From Lepidostoma basale (taxonomy: Eukaryota; Arthropoda; Insecta; Trichoptera; Lepidostomatidae): a DNA stretch of 64,000 nucleotides. The position numbers and the translations under genes were made by a program. The notes under the pieces are model-generated. The model was not told where the DNA came from, did not search any database, and worked only from the letters and a program-made list of their open reading frames with translations. Below are positions 1-64,000 of the stretch, in pieces (within the stretch, counting starts at the first letter, position 1; the number at the start of each line of letters is the position of its first letter). The stretch covers positions 3,626,501-3,690,500 of the forward strand of contig JAHDVF020000016.1 in NCBI GenBank assembly GCA_022606425.2, written 5' to 3'.

Positions 1-620
1 GTTTTGAGTTAGTGATTATAATTTATTTCAGAATAAACCAACAACCGCTAGAGGCGATTTCTTTGTACTTTACATTGAACTCAAACATGTTTGTACAAAA
101 GTACAAATAATTCGCCGGAGTTTGTAGCAATAATATTGTTTAATATTCACCGTGGGAAGCATAGCCTACTACTCGTACAGATCACATAATTGGGGCAAGA
201 ATTTAAAGAACGGGCGAGAAAAGTATGCCGCCGCGGGGAGCTTGCAAGTCACGTAGTAATTGCAATTGAAAACTTCGCCATAACTAGGAGAAACAAAAAT
301 TGTGAAAATTCTCAGAAGAATACAATTTTTTGAACAATATTCCAAAGCTCTCGGTCTGTCGGGTGCCGTATTTTTATTAGAAATGCCTAAAATCTTGAAA
401 ATGAAACAATATTTTTATATAATATATACTGTGCATAAAACGGATCGCTATACAAAGAAAAAACTATGAAGATATTCGTATTCCTCTGTGTTGATGAAAA
501 TTCTGAAGCGTGAAAAATAATCTAATAGAAAATATCTGCGTTCTGATTCCGACACATTTATTATAGAATGTGTTACAAATGTTATAATATATTTACTTTA
601 AACAATAAGAATAAACCATT
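1..620. other. AT-rich stretch, no feature seen
   Basis: No coding segment, repeat or RNA gene could be recognised. Only short, biased open frames occur. A small GC-rich patch (ccgccgcggggagc) lies near 230. Confidence 0.5.
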
Positions 621-624
621 GATA

Positions 625-735
625 ATATGAATGAAAACGTCGGTTTTCTAGAAGTTTTATTATATTTTATGTGAATGTCATGGTTAGCCTATCTAAAGCA
701 TTATCAAATGTAGCGAAATTCAAATGCGCTGCTCT
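625..735 (+). repeat. ACATGT-type hammerhead foldback, left arm only
   Basis: This is the outer arm of a dispersed short element (gaatgaaaacgtcggttttc, then tctagaagttttattatatt) seen many times in the window. The arm runs inward to the hammerhead-like core on the minus strand (TTGATAA, then a 5 bp stem). In this copy the GAAAC segment has become CTAACC, so the fold is damaged. The right arm is missing. Confidence 0.7.
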
Positions 736-799
736 TTAAATACACTAGCTAAAGGAGCAAAATACGGTAATTAAGGTAATTTTCGTGGCTCAATACATT

Positions 800-905
800 G
801 TTGAAAACAAATAAAGGGATAAACCCCAGAATACGGAAAAGTATGACCTAGAATTAGTTAAATTTCCTGTGTTCTGGGGGCTATCCTTTAATTTGTATCC
901 CTTTA
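800..905. repeat. Imperfect inverted repeat
   Basis: Arms around caaataaagggataaacccc and its near-complement in gggggctatcctttaatttg flank a short AT-rich spacer. The family is unknown. It may be a small foldback element. Confidence 0.45.
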
Positions 906-909
906 TATA

Positions 910-1890
910 GGCTTATATTATATTTTTTGTATTTTGTTTTTAATGTTTTTCCTGTAAAGAATATTTAAAGTCAACAACACCAAATTTCAAATAGTTTCTG
1001 AAGTTAATTACAGTTATAGGCTACACATTCACACAGTTTCTTTAAAAGCGTCTGAACTAGTTTACAGTTATGCATTAAAATATCATAAATGTAAATAACG
1101 TAGACAATACATAACAATATGAGTACCAAAAAAATTTTTATTCTCTCCCAGGAAAAGATGTCTCTAGAATTTCTCCAGAATATTTTCAAACAAGAAATAA
1201 TCGTGTAAAACTTTGTTTTATTTACTTCATCACAATTTATCGAAATTTGCCTAACACATTAATGTAATAAACAAGAAAATTATTAATTTTCGTGTTATAT
1301 TTCGGTAAATAGAAATAAACGTTGATAAAGGTATATTTTTTAAATGTTTTCGTTTCATTTTAAAAACATAACGCGACGTTAAATTCCGAACCCTTTGATT
1401 TTGACAGCCCATAAATAAATTCTTTCGCGTCAAACGAAGCCCGAATTCCTTATTTAAATTTGAACTTTCAAACAGCGAAATTTTGCTTTTTTATAAATTT
1501 ATTGGATAACAATTCGCTACGGAAGTGTATGTTACCAAAATTAATTTTATGATGTCGCTTAAGTATTTGATGCTTTCATATATTTGAGAATCAACGTCAA
1601 TAGAAGGGGCTAAGAGCACACGGAAAGTTAATGTAATCAAAATATTTATGTTTTCCGTCTCATTTTTTAGGAAACTATTTGTAATAAAACAAAAATATTT
1701 TCTTTGACTAATATTCTTTTACGTTTTGTCACCCATGTCATAATAATATTATGGCGACATCCTTTCCTATCCTAAATAAAATTGTATCTTCCGAATTCCA
1801 AATTCAAATTTGGCCCACGTCAACCGATGCGGAATGTGTGCGATCTTCATTGGTGTAAAACGTTATGAGTGCCGCTAGCATCTGAGTTGT
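910..1890. other. AT-rich stretch, no feature seen
   Basis: The open frames of about 60 codons on the minus strand here have low-complexity composition and no recognisable motif. Nothing else stands out. Confidence 0.5.
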
Positions 1891-1897
1891 ACGTTGC

Positions 1898-2205
1898 TCA
1901 TTCTTTAAACGCAGAAATACTAGGAAAAAAAAGACGTCGATCTCTGAGGAGACTAATTGCTCTTCTCACCGGTGTCACCAGAGACAGGTTGGTAAAACAA
2001 TATATGCTATCGCTGTAGTAAAAATATCTATCGGGAATAAAAATACCAGCATTTTCCAGCATGGCTGAGTTCTCGAAATATCCCCTGATTAATCGTAAGA
2101 AACGGTTTATGTGTAGCCCATCTCTTCGAAGGAGCAGAGAGTTGATCCCCAACATTCCCAAAGAATTGCCGTGGGAAAGAGCCACGGATAACTACCATAT
2201 TCTCT
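1898..2205 (-). pseudogene. 3' fragment of jockey/CR1-group LINE ORF2
   Basis: The minus-strand translation contains GMLGINSLLLRRDGLHINRF, FIPDRYF and NLSLVTPVRRAISLLRD. These match in order the C-terminal end of the nearly full-length LINE ORF2 at 48498-49973 (GMLGYNSLELRRE, FVPDNYL, NLPLVMPVGRAIRTLN). The copy is 5'-truncated and frameshifted (for example YFYYSDSIYCF in place of YLRQRRHQLFF), so it is a dead retrocopy end of the same family. Confidence 0.8.
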
Positions 2206-2207
2206 AA

Positions 2208-2335
2208 TTAATACAAATGGAAACGTCAGTTTTCTAGAAGTTTTATTATTTTTTTATGGGAATGACATTATCAAATGTAAGGCATTATCAAGGACATTTG
2301 ATAATGTCGAACCAATGAGTTGTATAAGACTATGA
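2208..2335 (+). repeat. ACATGT-type foldback, rearranged copy
   Basis: It starts with the family arm (ggaaacgtcagttttctaga, then agttttatt) abutting the LINE fragment. It then shows three overlapping inverted copies of the inner motif (attatcaaatg, ggcattatcaa, catttgataatg). The GAAAC and stem III part of the hammerhead-like core is lost. Confidence 0.6.
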
Positions 2336-2344
2336 GCACATTAG

Positions 2345-3120
2345 GGATATCTGATTTTTTTCCGGTTTAAACGCATCACGTGGTTAAACCAATGGAGTCG
2401 CACTTCTTTCGATTTTATGTTATTGGAGCAACTTTAGCAGCCCCGACACACCAGTTCGTATTGTGTTCTAGTTTCGCGACGCCTCCTGCTTAGTTATAAA
2501 TATTCTCAAATGAAATAAGAATTACAAATTTTATTTCTTATTTCATATTTAATCAACCCTGTATACCTATTAAACAGTTCTCTTTCACAGTTCGTATTTT
2601 TAAGACCGACTTTTTATTTCAAAAAATTAAGTTTTTTCTTTTGTTTTATTTAATTCCTTATTCAATGTCTACGCATTTATCTGAGCGAGATTTGTATTTC
2701 GAATCAAGTCGTACAATCATTCACTGTCTAACTGAATCAAGTTATTTAAGCTTGTTTTGCGTGTGTCAAGCGCACGTGCGCAACAATCCACGTGAAATCT
2801 CTTTTCTGTCAAGATTTATTCAGCTTTCCAAAAATCTCATTTTCTGTAAGTAAACAATCCATACCATGAATACCTGTTCATTTATTAAACTTAATTAAGA
2901 ACTAGAAAACTTGTACACATTATATTTAAAAAATTGTATAACATTTCATAATAAATATTTTATGTCGTAGTTTTAATATTATAAATTGTTTATACTACTC
3001 GAATTATATGTACCCTATGTGATTGACAGGTGTTTTCGGTATTATGAAATCATTGTGTTAAATTATTATAATAATGCACTTTTTCCTTTATTTTAAGAGA
3101 TCTGATGATCTCGGACACCG
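2345..3120. other. No recognisable feature
   Basis: A 70-codon open frame at 2641-2853 (+) starts with TTG and has no recognisable domain. The rest is AT-rich and unclassified. Confidence 0.45.
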
Positions 3121-3124
3121 AAAT

Positions 3125-3425
3125 AGAACCAGAGTATGGTGGCTATCCGTGGCTCTATCCCACGGCATTTCTTTTGGGAATACTGGGGACCGATTCTCTG
3201 CAGCTTCGTAGAGATGGACATCTCTTTACCCAACACAAACCCGACCGTGCTGGAGGATGTTAGTCTTTTTGTCCCTGATAGATATCTCCGACAGCGATAG
3301 CACAGATGGTTTTACTTACCGGCGCGGCGGCCAGAACCAATCTGCCTCTGGTGCCACCGGTGGGAAGAGCAATTAGTCTGTGCTTAACGCGGTCTCTTTG
3401 GAGATCGACGTTTTTTATATAAGTT
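3125..3425 (+). pseudogene. 3' fragment of jockey/CR1-group LINE ORF2
   Basis: Broken plus-strand frames read YPWLYPTAFLLGILG, then SLQLRRDG, then FVPDRYLRQR and RTNLPLVPPVGRAIS. These are collinear with the C-terminus of the LINE ORF2 at 48498-49973. Internal deletions and stop codons show a dead, 5'-truncated copy. Over the shared part it resembles the minus-strand copy at 5785-6150. Confidence 0.8.
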
Positions 3426-4125
3426 TTAAATCTATGTCAGTTTTTAGCACTAACTGATAAGTACTATATACTTTAAAAACATACAAATGCAAAACTTTTT
3501 TGTTTATTTTATTTTTTTAGGTAAGAAGCAATAAAAAATATATATTTTAGATGTATGAGGTATAGATATATAATATATGGAAGTACTTCAACACAAAACG
3601 AAAAAAGGTATTCAGTTTATATGTTTCAATGATATAAAGGCAAGAATAAAAAAATACTTATGTTTTAGTCTCTCCTTAAAAACCCAATATTTTAATTTAC
3701 ATCTGTTTGCTTTTGAGGTTCTATTTGATATTACTTATGTGAATATTACATTTAAAATAAAATATGTTGAAAACAAATATGTATTTTATTTGAACAACCG
3801 AAACCTTGGTTCACTGAGGAAGGGAAAACATTTGCCTAAGAGATTATTTTTAGAACAATTTTTTTTTGTATACTTACAAAAAAATTTAATTTAACATATA
3901 ACTAGACTGAGCCATAGCAACGCGTGGGGTACAGCTAGAAGTATAATAACACTTTTAGAAAGGAGACGTTATCATCACTGTTTTTTACTGCAAACCAATC
4001 TCTAATCAATTTATCAATTCTAGGGATTGGTTTGCAACAAGGTCTGTTCACATTTTCCTGATTATTAGGATGTCATTTAGGCATTTAATGCGATAGATTC
4101 CCATTGCTTTCCACATTTTATGAAC
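3425..4125. other. AT-rich stretch with an unsupported 105-codon frame
   Basis: The frame at 3577-3894 (+) starts with a non-ATG codon and is rich in F, L, K, N and Y, as expected of random AT-rich DNA. No domain or repeat is recognised. Confidence 0.45.
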
Positions 4126-4129
4126 ACAA

Positions 4130-4345
4130 CAAGTTTTTTGAACTCTATTACTATACACAATTGCTTAGCTGTTGATTTTCATGAGATGTGATAGGTAGCT
4201 AGTCTATCGCCATTTTTTTTTATAGAACCATGACAGCGTGAGATTTTATTTTCACACCGTCATCGCCGGGAATGAACCAGGGATCTTTGGTGTGGCAGTC
4301 ATAGCTGTCGCCACTCTGCCACAAAGGTCGTCTTGAGTCGTCCGT
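4130..4345 (-). repeat. tRNA-derived SINE, reverse copy
   Basis: Read on the minus strand this gives gacgacctttgtggcagagt, a tRNA-like A-box region. A B-box-like segment (tggttcattcccggcgat) follows, then a body ending in agctacctatcacatctcat. The same order appears in the plus copies at 36628 and 57165 and in minus copies at 11818 and 33825. The tRNA-like head and shared tail identify a SINE with an internal Pol III promoter. The copy is diverged. Confidence 0.75.
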
Positions 4346-4545
4346 CAAAATCCGTTATTGTATCTAACAAAGTTAACCAAAAATAGCATTTATTTTTATG
4401 ATAGAATAGATTTATAAAAATTGTATTATAATATCTAAGTATTATGAAAATTATCCTAAATGTTATAACAATTCTAATAATTATCTCAAAAAAAATTTAC
4501 TGTTAAATTAAATAACTTATTTTTTTGTATCAAACTGTATTTTAT

Positions 4546-4595
4546 GTTACGCGACAGCTGTTTCATCAACCTATGTTGACATCATCAGGTGTTAC
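4546..4595 (-). ncRNA. Hammerhead ribozyme-like motif, left arm
   Basis: The minus strand reads CTGATGA, T, stem II GTCAAC/GTTGAT with loop ATAG, GAA, the self-complementary stem III ACAGCTGT, then C17. Stem I (GTAACAC against GCGTAAC) has 5 of 7 pairs. All invariant core residues of a hammerhead are present. There is one extra U between A9 and stem II, comparable to the extra residue known in the chrysanthemum chlorotic mottle viroid plus-strand hammerhead. The loopless stem III suggests activity would need a dimer. Confidence 0.75.
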
Positions 4596-4623
4596 AATAA
4601 TATATCAAAATTATATATTATTG

Positions 4624-4770
4624 TGGCGATGAGGTTCGCAACCCATCACACCGCGTCTCTCGCGATGGCGAAAAGAGAAGGATGGAGTGCCGCATCGATT
4701 AAAGTGTGGCAGTCCATTCTTTCTGCCTACCCTTTCGGGGAGACGGCGTGATGGTTAGTTAGTTAGTTAG
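4624..4770 (+). repeat. RTE-related 3' end, variant B
   Basis: The segment reads toward its 3' end as aaccatcacaccgcgtctc-like sequence, then a conserved 55 bp tail coding WQSILSAYPFGETA, stop, and a (TTAG)n terminus. The tail is shared with the RTE-1 family, but the upstream part matches only the variant B copies at 33318, 57821 and 60414. It is inserted in the tip of the hammerhead foldback. Confidence 0.75.
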
Positions 4771-4772
4771 TT

Positions 4773-4822
4773 GTAACACCTGATGATGTCAACATAGGTT
4801 GATGAAACAGCTGTCGCGTAAA
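4773..4822 (+). ncRNA. Hammerhead ribozyme-like motif, right arm
   Basis: This is the inverted twin of the minus-strand motif at 4546-4595 and is essentially identical over 50 bp. The order is CTGATGA, T, GTCAAC-ATAG-GTTGAT, GAA, ACAGCTGT, then C17. The near-identity of the arms suggests a recent copy or arm-to-arm conversion. Confidence 0.75.
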
Positions 4823-4914
4823 ATAAATTACAATTGTGATACAAAAAACTAAGTTATTTAATTTAACAGTTTAAAATGTTAAGGTAACAAAGTGTTTCGG
4901 CCAAAACAATGGAT

Positions 4915-5780
4915 TATTTAAATAATTTTATTAAAATCTTTGTTATTTCAATGACTTATACGTGAAAACGAAATACTTAAAATATTTATTGAAGCAAATT
5001 TGTAAATATGTAATGTTACATTTGTGTTATCGTTATAATTTACACAATTTTCGTTTAAAATACATATATTGTGAGAATTCATAAGACGTTTCTTATAGAT
5101 CGTATACACAAAACCTGTAAAAAACAAATTTGACAAAGCCTTTTGCGAAAATTTAGATTTGTGCGATATTTTACTTATTAAGTCTTGTGACTGTTTTTTC
5201 AATATTTAGAGCGTTAATAAAACGGGTAACAGAGCAGATTTTATTCCCTAAGTAAACACCCCTAGGGGCTTGTATGGAAGGGCTAATGCCTGTGAACGAG
5301 TGGAGATAATATAAAACTTAAGGTGTCATAAAAACTTCAAATATTTTTATATCGTCTTAATATTTTTGTTGAATATTTTTATGGAGACGCCTCGCTCGAA
5401 AATTCTGCGAAATGTTTCACTGGGTGTTTTCATTTTTTCCGTACAACCGCTTTCTTCATTTCGCGAATTTTAATATCTATAAAATATTCCCGAATTGAGT
5501 GTTCTCGCTGCTCGTCATATTTAGATAAGTAAAGCGTGAAATGAAAAAAATAAAGTGGTGCTAAAAAACAACGTTTAATAAACATAGATGAATTGGACAG
5601 AACATGCTTATATAATTTTTTTTTAAACACCAAACCCAACCATTAAAAAAATAAATAGTTAGAATTAAAATCTGTTTATTAACTCCAGATACAGATATTA
5701 TAATACAAATAATATTAACGTTTATGGCATCTATTAAGTACAGGTAAAATATAATACCATGAACGCATGAGAAATGGTTC
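4915..5780. other. AT-rich stretch, no feature seen
   Basis: Three minus-strand frames of 69-84 codons occur (4948-5202, 5430-5639, 5561-5785). They overlap each other, are K/F/I/Y-rich and show no domain. Confidence 0.45.
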
Positions 5781-5784
5781 GTCA

Positions 5785-6150
5785 TTATGAAGACAAAATA
5801 ATCTCTAAAGTCAAGAGTATTTGTCTTCTAAAAGTACTTTCACTAATATGAAATACGTTGAACTCCGAGAAGATCGCGTTCAGTAGACTAATTTCTCTTC
5901 CCAACGGTGTTACCAGAGGCAGGTTGGTTCTGGCAGCCGGTAGGTAAAACAATCTATGCTGTCGCTGTCGGAGATATCTCTCAGGGACTAAAAAACCAAC
6001 ATATTCCAGCACGACCGAGATCTCGAAATATCCCCTGATTAATCTAAAGAAATGGGCAATGACATCTCTTCGAAGCTGCATAGAGTTGGTTCATAACATT
6101 CCCAAAAGAAATGGCGTGGGATAGAGCCCCGAATAATTACCATACTCGCT
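5785..6150 (-). pseudogene. 3' fragment of jockey/CR1-group LINE ORF2
   Basis: The minus-strand protein has LRRDVIAHFFRLIRGYFEIS, FLVPERYLRQRQHRLFYLP, RTNLPLVTPLGREISLLN and FNVFHISESTFRRQILLTLE. These are collinear with the C-terminal 110 residues of ORF2 at 48498-49973. The frame is open for 98 codons, making this the best-preserved small copy, but everything upstream is missing or shifted. Confidence 0.85.
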
Positions 6151-6154
6151 CATG

Positions 6155-6820
6155 TAGAGGAGTAAACATTCATTAATCACAGCTAAGAATTGCTAAATAT
6201 TATCTTTATAAGCAAATACATTTGGTTTATTTTCTTCAACGATTTTATTATAACAACTAGTTCATTTTAAAATCGTGCATCGTTGTGTTGGGCTAATGTA
6301 TTGTAAAAATACGAAGTGTAATTTAATTTATTCAAATAAAATCTAAATGTCCATACTATTCAATGAGTCAACTGTGTAATAATCATTAGTTCCGGAAACA
6401 CGCGTCTTCGAAACTACGATTTTTCTTGTATTCTTATAAAGTTTTGTATATAAATACGGAAACCTTTAATTAAACATAAGTAAGCTTACAGTAAAAGAAT
6501 TACTTGTGAAATATGTAAGTCTCGCAGCGCTTTTACCAAAGCTCCTTAAGGAAAAGCGCACGTCGAGCGTACCTTTTCGCGATAATTAGTCCGAGAGACG
6601 GTGCGTGTCGTTATCAATTTATTAGAACTTTAATGGAATGTTGTAAGCGTTGCTGTTGCCTAGTTGTCAATGTCGGAATTGTTTTAGTTTGCAATTAAGT
6701 TTTACTATGATTAATCTCCGGTACAAACATCGACCAATTATCCAGTAACAGGATAGTGACATGTTTTAAACAAGTTTCTAATTTACGTAAACATATGTAT
6801 GTTAGTTGTATAACTTACTA
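6155..6820. other. No recognisable feature
   Basis: The sequence is unique and AT-rich, with a GC-richer patch near 6515-6620 (gcagcgcttttaccaaagct and following). No coding or repeat signature was seen. Confidence 0.45.
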
Positions 6821-6825
6821 ATAAA

Positions 6826-6972
6826 CCATCACATCTGGGGGTAAATAGAGAGGATTGGTTGCCGTACTTTTTTACCCTGACACACATAAAAACATCATTT
6901 CATACACGCACGTCTAATATTTCAAACCTCTTTACGTGGCCAAAATTTTCAATTTGATCGTGACGCGTTTTC
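6826..6972 (-). pseudogene. RTE-1 LINE 3' end, decayed
   Basis: On the minus strand the order of RTE-1 terminal motifs is visible in diverged form: gatcaaattgaaaattttgg, then cgtgcgtgtatgaaatgatg, then gatgtgatggttt. It corresponds to the last ~150 bp of the family seen intact at 22925-23305. It lies head to head with the plus-strand fragment that follows. Confidence 0.6.
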
Positions 6973-7024
6973 TTCAGTTTACCTCTATATGTACACGTAT
7001 GCTCCTATAATATAATATAAATAC

Positions 7025-7170
7025 GTGAGAAATTGAAGAAATTAACGTCCGTGCATAACACGACGCATGAATGTTGAAAAATCGAGTGAAGTATGTCATG
7101 AAACAACTGTAGGTAAACATTGCTTACCCCTTCGGGGAGACGACGCTATGGTGAGACAGTTAGATATACA
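7025..7170 (+). pseudogene. RTE-1 LINE 3' end, decayed
   Basis: It reads cgtgcataacacgacgcatg, then aatgttgaaaaatcgag, then ccccttcggggagacgacgc, as in the RTE-1 3' end. A short deletion removes the WQSILSAYPF-coding part. Confidence 0.65.
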
Positions 7171-7329
7171 TTTCAAATTAATAATTTTATTTTGAAGCAA
7201 GAGCAAACACTGTCCGAATCAAACATCACCTTAAAATAGCAGAAATTAAATCATGCCAATTTATCCTGGGTAGAAAACCCTTAGAGATAGGTATCCAACG
7301 AAAAAATTCGCAGATCTTGCAAAAATTAT

Positions 7330-7505
7330 GACATAGTGATGAACGATGGAGTAGGTAGAAAAGACGATTCTGGAGAGATCACATCGAGAAGATGGACCAA
7401 GCAAGAATTCCCAAGATTGACATGTACGAGACTCCAGAGATGAGAGAAAGCTGGATGTCTTCATCACATGGCCAAATTTGATATCCTGACTAAATAGATT
7501 GCAAG
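7330..7505 (+). pseudogene. Relic of a LINE C-terminus (WRDHIEKM type)
   Basis: A plus-strand frame gives RRFWRDHIEKMDQARIPKI, then ETPEMRESWMSSSH. This resembles the W-R-D-H-I/V-x-R-M tail followed by a PGRPPKRW-SW-SAS motif common at the C-terminus of insect RTE-group ORFs. A fragment of the same kind lies on the minus strand at 55990-56085. The match is short and decayed. Confidence 0.4.
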
Positions 7506-7509
7506 ACCT

Positions 7510-8035
7510 GCAAAAAAGAGAAAAGAAGTTTAATTTTTAAATTATGCGAGTTTTATTTTCTTTCCACACGCTTACATTTAATGGACGATTTATTTTGCTG
7601 GCGAATAATGGTTGCGTTTTTAAATACCTTTTGCGTTTTAGGCAGGTACCGGAATAAATGGTTTCACGGCAATTTTTAGCAGCTCACGAACGCATTACTT
7701 TTTAGCAAATGCGAAAAAAGGACGCCAGAGGTCATTTTTATTAAAATTTTCGAGTTTTCCAGTCTGCGATCCCGCCCGTACTCATTTTAATTATAAATCT
7801 GTTTTGTGTATTATCCGCTTAAAATGATACATTGAAAACTTCGTTTTGGAATTTTTACCTTTCATTAAGGAATTTTAATTGAATTTAACACTTTGAAACT
7901 AATATGATGAAAATTTGAATATATGCTACGAGTGTGTTTATGTTTTTAATAATGTTACTAACACATATATTGTATTTTATTTATTACATAAGCAGTATAG
8001 GCATCAGCTCACCGAATAAAATAAATAAATATGTG
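7510..8035. other. No recognisable feature
   Basis: Unique AT-rich sequence without a coding or repeat signature. Confidence 0.45.
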
Positions 8036-8069
8036 TTGGTAATTTTTAACCCTTAACTGGGCGTCGACA

Positions 8070-8175
8070 ATATTATTTAACAAAATTAGTTAAATAATAT
8101 TGTTTTTAAACTTACAGAAATAAAATAATAAAACATTTTGTATTTAACCACGGTATGGTTATTATAATTGATGCC
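8070..8175. repeat. Foldback relic
   Basis: A short perfect inverted repeat (aatattatttaac/gttaaataatatt) is followed by ttgtatttaaccacggtatgg. The latter also forms the arm of the foldback at 55838-55985. No hammerhead core remains. Confidence 0.5.
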
Positions 8176-8224
8176 AACTACATAGTTATGCTTGGACCCA
8201 AGTTTACCGAACCGCTGTTCGACG

Positions 8225-8945
8225 CGTTCCGAAGCAACTGAATTTTCTTCAAAACAGTACCTTGAACAGGTATCTTTGGACATGGTTGATCGTGTGAATT
8301 CCGATCAATATTCATGAAACGCATCATAACTGGCAATGAAACTTGGATCTATAAGTATGAAAATTGCAAACAAGTCACCAATCATGGGAATAGTTGGAGA
8401 AAAACAAGCCAAAAACAAAGAAACCACGCCAAAGTCGCTCAAAAATCAAAGTGATGGTCATTTTTCGGTATTCGCGCTGTGGTCCATCATGAATTCATTC
8501 CAGGAAACAAACGGTTAATAAGGAATACTATTTGGTGGATATTTGTTGATGTGTTTACGTAAAATAATCTGTCAGAAACGGCCGGAATTGTGGAAAAACA
8601 ATCAATGTATTTTACACGACGAAAATGCGCCATAGCTTATAGCTTCAATCGAGACCGAATTCAATGCAAAAAACGCGATTAATAGCATCGAATAACAATC
8701 ATATTCTCCGGATTTGGCTCCGTTTGACTTTTTTTGGTTCCCGAAACTCAAATGGCCGCTCCATGGATCCCGTTTCGAGTCGTGAAGGAAAAATCGTTGA
8801 AGGATTTGAAGACTATACTAGAATGTGCCTACCAGAAGTGTTTTTCGGAATGAAAAAAACTCTGCCATATGTGTATTGCATCCATTGGGTGATACTTTAG
8901 AGGCGATAAAAATATTTATGAAAAATTAAATATTTTGGGTATTAA
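8225..8945 (+). pseudogene. Degenerate mariner transposase
   Basis: Broken plus-strand frames carry mariner landmarks in order. RIITGNETWIYKYE corresponds to the first catalytic Asp block, with Asp replaced by Asn. A decayed HDN-like segment lies near 8610. YSPDLAPFDFFLFPKLKW-like sequence lies at 8700-8755 with a frameshift. RFESVKEKSLKDLKT and a C-terminal ASIGDTLEAIKIF follow. The first Asp is lost and several stops are present, so it cannot be active. It is a different mariner lineage from the copy at 16399-17685. Confidence 0.75.
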
Positions 8946-8948
8946 CCC

Positions 8949-9018
8949 CAGTATGTACTACTTTGACAATAATAAGTAAATTTTCAGTTACTTATTATTG
9001 TCAAAGTAGTACATACTG
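8949..9018. repeat. Perfect 31 bp hairpin
   Basis: Arms 8949-8979 and 8988-9018 are exact reverse complements (cagtatgtactactttgaca and following) around an 8 bp loop. It directly follows the mariner relic and could be a small foldback insertion. Confidence 0.8.
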
Positions 9019-9054
9019 AAATTTCTAATCGCGAGCAAAATAATACTGAACTTT

Positions 9055-9180
9055 CGTATGAAGCACTTAATTTTGTGGTGTGGCATTATTAAATATGATA
9101 TTAATACATATGTACTCGTATATTTGTATTTAAAAACCAACCGGTTTCGCTCCCGCCGGAGCTTCATCAGGGTTACAAAA
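9055..9180 (-). repeat. Hammerhead element (ACCGGT type), single arm
   Basis: Minus-strand order: hammerhead-like motif, about 80 bp body, then a tail containing aattaagtgcttcat. The same tail is found at 25255, 28235, 35828 and 36918. The opposite arm, if it existed, is absent. Confidence 0.75.
9134..9176 (-). ncRNA. Hammerhead ribozyme-like motif (ACCGGT type)
   Basis: Minus strand: stem I AACC/GGTT, CTGATGA, A, stem II GCTCC/GGAGC, GAA, palindromic stem III ACCGGT, then U17. Every core position matches the consensus apart from one added A between A9 and stem II. With all three stems paired, it is one of the best candidates in the window for an active ribozyme. Confidence 0.75.
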
Positions 9181-9184
9181 GATA

Positions 9185-9638
9185 CTGTGTCAATGTGTCA
9201 AATAATGCTATATAGTAAATAGCGAGTCTCAAATTTTTTTTTACATTTATGCAACACTTTTATTGAGTTCATAGAAATGTATATCCTTCCTGAAAAACAA
9301 TTTCCTTAATAAATCGTTTTCTTTATCACATCTCAATTGATTCATTCCTCAGACCACAAACCGAATAAACGGAGCTTCAAATAGGAAAAAATTTAAGGTA
9401 ATATATTCCGGTAATCTATCCCATGATTTGTATGTAATGGGCTTTAACGAAAGAATTACTACAATCTTGTTCGCTTTAACATAGCGATAAGAATTCTTTA
9501 AAAAATATCGCCAAAATAATTCATTACTAAAGTCTTCCTGTTTCCTGAACAATGATTTAAAAAATTTAAATCCAACAAATAAAATATTAAAATTCGTATA
9601 TTATGAAAAAAAGCTCGATATGGGCTGTAGCACCATCG

Positions 9639-9640
<2 letters not shown>
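9185..9640. other. No recognisable feature
   Basis: Unique AT-rich sequence. A 67-codon minus frame (9349-9552) has no recognisable domain. Confidence 0.45.

Positions 9641-9712
<72 letters not shown>
9641..9712. repeat. (GA)n microsatellite
   Basis: About 35 GA units with one gaaa interruption near the 3' end. Confidence 0.95.
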
Positions 9713-9884
9713 TTATATTGTCATTTGTAATGCTATGGCCTGAGCTGAGTTATATCAAAAAGTGTTTTAGATGTTACTCAAAGCTCCTTGATGCAGGAAG
9801 CTTTTACTCCCAGCAATCCCTTTTAATCAGTTTAACCAAATCAACAAGAATTGGGCCCTGTTTTGGTCTTTCCTGAACTAGGCG

Positions 9885-10395
9885 GCTGACTAACCATCAC
9901 GAGGGGTAGGCAGAGGGAATGGACCGCCACACTGTTCTATCCTGACATAATTGGTCGCCTTTTAGTAATTGATTAATTTAATCATGCCATGTCCTTAGCC
10001 TTTCTCGACTTATTTTTCCATTTACAATACTTGTATATAATTTTATTTATGGCGCACTCGTCCGCCTTGCATTACTTTCTATCTTCATCATTGGGTATTC
10101 AATCATACAGTGTTTTTCCGCATATTCTTCTTAGTGACCTCACTTCTACGGCATTTATCCTACTTTCATCTTTCTTCTGCTAACTCCAAGCTTCACTTCC
10201 ATACATAAGGGTCGGCACAAGAACCCCATTGTACATTGCCATCTTTGCTTTAGTCGATATATATTATTTATATTTTCAGTGATGGTTTTGAGTGCACCAA
10301 TTATTTTGTTTCTCGGGCACCAACCCTTCTTTCGATTTCTTTCTCCATTTTATTATTGTAAACATGCTCTAAATATAAATAAATTCGCTGAACTA
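9885..10395 (-). pseudogene. RTE-1 LINE fragment, 3' half
   Basis: Minus-strand reading recovers family blocks in order: GCPRNKIIGALK-like, an MYNGVLVPTLMYGSEA-like block, W-Q-K-K-D-E-S-R-I-N-A-V-E-V-R-S-L-R-R-I-C, and the terminal aaccatcacg..ccctacc end. It is collinear with the better copy at 34864-35665. Indels disrupt the frame, and the 3' end lacks part of the cccgaagggg tail. Confidence 0.75.
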
Positions 10396-10527
10396 GAGAA
10401 AATTTCAAATATTTTATTCCGAAGATTTTATTCAACATTTTAAAATAGCTTGATTATAAAATAAATATATCAATAAAAGATTTGATGAATATTTTGAATG
10501 GCACAATATGAAACAAGAGTTTTATAA

Positions 10528-10640
10528 ATATTTTTTAAATATAATTAACTACTTCCACTTTTGTCTTTATTTCGACAGCGACCGGTTTTGCCAGGCTCGC
10601 TGGCATTTTATTATTATTTAAAATTAACTTCCATCAAGAC
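10528..10640 (-). repeat. Hammerhead-like relic (GCCAG stem)
   Basis: Minus strand: stem II GCCAG/CTGGC is perfect and stem III ACCGGT is intact, but GAAAC has become CAAAAC and the CUGANGA box is unrecognisable. Flanking ttatttaaaattaacttcca is the tail of the GGCAGC-stem family. It pairs with the better copy at 41304-41348. Confidence 0.65.
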
Positions 10641-10644
10641 ATTT

Positions 10645-11815
10645 CAGTAAAATCATTTGATTATCATAAATATGACACGTAATAAAACTACTATAAATAA
10701 CGGTATTCTTTAACAAACTTTTTGTCCGCTAGTGAAGCCTAAAACCGGCAATAGGAGAATGAATGTAGATTATATTTAAAATAAATTAAATAACTTGTTT
10801 TACTTTTTATCCTAATTAAGGCCTATCGAAATTATGACAAAAAATGGAAGTATTATAGTTATAAATGAAAAAAACATTATTTTATTCAATTGTTATTTAA
10901 AATGAGCTTCCATCAAGAGATTAAGTATAGTCATTAGATAATGCCTTCTATTTTAAACAAATGGGGTGAGAGATAAGGAGTTAGTTTCGTTATATTTAAT
11001 AACAAATCTGTAGTCTAGGGCCATACAGAACACGCTTAATAAATACTTTCCCAACACCTTTTAGAAATAACACAAACACATCGTGTTTAATATTTTCGTT
11101 TGTGGTGGAAAATTATATGGTGATTCTCAACAGCTCCGTAAAATTTCCCGTACAAAATACAAAATCTTTATCATACAGTGAGACACATACTAATTTCCCC
11201 GCAAAGGCGTCACAAAAAAGTAACCTCGACATAAACTACCAGGTTATGTACGCGAGTAGCGCAAATTACAAATTTGAAATCACAAGTCGCAATGAAATTA
11301 TTTCAAGATTATTATGCCGATTGTTGAGTTTGCGCACTTTGAGGGTAGGTTCTAAAGCTGGAGGTTGCTTTTGGTATACTTCAAATGGGCCACAAGCGCG
11401 GTTTGTAAGTAAATTCTACCTGAATTGTACAAGATGGAACCGTTGTCCACGTCGGCTCGGTTTTTCGTCTGAAACCGTCATAAATAACTCAAGTTAGGCT
11501 CAAGTTTAAACAAATGTGCTCAACCCTGTACTCCCAAAAGTTGTGATTTATTTTGATTGCCAAAGTCATAGTTTTTTCAAGTTGTAATTTTCAGAAGACA
11601 CATTTAGTGCTTTCTAAGGTTGTTGTTTTCCGTTAACTTTAACTTTACGATAATAGTTATTAATTTTATACTTTATGTTAGGTGCAGTTATTCACCGAAT
11701 TGTTGTAAAAAAGTCTAATTAATCTTTACATTAAGGACTGTTTACAGAATATAGAGAATTTGTATATACAAAAGTTACTGTATTACAATATTAAGCCATT
11801 AATTCTCGTGACTAG
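10645..11815. other. Mostly unique; contains a 131-codon frame of doubtful status
   Basis: The frame at 11102-11497 (+) starts at GTG and ends naturally. It has no recognised domain, signal peptide or repeat, and similar composition on the other strand. The part around 11330-11480 is GC-richer than its surroundings. A second copy of the foldback tail (aaatgagcttccatcaagag) lies at 10895-10925. I do not call a gene. Confidence 0.4.
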
Positions 11816-11817
11816 TG

Positions 11818-11912
11818 ATAGGTAGCTAATCTATCGGCTTTTTTTTAGAATGAATTCTACTGGTCCAAAGACCCGTCGAATCGAACCCGAGACCTTCGGT
11901 GTGTTGAATTTG
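11818..11912 (-). repeat. tRNA-derived SINE, truncated
   Basis: Read forward, tgataggtagctaatctatc followed by a T-run and a B-box-like complement (gtcgaatcgaacccgagacc) matches the reverse SINE copies at 4130 and 33825. The tRNA-like head is cut and joined directly to a LINE 3' end. Confidence 0.7.
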
Positions 11913-12270
11913 TACCTGATGGTTGCCTGCGGTAACGCCAACATCGATTGTTCTTCACTCCGTGACGCATAATCAACCTACTTTTGGTGATGCCAGTAGA
12001 AAGAGCAATTTGGACATGGTATTTAATCATCATCATAATCATCAACAACAATATATTATCAATTCCGAAAAGCGTACTACCACACTGACATCGCCATATT
12101 TGGGATCTTTCTGAGATACTCGTATGTTATTTCTTAGCATGTAAATGTGCTTTGTAAATTTTCATAATATTATAATTATTTATGTTAAACTGTTTTGTGT
12201 CCAAATGAGTCTGCTAAATGTTGTAATTGTAGAATATCTCATTTGTGCACAATAAAAAGTAATAAATAAA
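11912..12270 (+). pseudogene. 3' terminal LINE fragment (jockey/CR1 group)
   Basis: It matches the last codons and 3' UTR of the LINE at 49780-50159: catcgattgttcttcactcc, ggtgatgccagtagaaagag, atatttgggatctttctgag, gtgtccaaatgagtc, and an AATAAA-rich end. An internal deletion and an inserted atcatcatcaacaac microsatellite disrupt it. It includes 3' UTR not kept in the other small copies. Confidence 0.8.
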
Positions 12271-12385
12271 TTTCCATAAAAAATAATAAAATTTCCATAA
12301 AACGCATGTTTCCCTTAAAATTATATATTAAATATGGATTTATGTATGTATTAATTTTCAAGAAACAATAAATTAATCTAAGTAA

Positions 12386-12485
12386 TTAACCATCCCGCCG
12401 TCTCCCCGAAGGGGTAGATCACATTCATACATCGAGTCATGCACACACGTCGATTACTCCGACTTCTTACATAGCCGACAATAAA
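12386..12485 (-). pseudogene. RTE-1 LINE 3' end with internal deletion
   Basis: Minus strand: gtcggctatgtaagaagtcg, then acgtgtgtgcatgactcgat, then cccttcggggagacggcggg, then gttaat. Roughly 45 bp that code VWQSILSAYP are missing. Confidence 0.7.
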
Positions 12486-12591
12486 ATCTAAACAATAAAT
12501 ATAAAATATTTAACCTATATTAAAAAACAGTTATAAATTATAACTGTAAATTCAAAAACTTTGTTTTATATCAAAAATTGTATTTATTTTA

Positions 12592-12640
12592 CTTTACGAC
12601 AGCTGTTTCATCAACCAATTTTGACATCATCAGGTGTTAA
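12592..12640 (-). ncRNA. Hammerhead ribozyme-like motif
   Basis: Minus strand: CTGATGA, T, stem II GTCAA/TTGAT with loop AATTGG, GAA, ACAGCTGT, C17. Core residues are complete; stem I has only two good pairs. Confidence 0.7.
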
Positions 12641-12713
12641 AAAAATAAATCAAATGTCAAATTTTCGTAATTTTTCGAAAAATTACGAAAATTTGACATT
12701 TGATATATATTTT

Positions 12714-12765
12714 TATAACATCTGATGATGTCAACATTGGTTGATGAAACAGTTGTCGTAAAGTA
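12714..12765 (+). ncRNA. Hammerhead ribozyme-like motif
   Basis: Plus strand: CTGATGA, T, GTCAAC/GTTGAT, GAA, ACAGTTGT (pairs as ACAG/TTGT with one G-U), C17. It differs from its inverted partner in the stem II loop and stem III but keeps pairing. Confidence 0.7.
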
Positions 12766-12859
12766 AAATAAATACAATTTGTGATATAAAACAAAAATTT
12801 TGAATTAACAGTTATAAAATGTTAAAATATCATAGTGTTTCGGCCAAAACAATATAGTT

Positions 12860-13265
12860 ATAAATTAAATAATAGAAACAATTAAATCTTAAACCTATAT
12901 TAAAAAACTGTATTTCCGTGTTGAAATGAGAGGCTTTGTTCTTGCACCGGAAACTATAACGACCTGGAGCAGGAAAGTGCACCCTAACAAGAGGCAGTCG
13001 AATCGAAATGTCTAACCAATCCCACCCCTTCAGTCACACTAACCCGGTGGTCTGCTACATTCTCAAAGGAAGCTCAAAACTAGCAACCGAACGTTGTATG
13101 CACGAGATGTGTCCAAGTATAACAATGAACGCTAAATATTTCTCAGTGTGCAAATTAACCTTTATTTTACGGCTGGCTTCATTTGCAGTCCAAAAAAAAT
13201 TGTTTCTTATTACGGCAAGTACATTTGCAGTTGAAATGTGAATATCATTTTTTTAAACATTTTTT
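12860..13265. other. Unique stretch, no feature seen
   Basis: It contains a 77-codon frame (13008-13241, +) with ATG but no recognised domain. The segment 12900-13110 is GC-richer and non-repetitive within the window. Confidence 0.4.
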
Positions 13266-13267
13266 TA

Positions 13268-13440
13268 AATGATTCGAATGAAAACGTCTGTGTTCTAAAA
13301 GTTTTATTATTATATGTGGGAATGACGTATTTCGCCTTTTAAGACATTTAATAATGCTTTAGAAAGGCTAAACATGTCATTCCCATAATTTATAATAAAC
13401 CTAATAAAAACAGATATTTTTATTCGTATTCGTTATTTGT
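13268..13440 (+). repeat. ACATGT-type foldback, both arms
   Basis: The left arm (gaatgaaaacgtctgtgttc and following) and right arm (aacatgtcattcccataat, aacagatatttttattcgta) are inverted. The hammerhead-like core on the right is decayed: TTAATAA in place of TTGATAA and CTAAAC in place of CGAAAC. Confidence 0.75.
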
Positions 13441-13784
13441 TATGGAGTTCTACATATAACAATAAATATTATTTATTTTATTGTAGTATCTTGCTATTAA
13501 ATCGTGTGTTATATTATAATGATCGGGGACTATCTGCCACCTTTCTTTTGTACTGCACATTGTAATTGGGGGTTAAAATGTAATGTTCCCATGTAGCAAG
13601 AGATACTACTTCAACTTATATAGTTCAATTTCAATTTCTATTTATTTATTTATTTAAAATCATATACATTATATTATATAACCAAAGGGTTTATGACCAT
13701 ACAGGTAGAAAACAAAAACAACAAAAAAATATTTTAAACAGAATATACAATTGCCAAATTTTAAAATTACAATATAAACAATAG

Positions 13785-13930
13785 ACAAAAACACCGTCGA
13801 TCATAAAAACAAAGCTGAAACCGGTCGATCATAAACACAAGTGGAAGCACACTTAATACATAATAATAAAGAAATTTTTGGTTTTCATTATTTAAAATGA
13901 ACTTCTACCAAGAAATTTCAATTAAAAACA
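13785..13930 (+). repeat. Hammerhead-like relic and tail (GGCAGC-stem family)
   Basis: ctgaaaccggtcgatcataa is followed by gtggaagcacacttaataca and aataataaagaaatttttgg. This matches the downstream region of the motif at 42487-42525. The 5' half of the core is gone. A converging tail from another copy follows (aaatgaacttctaccaagaa). Confidence 0.65.
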
Positions 13931-13934
13931 TTAA

Positions 13935-14450
13935 TAATAATAATAATGAAAAGCTCCGGCAGCATTTGGGGACGTAGTTTTTTTCTGTTTTCTGTAGACC
14001 TCCTGCTTTCCTAAAATAGATTTTTTTTTTCACAAATTCATCCACTGTAAATTTGTTTTTAAGGCTGACGCAATATTTTACAGGTTACACGTTCTCGAAG
14101 CGATCACAAAGCGAATAGCATTACCTACATACACAACTTTTTGTTGGGAATTTATGTCTATAATAAGAAAGTATTACGTAAATATCTACATAGGTACTAT
14201 CTGTGAGGTATATTGTAATATTTGCGGGAGGCGAAAATTATTTATTTATATCTATCTAGCGACCCCGTTTATACCTCATGCACGCATTTTTTTTTCATTG
14301 ACATGGACCCCTTTAAAGGCGAAATCGAATCCTGGTGTTAAATATAGACCATTTTTGGAATCACTGGTTTTAAGAATATTTTAACAAAAAAGAAGTCGGT
14401 TTTATTTCATAAAGTTCTTTATTTTAAGACCATTTAATATAAATGTTATT
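13935..14450. other. Unique stretch, no feature seen
   Basis: A 76-codon frame (14154-14384, +) has no recognised domain. Nothing repeated was found. Confidence 0.4.
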
Positions 14451-14534
14451 TATTGTTTCGGCATTCACTTTGTGGTAGGACATGATTAAATTGTAAATAA
14501 AACACTTGTTTCTTACCACTTGAGTATTATATTT

Positions 14535-14580
14535 TACACGACTAGTTTCGGAGGCTACAGATACTTCCATCTACAGGATT
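14535..14580 (-). ncRNA. Hammerhead-like motif, variant core
   Basis: Minus strand: CTGTAGA, T, a stem II of GGAAG against CCTCC (imperfect), GAA, palindromic ACTAGT, C17. A6 of the core is replaced by U, so cleavage is doubtful. Confidence 0.55.
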
Positions 14581-14588
14581 CAATATTG

Positions 14589-14635
14589 AAACCTGTAGAT
14601 GGAAGCATCTGTAGCTTCCGAAACTAGTGGTGTAA
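14589..14635 (+). ncRNA. Hammerhead-like motif, variant core
   Basis: Plus strand: CTGTAGA, T, perfect stem II GGAAGC/GCTTCC, GAA, ACTAGT, then G at position 17. A G17 normally blocks cleavage and A6 is U, so this arm is predicted to be inactive. Confidence 0.55.
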
Positions 14636-14753
14636 AATATAATACTCAAGTGGTGAAAAACAAGTGTTTTATTTACAATTTTATATAAACATAATTAAAA
14701 AAATTATTTCAATAATAAAGCGTCCTATAACCGAAGTCATTAAAAATAATAAA

Positions 14754-15010
14754 CTAACTAACTAACTAACCATCACGCCGTCTCCCCGAACTGCCACACC
14801 TTTCTTTCCTGACATATTCCTCTCGCTTCCTCAACATTCATACATCGTGTCATGCACGTGCGTCGATTTCTCTGACTCCTCACATGGCCGACATTCAATA
14901 TTTGATTTATTTGATCGTGCCACGTTTTCCTCGGTCTTCCTCTATTTCTGGTTCCATTTACATCATTAACATATAATTTTTTTACCATTCTTTCTTCATT
15001 CATTCTTTCC
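14754..15010 (-). pseudogene. RTE-1 LINE 3' end
   Basis: The minus-strand frame reads GHMERMNEERMVKKLYVND, then VNGTRNRGRPRKTWHDQI, then RRTCMTRCMNVEEARGICQE, and ends FGETA followed by stop and (TTAG)n. It matches 22925-23305 closely; eleven codons before FGETA are deleted. The open frame continues upstream only into unrelated sequence. Confidence 0.85.
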
Positions 15011-15480
15011 ATATGTCCATATGTCAAAAATATTAATATACTAGAAACATAATAAAACAACGTATTCATGAATGCAATGCGAGAAAAAGTCAGCATTCAT
15101 GGCAGACGTATAATTTCGGTGTATCTTGGAATGTGTCCATTAGAGAAATGGTTATGCTCTGTTTATCAAGATTTCCCGAGAAAAATGGCGTTCTGGAAAC
15201 AGGGACGGAATACCTGACTCACGTTGCAAGATTATCTCATTCGTTAAGCAGAAAATATGTATGAGATAAGAACGCCGTAATAAGAAATATCTCTCATTAT
15301 CCACCTTGGTATTTCATTGAACGTAGTTTGAACGGAAATTTGTCTTAACATTATAAAATTCAAAATAACCACATGCAAAATTTACAAAATATTGATGTAA
15401 ATATCGGAAAGGAAAGAAGATAAACGAGTTTTAAATTAAATTGTGCTTTAAATATTTATTATTGATAAAAATAATTAATT
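15010..15480. other. No recognisable feature
   Basis: Unique AT-rich sequence with no coding signature. Confidence 0.45.
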
Positions 15481-15487
15481 AATTGAA

Positions 15488-15600
15488 GTTAAGTGGTAGA
15501 AATTCATTGTAAATAATGAAAATAAGAAACAGTTTTGTTTTGTAGTTTACGCACTTATGTTTGTGTTTTCGACCGGTTCGATTTTAACTAGAAAAGAAAT
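15488..15600 (-). repeat. Hammerhead-family relic
   Basis: The left tail agtggtagaaattcattgta and a minus-strand cgaaccggtcgaaaacacaa are shared with the GGCAGC-stem family. Stem II and CUGANGA are lost. Confidence 0.5.
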
Positions 15601-16395
15601 ACTCTTTTTTCGTGTTTTATTTCATATGAAGTTGAGGCAGAAAAAATAAGTTTTATTTGTTTATTATACAATGTAGCTTTTTTACTATACCGTTTTATAG
15701 ATTTTTAGAAACTTGAACGTTAATATTATTCGTGTAAAACTGGAAATAGATAATTGTTACGAATGAAAACATTAAAATTTATGATAATTTATATGAAGGA
15801 CATGTTTCACCTGTGTCAGTATTATTAGAAGTCGTTATCAAAGCAGTGGAAACGGATAATTTATTATTGATTTAGCTTATTTATTTAAATGAATTCATCA
15901 AATAGTTCATTTTTTTATTGAATTTTCTATCATTTTAAATATGACAAGTATTCATAATAACTCTCTAAATTAATCAAAAATATGTTATATCATTCAAAAA
16001 GTGACGTACACAGCTAAAATATTACATTTTTAAACTGATTTATAATAACAGATCGACCGATTTGCTTTTTACCTATATTTATAAATCAAGCTTTTTCTAG
16101 ATACCGGTAATATATGGGGTATAGGCGACCAATCAAAGCACGGCAAGACCATCAGTACAGACTTGGCTAGGAGCCAATCACGTTACAGAGTGATTACGGT
16201 GAAATATTGGAGGAAAATCGTTCCAATTTTAAATCCTCGGTGCAGTGCATCAGCTGTATTTGATACATTTATGCATGAATCTTTGTGAAATGAAAGAAAT
16301 ATCAGATTGCTTTATCAAAGTTTATTACGATTTTTTTCATGTAGTTTAAACGACTAAATTGGTTTTCTATTATATCCAACTTACTAATAAGTTAT
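15600..16395. other. No recognisable feature
   Basis: AT-rich sequence with a GC-richer unique patch at 16100-16260 (ataggcgaccaatcaaagca and following). This patch lies just upstream of the mariner insertion. Confidence 0.4.
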
Positions 16396-16398
16396 ATA

Positions 16399-17685
16399 TT
16401 AGGTCCTTACATATGAAATTGGCGTTTTGTATGGGAGGAACATAAAGTTGATTTTTTTTTTATATTATAAATTTATTTAATCAAAGTATGTACCATTGCT
16501 ATCTATGCACTTTTGCCATCTCATAGGTAGTTCATCGATCCCTTTACTAAAAAAAACATTCGGACGGGGATCAATAAAATCTTTGAAGTCGGTTTGGACT
16601 GCCCCATCGGAGTTGAATTTTTTCCCTTGCAAGAAGTTATCCAAATTTCGAAAAAAATAGTAATCTGTTGGGGCAAGATCCGGAGAGTACGGTGGATTTC
16701 TTAGACACTCCAATTGAAGCTCTTCTAATTTGGTAGCCGTCTGTTGTGCAGTGTGTGGTCTAGCGTTATCATGAAGCAGCAGTGGCCTAGAGCGATTAAC
16801 CAGCCTCGGTTGTTTAGCAGCTAGCTTTTCCATCATGGTTTGCAGTTGCTGACAATAGACATCTGCCGTAATCGTCTGGCCAGATTTAAGAAAGCTGTAG
16901 TGAACGACACCAGCACTAGTCCACCAAACGCTCACAAGTAACTTTTTTGGAGTCAATTTTCGCTTGGGGCATGGTTTGGCTGGTTCGGCAGGGTTCAGCC
17001 ATTGCGATGAGCGCTTCTGATTATCATACAGGATCCACTTTTCATCACAGGTAATGATTCGATTCAAAATCCCTTCATTATTGTGCCGGTTGAGTAATGC
17101 AACGCAGCTGTCAACGCGCGTTTGTTGATTTGCTTCACTCAATTCGTGAGGTACCCACCTTTCAAGCTTTTTCACCTTCCCAATTTGCTTCAAGTGGATT
17201 AAAACAGTTTTATCACTAACACCGCAGCCTGCAGCTAACTCGGACGTGGTTTGCGATGGATCCGCTTCCACAATAGCCTTCAATTCTTCATTATCAACTT
17301 TGGTCTCCGGCCGTCCACGGGGCTTGTTCTGCAGGTCGAAATTTCCAGAACGAAAACGTTGGAACCAAAAACGCACTGTGTTTTCTTTTGCGGCACCGTC
17401 GCCATACACATCATTATTCCTTCGAGCCGTTTCTGCAGCACTGGTGCCACGGTGTAACTGGTGTACCGTAAATAACGCGATATTTCAAATTTTCCATTTT
17501 GTAAACTGAGTGACGCAAAGAAAAAAAAAATTGAGAAAAAAACAAATGAATTATAATTTTCGAAACACAAATACTTGAGTAAATAGCTGTATAAATTTGA
17601 ATTTGGAATTTCTAACCAAAGAGAAGATATTTGAGATCAAAGTTGCCAGTACGGCAAAACGCCAATTTCATATGTAAGGACCTAA
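16399..17685 (-). mobile_element. mariner transposon, nearly intact
   Basis: The 1,287 bp element is bounded by perfect 31 bp terminal inverted repeats (ttaggtccttacatatgaaa and its complement) and flanked by TA on both sides, the expected target duplication of Tc1/mariner elements. Its length is typical of mariner. It carries a single transposase gene on the minus strand, damaged only near its N-terminus. The perfect repeats suggest a young insertion. Confidence 0.95.
16477..17496 (-). pseudogene. mariner transposase, N-terminal frameshift
   Basis: This DDD-family cut-and-paste transposase would bind the terminal repeats and insert at TA. An N-terminal paired helix-turn-helix region is followed by the catalytic domain. 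The first Asp is in ITCDEKWILYDN, the second in LLHDNARPHTA, and the third, after 34 residues, in YSPDLAPTDYYFF, giving the D,D34D mariner signature. An in-frame region of 310 codons is open from about 17409. The likely ATG at 17496 begins MEN in another frame; about two bases appear lost near 17475, so the N-terminal ~30 residues are out of frame. Catalytic residues are intact. Confidence 0.9.
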
Positions 17686-17690
17686 TATAA

Positions 17691-17773
17691 AAGTGAAGCA
17701 TGGAGCTGGCAGAAAAATGATGAAAGTAGAATAAGTGCCGTAGAAATTAGATCACTGAGAAGAATGTGAGGAA
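17691..17773 (+). pseudogene. RTE-1 LINE fragment
   Basis: The plus strand reads SEAWSWQKNDESRISAVEIR, then SLRRM. This matches SEAWNWQKKDESRINAVEMR in the RTE-1 copy at 34864-35665. It lies between the mariner and the next LINE and is cut at both ends. Confidence 0.8.
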
Positions 17774-17778
17774 AGGTC

Positions 17779-18508
17779 TTCTTCTTCTTCTTCTTCTTCA
17801 GCCGTCTCTCCACTGCTGGATGTAGGCCTCTTCTAATTTCTTCCATTTTTCTCTTCTTTGGGCTTATTTTATCCACTTGCTACCCGCGATAGGGACAATA
17901 TCATCGGCCCAACGTTTCTGAGGCCGGCCTATTCCTCTTTTCATGTCCCATGGTCTCCATCCTAGGACTCTGGGTGCCCATCTGTCTGTTCCCTGTCTGG
18001 CAATATGACCTGCCCATTGCCACTTTAGCCTGGCAATACGATCCACCACGTCGACAACCTTTGTCCGGCGTCTGATTTCTTCATTTCTGATTCTATCTCT
18101 CAGACTTATGCCTAACATTTGTCTCTCCATAGATCGCTGTGTACATTTTAATTTATATATGGTCCTCGCAGTTAAGGTGATAGTTTCCAGACCATATGTA
18201 AGCACAGGGAGGATACATGTTTCAAACACTTTTCTTTTTAAATTCATGGGAATATCCTTGTTTTTAAGGATATGATTGAGTTCCCCAAAGGCTGCCCAAC
18301 CCAGTCCAATTCTTCTGGGTACTTCCGCTGTCTGATTCTCTTTCCCTAATTTGATCTTATGTCCAAGATAAATATACTCTTCAACAGGTTCAATTTTCTT
18401 ATTATCGATTGTGATACTGCTGTTGGATGGACTCATGATTTTGGTTTTATTTATGTTCATCTGTAGACCAACTTTCAGGGAGGCATCGTGGAGCTCTTTT
18501 ATCATGGT
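17779..18508 (-). pseudogene. RTE-clade LINE 3' end (RTE-2)
   Basis: An open minus-strand frame of 213 codons carries the region after the reverse transcriptase catalytic core. Landmarks are NKTKIM, YLGHKIKL, a VFETCILPVLTYGLET block, and LKWQWAGHIARQ with GRPQKRWADDI near the end. The protein context is that of RTE-group ORFs in insects. The 3' end has the (GAA)n tail (ttcttcttcttcttcttcag on the plus strand) expected for the clade. The FADD/YADD core and endonuclease are absent, so it is a 5'-truncated insertion. Confidence 0.85.
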
Positions 18509-18624
18509 ATGAGGTTCTTCCAGAGGAAAGGAAAGGAAATAAAGTAAGAAATATAGAAGGAATGTAAGGCAAATGATTGCACCCCAAGTAATATTTAAAA
18601 AAATCTAATAGATTATTTTAAGCA

Positions 18625-18840
18625 TCTCTACTTGGAATTTGTGCTCAACTCTCTTCATTCCCTCTCCCAATATTTTATATTCCACATGAGCTTATATTTT
18701 TCTTCCCTTAGCACATGATCCAAGTATGAGACCTTTCAAACCTTCACACTCGAAAACAGCTCTCTATTGGCTCCAGTACTTTGTAGTCTCCATTACTGAC
18801 CTCATTGGTCCATAGTATATGGAACATGCTGCGGTGTGTG
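18625..18840 (-). pseudogene. RTE-group LINE relic
   Basis: The minus strand reads RELFSSVKV, then KVSYLDHVLREEKYKLM. This corresponds to the V-S-Y-L-G-H-V-L-R-x-E-K/R-Y block of the RTE-3 family seen at 59815-60410 and 56930-57165. The frame is otherwise broken. Confidence 0.55.
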
Positions 18841-18990
18841 CGTATCTTAATCGCCTAATTAATTATTTATGTTGTTGATTGAAATTTCTTGGTAGAAGTT
18901 CATTGTAAATAATGAAAATAAAAATAAAATATTAAGAATTTTTCTATGTTTATTTTTAGTGTAAAATCTACTTATTAATTTTCGTCTTCG

Positions 18991-19031
18991 ACCGGTTTCG
19001 GCAGCTCGCTGCCATCTTCTGGTACCTACAT
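18991..19031 (-). ncRNA. Hammerhead-like motif with U4 to A
   Basis: Minus strand: CAGAAGA, T, perfect stem II GGCAGC/GCTGCC with loop GA, GAA, ACCGGT, C17. The fold is complete except that position 4 is A instead of U. The same substitution is in the other arm and at 42487. Confidence 0.6.
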
Positions 19032-19860
19032 CAAACTTTATTGTCCTTATATAGGGGATGCTTATGGTGGGGGTTGAATTGTGAACGATTTTACCTAATC
19101 CATTATTTCCAGGTATTTTTAACTGTAAATTTGTGTATATAATTAAAATGATCTGACTAATGTTGACAAAGATACAATACAGAGAATTTTTTAAATGACT
19201 AATTCTATGAAAATATGTTATGGTTTGTATATAATTAAAAGGTTATTAAGGATACAAAGTGATGCTATACAATGAAAGGTTTTTAATGGATTGTTTAGTT
19301 AAAGTGAATTTAATAATATATGAGATAACTAATTGGCTCCGATTTTGATGATTGGTGAACTCGTTTGGACTGCAATTCTGAAACAAAATTATTTTTCCGG
19401 CGGATTACATGTTCTTTGAAATGGTGAAATGATTAAGATTCAGAATATGAAATATTGTAATTATTTACAGTGGGTATAGGAGTGGGGAGTGTACATACAA
19501 AAGTTGTTCATTTAAAATATTTTTTTGTTTATTATTTTTTAATCTGTTAATTTCAAGGATTTCTAGTTTATCTAGTTTTGATCCTTTTGGTTGTATATGC
19601 AAGATCCTACTGTTGTTGCTACAGTAACCTTAATAACCTTTTAATTATATACAAACCATAAAATATTTTCATAGAATTAGTCATTTCGAAATTCTCTGTA
19701 TTGTATCTTTGCCAACATTAGTCAGATTATAAATCACATTTTAATTATATACACAAATTTACAGTTAGAAAAACCTGGAAATAATGGATTAGGTAAAATC
19801 GTTCACAATTCAACCCCCACCATTAGCATCTCCTATATAAGGACAATAAAGTTTGATATA

Positions 19861-19904
19861 GGTACCAGAAGATGGCAGCGAGCTGCCGAAACCGGTCGAA
19901 GACG
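19861..19904 (+). ncRNA. Hammerhead-like motif with U4 to A
   Basis: This is the inverted twin of the motif at 18991-19031, identical over the core, stem II and stem III. Confidence 0.6.
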
Positions 19905-19959
19905 AAAATTAATAAGTAGATTTTACACTAAAAATAAACATAGAAAAATTCTTAATAAC

Positions 19960-20365
19960 ATTTTTTTATTTTCTTTATGCCTAATTAATTCTTTATGATT
20001 AACACGTAATGGGTAAAATCCAGTATTTGTCTACAAATATTTGTATACATTCAAAAAACAAAAAGGTTATATTATTATTTATTATATTTTTGTTCCTTAA
20101 AACCTGTCCTATGTCTTTAATGTGTCCTCCTCTCTATTTTTCCACATTTGTCTTCTCTGTTTCTACTTTGATTTCCCGCTGTAATATGCCTGATATCGTG
20201 CTCCCTTCATCTATTTTTTGTATTATTATAAATGGATTTTTTTTATTTATAAATTTACACATACAGCGGGATATGAAGAAAAAATGAGGTGTATTAAATG
20301 TAGCCTGGGTCCTTTTTGATTTATAAATATTGTATATACCATATACACAATACTAATGTAAGTCC
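19960..20365. other. Unclassified stretch
   Basis: A 92-codon frame (20009-20287, +) has no recognised domain. No repeat was identified. Confidence 0.4.
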
Positions 20366-20369
20366 CTCA

Positions 20370-20765
20370 TGGATGAGGGACGGGCCTAGGTGTTGAAGAA
20401 GCGAAGCTGACGAAAGGCGCCGTAACGCTTATAACAACTTTGGGTAAGCAATGAAAATCATCTATATCTCCAGCACGGCTCTGTAATAACAAATTTACAA
20501 TACTAACCTTTGATTTCCTATACAAAAGCCCCATAAAGTTGGTTGTTAAGAGCATTTTTATGGATCTCACAGGCGTCCGCTGAACAAAATGGCGATTAAT
20601 TGACCTCCCCGTGGAATGAATTTCCTTTACGGGAAATAAAAGTTGTATTCTGAAAAAGGGGTAATGAACAGGCGCAGGGGTAACCAAGTAAGGTAAGGCT
20701 ACTTTATTGCAGCCGTAAAAATATATCGAGCGGTCTCGTCTGCGGGCTGCGCTTGCAAACATGTA
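20370..20765. other. Unique GC-richer block, possible host regulatory or exonic DNA
   Basis: The block is clearly richer in G and C than its surroundings. It matches no repeat in the window and holds a 131-codon minus frame (20367-20762) running through it. That frame has an ATG but no recognisable domain. Short motifs such as tttattgc and ctttacgggaaataaaag could be transcription factor sites. Coding status is unknown. Confidence 0.4.
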
Positions 20766-20918
20766 AGCAATGAAAAAAAATCATCATAAATCGTATTTTA
20801 GTTTATTCCACTTCATCTTTTATTAAGAAAAAAAAAATTTAATAAATTCTGTAAGATATTTTTAATAAAAAATACGAAAGAAAACGTACGTTTTCTAGAA
20901 GTTTTATTATATTTTATG

Positions 20919-20958
20919 AGAATGACATGTTTCAGATAGCTCAATCATTATCAAATAA
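20919..20958 (-). ncRNA. Hammerhead-like motif with U3/A8 core pair
   Basis: Minus strand: TTGATAA, T, weak stem II (GAT/ATC), GAA, palindromic ACATGT, C17. Positions 3 and 8 are U and A instead of C and G, which keeps the C3-G8 Watson-Crick partnership as U-A. Confidence 0.5.
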
Positions 20959-21034
20959 GTCACCTTGCTAAGGCATTATAAAAATACCAAACTTGCTATT
21001 CCCATAAAATATAATAATAAAAAATTAAAATATT

Positions 21035-21205
21035 GAATGTCGGGCATGTGAGGAGTCAGTAAAAATTGACGCGTGTGCATGACACGATGTATGAATGTTG
21101 AGGAATCGAGAGAAATATATCAGGAAAGAAAAGTGTGGCAGTCCATTCTTTCTGCCCACCCCTTCGGGGAGACGGCGTGATGTGGTTAGTTAGTTGGTTA
21201 TATAA
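21035..21205 (+). pseudogene. RTE-1 LINE 3' end
   Basis: It reads attgaatgtcgggcatgtga, then acgcgtgtgcatgacacgat, then gtgtggcagtccattctttc and ccccttcggggagacggcgt with a GTTA-type terminus. It is closely related to 23130-23305 and is inserted in the arm of a foldback. Confidence 0.85.
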
Positions 21206-21459
21206 TAATAATTTTAGATAACAGACGTTTTCTGCCGATTTTTTTAATAAATAAATAGTTTACATCATTGTTTAAGAAATAATGAATATCAGTAGTTTTG
21301 ACAGACAATCAACAGAATATGAGTAAATTTCTGTTTGTAAATAAATTGCAACTATACTGTTATATTTAAACACGGGACCCTATAAATGATCAATTCGTAA
21401 AATCGGCGATTAGTTTTTAAATCATCTACGAGTGTTTTTTTTTTGTCTGGTTTGAAATT

Positions 21460-21610
21460 CAAGTGACAATTAAATAGCGATAGATGATTACTTATCTATT
21501 GCAAAATCAATATTAATAGCAAAAAACAAATTGCATTCAGTTATTGGATTCAAACAATCTGTTGTATACAAAAATACAGTTAAGTGTATGTTAAATCAGT
21601 TGGAAAAGTT
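21460..21610 (+). repeat. SINE 3' portion
   Basis: gcgatagatgattacttatc, then gcattcagttattggattca and aacaatctgttgtatacaaa match the 3' body of the SINE copies at 36628 and 57165. The tRNA-like head is absent. Confidence 0.6.
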
Positions 21611-22090
21611 TTCGCCGTCATTTTTTACTAGTTTTAGGATTGTATATACGAAAGCAGCGCCTTCCATGATTTTGAAAATAGAATATTTGACAATCTCAGT
21701 CTAGATACAGCGGCCAGGCCGGGAGATGGTTTTATGCCGTGATCTGCAAAAATATTTATGACAGGTGCTCCTGATACGATCCAACATATTTATTGAACCC
21801 ATTATTTATTGAAGGAGCCGCGTCCCTCTTTCGTTTGTATTGCGAACAAATAACGTGACCTGTGACGTCAACTCTTTTGTTTTTCTCTTGAGAAAAGAAG
21901 CCATTGAAATCGAAAACTTGCAATTGGAAAAATTCTTTTAAAAATATGCCTTCTTTATGTGGAAAAAAAATTAAGACACGTGGCATTGTGATTACAAACA
22001 AAATCTGAGATAATATTTTATTTATTTTTAGTAATTGTTACTTAGAAATTAATATCATATTAATACAATAAAACATTTTTTGATGCTTTC
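21610..22090. other. No recognisable feature
   Basis: An 81-codon minus frame (21756-22001) has no recognised domain. The sequence is otherwise unique. Confidence 0.4.
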
Positions 22091-22094
22091 TAAG

Positions 22095-22340
22095 ACTATA
22101 TTAATTTCTACTACTACTACAACTTCTCGTCGCTGCATCCCGGTGTGGGACTTGGCCTCCTCCACAACGGTCCTCCTCTGACTTTTATCCCTGGCCATCT
22201 CTCTCCATTCTCCAACTACTTCCATTTTTTCCCAATCTTCTTTCACGCAATCCGCATCTTTTTCTCGGTCTGCCTCTTGGTCTCTTTATCGCAGGGCACC
22301 TATCTGGATATATTTTTTGGTGTTCTTCCCTCTGGCATTT
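22095..22340 (-). pseudogene. RTE-group LINE 3' end fragment
   Basis: The minus-strand frame gives DWEKMEVVGEWREMARDKSQ, then RRTVVEEAKSHTGMQRREV. This resembles the W-x-x-M-A-x-D-R-x-x-W-R-x-x-V-E-E-A-K-x-H terminus of insect RTE-group ORFs. A shorter relative is at 59175-59320 and another may be at 29145-29330. Confidence 0.65.
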
Positions 22341-22344
22341 TTTC

Positions 22345-22920
22345 TATTGTACATGGCCAGCCCACCGTAGGCGGAGACTTACAGAATCTCACTACTGTTT
22401 CCTGGTTCATCAGTACTTCAAGTTCAATCTCACAACTGCTTAGTGGTAAATCAGTACTTCATGTTCAATTTTCCTGGTTAGTCAGTACTTCAAGTTCATT
22501 TATTTACTTTTCTATGGTTTCTTAAATAAAAATATTTATTATTTAATGTTTTTAACAATTTTTGTTTTACCAAATCGTGAGATAACAAATTGTTTCGAAA
22601 GCTACCTTGCAAGGCGAAACAAATCAATACAAATAATATTAAGCTCTCCATGCATAACGCCCCAACCGTGGGGTGACGAAATACCTAGTCAGATAGCGTA
22701 GCATAAACCCCGTGCGTGGGGCGCAAAATATCTATAGAATATTTCTAGATTACGTCAGGATTTAAATTACTAACGACATAAATTTATTAGACCACAGAGT
22801 GCATAATTAATATGATAGTTTCATATTTTACTAACAATACATAACATGACGTTAATATCTTACTACTCAAGATCTTAAATTAAATCTTTATCATGTTGTT
22901 TATGAATAATAATTTAATGA
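22345..22920. other. Unique stretch with a short direct repeat
   Basis: Three spaced copies of tcagtacttcaagttca or a variant lie at 22408-22500. A GC-rich pair (ccccaaccgtggggtgacga and ccccgtgcgtggggcgcaaa) lies at 22660-22730. No gene is seen. Confidence 0.45.
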
Positions 22921-22924
22921 TACG

Positions 22925-23305
22925 ATAGAGTGTCGAATGAAAATATAAGAAGTGAATGCGTTGCGAATGATGGTGTCATGAACAAAATAATGAAAGGATC
23001 ATTAAGATGGTTTGGACATATTGAAAGAATGAATGAAGAAAGAATGGTAAAAAAATTATATGTTAATGATATAAATGGTACCAGAAATAGAGGAAGACCG
23101 AGGAAAACGTGGCACGATCAAATAAATCAAATATTGAATTTCGGCCATGTGAGGAGTCAGAGAAATCGACGCGCGTGCATGACACGATGTATGAATGTTG
23201 AGGAAGCGAGAGAAATATGTCAGGAAAGAAAGGTGTGGCAGTCCATTCTTTCTGCCTACCCCTTCGGGGAGACGGCGTGATGGTTAGTTAGTTAGTTAGT
23301 TATAA
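22925..23305 (+). pseudogene. RTE-1 LINE 3' end, best-preserved C-terminus
   Basis: One open frame reads SNENIRSECVANDGVMNKIM, GSLRWFGHIERMNEERMVKK, LYVNDINGTRNRGRPRKTWH, RRACMTRCMNVEEAREICQE and VWQSILSAYPFGETA, then stop and (GTTA)n. This is the C-terminal ~115 residues of an RTE-type ORF and the best guide to the family 3' end. Reverse transcriptase and endonuclease domains are absent, so it is a 5'-truncated retrocopy. Confidence 0.9.
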
Positions 23306-23309
23306 TTTA

Positions 23310-24015
23310 ATGTACGAGGAATCTAAAAACAGATGTCGGGTTAAAATTGTATAAAAATTAATCTATACATTTTTTCTAGAAATAAAAATCATTTGCCTGA
23401 TTTTTAAAAATATTTTTCACTAGGTTCTCAGTAACAAACGATTCACCTTCCAATACATATGAAAAATCAAGACATATGGCATTTACCATACTGGACAACA
23501 CAAGCCTAAAACCTTGGTGTGATTCAAAGTTCGTTTCGTAAAATGCGGCGTTTTCATCCCCAATATATTGACAGTTTTCTTTGGAGAAAAATGGCATTAT
23601 TTCAGAGGTATCCTTAAACGTCATCCTACTTGAATGTTATGGAAAGCGATCCATTTGAATAGAGTGATGGTGCGGCCAAATATCCCCCAAGGCTTGTAGG
23701 ACATGACAGGTGGACTGTCAGGGTCATCCGAGACAATGATTTATGAGCGGCGTGGGTCAAAAACCGAGCACATTTTGGTGGGGAAATAAAAACTTTTACA
23801 TTGTTCCGTTGTTTAAATGTAACATACTACTCGTATATGTAACTACTCGTATATGTAGTTTTGGATATTTTGCAAAAAATTAATTTCATTAGATTGTGAC
23901 ATTCTTCTTAGTAACAAAACAAAGTTTTATATTATACATATATCAATATTAGTAAAAAATTAAGTAAAAAAATATGCATAAAAAACTTAAACTGTGCTTT
24001 TTAGTTGAGTTCAAC
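23310..24015. other. No recognisable feature
   Basis: An 82-codon minus frame (23376-23624) has ATG but no recognised domain. A GC-richer unique patch is at 23640-23790. Confidence 0.4.
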
Positions 24016-24019
24016 TTTT

Positions 24020-24150
24020 TTATAGTATGTTTTCTACAATTTTATGAAAATAACGTTATGCTCATGTTATGCCTTGCTAGGTAACTTTCAAACATTTGAT
24101 AATATCCAGCTATGACGAAACATTACATTACCATAAAATGTGTACTCGTA
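24020..24150 (+). repeat. ACATGT-type foldback relic
   Basis: It contains atttgataatatccagctat followed by gacgaaacattacattacca. This is the family core order TTGATAA, stem II, CGAAACATKTC with the palindrome damaged (ACATTA). The left arm is decayed. Confidence 0.55.
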
Positions 24151-24284
24151 TATGACTTCTAAATCACAGGTGTACGTCAATATTTAATACGGAGTTTTAC
24201 GTCATAATTCAACAAACAATTGAATAATTAAATTTTAGATAAACTTAAGGCGTTAACACCGTGGAATTCCATAATGACGAATTT

Positions 24285-24385
24285 TTATGAATTAAAACAC
24301 TGTTCATTCCACTTTTGAAATTTCAAAAGTTTCCACTCAAAAGTGGAAAAAACAGTGTTTTAATTTATAAAAATAATTAAATGTA
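24285..24385. repeat. Imperfect hairpin
   Basis: gaattaaaacactgttcatt is complementary to the right side aaaaaacagtgttttaattt. An inner palindrome ccacttttgaaatttcaaaa/gtttccactcaaaagtgg lies between them. Confidence 0.6.
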
Positions 24386-24467
24386 CTCGTAGTGTTAAAA
24401 TTTTAAAAATTCACTAGATTCAGAATATATTTTATTTAGCGTCGGAGACTTCCATGGAGGAGTATTA

Positions 24468-24553
24468 AGACAAATAGATACACAGACAGACAGACAGACA
24501 GACATACAGACAGATATACAGACACACAGACAGACAGACAGATATACAGACAG

Positions 24554-24588
<35 letters not shown>

Positions 24589-24650
24589 GACGGACAGACA
24601 GACAGACAAATAGACAGACAGACAGACATACAGACAGACAGACATACAGT
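24468..24650. repeat. (CAGA)n microsatellite
   Basis: It has about 40 tetranucleotide units with scattered tata and cgga variants. The open frames through it are artefacts of the repeat. Confidence 0.95.
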
Positions 24651-24844
24651 TAAAGTTTTGTATTTATTTAATTGTAATAAGTTAATTATTGTTCTTAGCT
24701 GAAAAAGTTCACTGTAGAATTAAAATAAATTATTTATTATTATTTTGTTTTATATAAATGTTCTACATACGATAAGAATATAATTGTCGATTAAAACTAA
24801 ATGTAATATACGTTTAACTGATTATACTCGTATATAAAAAGCTT

Positions 24845-24935
24845 TTTATGGTATCATATTTTTTTCTGATTGTAATACCTGATGATGTCAACCTATGTTG
24901 ACATCATCAGGTATTACAATATTTTTTTCAACTGT
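24845..24935. repeat. Hammerhead foldback, collapsed (ACAGCTGT type)
   Basis: taatacctgatgatgtcaac and its exact complement form a perfect palindrome. Both arms keep CTGATGA and the 5' half of stem II but lack GAAAC and stem III, as if the catalytic halves were lost by deletion. Confidence 0.7.
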
Positions 24936-25077
24936 TAAAATTTATTTTAATTATGTGCATTTGTTCCAATGTCAATTTGAATAATTTCTTTAATAGAGTT
25001 TTGAAGTTCTTGCTGGAGTTGAATTTAGGTACCTTATTACAATTAATTGAAATAACCGTTAGTTACTATTTATATTA

Positions 25078-25165
25078 ATACGAATGAAAACGTCAGTTTT
25101 CTAGAAGTTTTATATATTATGTGGGAATAACATGTTTCGCCCTTCTAAAGCATTATCAAATGTTT
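25078..25165 (+). repeat. ACATGT-type foldback, left arm
   Basis: It starts with gaatgaaaacgtcagttttc and continues to the inner core. The right arm is absent. Confidence 0.75.
25123..25162 (-). ncRNA. Hammerhead-like motif with U3/A8 core pair
   Basis: Minus strand: TTGATAA, T, stem II GCTTT/AGGGC, GAA, palindromic ACATGT, U17. Apart from the joint C3-to-U and G8-to-A change and the extra nucleotide after A9, the core is complete. It is the best-preserved copy of this family. Confidence 0.6.
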
Positions 25166-25254
25166 TTTATTACTATTTATAAGGCAAAAAACTCATTAGT
25201 GTGATTAGTCGTGGTTTAAATTAAGAATGCCAAATCTGTATTTAATACTTCTGA

Positions 25255-25375
25255 ATGAAACACTTAATTTGTGGTGAAGAATTATTTAAAATAATTTAAA
25301 ACACTTATATTGTTTTTTTACACCACAACCGGTTTCAATCTTGCCGGAGGTTTACTTAGGGTTACGAAAACAAAC
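25255..25375 (-). repeat. ACCGGT-type hammerhead relic
   Basis: The tail gaaacacttaatttgtggtg and the core gaaaccggttgtggtgtaaa (minus strand) are recognisable. CUGANGA has become CTAAGTA and stem II is unpaired, so the ribozyme is dead. Confidence 0.65.
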
Positions 25376-25379
25376 AAAA

Positions 25380-26020
25380 ATAACATTGTTTACAAATTTA
25401 TTACTACTATCTATATGATTTATTGTATAAATTAAATCTAAGTTAAAACAATAAACAATCGTGTTTTCTATTATAAATTAATAATGGAGTTTTACAAAAC
25501 TATTATCTCAACCGTCAATAAAAAGGTTTAGTATTTTATTTCCATTATAAATAACGATATCAGTAAATGCTTATATAAATATACGTACTATCGAAGACTT
25601 GATTTCACATTCAAATATGTACAAATAAATTCAGAAGAACATATTTGAATTATTACCGTTATCAGTTGAGTTTGACCATAAATCAACGTGATTCCTAGCT
25701 AAGCAACTATCTCGCGTTATATTTACTATCCGTCCCACCCTTTTATCGAGCCTATCAAACGTGATCTCTCCAGACTTTTTTCCAGTAGCTGCTACATATT
25801 ACTCTAAATTTATTACTCCCACCGGAGCAGCCAGACTCCGACAGACTCTCCCAGCAAACACGGCTCTTAATCAAAAAATTAAATGACGCCGCTTCCGACA
25901 GCTTGTAACGGAAACGTGTAACTTGTGATGGTATTGAACCATCGTAGAGAGAGATGCGTGAATTCAGACGTAATACGAAAATAAATTCAAATGACTAGGA
26001 AATATAACACCTAACCATGT
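25380..26020. other. Unique, GC-richer toward 25990
   Basis: No repeat match was found. The part 25690-25940 has higher complexity (ggagcagccagactccgaca and following). It runs into the G-rich tract that follows. Confidence 0.4.
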
Positions 26021-26120
26021 GGGGGTAGGTCTAGGCGGGGAGCAGGGGAGACGCGGGGAGGGGAGAGAGGGGAGAGAGGGGGGTTGAGCCGAGAGGGATG
26101 CAGGGGAGAGGTAGTTCGGG
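26021..26120 (+). other. G-rich tract with quadruplex potential
   Basis: A run of GGGG blocks (gcggggagcaggggagacgc, ggggaggggagagagggg and following) contains at least six G-tracts of three or more within about 60 bp. It is strikingly unlike the AT-rich surroundings. Confidence 0.7.
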
Positions 26121-26635
26121 GCAGTTGACTTTTGACCTGACGGGAAGCGGTCGCTTTGGTATTAAATTCAGTGGGTGTTTGCTGTTCTGATTATCAAGAA
26201 CTTCATTTTATTTTGTATACAAGTATAGTGGTACGAGGGGTGCGACATTTGCAGATTTAAAAATACTATAGAATCAGTTTTCCTGAGCTGTTACGACTGA
26301 AAAGCTAAGTCTAGAATTAAGAATTTATATTTCAGGGAATTGGAACGTATGCGTACGGCTTACTCCATGATTATACTATGCTTACGTTTATGTATTACAT
26401 ACATGTACCTAGATATATATATGTATATGATATATTGATACCTTTCCTATACTGCACGTAATATAGTTCACTAACACTCGGGCCAACGCATCGCGCCCGA
26501 ACAAGGTATTCACTAACTCATCGAATACTGAAATCTTAGTTATGGACATGTAGCGTTCTAACAAAATTTGCCATCTTCTATATAAATAAACATATAAACT
26601 TCGACCCATGCAAATTATGCTACATAAATATGGTT
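26120..26635. other. No recognisable feature
   Basis: Unique sequence; a 66-codon minus frame (26409-26609) has no recognised domain. Confidence 0.4.
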
Positions 26636-26919
26636 GACTGCTGATGAATGAAGACAGTTAGGAGAGGTTGGGATCGCGCACTTCTTTGACCCCACCGAAA
26701 GACGAAATATAAGGTAGTATGGTGAAAGACCCTGCTATCTGTCTATTGGTGGAGATTGTCTCGAAGGTGAGTGGACCGACTGCTGACGAATGAAGACAGT
26801 TAGGGGAGGTTGGGATCGCGCACTTCTTTGACCCCACCGAAAGACGAAATATAAGGTAGTATGGTGAAAGACCCTGCTATCTGTCTATTGGTGGAGATTG
26901 TCTCGAAGGTGAGTGGACC
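26636..26919. repeat. 142 bp tandem duplication
   Basis: Two head-to-tail copies, starting at 26636 and 26778, differ at only a few bases (gactgctgatgaatgaagac versus gactgctgacgaatgaagac). The unit is GC-richer than its surroundings and of unknown origin. The near-identity indicates a recent event. Confidence 0.95.
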
Positions 26920-27470
26920 GAACTTCGAAAACCCCTGATAGGGTGATGGCCAGGTTCATGGGTTTGAATCCCCAGGTCCACTGATTAAGGGTTGGGAAGT
27001 AGGTCGTCTGGTTACCAGACGATCCTACTGTGGAGCAGTGGAGAAAAATCATCAGTCTGACGAAAAGACTGGTTCAACGCGATACTAACACTATTATATC
27101 CCAGTTATCCCCCACAACTCCTTATATACTTAATATATTATATTTTGACACTGAATTGCTATATAATTGTACCTTTCAGAAAGCTGTTCCTTATTGCATC
27201 GTTATTACATTACGCTCTGATTTAAATTACTGTACATTGTATTTGTTGTATATTGTTTGTGAATGTTTCTTCCAGGGCTGCCACATTTTCTAGAGATAAT
27301 ATTTTGAATTTATATTTTGTAAACTTAGAGATATTTTAGGTTGTTTGGTTTAGATGTTCCTAGGAAATATTGAGTGACATATAGTTTGATTACACGTGGG
27401 TTTGTCAGGATTGCTTAGAATATTCGGAAGGGTTAGGAACGATTAGCTTTAGAATGAAATTATCAGTATT
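26920..27470. other. Probable LTR-element sequence upstream of the primer-binding sites
   Basis: The segment from the tandem duplication to the poly(A)-like signal has no coding content. The 87-codon frame at 27030-27293 (+) begins with a non-ATG codon and shows no domain. An LTR is suspected from what follows, but its left boundary cannot be placed. Confidence 0.35.
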
Positions 27471-27686
27471 CGCCAAATAAAAGGGCTTGGATTACATCGG
27501 TCATAACTAAGGGTCATACGGTATTATTTCTAGACGATCACGAAGGCCAACTCGCGTAAGGTAAAACACCTGTAAGCTCCGTACAGGTGGATGAAGAGGG
27601 AATGACTGGAGGAAGCTCCACCATTCGCGGAGGAAGGTTAGGAGGGATTCTGCTTAGGTTCATCGCGGATAGGTCATTTCACCACA
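27471..27686 (+). mobile_element. Presumed 3' part of a solitary LTR
   Basis: An AATAAA signal in ccaaataaaagggc at 27471-27484 is followed after about 200 bp by a CA dinucleotide (accaca at 27681-27686). Two bases later the first primer-binding-site-like sequence begins, the expected LTR, TT, PBS order. Confidence 0.5.
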
Positions 27687-27687
27687 T

Positions 27688-27900
27688 TCGGTCCCGTGAC
27701 CAGGATGGATTAATTCCCCACGGACTAGGACGTTCCATCACATTTGGTGCCGTGACCAGGATGGATTAATTCCCCACGGACTAGGACGTTCCACCACATT
27801 TGGTGCCGTGACCAGGAGAGGACTGGAGAAGGAGAGGAATCCTCCACACCAGGTCCTCGGGGACCAGGGCGATCCACCACATTTGGTGCCGTGACCAGGA
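27688..27900 (+). repeat. Four tandem tRNA-His primer-binding sites
   Basis: Sites start at 27688 (one or two mismatches), 27745, 27801 and 27884. TGGTGCCGTGACCAGGAT complements the 3' end of animal tRNA-His, including the added CCA. The second site matches 18 of 18 bases and the third and fourth match 16 or 17. The units include ccacggactaggacgttcca and have periods of 57, 56 and 83 bp. Normally an LTR element has one such site. No gag is found downstream. Confidence 0.75.
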
Positions 27901-28233
27901 GTAGACATCACGGAGATCGCGACCAGGACGATACCACCACAAACTCTAAGGAAACTTGTAACCCCTTTTACACCTGACTCAATTCTTACAGATAAGTCAG
28001 ACTTGTTTTCTTTGGTTTTATGCCAAAGTGTTATGTCAATTGGCATGACACGTAATAAAACGACATTTTTCTATAAAATATATGAATCGGTGGAGGACTT
28101 CATCGAAATGAATGTGATATTACATAACTTTCCTTCGTCAGCCACTTGTGGGAAAACAGTATCTTCACTGCTTCCGAAGAAAACAGAATAATAGAGCATG
28201 CCTTTTATATGTCAGTCATTTCTAAACTTTTGT

Positions 28234-28480
28234 ATGAAGCACTTAATTTGTGGTGTGACTTTATTAAATAAAATAATAATACACTTTTAGTTATTTGTTT
28301 TAACACCACTTTATTTGGTAACACCAACCGGTTTCGCTCCCGCCGGAGCTTCGTCAGGGTGAGAGAGAGGTCTCTCTCTTACCCCGACGAAGCTCCATCA
28401 AAAGTTACCAAATAAAGTGGTGTTAAAACAAATTACTAAAAACGTATTATTGTTTTATTTAATAGGTCATTTCCACACAT
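28234..28480 (-). repeat. Hammerhead foldback (ACCGGT type)
   Basis: Arms 28268-28362 and 28378-28470 are inverted and share ccaaataaagtggtgtt. A purine/pyrimidine tip (gagagagaggtctctctctt) separates them. The tail aagcacttaatttgtggtgt occurs on the left only. The left arm has a complete hammerhead-like motif. In the right arm about 20 bp with GAAAC and stem III are deleted. Confidence 0.8.
28315..28366 (-). ncRNA. Hammerhead ribozyme-like motif (ACCGGT type)
   Basis: Minus strand: stem I CACC/GGTG, CTGACGA, A, stem II GCTCC/GGAGC, GAA, ACCGGT, U17. N7 is C, which hammerheads tolerate. All three helices pair, so this is a strong candidate for activity. Confidence 0.75.
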
Positions 28481-28495
28481 ATATAATTTTATCAA

Positions 28496-28608
28496 TAAAA
28501 ACATCTGTTTTTTAGAAGTTTAAGAAGTCTAAGGCCAAATATCATTTACATAAAGTAAAATAAAACTTTTATAAAACATACGTTTTCATTCGTATTAATT
28601 ATTTAATA
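28496..28608 (+). repeat. ACATGT-type foldback, split by the 1.57 kb insertion
   Basis: Left arm (aaaaacatctgttttttaga) and right arm (aaaacatacgttttcattcg) are present. The usual tail is cut after attaattatttaata and resumes at 30177 with tggagttttacatcattgct. Confidence 0.75.
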
Positions 28609-29144
28609 CTAGCTGACCCGGCAACGCTTCGCTATTGCTATATTGGAGTATATAAATACACCCAATATATATTAAAGAAATACAATTAAAGTTCAATATC
28701 AATTATTTTATTGGATAAAATGACATGTGTATAGGTGCAAGAATGTGTGTATCCTAATTCAGTTCATATCTTTAAAAAAAAAATTTAATCCAAGCAAACT
28801 TGCTGTGAACTTGAATAATACTAATGTGAATTGAACAATTGAAGGCTGGACATTACCAAGGTGGCAAGTTTACAAAAAGTCTGAAATGAGTTTTTGATGC
28901 CAATTGGTCTTAAACATAGCTGTGCAAAAGCGCGTTATGATTTAATAATATAGTGTAGTTCAAACGTTACCCTAAAGATGCCACCCAAAAAAAAGTTAAT
29001 ATTTATCTTTTTCAGCTTTATGTTTTAACCATTTTTGTAACGTCCAGTCTTAATTTTTTTCCTTAATATTTTAAGTGAAATTAAAAAAAACAAATAAATA
29101 TACTATATCACATTTGCATTAAACATTCATACATATACAATTCA

Positions 29145-29330
29145 TATCCGTTCACTCCTGGGCGTAGGCCTCCTCCATCTGCTTCAATGTCTGTCGATCC
29201 TGGGCAACACGCATCCAATGTCGTCCCTCCATCGAAGTTGAGGACGTCCTGGGTTTCGGGTTGCACTTCATCTACGCATATATCGAGGTGTGGGTCCCTC
29301 CATCGAAGTTGAGGACGTCTAAATAAATAA
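29145..29330 (-). pseudogene. Possible RTE-group 3' end inside the insertion
   Basis: cactcctgggcgtaggcctc and ctccatctgcttcaat resemble the ctgctggatgtaggcctcttc end of RTE-2 at 17805-17850. A repeated ccctccatcgaagttgagga occurs twice, about 70 bp apart. Confidence 0.45.
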
Positions 29331-29446
29331 GTAACTATTATAATTTAAAAAGGTTCAAACATGTTCATTAAAGAATTAATATAATTTTCATTGAAACAAT
29401 ACAATTATTATTTACCGTTTGCTGGATTTATTAATTTGATGTTAAA

Positions 29447-29690
29447 ATGATATCCATCTTCGTCCTGCCAGAATGGCCGGGTCGTCATAACCTAAAATAA
29501 CACGTAAGTAAAACGATATATAATTTCTTCTCTATTCGATATAATTTAGAACTACGACTTTGAAATATGTAATGCGGAAATATAATCTGTATTCAATGAT
29601 ATCCATCTTCGCCCTGCCAGAATGGCCGGGTTGTCATAACCTAAAATAACACGTAAGTAAAACGATATATAATTTCTTCTCTATTCTTCA
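29447..29690. repeat. 149 bp direct repeat
   Basis: atgatatccatcttcgtcct and following at 29447 recur at 29596 with few changes over about 90 bp, including ccagaatggccgggt and cacgtaagtaaaacgatata. Confidence 0.85.
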
Positions 29691-30176
29691 GTAATTCCGT
29701 AATTAAAAAATATTAAGCCTGAAGATATAAAAATGAATAGTTACAAATAATTTGAACTGCGAACAATTTGAACGATGGCGTATTAAATAATTTCCATAGA
29801 TTCGAGACGGCCTGACAGATATTACGTGCGTATATTATTCCGTTCAAAAAAGCGACTAATTTCCTATCTGACCACGCTAAGAGTCAAAATAGCGACTTGT
29901 TTGCTATCTGATCTGGCCAAGCGAATATAGACTCTAAAGATTGATACTCAGGTGATACGAACATGAAGGTCTATATTCGCTTGCACTACCAAAATTTTCA
30001 ATTAATTTATTAATTTATAAAGTTAATTAGAGCTCGATTAATAACAAAAATATGCCTATGACCACCGGGGTATTCCATTTAATAAAGTGTATCAATTGGA
30101 ATAGGATCTGCTCAGGAATAACCGCGGAAATAGTCCACACACACAGCTAGGATTGCCTTTTATTTATATAGATAGA

Positions 30177-30440
30177 TGGAGTTTTACATCATTGCTCATG
30201 AAATATTAAATACATAATTTTATCAATTATTCATTGCATTGATCATAATGATTCAGAATAGTTTAAAAAAATATTAATCCCGTAATATTATACGTACCAA
30301 CTTTAGTTAAAATACAAGAATATATAGATTTTATTAAATATCTCCTAAGAGCTAATGCTTAAAAAAAAGACAAAAAATGGTATTCCCGGAAATTATAATA
30401 AGACTTCTAGAAATGAGACGTTTTCATTCGAATTAATGAT
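30177..30440 (+). repeat. Foldback tail and a separate right arm
   Basis: 30177-30215 is the tail of the foldback at 28496. A second right arm (aagacttctagaaatgagac, gttttcattcgaattaat) lies at 30395-30438. The sequence between is unclassified. Confidence 0.6.
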
Positions 30441-31665
30441 TTTATTTTGATAATGTGATTTGATCCAAATCAAACAGTAAATTTATTTTGGTTGCAGAAA
30501 GATGGCATGCTCTACATGAAAACTTATAAATATACAGACAAACTCTTGTTTTATACAAGTTTTATTTTAATAGTTTGAATAAAAGTTTTATTACCAGGTC
30601 CGTGTTTTTGAAACCGGATTTTTTATTATTATAGGAAATAAATAATTTTTGTTTGAAAATGGTACAAAATATTTTATTCGCTGTATTGCCCTTCGCTAGA
30701 TACACATTTATCTCATCTCTCTGGGAATTCGTAGATGCCACGCCAAAAGAACTGTTGCTCTTTTCAGACAAACCAATCATCGAGTCATTTTTGACTATTT
30801 TCATAAGAAGTGAAGTAATGCTACATCCATGCAAATAAGTGATAATCGAAAGGAGCGCCTAGTGAGAAAGTCGCATGCTTATTTGCCAACTTAAAATGAC
30901 AGGGTACATGCAGGCACTTTCGTAAAAACGTGGAAAATAAACATCTGTGTTTTGTATTTACCTAAATATAATGTATTAACTTTATAATTAAATTACTTTA
31001 AACGTCATATTAACCACTTTCGTGAACAAATAAGGCAGTTTTACATTCACATTGTCATAAACGCGGTTCATTAATTATATCTTTGTATAATAGATGGTGA
31101 AAACTTTCCTCGTGTAATTCTTTAGTCATTTTTTTATACTATAAAATATGTATATGGAAAATTATTGAAATAAAAACAGTATTATTTTCCATTCAAGTTC
31201 CAAGGTTAACAAATTGAAACCATTTTTATATTGTACGATGAAAGCAATATCATTTTAGTCAATAATGTTTTATTGAAAACTGTTTGTATTTCAATAGAAC
31301 AGAACAGATATCAAACAACATAGACATCAATAAAACAATTATGATATAATACAATAAGTAATATTATTTGAATAAAATGGAGATATAAGACACAAAACGA
31401 TTGTGAAAAAAATGTAAAAATATATCAAGTCCACTTACCGCAGTTAGTGAGTAGATATTTTAAAAAAAGAATATTTAGTTTATAAATAAATTTTAATCTC
31501 TTATTATTACTTTGTTAAAAATATTTTTGTAACTGCTCCGACCTAATATGAACGCAAAAGAAGAAGAAAACATTGTTTTAATTAATAAATAATTCATGAT
31601 TAGGGAATTTCACTCTGTTAACACATTAATATTATCAAAAATGAAATCATTTGAACAAAAAACAA
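30440..31665. other. No recognisable feature
   Basis: Frames of 90 codons (30562-30834, -) and 61 codons (30653-30838, +) overlap on opposite strands. Neither shows a domain. Confidence 0.4.
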
Positions 31666-31667
31666 TT

Positions 31668-32960
31668 TAACATGAATGAAAACTTCTGTCTTCGAGGAGT
31701 TTTACTATATTTTATTTTAGATGAAATGACATGTTTCGCTATTTTAGGGAACTATCAAATAACACATTTTACAATGCCTTAGAAGGGCGAAATGTCATTC
31801 CATCTAGAGCAGTGGTTCCCAAACTTTTTTGGCTCGTGGACCGCTTGCTGTTTTTTTTATGCAGATCCCCTACTTTTGTATAAATTGTTTTTTTTTACAA
31901 ATTCACCTATAAAAATTGTGATACATTTTTATTATTATGGAAGTTACGTAATAAATTATATTGGATATTGGCGACCTTTTTTTTAGCTCATCAGCGACTT
32001 CGGTTGGTAGGTAGAATTCGGCAGCGACCATTTTTTTAGCTCATTCGAAAAATCGGACATTCGATTTTTCCAAAAGAAGCCAAAAAATAAAGTAATGTTA
32101 GCGTCTTTGCCCGGTGACAGCCCACCGTTACCACACTCCTTTGGTACATCAGAATACTGCGACTTCAGCTCTATTATTCCTTGCACTACTCCAACTTCAT
32201 CTCTTTGACCGACTAACCACGACCTAAATTATTACCATCTTCCTTATAAGTAATGACCCTTTACCACCAAGTTATCCACCATCATTCAGTCCTTTACTCC
32301 TCCCGCAATCAATGCAAACAAACAAAATCCTCCCCGATAGCCACGTCTCACGCAGGATGCTATCTCCTACCCCAACTCCATCTAGGCACTGCTCCTCTTA
32401 TCTTCCCCTCGGGAACAGACTTTTTTTATAAATACAATCCCAACCCTAACTGGTCTTCCATTCCTTGACAATAATGTATGACTTTATCATAAACCCTAAA
32501 TCCCCCTCGCCCTCTTTCGGAGGGACACTTCAGGCCATACATTAAGCCCCATCATAAAACAACTACCAAATCGCATTCCAACAATGTTTCCTACAGACGT
32601 TAGAGGAATAGCCATTAGAGGAATAGCCATTAGAACCTCTGTAATCCAGAAGATCCAAGTCCAAGTCCAAGTGGTCGCCGCCGACATCTACTGACCGGAA
32701 GTCGCTGTTGAGCTAAAAAAAAAGGTCGACAATGAAAAATATCCCCGGACCCCCTGACGTTGTTTAGGAAACCCCAAATCAATTTTAATTTTTGCGGACC
32801 CCCTGAAAGATCCCCAAGGACCCCTGGGGATCCGTACGGACCACTTTGGGAACCACTGATCTAAAGGATAATAAAACTCTTAGAAAACAGATGTTTTCAA
32901 TCATATTAATTCTTTTATAATATATATAGTTTCAAATCATTATTCAAGAAACAATAAATA
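31668..32960 (+). repeat. ACATGT-type foldback interrupted by a hAT element
   Basis: The left arm (gaatgaaaacttctgtcttc) and right arm (agaagggcgaaatgtcattc, resuming after the hAT with ataataaaactcttagaaaa) are present, with a tail containing atatagtttcaaatcattat. The core has lost CAT from the stem III palindrome. Confidence 0.75.
31810..32858. mobile_element. Non-autonomous hAT element
   Basis: Ends are CAGTGGTTCCCAAACTTTTT and the complement of CAGTGGTTCCCAAAGTGG, the style of hAT-family terminal repeats. An 8 bp target duplication (atctagag at 31802-31809, atctaaag at 32859-32866) differs at one base. Length is 1,049 bp. Frames of 60-70 codons inside have no transposase motifs, so mobility would need a transposase in trans. 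Confidence 0.85.
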
Positions 32961-33240
32961 TACAAAACATATTAATAAAAATAAAATGACTAATTTCAAG
33001 ATTAAATATTGCAACTCTATACATTTGTATTTTTCTTCTGCATCCACTTCGATTGAGCTATAGTTTAAATCGAGTCATGGCTTCCTTTATCTTTCGCCTC
33101 TGACTCATCCTGTTATCAGCCGCCGTCTTTTAATTTGAAACTTATAGAAGCTGTGTCGCACCCCTTTTCATTTTGCCCTCTCACCTCACCTGTATCTTCA
33201 AATTATCCTTGTGCTCCCCCCAGATTTCCCGTCATTATTC
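32960..33240. other. Unclassified stretch
   Basis: It is pyrimidine-rich around 33040-33235. No repeat match or domain was identified. Confidence 0.35.
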
Positions 33241-33241
33241 T

Positions 33242-33312
33242 CTGATGATTGTATTAATAATAAACAATTTTTTGTATACAACAGGTCATTTGAAGCCAAT
33301 TACTGTATACAA
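33242..33312 (-). repeat. SINE 3' tail
   Basis: tttgtatacaacaggtcatt and gaagccaattactgtataca are the complement of the SINE end seen at 36800-36840 and 57350-57390. Confidence 0.55.
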
Positions 33313-33317
33313 TTTGT

Positions 33318-33830
33318 TAAACTAACTAACTAACTAACCATCACGCCGTCTCCCCGAAAGGGTAGGGAGAAAGAATGGACTGTCACACTTTTACTGATGC
33401 GGCACTCCATCCTTCTCTTTTCGCTCCGCAGGAGGCGCGGTGTGATGGGTTGCGAACCTCATCGCCACCAATAGGCATCTCCCGCGCACACTTCGATCGT
33501 CCAACACCCACAAAATAAATCTAAAACAAATAATATAAAATACAATGATATAAAATAAAATAACAAAATAAAAATAATTTAACACAAAATGTTATTTTTA
33601 GATGGGGCACATACTCGTATTGTCTATTCAATTTATGTTCCACGAATCCACCGTTTTTTTATTTAGCACATAATGTAATAACACATAATGTTTTTTTCGA
33701 TGATGCACATGTTGACATGGACGATCCGGACTTTTGGGTTTATATAATTTATGTTACACGTATCCACCGTTTTTTAAATTAGCTGTAATTAGGCACTTAA
33801 CCAGCAAGAACTTAATAATAATATTGAAGA
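33318..33830 (-). repeat. Variant B element with RTE-like tail, longest copy
   Basis: Minus strand, 3' end first: (TTAG)n, tail coding an SILS-YPFGETA-like end, then gcggcactccatccttctct, accaataggcatctcccgcg, and an AT-rich body with tttatgttccacgaatccac. It is collinear with 57821-58185. It includes an internal repeat (tttatgttacacgtatccac at 33746) and about 100 bp not in the other copy. Confidence 0.75.
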
Positions 33831-33831
33831 A

Positions 33832-34012
33832 ATTACAATTTGTTTTTAGCTATTATAGTGATACTCAAATTACATGTAGCCTATCTATTGTAATTTTATT
33901 ATCACACACCAGACCAAATGTGAGAGTCACACTGCCATCGCCGTGAATCGAATCCGGGGTCCTTCGGTGTGGTAATTATAATTTCTGCCACTCTGTCACG
34001 AAGGTCATCAAA
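33832..34012 (-). repeat. tRNA-derived SINE, reverse copy
   Basis: Minus strand: gatgaccttcgtgacagagt, ggaccccggattcgattcac (B-box-like), then gtgactctcacatttggtct. It matches the copy at 4130-4345. Confidence 0.75.
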
Positions 34013-34059
34013 TTTATTATTTTTGACAAAATTCAACCTGTTTTATAACATTACGAATG

Positions 34060-34270
34060 ATTAATTTTGACGGCCTCTCACAATCGGTAAGTGTGACTCG
34101 CAGGAATCTACTATGCCGACCGCCGACCCATCTGTCTGGCGGGAATGACAAATAGGCGCTGTCTTGTAATGGCGGATTACTCAGCCGCTAGTCTTCCTTT
34201 CATACGTCATATTACATGGGTGACATATTGCCGGCAGGCATTATGACTCCCATTTAGACGAAAATACCAT
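34060..34270. other. Unique GC-richer block
   Basis: The segment (ccgaccgccgacccatctgt, gtcttgtaatggcggattac and following) is complex, repeat-free in the window and flanked by AT-rich DNA. It is a candidate conserved non-coding element. Confidence 0.35.
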
Positions 34271-34490
34271 AATACGTATATATTACATACAAACTTGAAT
34301 ACTTCTCGATTGTATTTAGTAGTGTTTTATATTATGTTACTCCGCTAGTCAGCTCTCCATAGTCGTCTGTACTCAAAAAGTCGTTTTTAAATTATTTATA
34401 TTTTAAAATATTCATTCAAACATACTTTATCATAATAATTAACTAAAGCGATGTTTTAATAGCTACAGAAGTAGAAGAAGTTATTTATTG
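34270..34490. other. No recognisable feature
   Basis: AT-rich unique sequence. Confidence 0.4.
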
Positions 34491-34494
34491 TTGC

Positions 34495-34660
34495 TTGAAC
34501 TATGATGTAAAACTCCATATTAAATGATTATTTCGAAAGAAAAAAAAACATATGTTTTCTAAGAGATTTATTATATTATATGTTATTGGAATGATAAATT
34601 CAAAAACGATATTTGAGTTAAAACATTAGATTATCTTAAATACTCTTGATGGTTTTTATG
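34495..34660 (-). repeat. ACATGT-type foldback relic, reverse
   Basis: The tail complement atgatgtaaaactccatatt is followed by the arm cgaaagaaaaaaaaacatat and gttttctaagagatttatta. The inner core is decayed. Confidence 0.6.
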
Positions 34661-34863
34661 GACTGTTCTGTACTGACTTTGTTTCAAACTATTCGATTTA
34701 TAAGAATATTTCAAATATTCATAATCGATTTGTTAGTATAATTCGTGTCTCAAACCAGATGTGTACAAAATTGGTTTTCTGCAGATATATTTTTATCGTC
34801 TTTTATGTGCTTGCTAAGTATATTATGTAAATTCGCTTGGCAAATATTGGAATAGCCAATTTG

Positions 34864-35665
34864 TAAACTAACTAACTAACTAACCATCACGCCGTCTCCC
34901 CGAAGGGGTAGGCAGAAAGAATGGACTGCCACACCTTTCTTTCCTGACATATTTCTCTCGATTCCTCAACATTCATACATCGTGTCATGCACGCGCGTCG
35001 ATTTCTCTGACTCCTCACATGGCCGACATTCAATATTTGATTTATTTGATCGTGCCACGTTTTCCTCGGTCTTCCTCTATTTCTGGTTCCATTTACATCA
35101 TTAACATATAATTTTTTTTTACCATTATTTCTTCATTCATTCTTTCCATATGTCCAAACCATCTTAATGATCCTTTCATTATTTTGTTCATGACACCATC
35201 ATTCGCACCGCATTCACTTCTTATATTCTCATTCGACACTCTATCATACACAGAGTATCCACACATTCGTCTAAGAGATCTCATTTCTACTGCATTTATT
35301 CTACTTTCATCCTTCTTTTGCCAGTTCCATGCTTCGCTTCCATACATAAGGGTCGGTAGAAGAACACCATTGTGCACTGCCATTCTAGCTTTTTTGGACA
35401 GGTTTTTGTTTGCGATGACAACTTTAAGTGCACCATTCACTTTGTTGCCTGCCCCAACCCTTCTTTCAATATCCCCCTCCACTCTCCTATCTCTTGTAAA
35501 CATACTACCTAAATACACAAACTCAACTACTTGCTCCAAATTTTCACCATTCACGCTAATGTTGCAGACTGTCATGGTTTCTTCCTTTTCAAAAATCATT
35601 ACCTTGGACTTATTAACATTCATCATCAGATCATTTCGCATGCATACCTCATTCATACAATATAT
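34864..35665 (-). pseudogene. RTE-1 LINE, longest copy
   Basis: A 187-codon minus frame covers the region just after the reverse transcriptase catalytic motif. It reads NVNKSKVMIFEKEETMTV, LEQVVEFVYLGSMFTRD, GVLLPTLMYGSEAWNWQKK and GSLRWFGHMERMNEE. It then shifts frame and continues through GTRNRGRPRKTWHD to FGETA, stop and (TTAG)n. The FADD box, palm and endonuclease are absent. Order and motifs match RTE-type ORFs widespread in insects. A single frameshift lies near 35110, where the plus strand has a run of eight or nine T. Confidence 0.9.
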
Positions 35666-35669
35666 TAGC

Positions 35670-35825
35670 CAATTTGTAACAATATATTATCCTTATTTTT
35701 ACTAAAATACTCGTATTATAGTACTATTGCTTACAAGTCAGACTAGTTGAATGTACCATCTTTGCAATCGTAACTAACGCAATGCTATTAATTTTAAGCT
35801 CGCAATAATTCAAGCGAACTAAATA
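35670..35825. other. No recognisable feature
   Basis: Short AT-rich spacer. Confidence 0.4.
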
Positions 35826-35827
35826 AC

Positions 35828-35946
35828 ACTTTTTTCATTTGAAGCACTTATTCCACGACACACGACCATCCGGCGTTTATTTTTATTGCATCTTCAGCCG
35901 GCTAGTTCGGCAAGCCGGTCACGTTCAGTTTTGCTTGAACTCCACC
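35828..35946. repeat. ACCGGT-type hammerhead relic
   Basis: The tail tgaagcacttattccacgac is followed by a rearranged core (catccggcg, cttcagccggctagttcggc). A CTGAAGA box on the minus strand and scrambled stem elements remain, without GAAAC. Confidence 0.5.
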
Positions 35947-35949
35947 CTT

Positions 35950-36215
35950 TCGCCCCGGAAGGGCTGCGATGATCTCAACCCCGTGCTTTTATTGCATTAA
36001 TGGAATTGCTGCCCTCTAATAACAAGCGATAAAATGGATTAGTGTATTAAATGCGGTACCACAAATAACGGATATAACCGATAGCTGGAATTAGTCATTT
36101 GGAATTGCGGGTTATTACGTTGTTATGCAATTTGTGGGCAGCTCGCCACATTTTGGGGTGTTAGGGCAAACAACACCAACTCCCATTATTAACTTTTAGG
36201 GATTGTCACTAAATT
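35950..36215. other. Unique block with homeodomain-like sites
   Basis: The segment has many TAAT/ATTA cores (gcattaatggaattgctg, gcgataaaatggattagtgt, gaattagtcatttggaattg) in complex sequence not repeated in the window. It is a candidate host enhancer; the function is inferred. Confidence 0.35.
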
Positions 36216-36219
36216 TACT

Positions 36220-36625
36220 AAGTGGTATTAATGAATGTAGTTATTGATTGCTCATAAAAAATATATAAAATACAAATTTTTTATATTTTATTTAATTGAT
36301 CCGTATCGATTTTCCCTCTGTTCTTCCCGATTTTTTTCTGAATCTATATTCCTCACGTTTACTATCCATTGTACTCTTTTTTTTTATCGTTCATTTTTTT
36401 TACTCTTTTGGGTGGTTCATTTTCCAGAGATCATTGTGTCAAGTATAGAAGCTGCTATCATTCTGGAATACCTGCGCCGGGCTTGATATTACGTCACATC
36501 TCTGAAACTATGAAAAGATGAGATGAAATTCTTCAAAGAAACTCTAAAAGTTAAAGACAAAGGATCAACAATGACAGTCAATGCTAGGGAAGTTCTGCAG
36601 AAGATAAACCTAGATGAAGAACAGC
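36220..36625. other. No recognisable feature
   Basis: An 80-codon frame (36244-36486, +) is F/I/Y-rich without a domain. The A-rich segment 36500-36620 might be old coding debris. Confidence 0.35.
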
Positions 36626-36627
36626 AC

Positions 36628-36845
36628 TACATTTGACGACTTTCGTGGTAGAGTTGTAAAAGCGCTGATTTCCCATAACGAAGGTCCCGGCTTCGATTCC
36701 CGGCATTAGAAGTGTGATTGTCACACTCCCTTGTGTAGAATTTACTTGACAGTAAAATGATGATAAATTAGCTACCTATTATACTCATATGTAAAAAAAT
36801 GCATGCAGTAATTAGGTTCAAACGACCAGTTGTAAACAAAAAAAA
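36628..36845 (+). repeat. tRNA-derived SINE, most complete copy
   Basis: The head cgactttcgtggtagagttg is A-box-like, followed by cccggcttcgattcccggca (B-box-like, 36688-36707). The body gtgtagaatttacttgacag, attagctacctattatac and a 3' end ggttcaaacgaccagttgta with an A-run follow. It is likely transcribed by RNA polymerase III from its internal promoter when young and mobilised by a LINE. Confidence 0.8.
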
Positions 36846-36917
36846 ATATTGTTTATATATATGTTGTTTCCAAATCAATTTCTTTCTTAATACTAATAAA
36901 TATAATTTTTCATATGA

Positions 36918-37040
36918 AGCATTCATTTGTGGTTAGACATTTAAAAAAACAAATAAACACACACAAAATTAGCTACCTATCACATGTCATGAAAATCACT
37001 ATGATAGCTATAATATCCTTTACAGCTATATGGCTCATGC
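36918..37040 (+). repeat. ACCGGT-type tail joined to a SINE piece
   Basis: tgaagcattcatttgtggtt is the foldback tail. It is followed at 36969 by ttagctacctatcacatgtc, a SINE body sequence, and then unrelated DNA. Confidence 0.5.
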
Positions 37041-37044
37041 TGTC

Positions 37045-38420
37045 ATGATGTAAAGAGCGATTCAACAAAGTAATGATTATGAATAATGAAGACTTCAAAT
37101 CATTGCGCAGAAACAAAGGAAATGACGATAAGGTAACTACGGCGATTTTACAAACAACGTATTCCCTTGCTCTGGATGCCCCAAAGTTTGTGGACTTTTC
37201 AGCTATATAAAGACGCACATCCGTGATGGGCAGTCTTCCTCGGACACTTCCGATGGTGACCGCTAATATCTAAATTTTATCCTGCTTCTGCGAATTCCGC
37301 CCTTAACTTCAATTTGAGGGGTTAGTATACAAACATTCTAGCTACTACAGTGTGATTAATTTATTTACAATTTCAATCGGGGATTACAATTTGTAACATT
37401 TGACACAATCCAAAACTTTGAGGCAATCCAAAACCTCGATTTCCGACTGTTTGTTGTTTCGATCCTCTTCGTGTTACTCGAGAAATACCCCAATTACAAT
37501 ACTAATTATCTGTCGGATTCACCGGATAAGTTTCATTCCACTAAATCCATACCGGAGAGTATTATTTATTGACAATCACAGTGAAACTAGTCGAGTTTGC
37601 GATGTCGTTGAACTTTACGAGTTGGAGCTAGAAATAACATTAAAGACTGCCATATTGTTGAAGCCCAGTTTAACAATCTAGGATTTAACTGTAATAACTG
37701 TAGCAATTTAAATGTAGAAAATTGTATCACGCAGAAATTAACTCTACATAACTCTTTGTTGACGAACAAAAATCATAGAATGATAAAAGGTGATATCCGA
37801 TGTTGGGTTTCACATATTTAATTTGAACTCAATTGAAAATACTATATTACACCTTTTCAAACATTTATTAAGTTTCAAGGAAAGTTTGGTTTCAGAGAGT
37901 TAAATTAAATAAGCATTATTTTTTCCTATTTATAATAAATAAAAATTCAAAACTATTAATTTGAATACATTTTGTTCTTTTTTTTCATCTACTGCAATAA
38001 TCTGAATAAACGAGTTTGAATACATAAATAAATTTATATAACCTAAAATTTTATTGTAAAAAATCGCGCTTTATTTTTTCCGTTGTTTAATATTATTTAC
38101 GTGATTTGGATTATTAGCATCGATGCTTTTTCAATTTATTTTCAGTGTTTCTCTTATTTTCTTATAGTTAATTGTTTTATTTATTAAGGGTAACATACGG
38201 CGAAATCAAACTCATATATTAGAAGGAAAAAACACTCATTAAATATAAAGTAAGGCCAATTACATGCTACCATAAATATATAATATAAAAATAGTAAACA
38301 GTTAAAACGACAACGATAGTGTGAAACGAGATTGAAGCTACACCAAGTAGTCTAAATAAAATAAAAAAGTAACATATTATAATATCATGTAACATTACGG
38401 TCGCATCCAAGCCGAAACCG
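37045..38420. other. Unclassified, no gene recognised
   Basis: Frames of 81 codons (36973-37218, -), 93 codons (37400-37681, +) and 60 codons (37587-37769, -) lack any known domain. The part 37250-37640 is less AT-rich. The remainder is AT-rich. Confidence 0.4.
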
Positions 38421-38424
38421 AAGT

Positions 38425-38550
38425 CCGAAGTCGAAACATGTCATTCCCATAAAATGTAATAATACTTCTAGAAAACGGATATTCTAATTCATGTTTATTA
38501 TTAAATATGGAGTTTAAGATCATTGTTCAAAAACAGTAAATAAACTTTAT
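38425..38550 (+). repeat. ACATGT-type foldback, right arm and tail
   Basis: gtcgaaacatgtcattccca, taatacttctagaaaacgga, then the tail atatggagtttaagatcatt. Upstream sequence is unrelated, so the motif lacks its 5' half. Confidence 0.75.
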
Positions 38551-38554
38551 AACT

Positions 38555-38725
38555 AAATCATTAAGCCGAAAAGCTCGACGCTCCTCAAGCCAACCCGGTC
38601 CCTTATGTTGTGGAGCCAGAAGATTCGCCTCCTGTCAACATCTCGTCTATCCTCTAGTTTTTCATTAATAATCAGCTGCAGCAATTCAAAGCCTTTTGGC
38701 GTTAAAGCAAATTTGAAAATCCGTA
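38555..38725 (-). pseudogene. RTE-3 LINE C-terminal fragment
   Basis: The minus-strand frame has FELLQLIINEKLEDRRDVDR, then RRIFWLHNIRDRVGLRSVEL. It corresponds to LLRLIIMGKIEERRGVGR and RQLSWLRNIRELEGMSRVEG of the copy at 59815-60410. The longer frame reaching 38861 is not family-like upstream. Confidence 0.75.
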
Positions 38726-38995
38726 AGCCACGCAAGAGTAACAATTGAAAGTTTTGCCTGTACACCACCTGGCGAACTGAAACAAAACAAGCGAGTCTGC
38801 AGCCGACAAGACCGCTGTATAGAAAGGCACATAATAATTGACCGAAACCTCCAAATTCCATTCATATTACTTCATGGAACGTATGGATATCAAATTCGGA
38901 TATGCAATACAAAATACCTTCGCGAATGCAATGGAATATTTGAAATGCTAGTCTAATTGAGCAGCGAACTACTGCGGTAACAACATAATATTCTG

Positions 38996-39322
38996 TTACC
39001 ATCATGGCATGGTCTAAACATAATATTCTGTAACCATCATGGCATGATCTAAACATAATATTCTATAACCATCACGGAACGGCCTAAACAAAATAATTTA
39101 TAACGATCATGGCATGATCTAAATATTCTATTATATAATATACTAAAACCATCATGGCATGGTCTAAACATAATATTCTGTAACCATCATGGCGTGGTCT
39201 GCACATAATATTTTGTAACCATTATGGCATGGTCTAAACATAATATTCTGTAACAATCTTGGCGTGGTCTGCACATAATATTTTGTAACCATTATGCCAT
39301 GGTCTAAACATAATATTCTGTA
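38996..39322. repeat. 35 bp minisatellite, nine copies
   Basis: The unit is taaccatcatggcatggtct followed by aaacataatattctg. Units 6-7 and 8-9 repeat as 70 bp pairs (gcgtggtctgcac in one, gcatggtctaaac in the other), showing higher-order duplication. Confidence 0.9.
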
Positions 39323-39324
39323 AA

Positions 39325-40890
39325 CTTCATACAAACTCTATGATCAGAATGAGTGATAAAAAAATATTTATTTCGAAAACAGTTTTTCAGATATATAGTT
39401 TTTTTTAAGGTAATTGTAAATTTTCTAGAGTTTGTTATAATTAATAAGAATGCCATATTTTATATTGCTATGACATAAAGAAATGTCTTTCATAATAAGA
39501 CATTCAATATCGCCCGGATAATGTTTATCATTTTATTCCCTTCAAACATAACAAAAAATTTTAAATAGTTTCCATTACGAAATGTTATAAAACGTTAAAA
39601 ATAAATGGCATTGATTTATGCCTAGAAGCTATTAAGGGTTTGTACAGAAAATAAGTAAGCTTTTTATTAAGGTTTTCTAAAAGCCGTTCAAGTAACTTTT
39701 TATATTCGGTATGTGTAATTTTTTATGAAAAACATGTTTGCGATAAAATATAACACTCGCATACTTAGACATCTGGGCATACATACAATCGGTTTCATTT
39801 TGTTTTGAAACCAAACAACTTCACCAAAGTTGAACGTACAAATAAATGAGGGTATATGAGAGTAATACGGAGAAACTAGTGTAGCAATGTCGCCAAATAT
39901 TGACACAAAGGAACGGAGGCACCACCGAATATTTTCCGGCCTCGGCTTAAGCTACTCACCTGACGAAAATCCAAAATGCACTACTCAATGTACGTAGTAA
40001 GGTTTTGGTGAAGAAGCAAAAAGTTCGAACTTTTATTCTTAACGCTACTCCTGAACCTTAGAAATATTTCAACATTTTTTACACTTTCCCGCAAAACTCA
40101 AATTTTCGTTTATTCTTCAGTAGACTAAGCTTAAGGCTTGTCTCGAAAAAGCTAAATCAACGTTTACGGAACACCATCAAAACAAAATGTTTAAGTTCAA
40201 ATGATAAAAATAAATATTCACGCTGAAAATGCTCAGCGCCTTTTTGCTTTTAAGTAAAATTTGCTAGTAATCGTTTATTTAGATGTCTTAGGTGAAACCT
40301 GATCTTTTAGATTCAAAATCTTAAACAAGCAGATGTGAAAGAACAAAAATGTTTATTTTAATGTAAGGCTGATCCTTAAGTACTGTATTTACTAAATGTT
40401 TTTGTTACAAAGTGTCACTTGTATTTTGCTAAGTTTTAGATATTATCTTATGTTTTCGAAGTCTCTCAGTCAACATTTAGCTACCTGTGGTTTAATATAG
40501 AATTTGAAAGGAAAGATGTGGTTGCATATGAAAAACCTCATCTCAAGTAAAATTCGTTTCAATGGAAACCTGCCACAAAATTATATGTAAATGGACATCT
40601 ATATGCAGAATACACGGTGAGAATATTAATTAAATATTTACATATGCAAGAATAATTCGTATTTCATCATTATAGTATTATGCATACTTACTTTGACTAT
40701 ATATCTGCAATTCTTTGCCAGCAGAATTTAAGCAGCGGTAATTTAACCATGAATATTCTACTATAGATCACATTAAATTGCTTTAAACTGATACTTATTA
40801 TTGACGAAATAATTAATAATAATAAATTATGTACCTATATATTTTTTAATCACGATTTTGTTAAACAAGTAATAAAAATTCCTAGCAAAC
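39325..40890. other. No recognisable feature
   Basis: About 1.5 kb of unique AT-rich sequence. Only a 68-codon minus frame (39700-39906) is present, with no known domain. Confidence 0.45.
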
Positions 40891-40892
40891 TT

Positions 40893-41100
40893 ACTAACTA
40901 ACTAACCATTACGCCGTCACGTCGAAGGTGTCTGTTTTGCGAAAGTTTTATTGTAAATTATGGAAATGATATGTTTCGTCAGTCTAAATTGTCATTCTCA
41001 TAAATTATAATAAAACTTTTAGAAAACAGACGCTTCATTCATATTAATTTTTCTATTTTTTATTTACATCATTGTTAAAAAAACAATAAATATAGCACAT
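40893..41100 (+). repeat. RTE-1 terminus joined to an ACATGT-type foldback
   Basis: aactaactaaccattacgcc is the minus-strand RTE end, cut after gtcgaagg. It is joined to gtctgttttgcgaaagtttt, an inverted pair of foldback arms with the normal tail. Confidence 0.65.
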
Positions 41101-41300
41101 TCTTCTCAATGAGACCAAACCAGCTCACATCTATAACTTTTATTTAGAGGGAAGATCTAAAGACGACGAGAATTTTTTTTAATGTGAATGTTGTATCAAA
41201 TGGAACAGTAAAGAAAGGGTATAGATACTGAACAAAGGAGCATTTTTCAACTACACGGACTTAACATGCTTTATTAAGAATAATTATTCTAAAATAATAA
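41100..41300. other. No recognisable feature
   Basis: Short unique AT-rich stretch. Confidence 0.4.
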
Positions 41301-41303
41301 GAC

Positions 41304-41348
41304 CAGTCTGTCGATGCCAGCGAGCCTAGCGAAACCGGTCGCTGTCGA
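41304..41348 (+). ncRNA. Hammerhead-like motif (GCCAG stem)
   Basis: Plus strand: stem I CAGT/GCTG (one G-U), CTGTCGA, T, stem II GCCAG.. against CCTAGC with one mismatch, GAA, ACCGGT, C17. A6 is replaced by U. Downstream gaaataaagacaaaagtgga matches the relic at 10528-10640. Confidence 0.55.
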
Positions 41349-41396
41349 AATAAAGACAAAAGTGGATGTAGTTAAAAAAAACGTCGTTTTATTTTA

Positions 41397-41450
41397 TAAC
41401 TAACTAACTAACCATCACGCCATCTCCTCGAAGGGGTAGGCATCGGTACC
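41397..41450 (-). repeat. RTE-1 terminal 50 bp
   Basis: aactaactaactaaccatca then cctcgaaggggtaggca is the family terminus on the minus strand. It abuts the hammerhead element directly. Confidence 0.65.
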
Positions 41451-41734
41451 GCAAGGATGGTAGAATATATAAAAGATTATAAATGTGTTAGCCCAAGACT
41501 CATGTGGATTCGTTTCAAGATCGGGTCAACACGAGTTTTCCTTTTAATTGGATATGCCCCTGGTAACAACGAAAATGAGGCGAGTAAAGACGAGTTTTGG
41601 GACAATTATTTTTATTTAATTATTATCTAAAATAATAGTTTAATAATGCCCGTAAAGAAAGCCAAGTTTTGAATAATTTATACAAACAGATATTGAAAAG
41701 GGAAGATATTGGATTATGAAAGATAAACATTGTT

Positions 41735-42185
41735 TAAAAACAAAGCATGGAACCGGCATAAGAAGGATGAGAACAGAAAAAATGCGATATAGATTAAAAC
41801 TCTTGGACATATGTTTGTGTGGTGAAACGATGTACGACAGAATTTCAAATCCTTATATCAAGAAAGAATATAGAAGGGAAAAAAGTATTATGCTCTAAAA
41901 TACAAAAGGATAATATTTTTTTTGGACACATAGAATGCATGGATGACGAAATAATGGTAAAAAAAAGTATACGTTAACAATGTGAATGGAGTTCGAGAAA
42001 ACATGGCGTGACCAAATTAATCTAATTTTAAAGGTCGGCCAAATTAGAAGTCGGAAGAGTTGACATACGTGTATGACTCGCTGTGTGAATGTAAAGGAAT
42101 CTTGAGATTTATGTCAATATAGATAAGTGTGGCGGTTCATTTACTTTGTACACCCTTCCGAGAAAACGGCGTAAAGGTTTGTTGT
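41735..42185 (+). pseudogene. RTE-1 LINE 3' end, old copy
   Basis: Diverged plus-strand blocks follow family order: GIRRMRTEKMRYRLKLLDIC (RINAVEMRSLRRMCGY-like), YDRISNPYIKKEY, a HRMHG-like block, KTWRDQINLI, and a terminus cacccttccgagaaaacggc. Many indels indicate an old insertion. Confidence 0.65.
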
Positions 42186-42295
42186 TAATATTATATCAAC
42201 ATTTGTAAATAAAACGATAAGAATTTTATTTTTTTTATTTACTTATATAATTTTCAATCTAATTCTCAATAAACGAAAGACTTAAAGACGTCAAA

Positions 42296-42375
42296 TAATT
42301 TTTTAGGACCGGTTTCGTCAGGCTGGCTGGCGAAACTGATTGCTGATGAATTAAAGACAAAATTAACAGTATTTT
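42296..42375. repeat. Hammerhead-family relic
   Basis: ggaccggtttcgtcaggctg and gctggcgaaactgattgctg are opposed, collapsed copies of an ACCGGT core. The CUGANGA boxes are fused to GAAAC by deletion. Confidence 0.5.
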
Positions 42376-42413
42376 TTTTAAACATGATTTTACTGATAAT
42401 TAATAATTTTAAT

Positions 42414-42580
42414 TGAAATTTCTAGGTAGAAGTTCATTTTAAATAATCAAAAATAAATTATACAATATTTGTTTATTAGACTTTATTCAGCAGAAGATGG
42501 CAGCAAGCTGCCGAAATCGGTCGACGATAAACATACGAGGAAGCACACTAAATATATAATAATAAAGAAATTTTTTATCA
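42414..42580 (+). repeat. GGCAGC-stem hammerhead element
   Basis: A reverse tail (ctaggtagaagttcatttta) lies on the left. A hammerhead-like motif and the body acgaggaagcacactaaata follow on the right. The arms are no longer paired outside the core. Confidence 0.65.
42487..42525 (+). ncRNA. Hammerhead-like motif with U4 to A
   Basis: Plus strand: CAGAAGA, T, stem II GGCAGC/GCTGCC, GAA, ATCGGT (one change from the ACCGGT palindrome), C17. Confidence 0.55.
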
Positions 42581-42607
42581 AATATTTTGATATTTTCATG
42601 ATTTTAC

Positions 42608-42836
42608 TGTTAAAAATTATAACACTTTTATAATATCACAGTTTATTTTTATTCACTGAATGTTGCGACAGCTGTTTCGCCAAACGATGTTGGCATCATC
42701 AGGTGTTATCGGTTGACGAAACAGCTGTTGTAACATTCTCAGTGAATAAAAATAAATTATGGTATTATAACAGTGTTATAAAATTTAACAGTAATAATGT
42801 TGAAGTATCATAGTGTTTCGGTTAAAACAATGTACT
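42608..42836 (+). repeat. Hammerhead foldback (ACAGCTGT type)
   Basis: Arms ttattcactgaatgttgcga and its complement flank a short tip. The left arm holds a full motif; the right arm keeps only GAAACAGCTGTT. The right tail ends in gtgtttcggttaaaacaatg. Confidence 0.8.
42662..42710 (-). ncRNA. Hammerhead ribozyme-like motif
   Basis: Minus strand: CTGATGA, T, stem II GCCAA/TTGGC, GAA, ACAGCTGT, C17. Stem II differs from the 4546 copy (GTCAAC/GTTGAT) but pairs, a compensatory change within the family. Stem I is weak. Confidence 0.7.
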
Positions 42837-42844
42837 ATGAAACA

Positions 42845-43620
42845 TGATTTTATTTGATTATTATACTTCAACAAAATAACAAAATTAAGTCTGCAAAATT
42901 CATGAATTATTTAATAATCTATTGCGTACGTTTATTAAGCTATTTATTCATCAATCAATTCATTTATTTATACCCTCTACGCTTAATTTAATAATATCAA
43001 CTCCTATCGATTTGTTTGATAAACAAGAATTTGGCGAAATTACTTTTGTGTAGCCACTTCAAATTAAGCTTTTCAATTTGACGATTCATTAAATCGTTAT
43101 AAATTGTGAGTCGAACGTCGATTTTATTTAGTGAAATTTTCCCCTTTACCTACTGGTATAAAATTTCGAGATTGCTATCGAATACCCGCTTAAACATTTC
43201 AAATTTAATGTTTGCTTCGGTAGAGTCTCGTAAAAATGGACATTAAACGTAAAAAGCGTAGCAAGGATACTAAAAAATCTATGATATCGACATTGATTAA
43301 AAAACGAGTTCGACACTAAAATTTTCAACAGTTGTTTCGGAAATAAAACATGACACTGGCAATTCATCGCAATTCTTTGTGATCTTATGTTAACTGAATA
43401 AATTCAAAAACTTCTATTCAAAGATTCAGATCTTATTTATTTTTTATCTAATGCTGCTCTTGAATTAGCTAATTAAATATATAGATGTACTAACATATCA
43501 TACAGTTAATTCAATAAATTTTTAATTAAAATTAGTTATTTTTACATTGTACACAGTATTTTGAAAATTACACAAAAGAGAAGCACAATATTTTAAATTT
43601 AAAGTAAAAACTCATAGCTA
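42845..43620. other. No recognisable feature
   Basis: AT-rich; a 73-codon minus frame (43146-43367) lacks a domain. Confidence 0.45.
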
Positions 43621-43621
43621 A

Positions 43622-44035
43622 GGAGTTAATCTTCTTCTTCTTCAAGTGCCCTGTCTCCTCAACGTTGGCGATCACCTCGGCGAACCTGTCCCTGTTCTGC
43701 GCTGCTCGGACCAGCTCCTCCACACTTCGGATGCCGGTCCACTCCCTCACGTTTCGCAGCTAGGACATTTGTCTCCTTCCGGACCCTCGGCGTCCCTCAA
43801 TTTTTCCCTCCAATATATGTATATGACAGTTCCCCTTGATAGTTTATAACAGTTCCCTGTCAACTCTAGCTCGCCTCAGGACTTCGGTATTGGTAACCAT
43901 GTCTGTCCAGGGAACTCTGAGTATTTGGCGATGGAGCAACATTTCAAATGCTTCCAGTCTGTTCATTGAGTCCACGTCCGTACAATAAAACAGACCACAC
44001 ATAGCATTTCATCATTCTCTGGCGGAGTTTCAAGT
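43622..44035 (-). pseudogene. RTE-3 LINE 3' end
   Basis: The minus strand ends with LRNVREWTGIRSVEELVRAA, then RFAEVIANV, followed by a (GAA)n-like tail (ttcttcttcttc on the plus strand). Farther upstream RQRMMKCY and a YCTDVDSMNRLEAFEMLLHR-like block can be traced through frameshifts. It is collinear with the copy at 59815-60410. Confidence 0.75.
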
Positions 44036-44169
44036 TTACGTTAAAGAGTTAATAATGAAGAAAAACAGATTTATATATCTTGATATCCTATTCAACTTAA
44101 ATTTCTGATATTATTGCAGACTCCACCTTCATCCTCTTCTAACTGCTTTTCAAATTCAAATACATACTT

Positions 44170-44222
44170 ACTAACTACCTAACCATCACGCCCTCTCTCC
44201 TTTGAGGAGATGGTGTGATAGT
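44170..44222. repeat. RTE terminus, rearranged
   Basis: actaactacctaaccatcac then gccctctctcctttgaggag resembles the family end. It is followed by an inverted copy of the last bases (gatggtgtgatagt). Confidence 0.5.
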
Positions 44223-44224
44223 GA

Positions 44225-45425
44225 AATTTCTTACATATGTCGGAGCAATAGCCACGTGGCTGGTATTTCTGAGAAGTCAATATCCAAGTCAGGTAAGGTG
44301 AGATTTTGTTAAGAATTATCAAATACTCCTAAATACAATATATACTTGGTTTTTTCGCATTTTACAAAAAAAAACATAATTAAACTAAAATAATTAAATT
44401 ACCCCGATTAATCTTTTCTATTATTGATATCCATCTGGCTTTCTCTACAAAGGTACCTAATTGAATTTAAATTTACATGAATTCAAGTTCTAATATGAAT
44501 ATTAATTTTGAATATATTCCATTCCATTTCCATTCAATATATAATGCATATGTGTATATACCTCAATTCATAGAAAAGATATCCGCTTTGGTTATCAAAA
44601 TCAACAGCATATTATTATATTTTAATGTGAAATTATACGACATTTAACCAAAATAAGCCTTCGGTTAGAACGTCATGATCAAACTGTTTTTTCAATTCAT
44701 TTATCATTTTCAAAAGTCAGTTTAATCGGGAAATAATAACAATGTTTCACAATCAATCCTTACCATTGTGAAATCGAAAGTGTTCTGTAATATCCGTAAA
44801 TCGAACTTAAATTAATTTAGTTTTCTGAAAAACTTAAAATTTAGAACTTTGTTATTTCCAAACATTATTGACGTTAACCAAATTCTATTTATGACTCTGT
44901 TTAAAGAAGCATTTAGTATGATTTATTTTGCATTCAATTGGATATGAAATTACCAATAAATCATGAAAGACAAAAACAATATTTGACAACAAAAAACTGA
45001 TATTTAACCAAAAAATAAAAAATATGCATGAAGCAGCTAAATCTGAATAATAAGAATATGTCAAAAAACATTCAAAATTTAGCATTATACCTACTCGTAT
45101 TTAAAGATAAATTATTTAATATGTAGTTTTACATCATTGTTCAAGAAACTAATCTAAAATTCGTTTCAAATAATATTTTTATTGTTTTTTTTTTATTTAT
45201 ATAGCTTTTAGGCAATCTACATATTAATGAACTTATCAGAATTCTATATTCAAAGTTCCAAGAATAGATTTATACATATAACGAAGGATGATTTTGTATA
45301 TAATTATAGATTTCATTGCATTTAATATTTATTATATACGAGTATATTATATTAACAGATTAATCAAAAGAGACTTTTATTCATAATATTAAATTAACAG
45401 TTTTTAATTATCCTTGTATTAATTT
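44225..45425. other. No recognisable feature apart from a foldback tail
   Basis: 45112-45155 carries the ACATGT-type tail (atatgtagttttacatcatt). The rest is AT-rich; a 66-codon minus frame (44885-45085) is unremarkable. Confidence 0.4.
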
Positions 45426-45427
45426 TC

Positions 45428-45658
45428 AAATTAAATCGCATTTTAAGTTAGAAGTTTTATATTTATAATATTTTGTGGGAATAGCATGTTTTATCTTGCT
45501 ATGGTATTACAAATGATTTTATCATCATTTGGTAATGCCTTAGCAAGGTGAAACCTTTTTCCATAAAATATATTTAAATTTCTAGTCAAAAACAGACGTA
45601 ATAATTATTCAATATATATTTTTACGTCATTGTTTAAGAAGCAATAAATATCTTTAAA
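45428..45658 (+). repeat. ACATGT-type foldback, both arms
   Basis: Left arm agaagttttatatttataat, inner complement pair around 45520, right arm aaatttctagtcaaaaacag and tail tacgtcattgtttaagaagc are present. The core reads TTGGTAA and GTGAAACC, so it is decayed. Confidence 0.7.
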
Positions 45659-45659
45659 G

Positions 45660-46089
45660 AAAATTACTCCTAATTTCATGCAAACTACATAACATATCAA
45701 CATTGGTGACGTCAATCGCACGGTGATGACCTGTATGTGTAGCTGTTGAGAATGTTTGTGTTTTTTGTGAATTTACTAAGTTAAATTTAGTGAAAAGTTG
45801 TGCATCTAATAAAAAAATTGTGTTTTCATGATATTTCATAAAATTGCAGTGTTAAACTAAACCATTTTTTATGTTTTAATCATTTAAAAATTTGTTTAAG
45901 TGAACATTTTGACAACTGTCAAAAGTGTTTTTTAGAAATTTGTTTGAACTGTTTCGAACTAATTTCAAATCAAAATTGAACTATTTTGTTATAAAGTAGG
46001 TGCTTGACGACATCGGGTCGGACAATTGTTATCAATTCCGTTTTATTTTCCATTCATTAATTATTTCATTAATTTGTAATCTTTTTAAA
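45660..46089 (+). promoter_or_regulatory. Presumed LINE 5' UTR
   Basis: Sequence between the preceding foldback and the ORF1 start codon. LINEs of this group carry an internal promoter here. No target duplication could be matched to the 3' flank, so the true 5' end is uncertain. Confidence 0.4.
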
Positions 46090-47103
46090 ATGTGTGATCA
46101 TGGTGATCTTTTGTGGGAAATTAGGTCCATCCATCTTAAAATGGACCAGCTAAATTCTACAGTGGCTGCATTGGTGGGAAGATTGGGAGGATGTGAGTGT
46201 GGAAAACAATCTGATGACTCGTCCTTAGCCAAGAGGGATGTATCGAGTCCAGTTTCGCGACCTGCATCGCCTGCTTCCTCCATCTCTGCATCGCCTACAG
46301 CCGTGACTACATCGCCGGCATGCGCAGTGCCTCCTGTGAAGTCTGCCATTACCCCTGATCTTACTGTCGAAGCTGCTGCAGCGGAACCGGTTCCCGCCCC
46401 GATGCTGTACTCGACTGCTGCAGCGGTAGATCAACCGAAAGGGATGGTGACGAGATCTCTGACGGCGGGTGCAATGCGGGGTGCATGTACCGGTGCTAGA
46501 CCCAAAGGCGGAGCGGACCGCTCATCTGCAGCGGCACCTTCATCTGTCCCAGCTGCGATATCTTCATCTATCCCGGCGGCAGCACCTTCGCCTGTCCCAG
46601 CTTCGCCTGTCCCAGCCGCACCACCTTCATCTGTCCCGGCTACGCCATCCTCATATAGCCCGGACGCAGTGGGCCAACCTGGCCCGGCTGCAGCATATGC
46701 ATCCGACTCGGCTGCGCCACCTACATCTGGCCTGGCTGTGGCACCTTCGTCTGACGTTTCAGAACCGTGGAGAACTGTCTCCGGTAAAAGACGCGTCGCT
46801 ATCCGGGGTGCTCGTAGGGACAGTGGTGAGGGAGGTGGTAATCTCAAGTACTACCACATCTATCCCTTGCATTCGGACACCTCGTGCGACGACGTGTCCA
46901 ATTATTTATCGTCACTGTGTGCTACTGCTTCATTCACAGTACACAAAATTGGGTCTAAGGGTAACTATGCATCCTTCAAAATGGGTATTCCGGAGTCGGC
47001 TGTGAAGGAAGTAATCGTGGCGGGAAATTGGCCTCGTCACTCCTTCATCAGAGAGTGGGAGGTCAATCGTATTGTGCCACGGTTGCCAAGAACATCCAGC
47101 TGA
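46090..47103 (+). CDS. LINE ORF1 protein
   Basis: I take the ATG at 46090 (MCDHGDLLWEIR) as the start; the open frame reaches back to 46000 only through a GTG. That gives about 337 residues. The N-terminus (about residues 1-45) is heptad-like (IRSIHLKMDQLNSTVAALVG) and may form a coiled coil. Residues about 50-240 are a low-complexity A/P/S-rich linker. The C-terminal ~110 residues (EPWRTVSGKRR to RIVPRLPRTSS) contain the YYHIYPLHSDTS, YASFKMGIPES and WPRHSFIREW blocks typical of ORF1 proteins in this LINE group. No CCHC zinc knuckle is present. It should bind element RNA. The frame ends at a TGA that is in phase with ORF2. Confidence 0.8.
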   Translation: MCDHGDLLWEIRSIHLKMDQLNSTVAALVGRLGGCECGKQSDDSSLAKRDVSSPVSRPASPASSISASPTAVTTSPACAVPPVKSAITPDLTVEAAAAEPVPAPMLYSTAAAVDQPKGMVTRSLTAGAMRGACTGARPKGGADRSSAAAPSSVPAAISSSIPAAAPSPVPASPVPAAPPSSVPATPSSYSPDAVGQPGPAAAYASDSAAPPTSGLAVAPSSDVSEPWRTVSGKRRVAIRGARRDSGEGGGNLKYYHIYPLHSDTSCDDVSNYLSSLCATASFTVHKIGSKGNYASFKMGIPESAVKEVIVAGNWPRHSFIREWEVNRIVPRLPRTSS

Positions 47104-49973
47104 CTCCGCAAACCCAACACTGAATTGGCATTTTATTACCAAAATGTCAGAGGATTGAAATCCAAGTCCTCAACATTCTACAACAACGTCTCAATTATAA
47201 GTGCTGACGTCATTACACTGACTGAGACGTGGTTAAATATCAATGTGTTGTCCTCCGAGATTTTCGACATGGAATCATTCTTGGTATTTCGAAGGGACAG
47301 AGACAATGGAGCCGGCCTCAGGCAGGGAGGAGGTTGTCTCTTAGCCCTTCGAAAGGGGGATGTGTTGCAGGCCGAACGCATTCCTGAATTAGAGTCTGAC
47401 CACGAGGATCTCTGGGTGAGGATAGTTCATTGTAATCACATAATATGTGTTTGCGTTGTGTACTTCCCGCCAGGCTCCACCTACGAAGTGTACAAACATT
47501 TTTTTGACCGGATGCATAGTGACTCTGATACGATCGGAAGAAGAAGCATAGTTGTGGTGGGTGACTTTAACATGTTTTCCGCGCGCTCAGCACACGCTGT
47601 AGAACAAGATCTCAAATTCGTGTGCGAGGTGTTTGGACTCACTCAGTACAACTCTGTTTCCAATTCTGAATCGAGAATACTAGACCTCATTTTGTGTAAT
47701 ATCAAACTGGATGTTGCGCGTGGTCTCTATCCCCTTGTGCGTGAGGACAGGTACCATCCCGCGTTGGAATTTACTTTACACCATACCAGCAACGCAACCA
47801 AATCTTCAGCAGTACCGGGTCACGAAGGAAATTCTTTCTTTGGGTGGAATTTTGCGCAGGGAGATGTTGATAGACTGTATCGTTCCATGAGCCAGATGAA
47901 CTGGAGTGAACTCCAGGGCTTCACTGATGTGAATGAGGCAGTTGACTTTTTCTATAATTGTGTATATGATGTTTTTGATAATTGCTTTCCCAGAAGGATT
48001 CCAAATAATGGTGGACGTAGATATCCGAGATGGTTCACCCGGGAAATTATTGTGAATATAAGAATCAAACAGGCTCATCATAGGAAATGGAAGGTCACCG
48101 GCTCTCGAGATGAGTACGAACAGTTCAGGCAATACCGATCGATGGTCAGGCGTAGTGTTCGTGTGGCCTTTCGAACACATATGGACTCCATTGGAGGTAA
48201 TATCGTGGGTGATCCCGAGATGTTTTGGAATTATATTAAAACACTGCGCAAAGACGGTGGCTTTGTTGAGAATATGACGCATGGGGAGAAACATATTCGA
48301 GGAGCTGATATAGCCAGTGCATTTGCTGAACACTTCAAATCAGTGTACAGTAAAACTCCCCCAAGGCTAAATCTTGGTATGGCGACCGGTCTCACTGACA
48401 GTGGAGCACAGAATATCGATGTATATTCCCTTAATCCTACAGATGTTGAAAAATCCATTCGTAATTTGAAGAACTCACATCGGTAGGCCCCGATTTTATG
48501 CCAATTTTTTTCATAAAAGGTTGTGCAGAATTCCTAAAAGAACCGTTAAGTTTTATTTTTAACTTGGCCCTGAGTTCTAGCACATTTCCCCACTCTTGGA
48601 AAATCTCTAGGATATGTCCTATTTTTAAGAGTGGTTCTAGAGCCTCGGTCGAAAATTACAGGCCGATTGCTATTCTACCAGCACCGGCTAAACTATTCGA
48701 ATCTATGATTCACAAATTTATACTACCCGGTGTTGAACCGTTTATTATAACGGAACAACATGGGTTCAGAAAAAAACGGTCAACTGACACAAATCTTCTC
48801 ATATTTACGGATTATGTAGCCGGGGCATTGGATGCAGGTCACCAAGTAGACTGCTCGTACAATGATTTCTCCAAGGCATTCGACACCGTAAATCATGATA
48901 TTCTTATCAGTAAATTAGAAGAAATCGGTTTTTCTTCTCGTCTTGTATCTTTCTTTGTAAGTTACCTGAAAGAGAGGACACAATTTGTATCTTATGGAAA
49001 ATTTCACTCCCGACCATTTTACGTTTATTCAGGTGTACCCCAAGGCTCAAACCTAGGTCCACTTCTTTTCTCAATCTTCATAAACGATGTCGCGAAAGCA
49101 ATACACTTCTCGCGATTTCTTTTATTTGCAGATGACTTAAAACTTTTCTTAAAAATAACAACATTGGAGGACTGTTTGCGTTTGCAATCCGATATTGACA
49201 GGATTGTTGACTGGAGCAAGCGCAACCAGATTTACTTCAACATATCCAAATGTGTTATAATGTCATTCTCTAGGGCGCACTACATTACATATCATCGATA
49301 TTCCATGAGTAATGAGAGCCTCAAACGTGTATCTACTGTCAGAGATCTTGGGATAATTTACGAAAGTCGATTGACATTTCGTGCTCAGATCGAGAAGGTA
49401 TGTGACGTTTCGTTAAAGATGCTGGGTTTTGTTCTTCGAACTGTTAGGGTTTTCAGAGATACCCGGGTCCTTAGAACTCTGTATAACTCCTTAGTCAGAA
49501 GCAGACTCGAGGGAGGTGCCGTGATATGGAGTCCTCATGAGGCTCAGTATTCTCTTATGTTGGAGAGGGTTCAAAAGAAATTCTTGAGAGCCCTCTACAT
49601 GAGAGAGTACGGGGTATATCCTTGGCTCTATCCAACGGCATTTCTCTTGGGTATGCTGGGGTATAACTCCCTCGAACTAAGGAGGGAAGGATTATTAACA
49701 TCACATTTTTACAAACTGATTCGGGGCTCTATTGAGAACCCCTATGTTCTGGAGCAAATAGGTCTTTTTGTTCCTGATAACTACCTGCGACAGCGCCGAC
49801 ATCAATTGTTCTTTACTCCGTCACGCAGAACCAACCTGCCTTTGGTGATGCCAGTAGGAAGAGCAATTCGGACGCTGAATCTAATCATCTCGGATTTGGA
49901 CATTTTCAGTGTCAGTGAGGCAGTATTCAAAATAAAAATATTGCAAATTCTGGAAAGAGTACTGCCTCACTGA
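47104..49973 (+). pseudogene. LINE ORF2: endonuclease and reverse transcriptase, one frameshift
   Basis: The first frame (47104-48486) has the endonuclease: QNVRGLKSK, the catalytic TETWLN, VVVGDFNM, ILDLILCN and the terminal His in DRYHPALEF. It lacks an ATG near its start and follows ORF1 in the same frame after one TGA. A one-base loss near 48475 shifts the frame, giving a TAG at 48484. The second frame (48498-49973) holds the reverse transcriptase: SVGPDF just before, then NYRPIAILP, YNDFSKAFDTVNHD, GVPQGSNLGPLLFSIFINDV and the FADD catalytic box in LLFADDLKLF. A C-terminal domain ends KILQILERVLPH. There is no RNase H. Catalytic residues appear intact, but the enzyme is split. Confidence 0.9.
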
Positions 49974-50115
49974 CGTCGACATATTTGGATTCCTTCTGAT
50001 ATGTATGATTTTTTGGTCTCATGTTGTTTTGTTTTTTTATCTTTATAATACCATTTTGTGTCCAAATGAGTCGCCTGAATATTTTATTGTTTGTTATGTC
50101 TCATTTGTAAATGTA

Positions 50116-50158
<43 letters not shown>

Positions 50159-50159
50159 A
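49974..50159 (+). other. LINE 3' UTR and (AAAT)n tail
   Basis: The UTR contains gtgtccaaatgagtcgcctg, also present at 12200. It ends in about eleven aaat units (50116-50159), the likely reverse-transcription priming tail. Confidence 0.85.
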
Positions 50160-50380
50160 CTTGAATACATACAATGTCAATATATTATAAAATTTATACA
50201 TGTCAAGTGTTTCGTTGAAAAGGGTAACACCAAAATGTCTTGCCTGTAAAACATCAACACAAGATGGCAAATAAATAACTATGTAATAATTTTAACAATG
50301 CTTTGCCCTATAATGTTCCTTACTATTTTTCGCGTTAAAATATCTTAATTTTTTTATATTCCACTAGAACAAACTATCTA
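50160..50380. other. No recognisable feature
   Basis: AT-rich flank of the LINE. Confidence 0.4.
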
Positions 50381-50683
50381 AACTAACTAACAAACCATCA
50401 CGCCGTCTCGCCGAAGGGGTAAGCAGAAAGAATGGATTGCCACATTTTTCTTTCCTGACATATTTCTCTCGCTTCCTTAACATTCATACATTGGGTCATG
50501 CACGCGCGCCGATTTCTTTGATTCCTTACGCGGCCGATATTCAATATTTTATTTATTAGATCGTGCCACGTTTTCCTCGGTCTTCCTCTATTTCTGGTAC
50601 CATTTATATCATTAACATATAATTTTTTTACCATTCTTTCTTCATTCATTCTTTCCATGTGTCCAAACCATCTTCAATACAAA
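50381..50683 (-). pseudogene. RTE-1 LINE 3' end
   Basis: The minus-strand frame reads MERMNEERMVKKLYVNDING, RGRPRKTWHDLINKIL, RRACMTQCMNVKEAREICQE and MWQSILSAYPFGETA, stop. It is a clean, 5'-truncated relative of 22925-23305. Confidence 0.88.
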
Positions 50684-50854
50684 CATCCTAAATATTTTTA
50701 ATGTTTCAATGTATTTCAATAGTATTCAAATACTTGCATCAATTTGAGTTTGCTACATCTTGTGATTCTAGAAAATTCATTTCGACTGCAATTAAAACTA
50801 CAAATCCGACATTGAAATCTTTACAAGCCTCGGTACTAAAACGTAACTGTCTTC

Positions 50855-51050
50855 GTTTAATTTGACAGGACGTAAATTACTGCCTTAGGTTGGGCTACAG
50901 TTGCCAGGCCCGAGCTCTGAGAGAGGAGACATCCTTAACACGTGTAATTAAGCATCCTGGCGAGGCGTTAATCTGGGACTAAGATCACCCTTGGATTACC
51001 CGAGGCCTACGGTGGTATTAAACTTTACTACGAGTATACTCCGTTCTAGA
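50855..51050. other. Unique GC-richer block with homeodomain-like sites
   Basis: It contains cacgtgtaattaagcatcct, ggcgttaatctgggactaag and cccttggattacccgaggcc. The GTAATTA and TAATC/GGATTA cores, with high complexity and no repeat match, suggest host regulatory DNA. This is inferred only. Confidence 0.35.
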
Positions 51051-51210
51051 GAAAGCACACATCTGCTGTAGTCTTTTAATAATAGTTTTAAGTAGTTTTG
51101 CGTGCCTACTGCGTGGGTGGCACTAACTTTCGTAGTAGAATCGTGAACATTTTTGAAGTTTTGCTGTTAAATCGCTGAACTATTAATTTTACAGTAACAA
51201 AAAGATTCTT
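51050..51210. other. No recognisable feature
   Basis: Short unique stretch. Confidence 0.35.
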
Positions 51211-51214
51211 ATAA

Positions 51215-51305
51215 AAATAGTGTCCATGTCTCGGCTCCGTACGTCATGACTGGCAAGACGCACTATTTAAAGACTTTAATCTTGAGGCATTGTGGTATTT
51301 TGTAA
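51215..51305 (-). pseudogene. RTE-group RT fragment
   Basis: The minus strand, with one shift, reads CLKIKVFN then CVLPVMTYGAETWTL. This is the very common post-catalytic block of insect RTE-type ORFs (C-V-L-P-V-x-T-Y-G-x-E-T-W). It is short and decayed. Confidence 0.6.
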
Positions 51306-51595
51306 GTGAGAACATGACGTAATTTCCCAAACAATTACTTACTTATTATTTATTGTTTTTTAAACAACAGGTCATTTTTAATGAAGCTCTTATTTTAGGG
51401 TTTTTACATTTTTTAATAAATAAATAAAAATAATTTAAAACAACATGTTCAATTCACATTGTTTTGAACAAACAATTCAATTTGTTTTGAAACAGTTTCG
51501 CTTGCATCTTACCTTCACCATGGCAATATAAGAACTAAAATATTATCTTTTTATCTTGCTTAGACATTATCGAAAAGGTAATAAGAACTTTCCAT
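51305..51595. other. No recognisable feature
   Basis: AT-rich; a foldback-arm-like palindrome surrounds attgttttgaacaaacaatt at 51460. Confidence 0.35.
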
Positions 51596-51599
51596 TTCT

Positions 51600-51690
51600 A
51601 TGAAATACACAACAATTAATCATTAAATATTTTAGAAAACAGACGTCTTTATTCATGATTTAATATGCAGTTGTACATCCATTATTAAAG
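51600..51690 (+). repeat. ACATGT-type foldback tail region
   Basis: tattttagaaaacagacgtc, then atgcagttgtacatccatta represents the right arm end and tail. Confidence 0.55.
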
Positions 51691-52500
51691 ATAAAATAAA
51701 TTAATAATACTTCTAGTTTTGCGCAAATTACGCAACACATAAATTATAACGTCGTTTAACAAAATTCCAACAATGAATATTTTTTTCTCTTGATTACGCA
51801 AAATTTCGGAACTCAAATACTTTAATATGCCTTACATAAAATTTCAACACATTGTATTTTCTTACAAAATATCGACAAGTAAATCCTGAGATTAGGGTGT
51901 GTAATGTTTATCTCAGCGCCATAAAAAGGCCATTTGCGTATTTTTAACGTCTAGCTAAATTGTAGTTTATCCTGTCTCTAGAATTTAACGCGAAAATATT
52001 AATATCTACTGCCTCCGTATAAAGATAAAGTGGGATGAAATTTGTTTAAGCGCGAAACTCCCACGAGTCGAGCCCAGGTCGGTTATACAATTAAAACTAG
52101 TTTAAACTGGCTGCATAACCGTAATGTAACTAAGCATTTTACCCAGCACTTATCCAATTCAATTCATTTCAACCCAGGGAGAGTTTCAAATATAAATTGC
52201 GTAAATATACACATATTGTATTTACAAATATTACTTTTCGATAGATCAATCGCATCTACTTTATAATGTAGATTTTTTTCCTTACAATCATAAAAGGAAA
52301 AAAACACGACAAAGGAAAAGAAAACCAGGGGAACAGCATGAAAAATATAATAATGAGGAAAACTTGCATACTGCGTTGAAGAGTGTAGACAGGCAAACCG
52401 ACTTAGAGCAGTTGGCAACCCGTAGTGCGAAATGGAAAAGGATTGGCGCTACATGCCAGGGGCCGGAGTAAACAGGGTAAATATTATAAATAAAGTATAA
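51690..52500. other. No recognisable feature
   Basis: Several overlapping 74-95 codon frames on both strands (52042-52575) have no recognisable domain. Confidence 0.4.
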
Positions 52501-52505
52501 AAAAA

Positions 52506-52551
52506 TCAGTCCTGAGGAAGCTCGGTTGTGAGCGAAACCGGTCGACGAACT
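52506..52551 (+). ncRNA. Hammerhead ribozyme-like motif (ACCGGT type)
   Basis: Plus strand: stem I GTC/GAC, CTGAGGA, A, stem II GCTC/GAGC with loop GGTTGT, GAA, palindromic ACCGGT, C17. N7 is G, which is allowed. All invariant core positions match. Downstream ctcaaaaataaaagtggttt is unlike the other tails, so this is a separate family. Confidence 0.75.
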
Positions 52552-52667
52552 CAAAAATAAAAGTGGTTTTAACAAATTAATGTGTATTCAATTTAAATAT
52601 AAAAAAATCATTAGATGATTCTTTTTTATAATTATGACATGGAGAAGGATATCAAGAGAGATTAATA

Positions 52668-52790
52668 CGAATGAAAACGTATATTTTCATACGTACATAA
52701 AATATAATAAAACTTCTATAAAACAATATTTCCATTAGTATTATTTATTAAATATGGAATTTCACATCTTTGTTCAGGAAAAAAATATCC
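52668..52790 (+). repeat. ACATGT-type foldback, collapsed
   Basis: acgaatgaaaacgtatattt and acataaaatataataaaact followed by the tail atatggaatttcacatcttt. The inner core is deleted. Confidence 0.65.
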
Positions 52791-53385
52791 AAGTGACTTA
52801 CCTTTGCCATTTTCCTTGATTTTTTGTTCGAGATATCTTCTAGGCCAAGTGAATCCAAGGCTAGAAATTCGCCATTCGCCCACACTCTATTAACTATGAT
52901 ACCGAGGAGTGGTGACAGTGCTCAAGGTTCGCGGGGAATAAGACACCATTCATAGTTTAGGAGTTAGGCTTATCAGTAGTGTTGTTGGTAAAGGCATACT
53001 CCCGGTATAGCACACTATATTGTAGCCCTACAACCCGTTAGAAGTTTATTTGTTTAATGATCATATTTAATTAAAAACAAAACTAGCAATTTTAATACTC
53101 AACTGCTGACTTTCCTGTATATCTATACAAATATTATATACAATATGTTTAATTAATATACAATGCATTAAAACGTTTTGTTCAGGCTTGAAGGAGTTAA
53201 ATTGCGTAACGTTGTAGTGAGTGGTTAGACTTTATGAATGCAAAATATTTTCAAACAAACTAATTATTCATTCACTCTGACAGTAGAAAATATAAATAAG
53301 TATTTTATTAAATGCAAATATATCGTGGGTGGACTCAAGGTTTTAACTGCCAATAAATACATCGAGTTAAACATAAATGGTAACA
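52790..53385. other. Unclassified unique stretch
   Basis: The segment 52840-53000 is GC-richer. No domain or repeat was seen. Confidence 0.35.
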
Positions 53386-53387
53386 CT

Positions 53388-53525
53388 TAATGGTGTTCTT
53401 GTTGCCAATTCTGATGTATGGAAGTGAAAAGAATGAATCTTTGATGAATGCCGTAAAATTTGTTAACAAAAAATATTTGGAATCTGCATTATAACGATAT
53501 GTGATAGAATGCTAATTGAAAAAAA
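53388..53525 (+). pseudogene. RTE-group relic
   Basis: The plus strand reads VFLLPILMYGSEKNES, which fits GVLLPTLMYGSEAW of RTE-1. Nothing else of the element can be traced with certainty. Confidence 0.5.
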
Positions 53526-53529
53526 AATT

Positions 53530-55245
53530 GGTAGACATGTATAGCCGATAAATGCAGCCTCGGTAAAATTAACAAAAGGTCACGAATATAGTTAAGATAC
53601 ATACCATAACAAATAATGCTCAAATAGTTGTGAACAAAGAAATGTGAACTTTAAAATGGCTATAAATACAAAGGAATACACGACATTACTAAATTATTCA
53701 ACTATTTAAACGTATTTGTGATATTTTTCACAAAAGTTTTCCGTGTTCGAAGTCGGAAAAATTTACTCAGATTTAAAAATATAGAGAATGGTCGAGAAGA
53801 AGGAAAGTCTTATATGTTGTCATTTCAAGTCAAATAAAATCTATCTACGACAATATTTGATAAATAAGTTAATTCAGCTTTCTTTCGTTAATCCCACCTC
53901 TCGTTTCAGATAATATCGGTTAACCGTAATCGCCATATTTCCAAACTTAGGAAAAGTAAACAAAGTGTAGAGAGTATAGAATAGAATAATATATTTAAGG
54001 AGAAGGGAACACCAGATATTAATCGCATACATATTTTTATAATAGTATGTAAATTTTTATATTCCAAAAGAACAAAAATCGTATTTTTACAAAAACCATT
54101 ATTTAAGCAGAAAATATAAAAACGAAGAATCATAATATAAGATCATTTAAATTAGCTTTTAAACGTATTTTTCGTAAATAGAGCTTTATCTGAATGTTTT
54201 AATATCAAAATTTTAAGAACGATAATATATGATTTAGCAATTTTCGGTAAAAAAAAAACAGTTAATTTTCGAATTTGTAAGGAATTAAAATATTTTTTTT
54301 ACGCTAAGGAGTTTAATTTTCACTTCAAAATTGGGAAAATAATCTTAAACGATCTTAAATGAAAAAGAGGGAGATCTTATATCGTTCTCCCGATTTCCAA
54401 GGGATAAAATATTTGAAACATGTAGAGAAAAAAAAACTTAAACGTGGAAGAACAAAGCTGTTATTTATGATAAAAAATTTACACGAAATTCAATGGTGTT
54501 ATCCCGTTGATTATTTTTTAAATTATTGATTGAGATTGTCAAGACTAATCATTTTTATTAAAACGTGGCTTCAGAGATTTCTTATTTTAAACAACGAAAT
54601 ATCGTTTAAAAAATATGGTTTCTCTTTGATAATAATATTATAAAATCAGAACTATCTTTTGGTAAAACTATTATAAATTTGACGCCTGTTGCAATAAAAT
54701 TCGCATTTTATATCATATTCACATTATATGTAACAAGTTTCCATCTCTTCGGTATCATTTTTTACGTGCGGTAGTACTAGATCTAACAAATTTCAGATGA
54801 TATATTTTTATAGAAAACTGGGATGACACTCTTTGATAAATACGAAAAAAGTACCGTCATGGCTGCATAATGGGTAGTCACAGATGAATGAAAGATTCGC
54901 GACTAAGAAAACGGAAATATTTTCTCGGAATACATCAGCTGGGAAGGGTGTATTTCTCGGGCAATACAATGCAAAGTACAGAACCCTTACAGTTCGTATG
55001 AATGTGCCAATAAATTCATGTATCCCGGTATAAAGAAATAATTCAGAACGAAAATACGTGTTCCGATTACAAATCACTGCTTAATAAGGCTCCCTTCCGT
55101 AGAAATAGGTTTATCGGTATTAAAATTTATATATTCCTCTTGTACGCTAGTTGTAGTATAAGTAGGTCGTCGTGCTAAGCGGATACTTTCTTTTGATTAT
55201 TTACGTATATCATAACAAAATTTCAATATAAATTAATATACAATA
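53530..55245. other. No recognisable feature
   Basis: About 1.7 kb of AT-rich sequence. An 89-codon minus frame (54808-55077) has ATG and mixed composition but no known domain. The segment 54830-55080 is somewhat GC-richer and could be conserved non-coding DNA. Confidence 0.4.
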
Positions 55246-55249
55246 TATC

Positions 55250-55560
55250 AAACTTTGTCACTCGTTAATTTTCTTACTCTTTCTATTAAAATTCTGCCCT
55301 GGACTTTACCAACGACACTCAAATGACTAATGGCTCTGTGGTTTCCACATTCCATACGCGATCCTTTTCCTTTGTACAGGGGCATAATTACTGCTCTCCT
55401 CCAGTCTAGCAGCGCATATCCAAGCACTGGTTAAATAACTTACATAACCATTCAGAAACCGCTTCCCCACCGCTTTTAACAAAATATATGGCGATACAAT
55501 CAAACCCAACAGCTTTTCTACTTTCCATATCATTTGTACTTATTTCCCAGTAATATCATT
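55250..55560 (-). pseudogene. RTE-group RT domain, N-terminal fragment
   Basis: Minus-strand frames give SWKVEKLLGLIVSPYILLKA, VGKRFLNGYVSYLTSAWI, then in another frame PCTKEKDRVWNVETTEPL and ERVRKLTSDK. They correspond to the reverse transcriptase region around L-Y-K-G-K-G-x-R-x-E-C-x-N-Y/H-R-x-I-S-L. It is the only piece in the window from upstream of the catalytic box of this clade. Confidence 0.65.
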
Positions 55561-55569
55561 TAAAGGTCC

Positions 55570-55750
55570 TAATCAAATATTGAATATCGGCCACGTGAGG
55601 AGTCAGAGTAATCGACGCACGTGCATGACACAATGTATGAATGTTGAGGAAGCGAGAGAAATATGTCAGGAAAGAAAAGTGTGGCAGTCCATTATTTCTG
55701 CCTACCCCTTCTGGGAGACGGCGTGATGGTAAGTTAGTTAGTTAGTTTAT
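55570..55750 (+). pseudogene. RTE-1 LINE 3' end
   Basis: caaatattgaatatcggcca, acgtgcatgacacaatgtat, gtgtggcagtccattatttc, then gagacggcgtgatggtaagt and (TTAG)n. The RTE fragment immediately upstream is in the opposite orientation. Confidence 0.85.
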
Positions 55751-55837
55751 AATATATCAATTGATTACGAAGAAATAATTATATTCAAATACTTTAGTAT
55801 TTCATTTCAAGCTACATAAAAGCAAGAATAATTGTTC

Positions 55838-55985
55838 TTCATATAAAGTAATCACTTTGTGGATAGACATTTTAAATAATTATACAAATAAAACAACTTT
55901 GTATTTAACCACGGTAGGGTTATGGGGCCATATTATACAGGCATCAATATAATAATCCTACCATGGTTTAATACAAAGTTATTTC
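55838..55985. repeat. Foldback without hammerhead core
   Basis: aactttgtatttaaccacgg and its near-complement ccatggtttaatacaaagtt form arms. A left tail with aagtaatcactttgtgg resembles the ACCGGT-type tail, so the core was probably lost. Confidence 0.6.
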
Positions 55986-55989
55986 ATGC

Positions 55990-56085
55990 GGGTCCTCTTG
56001 AGACGCTGAACTCCAGCTTTCTCTCCGCCGTTTTGGGGGTCTTCCTGGTCAGCGTTGTCCGTTTGGCGTCCCATGGAGAGCTTAA
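55990..56085 (-). pseudogene. LINE C-terminal relic
   Basis: The minus strand reads PGRPPKRRRESWSSASQEDP, the PGRPPKRW-x-x-S-W-x-S-A-S-Q-E motif that ends many insect RTE-group ORFs. It is the same kind of relic as 7330-7505. Confidence 0.55.
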
Positions 56086-56087
56086 AC

Positions 56088-56240
56088 TTACGTTTTAGAA
56101 ATGTTGATTATATTTTATGATATTGACATATTTCTCCTTATTTAAAAATAACACATTTGATAAATCCTTGCAAGACAATACATGTCAATCGTTATTCTCA
56201 AATCATTTTGAAATTTTATATATTATAGCATCTAGGAAAT
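56088..56240 (+). repeat. ACATGT-type foldback relic
   Basis: cttacgttttagaaatgttg, atttgataaatccttgcaag, acatgtcaatcgttattctc. TTGATAA and ACATGTC survive; GAA is lost. Confidence 0.55.
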
Positions 56241-56925
56241 TCGCGTTTTCCACAACACTAAATAGAAAGTAATTCCATTCTCCTTTATCTTAAATTGCAT
56301 TCCTTATGACTGAGAGTTGTGTGCATCCCGTAAACTATCCACTATGAGTTCCTGTCACCGGTCAATCTTCAGGCTGCAGCTTTTGAGAGGTCGTTCAGCA
56401 CCGGTCGACCAGCGTATTGGTGCCACTTTCTCTTAAATTTTCTCATTATTATAGTTATTATCTTTACTATTTTATGTAGAATATTTTATACTACCTTTTT
56501 TATATTTGTTGTTGTTTTAACTCGAGTTTATATTTCCATTGCATTTTTAATTACGTTACAATTATATTTCAACTAAATCCTTTGTTTCATAATACTCAAA
56601 TTGATGGCTACCGAGGGACCAGGAACGCGGTCCATTTCTTTGCGGCCAGCGCTCACATAACGTATGTACGTCCGTAGCGTGTGTCCATGTCTTGTACTTA
56701 TTTTAAGTTGTATATAAATGGAGTTTTTGTATTATTCAAATACAAAACACGTTCTTCATAAGCGGCTCAGAGTCCAAAACCGCGGGAAAGGATGAATTTA
56801 ACACTTTCAAGCGCAAGTCAGTTTTGTTAGCATATTAACAGTTTTATTTACATTTGTCAATCTCCACAGATAATCGTGTTTTTCTATTGATGATATTATT
56901 GTAACGTATATTGAGCCAGAGTAGG
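56240..56925. other. Unclassified
   Basis: Two GC-richer patches (56330-56430 and 56595-56690) occur in AT-rich DNA. Neither matches a repeat here. Confidence 0.35.
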
Positions 56926-56929
56926 AAGA

Positions 56930-57160
56930 GAATTGTTGTCTTATGTGATGTCTAGAAAGATGGCATATTTGGGACACATTCTCCGCAACGAGAAATACGA
57001 TCTGCTGCACCTCATCTTAAAAGGGAAGATTAAGGGTAGACGCATTGTGGAGCTCGGGGGGCGGGGAGGTTGTTCAATCTGGCACAGGACAGAAACTCCT
57101 ACGCCATGGTTATAGCCGACGTCGTGGTGACTTGACATGGCACTTGAAGAAGAATAAGAA
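56930..57160 (+). pseudogene. RTE-3 LINE C-terminal fragment
   Basis: The plus strand reads SRKMAYLGHILRNEKYDLLH, LILKGKIKGRR, then a decayed V-G-R-R-x-x-S-W-L block and a GAAGAAGAA-like end. It matches VSYLGRVLRGERYHLLRLII in the 59815-60410 copy. Confidence 0.75.
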
Positions 57161-57164
57161 CATA

Positions 57165-57395
57165 TATTGACGACTTTCGTGGCATAGCAGAAAGAGCTTT
57201 TATTGACACACCAAAGGTCCCGTACCAATGACAGTGTGATTATCAGAACGTCTTTGTTCTGGTGTAGAATTTACGTGAAAATAAAATGGCGATAGATTAA
57301 CTACTTATCACATGTCATGAGAATCAAAATAATAGTTTAAACAAATTGTATATATCAATTGAGTTCAAACGACCTGTTGTACACAATAAAAAAAA
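57165..57395 (+). repeat. tRNA-derived SINE
   Basis: gacgactttcgtggcatagc, an eroded B-box region (aaaggtcccgtaccaatgac), then gtgtagaatttacgtgaaaa, gcgatagattaactacttat and gttcaaacgacctgttgtac with an A-run. Confidence 0.8.
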
Positions 57396-57399
57396 TATT

Positions 57400-57820
57400 A
57401 AAAAAGTATCCTGAATTCTAAGAAGATTATAAAGAATGTATTTATAGTTTCATGATTACTTAAAACTTTGCAATATTTTACAGAATCTGACAGCCATACA
57501 AATGATTTTCCAACAGGTTAAATAGAACCTATTGCATTCAAATGGCATCCACCCCTGAAATCGAAAATCATTATTTGATAAATGGTGTGATATTAATCTT
57601 ACATCCCTTTCCGCCTCTGAAATTCTATTCAATTGAATTGCGCGACCTTAGCAAGATCCCTGAGGTCATGATGAGAGTTGCTTAGTACCGAATAAAATGT
57701 TTCCTCCTACCCTATCATAAAATAACTATTAAAAATATACGGAAATTAAACTTAGAATAATTCATAAGTAACACTTAAAAAACTATAAATGCTGTGCAAT
57801 ACATTTAGACAAATTCATAA
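57400..57820. other. Unique stretch
   Basis: The segment 57500-57690 is GC-richer and repeat-free (gcattcaaatggcatccacc and following), a weak candidate for conserved non-coding DNA. Confidence 0.35.
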
Positions 57821-58185
57821 TACTAACTAACTAACTAACTAACCATCACGCCGTCTCCCCGAAAGGGTAGGCAGAAAGAATGGACTGTCACACTTTAACC
57901 GATGCGGCACTCCATCCTTCTCTTTTCGCCCCGCGGGAGACGTGGTGTGATGGGTTGCGAACCTCATCGCCACCAATAGGCATCTCCCGCGCACACTTCA
58001 ATCGTCCAATATCCACAAAAAAACTCAAACAAATAATATTGAATAAAATAACAAAATAAAAATAATTTATCACAAAATTGTCTTTTTAGATGGTTCACAT
58101 ATTGTCTATTTAATTTATGTTCCACGTATCCACAGTTTTTTTTAATTAGCAATAATAAGGCACTTAAAACAAACCAATACCATCA
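57821..58185 (-). repeat. Variant B element with RTE-like tail
   Basis: Minus strand: (GTTA)n terminus, RTE-like 55 bp tail, then ggcggggcgaaaagagaagg-like sequence, accaataggcatctcccgcg on the plus strand, and a body ending near tttatgttccacgtatccac. It is collinear with 33318-33830. Confidence 0.78.
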
Positions 58186-58204
58186 AAAACTATTTTTATT
58201 TTTT

Positions 58205-58427
<223 letters not shown>

Positions 58428-58542
58428 TATATATATCTACATAATATAATTTTAAAGATCTAGTAAATCACATATCTAATTGACGTCACATAACTAATTG
58501 ATAAATAAACGTTTACTAATGATACACATTAGTAGGTGGTTT

Positions 58543-58810
58543 ATTAACTAACTTACCATCACGCCGTCTCCCCGAAAAGATAGGCAGAAAAAATGTACCG
58601 CCACATTTTTCTATCCAGACATATTTCTCTCACTTCCTATACTTTCTTACTTTGTGTCATGCACACACATAGATTTTCCCGACTCCTCACGTTGCTGATA
58701 TTCAATATTTGATTTATTTAATTGTGACACGTTTTCTCGTATAGATCGTGTGCATTCTTACCATTATTTCTTCAAACGGTCTTTCCATATGTCCAAACCA
58801 TATTAATGAC
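58543..58810 (-). pseudogene. RTE-1 LINE 3' end, diverged
   Basis: Minus-strand blocks in order: tggtttggacatatggaaag, gaaataatggtaagaatgca, aattaaataaatcaaatatt, gtgtgtgcatgacacaaagt, and gtgatggtaagttag. Substitutions and small deletions are frequent. Confidence 0.7.
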
Positions 58811-58884
58811 ATATCTTATATTTTTTTCGGGGGATTTGCAATTTGATTTATAATAATTTGGATCTCGTTGACAGCAAAGTGAGA

Positions 58885-59141
58885 ATCGCCGATTCAAAGG
58901 TAAAACTCATTAAGAGACATTTTAATTTTTTTTTTTTTTTGCAATTTTTGTATCAGACTTGTGAATTCTACGTCAGAAAATAATCACCAAGTGTTTTTAT
59001 TAAAGAAAAACTTTTATTCTTTAATAAATACACTTGGTGATTATTTTCTGACGTAGAATTCACAAGTCTGATACAAAAATTGCAAAAAAAATAAAAAAAA
59101 TAAAAATGTCACTTAATGAGTTTTACCTTTGAACCGCCGAT
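58885..59141. repeat. Long near-perfect palindrome
   Basis: Arms 58885-59008 and 59017-59141 of about 124 bp are reverse complements with few differences and an 8 bp loop. The inner 80 bp (caagtgtttttattaaagaa outward through acttgtgaattctacgtcag) is almost exact. No hammerhead core and no match elsewhere in the window. Confidence 0.85.
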
Positions 59142-59174
59142 GTATACTTTTGATTAATTCCTATTCTTTTTATT

Positions 59175-59320
59175 CTTGCTCTCGGCGCTACATCTGTGTG
59201 GGATTTGGCCTCCTCCACAGAATCTTTCAATAGCTCCTATCTCCATCTCTCTATATTCTCCAGATCTTTCTAAATAGTATCACCCAGTCCTATTTCACGC
59301 GGTCAATTTTATTGATTCTG
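59175..59320 (-). pseudogene. RTE-group 3' end fragment
   Basis: ggcgctacatctgtgtggga and tttggcctcctccacagaat match the terminus at 22120-22170 (tgcatcccggtgtgggactt). The coding part is decayed. Confidence 0.6.
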
Positions 59321-59324
59321 TGTA

Positions 59325-59715
59325 TTTTTATGCATGTATTACAATCGCTGTTTATTACCCTAAAAAAAACTTAAAGATGAATAGAAATGAAGTGAGGACT
59401 CTTCGTTACATAATATTATGCTTCCGTTGCATAGCTCCCTGAGATTGGTGGAAAATTTAATACGGAACATTTCAAAGTGCGGACTACTTACCACCTGAGG
59501 TGGAGAAAATGTGGGAAAGGAGAACGAGAGCTGTTTTCTGTTGTGATTACTTAAGCTGAATAACAAAAGATCAAGGAAAATTTTTCATTCCATTCTTAAA
59601 GATAGACAGAGGTAGTTACGGTGCTATTCAAACTTGTAATATTAAATCAGATAATACGATAAAAAAAATTCAATAATTAAAATTCAAAGTCTTGATGCGT
59701 AGCTGATTTTTTAAC
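59325..59715. other. No recognisable feature
   Basis: A 68-codon minus frame (59360-59566) lacks a domain. Confidence 0.4.
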
Positions 59716-59814
59716 AACACGTTTGGGTCTAGATCCCGGGTACTTGGGTTCAAGCCTGTATACGACCCGATTCCTTCTTCATAACAATGAGCTATTTTGT
59801 GCTCATGTTGCTGA

Positions 59815-60410
59815 TTGTAGAGTTAAATACCTTGACAGAATTATTACTAAAGCGCTTGACTTGAATATTAAAATAAAATGCAGAATTGAAGTTTCACGAG
59901 TTACATTTAATGAAATGAAAACCTTATTTTGCAACGATAATCTTAATCTGAAACTCCGACGAAGAATGGTTAAATGTTATAAATGGTCTGTTCTACAATA
60001 TGACTGTGAAACTTGAACTCTGAAAGTAAATGGATTGAACCGGTTGGAGGCGTTTGAGATGTGGATATATGTACCACAGGTCCGTATACCGTATACGTAC
60101 TACGTAGAGCCAGAATCCATAGAGAGCTCTTGTCGTGTGTGGAGGTTAGAGAGGTCTCATATTTAGGTCGTGTGCTAAGGGGAGAAAGATACCACCTCCT
60201 TCGGCTGATAATCATGGGCAAAATAGAGGAACGGCGGGGAGTTGGTAGAAGGCAGTTATCCTGGCTGCGAAATATAAGAGAGTTGGAAGGAATGAGTAGA
60301 GTTGAGGGCCTATTTCTAGTGGCGCGGCGTGAGACAGAGATTATTTCGTTGTAGTGATCGCCAATTTTTAGGGGACCTGACGCTGCATCAGAAGATGAAG
60401 AATATTATAT
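59815..60410 (+). pseudogene. RTE-3 LINE 3' end, best copy
   Basis: The plus strand in two frames gives CRVKYLDRIITKALDLNIKI, LKLRRRMVKCYKWSVLQYDC, ET then stop, TLKVNGLNRLEAFEMW, then after a shift VREVSYLGRVLRGERYHLLR and LSWLRNIRELEGMSRVEGLF. The tail has atcagaagatgaagaatatt, a (GAA)-like end. It spans the post-catalytic region of an RTE-group ORF. Stops and a frameshift make it dead. Confidence 0.82.
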
Positions 60411-60413
60411 TAT

Positions 60414-60545
60414 AAACTAACTAACTTACCATCACGCCGTCTCCCGAAAGGGTAGGCAGAAAGAATGGACTGCCACATTTTAACCGATACGGCACTCCAT
60501 CCTTCTCTTTTCGCCCCGCGGGAGACGCGGTGTGATGGGTTGCAT
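60414..60545 (-). repeat. Variant B element, truncated
   Basis: aactaactaacttaccatca, agggtaggcagaaagaatgg, accgatacggcactccatcc, and ccccgcgggagacgcggtgt. It is 5'-truncated relative to 57821-58185 and adjoins the RTE-3 end. Confidence 0.75.
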
Positions 60546-61380
60546 TATATATTGCATAATAAATTATATTATATTATGGGTTATATTATATATTGCATAA
60601 TAAATTCTAATACCATTGAAACGTAATAATATTTGTGTTAGTTATATTAAACCAAACAAATAGTTAAGTTAATGTTATTAAAATAATAAGGATTTAATAT
60701 AAATCCTTTCGGTCTTAAGTAATAAACGTGGCGTCATTTACAGCCTAAGCCAAACATTATCCTAACAAACTTGATATTTTTAGTAGTTTTCGTCATCAAT
60801 GGAGAAATCGAAGAATCACTGTCGCTTACTATATTCTTAAGCGCCTATGAGGCAGGTTATTCACGAAAACGGCGGTATACAAATTAGCCTAATTATTTAT
60901 ATTATTATCTAAATAAAATGGATACACTTCGATTAGGATTAAAGGCGTTACAGAAGATTAGGATTAAGATTATTTTTTTCTTGGATCTTCCTTCTGTTGT
61001 AGCAAATTAATTTATTTGTATTGTTCTGTTGGTATTATGTAATTATGAACACCTACAGTTACAAGAGTCTGAATATTTTAGTATCCCGGAAAAAGTTTCA
61101 TAATTAGGCTATTTTAAATAAATGGATAAACGATTTTTCTCGAATCTTATATTGTTTTCAATATTGACTCAATAAATTAAGTTTGTATGTACCACTAAAC
61201 CAAGATATTTTATTTATATCAATATTGAGCACAATGCTTCAAACATCGGAATATTCGAATTTACTTTGTTTTTATTGACACGAAATCTAAATAACGTCCT
61301 TCAATATCAACCCTCCTTTGTTTAGAGACGTGTAATCAATATTTTCCGCAGCAAATAAGGCATTTTATATTCGTTTATTT
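60546..61380. other. Mostly unclassified
   Basis: A short direct repeat (tatattgcataataaatt) occurs twice at 60548-60608. The segment 60720-60870 is GC-richer. No gene is seen. Confidence 0.4.
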
Positions 61381-61384
61381 CAAA

Positions 61385-61700
61385 AATTATGTGGGAGGAC
61401 CCTCGTAAACATTTACATAGTCAAGTATTCTGGCGTAATGGAATACACCGCCACAAAGGTGTTCCAGATACCATCGCAATTCCTACGTTCTCCAAAATAC
61501 ACAGAGTCCTTTGGTTCATTGTTGGTCTTAGAAGAGATGAGTCCTCTGATAGGATATCCCGACAGGACAGCACAGGAAGTCCAATTATCCCTTGTGGAAA
61601 AAGAGGAAATAACCACGGCAGGAATTTCCTCCCAGTACTAGCATATCTCCCGCGAAGCCTTTGTAAAAATCAATTCGAACGGGACTAAAATAAATGAGGA
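61385..61700. other. Unique block open in several frames
   Basis: Plus frames of 99 codons (61389-61688) and 67 codons (61438-61641) and a minus frame of 67 codons (61413-61616) overlap. The DNA is GC-richer and non-repetitive. None of the frames has a recognised domain. It may be conserved non-coding DNA or a lone exon. Confidence 0.35.
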
Positions 61701-62100
61701 TATTGCCTGTGACTTTCGGCATGAATTTAGGATTACCGCTACCTCTCTATTCCATATTTATTTAGCTTATCATATCCTCAGATAGTTGCCAAAACAAAAT
61801 CGCTTATATTCCGTGAGAGAAATATTATTTCATAAAGCACCCACTACTGGCAGGCGTAATAGAAACATCGTGTCGCACGGAATCTTATGAAATAAATATT
61901 TTTACGCCTACCCGAGTTCGGAATACCAAAATCTCATCTGGTTCCAAAATAGAATAAATACATTTTCTTAGATTTTATTTGATTCAACGTAAAATATATA
62001 TCTAAATTTCTAAATTTGTTATGTACCTAACCACCCGTTACCACAAATCACTTTTCTACGTCTCTATATTTTCAATCAATATTTGTTTATATTACCTAAG
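61700..62100. other. Unclassified flank
   Basis: Unique sequence before the presumed LTR; no gene is recognised. Confidence 0.35.
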
Positions 62101-62149
62101 TAAACATTTGGAGATTCAGTGATATATTAATTGATCTGTTCCCACGTCT

Positions 62150-62500
62150 TCGTCCGACTAGTTTGTTTATATTATTAATATAAGGGCTCGAACGCGAGGT
62201 TATTGATCTGTTCCTACAGGTACCTACATGTGTCATCGAACAAAGAGATGCACACTACTTAAGCCGAACCGCATCTAGGATTGAACCAGATACATTTGCA
62301 TTTCCTTAAAAGTAACACGTCCAGATACAATTACAACTCTTCTTTACCTATGTAATTTCTTATTGTTTATCGTCTTAAAATAAAGTTCTATACATAAAAA
62401 TTCAATCGTGTTGGAAGTTATTCCATTCCTAAAATCCTCACCCGAAGGATAAATCATAAAATTGGTGGCAAAGTGGCAAGACCCATTAAAAACATAAAAT
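62150..62500 (+). mobile_element. Presumed 5' LTR of a Ty3/gypsy-like element
   Basis: An AATAAA signal (aaaataaagttctatac, about 62377-62393) lies about 110 bp before the primer-binding site. The segment ends in ataaaat. The left boundary cannot be placed because the 3' LTR is outside the window; the start given is approximate. Confidence 0.45.
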
Positions 62501-62518
62501 TGGTGGCAGCGCTGGGAT
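62501..62518 (+). promoter_or_regulatory. tRNA-Leu primer-binding site
   Basis: TGGTGGCAGCGCTGGGAT complements the 3' end of an animal tRNA-Leu (AAG type) including CCA, with one mismatch (GCGC instead of GCGG). A partial duplicate, attggtggcaaagtggcaag, begins 38 bp upstream at 62461. Confidence 0.65.
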
Positions 62519-62601
62519 CTATTCCTTCACAACGTACGTTAGATTGCAATAATAACGACGGTTCATAGCGATTTGAACGAAGGAGGACCCAAATACTAAG
62601 A

Positions 62602-62825
62602 AGAAGACGACATCACAACAACAGAAATTCGAGAAAATTCAAATACACATATACGCCTCTCCAGAGCATCAATCCAGAAGACGACATCACAACAACAGAA
62701 ATTCAAGAAAATTCAAAAACATCATCAACGCCTCTCCAGAGCATCAATCCAGCAGATGACATCACAACAACGGTGATTCCTGAATTTTCCAGACATCTTC
62801 TACGCTTCTCCAGCTTCAACGCTGC
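62602..62825 (+). repeat. Three 74 bp tandem repeats in the element leader
   Basis: Units start at 62602, 62676 and 62751 and share agaagacgacatcacaacaa and cgcctctccagagcatcaat. The third is the most diverged. Confidence 0.85.
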
Positions 62826-62929
62826 AGACAAGAGGACCCGAAGAAGATCCGTATATAAGATAAGTTTACTTTTAAGTCTTGTAATTGCTTCTCATTTTTT
62901 TTTTCTCTAAGTTTTTTTATTTACAAAAA

Positions 62930-63180
62930 AAACATTTTTAGGTTTTTTTTATAAAAGCCACATATTCATTTTTAGTTTTTTTTTATAAAAGCCCAGTATA
63001 TATTTAAATTTTAGGTCTTTTTTTTATAAAAGCCATTATTAAGCTTTTTTTTTTAAAGCCACATACCATACAAACTTTTAGGTCTTTTTAAATAAAAGCC
63101 ATATATTTAATTTTAGTTTTTTTTATAAAAAACATTTCATTTTTAGGTTTTTTTATAAAAGCCATAATTTTGACTATTTC
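62930..63180 (+). repeat. Degenerate T-rich repeats in the element leader
   Basis: Seven or so units of the form tttttaggttttttttataa followed by aagcca, at 28-45 bp spacing. They lie between the 74 bp repeats and gag. Confidence 0.75.
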
Positions 63181-63330
63181 TTTTCGTGGAAACTAAAACT
63201 GTAATTCAAAGTTAATTTTTATGCCTTTTTTATAAAGCGTCAACTTTGTACATCAGTGTTTCCTGTTTTTCAATTTAACACATATAATAAAATATTTTTT
63301 ATAAAGTGTGTAATAAATAAATAAAAAATA

Positions 63331-64000
63331 ATGACATCTTCGAAGAAAGAAAATATTGAACAGTTCACGAACGCTGAACTCTTCCAGTGGATTGACCAAT
63401 ATGATGGTTCCAAAACCCAATTAGACGATTTTGTCATGAATGTCGATTCGGCATTCAGGTTAGCCACTCCCAAACAATACAAAATTTTACTCGAATATAC
63501 AAAGAAACAACTCTCTGGTAAAGCTAAATTATTAGCGGATATCAAAGTGACTCCAACGTGGGAATCCCTGAGGGATGTTTTACGTGATTATTTTTCACCT
63601 TCACAATCAGTAGCGCAACTAATCCTAGAATCACAAATTTTTAAACAATTACCTAATGAAAACATAAGCGACTTTACATTCCGATTGGATATCCTCGATA
63701 ATAAATTTGTTAGGGCAATCAAATCGGAAAACCAGGACAATTTGGACTTGTTGCCAGGTTTAATAAAAATGAAAAATGACATTTGCTTGCGCGCTTTTCT
63801 CGGAGGCATCTCCCCCGAATACAAAAATTTACTTTTGATAAAAGAACCGAAATCTCACCATGAAGCGTCGGAATTTTGTAAAAGAATTGAACATGAAACT
63901 ATAATTAATAAAGAACGTGATCTATACGCGCATAAACCAAATTTTCACTCTCAACGTCGCACTAAGGGGTATTTCCTGTTATTAGCCGGCCATAAATCGA
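63331..64000 (+). CDS. Gag of a Ty3/gypsy-like LTR retrotransposon, 5' part
   Basis: The frame starts at ATG 63331 (MTSSKKENIEQF), the first ATG after the leader, and stays open to the window edge, 223 codons. The middle (about residues 30-190) has the pattern of an insect Ty3/gypsy capsid: LSGKAKLLADI, then W-E-S-L-R-D-V-L-R-D-Y-F, then Q-I-F-K-Q-L-P-N-E-N-I-S-D-F, and FLGGISPEYKNLL with a basic stretch after it. No zinc knuckle is reached before the edge. The product would assemble the element particle. Pol, and env if any, lie outside. No stop or shift is seen, so it may be young. Confidence 0.8.
   Translation, partial: MTSSKKENIEQFTNAELFQWIDQYDGSKTQLDDFVMNVDSAFRLATPKQYKILLEYTKKQLSGKAKLLADIKVTPTWESLRDVLRDYFSPSQSVAQLILESQIFKQLPNENISDFTFRLDILDNKFVRAIKSENQDNLDLLPGLIKMKNDICLRAFLGGISPEYKNLLLIKEPKSHHEASEFCKRIEHETIINKERDLYAHKPNFHSQRRTKGYFLLLAGHKS

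Follow-up and report, generated by a model that had tools for sequence, protein, structure and literature searches.

Hammerhead-like repeats of Lepidostoma basale are probably ends of Penelope-like elements, arranged head-to-head and copied from mostly uncleaved RNA

The window, by which we mean the whole 64,000-nt stretch of Lepidostoma basale DNA analyzed here, contains hammerhead (HHR)-like stretches at all ten positions at which a preliminary description, claiming at least ten such sites, had placed them. Because these sites group in about four repeat families, they are not independent: 4546-, 4773+, 12592-, 12714+ and 42662- belong to family A, 9134- and 28315- to family B, 18991- and 19861+ to family C, and 52506+ to family D. 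Most of them are halves of head-to-head inverted pairs, an arrangement that had gone unnoticed, as had the family K site at 41308+. The features are collected in Table 1. The tail of the arm at 4771..4910 runs a few bases past its aligned end. At the family C insertion, the target duplication is GCCTAATTAATT (18853-18864 and 19979-19990), and the insertion at 42597..42852 has a truncated right arm, a tail and CATGATTTTA at each end.

Table 1. Hammerhead-like repeats and associated features in the window; the outer limits of the family I pair (14487..14680) were set by eye.
Feature	Position	Strand	Basis
Family A left (inverted) arm with hammerhead, core CTGATGA at 4588	4506..4597	-	
Family A right arm: hammerhead (core at 4780), leader, tail	4771..4910	+	
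Family B hammerhead, stem I AACC/GGTT	9139..9170	-	
Target-site duplication, left copy, 17 bp exact	12512..12528	.	sequence
Family A left arm with hammerhead, core at 12633	12538..12642	-	
Family A right arm, hammerhead core at 12722, tail to AAAACAAT	12713..12854	+	
Target-site duplication, right copy, 17 bp exact	12892..12908	.	sequence
Family I head-to-head hammerhead-like arms, GAAACTAGT at 14549-/14620+, core CTGTAGA	14487..14680	.	
Family C head-to-head insertion, core CAGAAGA arms at 19021-/19866+	18853..19990	.	
Family B hammerhead, core CTGACGA, stem I CACC/GGTG	28326..28357	-	
Family K hammerhead-like site, core CTGTCGA, resembles pLTR of L082 PLE	41308..41340	+	
Family C2 hammerhead-like site, core CAGAAGA, stem III ATCGGT	42491..42522	+	
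Family A subfamily insertion, left-arm hammerhead (core 42702-, stem II GCCAA/TTGGC)	42597..42852	.	
Family D hammerhead (core CTGAGGA at 52512) and leader	52504..52597	+	

Seven window sites fit a strict pattern that requires CTGANGA, at least 4 bp of stem II, GAAA and a palindrome of 6 or more, compared with two in total over 100 first-order Markov shuffles. With one core mismatch allowed, ten window sites are found versus 0.27 per shuffle. One of these ten is 14593+, which is absent from the earlier list, while 12714+ escapes the relaxed scan because its stem III, ACAGTTGT with one G-U wobble, is an imperfect palindrome. Apart from this wobble, the stem variants are as first described, including the stem II set GTCAAC/GTTGAT, GCCAA/TTGGC, GCTCC/GGAGC, GCTC/GAGC, GGCAGC/GCTGCC and GGAAGC/GCTTCC, and so is the type I order with a very short palindromic stem III. 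The stem III variant ACTAGT exists and belongs to a further family, I; ACATGT occurs at 25159-, with a 5-bp stem II and the core TTGATAA.

Covariation was assessed in an alignment laid out by hand, with one representative for each of seven families; families C, I, J, K and L, whose cores are changed, lie outside this test. Pairing holds in all 28 cells of stem II, where permutation gave a mean of 16.7 and an equal or better result in a fraction of 0.0008, and in 20 of the 28 cells of stem I (mean 11.7; fraction 0.007). Only the stem I figure is free of selection, because stem II pairing helped to define the scan behind most sites. This count of one row per family excludes A2, A3 and B2; once they are included, to make ten rows, stem II pairs in 40/40 cells and stem I in 28/40 (fraction 0.0004). 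Contiguous stem I comprises just 1-2 bp in families A and E and 0 in H, and within family B it shows a two-sided change, from AACC/GGTT at 9139..9170- to CACC/GGTG at 28315-. The covariation claimed in the preliminary description is borne out between families, including in stem I, which no scan had selected.

Judged by sequence and covariation, families A, B, D, E, F and G have the CUGANGA and GAA motifs and three stems ordered as in type I. The cores of C (CAGAAGA), I (CTGTAGA) and K (CTGTCGA) depart from the consensus; in CAGAAGA, U4 is changed, so that family C is not a consensus hammerhead. One family with 116 pattern matches has mostly the core CAGAAGA, and another with 711 has a core with U3-A8. 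The family J core TTGAAAA was initially taken as broken, a view we rejected since it corresponds to the compensated U3-A8 core pair described in PMC3088659. Comparison with the Rfam type I hammerhead, which had been suggested as a check, gave zero matches in the window, neither at the gathering threshold nor up to E=5; sub-threshold miRNA-like matches there look like AT palindromes. The RF00163 model also failed to match L094, L093, L079, L006 and L047 up to E=10. A single Rfam hammerhead match (L001) was obtained from the 769-Mb genome, in which the best 73 of 94,533 candidates were scored, suggesting that the Rfam hammerhead models miss much of the class found in Penelope-like elements (PLEs).

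Several of the repeats lie next to PLE coding sequence. The family D stretch at 52504-52597 equals L094 over 94/94 nt, a stretch elsewhere in the genome that starts about 30 nt past the stop of the PLE ORF at C887, and its motif recurs on the 3' side of the PLE matches at C916, C95 and C92. Likewise, the family E motif is found 3' of PLE matches in L093, L096, L100, L102 and L106; the 3' regions of L103 and L105 lack a motif in the same scan. The PLE ORF of L082, linked to family K, encodes RVT_1 and GIY-YIG domains. Its protein has 59 genomic matches, many of them stop-free open frames of 750-870 aa, the remainder broken or short. An ORF with both RT and GIY-YIG is linked directly to D, E and K, and family F adjoins GIY-YIG coding (L075 and L079). 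Two further GIY-YIG frames of 623 and 621 aa (L062 and L064) were set aside, as judged by their ORF ends they look like bacterial UvrC. The connection to Penelope drawn previously is direct for family D in the window and is likewise seen for E and F at other genomic loci.

The loci fetched yielded no source PLE for family A or family B, whose assignment therefore rests on anatomy, from which we infer PLE membership; family C is tied to PLEs by a similar tail only. All three families have the anatomy of PLEs: their units are inverted head to head, the target is duplicated, and the 3' tail can be read as the opening codons of an ORF. As in PLEs, the pLTRs are arranged in inverted or direct orientation, with a tail of 30-40 nt on one side. 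An inverted partner accompanies 30/36 tail-bearing arms of family A, 23/32 of B and 6/7 of C, and for 16/75 none was found (L002, L032, L041 and L042 were excluded from these counts as duplicates; L040 and L021 give several arms each). The left (inverted) arm ends no more than 8 nt from the ATG in 48/59 cases (A 24/30, B 19/23, C 5/6) and farther away in 11/59, and the median right-arm end lies at +43 (A), +36 (B) and +34 (C) relative to the ATG. Target duplications of at least 8 nt are common to 39/65 pairs, a count that includes duplicate loci, compared with 17% for shuffled flanks. The other 26/65 pairs share no such 8-mer, so that variable target-site duplications typical of PLEs occur above the control, not in every pair. 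Only families B and E have a clear common 5' boundary. No TATA-like box was found upstream of family D, and in C and K a TATA-like box lies only 32-36 nt before the core.

The predicted cleavage site is located 55-86 nt before the ATG in families A, B, C and E. The expected signature of ends directly following H17 is missing from the insertion ends examined: none falls within 2 nt of this site, neither among 53 left arms nor among 60 tail-sampled copies (0/40 for family E, 0/20 for A/B). Half of the family E walks (20/40) stopped at -122; we rejected this position as a real 5' end for most of them, since by eye the copies keep matching upstream and the stops arise mostly because the length of a C-run differs from the reference. 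Judged from insertion ends, these results suggest that the copied RNA is usually one that the hammerhead has not cut.

We consider it probable, at roughly 80% for the explanation as a whole, that the repeats are ends (pLTRs) of several PLE families, generated by internal starts of reverse transcription as two cDNAs on a usually uncleaved template. In every family, a minimal type I hammerhead or a modified form of it would lie some 55-90 nt ahead of the start of the ORF. Reverse transcription by the element protein, with its RT and GIY-YIG nuclease, would begin at two internal positions of the RNA, the first near the start codon and the second about 35-43 nt further in. Both nicked target strands may prime on the RNA, one per start place; the assignment of one start to each strand is an addition of this analysis, because the PAc element showed no strand difference in RT start. 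The two cDNAs would then extend to the 5' end of an RNA whose hammerhead is usually uncut and be joined there, producing a head-to-head unit that bears a single tail and is accompanied by a target duplication. If the hammerhead acts at all, it might do so outside templating, for example in trimming tandem transcripts, either as a dimer or with the help of protein. Priming order, transcription start and any cleavage role are what we infer here; observed are the position of D, E, F and K near PLE coding, the inverted pairing, the arm ends, the ORF-start tails and, among sampled copies, no pile-up at the cut site.

The most serious competitor, which we nevertheless regard as rather unlikely, also takes the repeats as PLE fragments and derives the head-to-head units from a single cDNA or antisense RNA that primes itself or snaps back. 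Palindromic junctions are frequent in these units, and earlier work on Adineta vaga Penelope proposed self-priming on an antisense template and preferred it for head-to-head units (PMC3846280). However, simple snapback should also copy the tail and flank, whereas the inverted arm here mostly stops near the ATG. Much less plausible is an origin as non-autonomous retrozymes, in which short HHR units would be transcribed into multimers that cleave themselves and circularize before PLE enzymes reverse transcribe them. Copy number is indeed high, with 1,529 exact matches to one family A pattern in the 769-Mb genome, the unit length, about 130-150 nt, comes close to the 150-450 nt given for retrozymes (PMC7229834), and direct tandem units occur (E at C335, B in L021, A at C553). 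Yet the usual arrangement is inverted, not tandem, and none of the sampled insertions ends within 2 nt of the cut site, the expected start of a template opened by cleavage. Moreover, by eye the family A tandem at C553 looks like a later DNA duplication rather than a retrozyme array, because its 236-nt unit includes apparent target flank.

DNA transposons or foldback elements whose terminal repeats resemble hammerheads by chance would account for inverted terminal arms with target duplications. We regard this as very improbable, since the arms end unequally with a tail on one side, the tails read as ORF starts, the ends of D, E and K adjoin PLE ORFs, and the stem pattern exceeds shuffles. Where the repeats were previously considered possible non-autonomous relatives of PLEs and retrozymes, the Penelope tie stands, but their status as retrozyme-like elements in their own right is less supported; short reverse-transcription products of PLEs, consisting of a pLTR and a tail, mostly with an inverted partner, seem to describe them better.

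For the role of the hammerhead in PLEs and the origin of inverted pLTRs, PMC11167929 and PMC3846280 leave steps to show. PLE families with consensus, U3-A8 and expected-poor (U4A, A6U) cores would all have multiplied in this genome, with insertions that may record uncleaved templates. Hammerhead catalysis may therefore be dispensable for PLE copying in nature, a conclusion we draw only tentatively; the fold is perhaps kept for protein binding, RNA dimerization or processing of tandem transcripts, and the inverted units could represent two separately primed cDNAs, one per target strand. Combining several families, long open ORFs and several core variants, this single genome lends itself to natural comparisons on both questions, and its insertion ends lend support to the in vitro results for the lizard element.

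A literature search covering few subscription journals returned no paper on hammerheads together with Penelope-like elements in Lepidoptera or butterflies and none on head-to-head Penelope-like units with target priming. Both HHRs in PLEs and inverted pLTRs are already known. Cervera and de la Pena in 2014 and Luense, Weinberg and Breaker in 2017 reportedly described minimal type I hammerheads of PLEs. The repeats studied here resemble these in pLTR position, type I order and very short stem III and differ in that several families share one genome, with cores including CAGAAGA, CTGTNGA and U3-A8.

The Adineta vaga Penelope (PMC3846280) has inverted pLTRs, palindromic inverted junctions, a 31-bp tail and target duplications of 8-10 bp, all features shared with the present repeats. 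The word "hammerhead" is absent from the main text of that paper, and here the end of the inverted arm is mapped to the start codon in three families. For PAc, the Poseidon element of Anolis carolinensis, reverse transcription in vitro starts internally, with no difference between strands, both strands are cut and extended, the tail corresponds to the interval separating two RT starts, and insertion proceeds normally with hammerhead mutants (PMC11167929). An inverted arm ending near the start codon and the other 34-43 nt further in match these two RT starts; the cut site of PAc, by contrast, lies 26 bp inside the ORF, unlike the upstream position predicted here for families A, B, C and E. Animal non-LTR retrozymes likewise carry a type I hammerhead in short AT-rich repeats (PMC7229834), but they form direct tandem arrays with canonical hammerheads, whereas the repeats of L. 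basale occur mostly as inverted pairs with a palindromic stem III and few direct tandems.

The preliminary description had listed ten hammerhead sites in this window; all are present in the sequence, and the pattern is more frequent than expected by chance. The ten sites sort into a few dispersed repeat families, namely A (five sites), B (two), C (two) and D (one). Sites absent from that list are given in the table, together with other features of the window. Additional GAAACCGGT sites were found at 13817+, 25336- and 42316-, their upstream hammerhead-like portions having decayed. In the proposed comparison with Rfam, the window gave no hammerhead match; the whole-genome Rfam hammerhead search gave one match (73 of 94,533 candidates scored).

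Additional hammerhead sites and other features of the window
Feature	Position	Remarks
Family I head-to-head pair with ACTAGT	14549-/14620+	core CTGTAGA
Family K site	41308+	
C-like site	42491+	
Family L site	25159-	core TTGATAA
LINE-like ORFs	46000-49973	neighbouring frames; endonuclease-like and RT-like by eye
Mariner transposase-like frame (by eye)	16477-17484 (-)	335 aa; very similar piece in genome locus L077
Long AT-rich palindromes	8948-9019, 24282-24373	near-perfect; miRNA-like but below Rfam thresholds

Ten representative hammerheads of seven families were aligned by hand. With one representative per family, stem II was paired in 28/28 cells (mean of permutations 16.7; a fraction of 0.0008 of them did as well or better). 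Stem I was paired in 20/28 cells (mean 11.7, fraction 0.007) and is the cleaner covariation result, because stem II pairing entered the scan that found most sites. Within families, stem II changes from GTCAAC/GTTGAT to GCCAA/TTGGC (A) and stem I from CACC/GGTG to AACC/GGTT (B).

The hammerhead core varies between families. A family A pattern with open core has 1,529 exact matches, with CTGATGA in 80 of the 100 listed. The family C pattern has 116 matches; among the 100 listed, CAGAAGA is the core in 81 and CTGANGA in none. The family J pattern, which fixes core positions 4-6 and 9, has 711 matches, with A8 in all 100 listed and U3 in 99. U3-A8 preserves the core pair and recurs in family L (seven sites with a 5-bp stem II). 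A U4A change is expected to be poorly active. According to one study (PMC3088659), U3-A8 occurs in several natural hammerheads and is active in vitro, and A6C, a different change, at position 6, gives low activity.

Penelope-like elements (PLEs) are numerous in the genome searched (769 Mb, 1,572 contigs). A 758-aa frame at locus L082 carries RVT_1 and GIY-YIG and is flanked by family K ends in inverted orientation. Its protein has 59 genomic matches, many in stop-free frames of 750-870 aa, the remainder broken or short; among named proteins of a large set, its nearest relatives include entries labelled Phthorimaea and Euphydryas editha, both Lepidoptera. The suggested Penelope link holds for family D: the window copy (52504-52597) is identical (94/94 nt) to one in L094 that begins ∼30 nt beyond the stop codon ending the C887 PLE frame. 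In L098, L099 and L104, too, the PLE match has the D motif on its 3′ side, and family E hammerheads occupy that position in L093, L096, L100, L102 and L106; the same scan found no motif in the 3′ regions of L103 and L105. The PLE match of L103 (C77) nevertheless lies between two family J motifs, one on the minus strand at 1600300 and one on the plus strand at 1603390. In L075 and L079, family F hammerheads are found close to GIY-YIG coding sequence. Separately, the GIY-YIG frames of L062 (623 aa) and L064 (621 aa) are bacterial-looking and UvrC-like; these contigs are possibly from a symbiont or contaminant.

An inverted partner lies upstream of 30/36 tail-bearing (right) arms in family A, 23/32 in B and 6/7 in C, with a few loci contributing several arms each. 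Counted by hand among 100 listed matches from each of three pattern searches, close same-contig neighbours run minus then plus in 8/8 pairs (A) and 9/9 pairs (C) within 1 kb and in 11/11 pairs (J) within 3.1 kb. PLE frames at C308 and C502 show the same order, two minus then two plus, with a spacing of 2,954 for both pairs at C308. An exact 17-bp target duplication occurs at 12512-12528 and 12892-12908, and duplications of at least 8 nt are shared in 39/65 pairs versus 17% with shuffled flanks (duplicate loci included). A SINE-like repeat with a TTAG tail (4640-4774) occupies the middle of the 4546-/4773+ palindrome and has related copies at 21130, 23230, 42124 and 55676. Direct arrangements were also seen: short family E units head-to-tail in L117 (C335), 5′ end abutting tail, and three family B units at 130-nt spacing beside one inverted unit in L021.

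When translated, the tail reads as a putative ORF start. Many family A tails carry ATG TTA AAA TAT CAT AGT GTT TCG GCC AAA ACA ATG GAC TAT TTA; the 42814 copy has changes at TTG and AAG (both synonymous) and GTT, the 4893 copy, unlike many others, has an in-frame stop, and some copies lack the ATG. Family C tails (ATG AAC TTC TAC CAA GAA ATT TCA) are close to that of the L082 element, and the letters of the family E tail reappear where the long frame at C853 (L092) begins. In 48/59 cases the end of the inverted (left) arm is no more than 8 nt away from the ATG, and right-arm ends have medians of 34-43 nt into the ORF.

Copying from cut RNA would be expected to leave 5′ ends directly after H17, the predicted cleavage position. 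None of 53 A/B left arms ends within 2 nt of this site and two end within 4 nt; 37 retain the whole core. We also sampled copies by their tails, taking them from the top-ranking tail matches among 1,622 candidates for E, 468 for B and 237 for A. No end within 2 nt was found in 40 family E copies or in 20 A/B copies (10 of 40 best-match places per family; three B alignments poor). One family E copy ends at +4, eight have their ends 10-17 nt before the core, at 31-38 nt past the start of a TATATAA, and 22 extend to –122 or beyond.

For Adineta vaga, self-priming was favoured by the authors (PMC3846280). For PAc, the Poseidon PLE of Anolis carolinensis, a published study (PMC11167929) describes cutting and extension of both target strands, normal insertion by hammerhead mutants, and RT starts at two sites inside the RNA whose spacing equals the tail; there, the two strands showed no difference in RT start. 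In L. basale, each target strand might use a different start site, as we infer. The arm anatomy of the A, B and C insertions fits two RT start sites, as in PAc.
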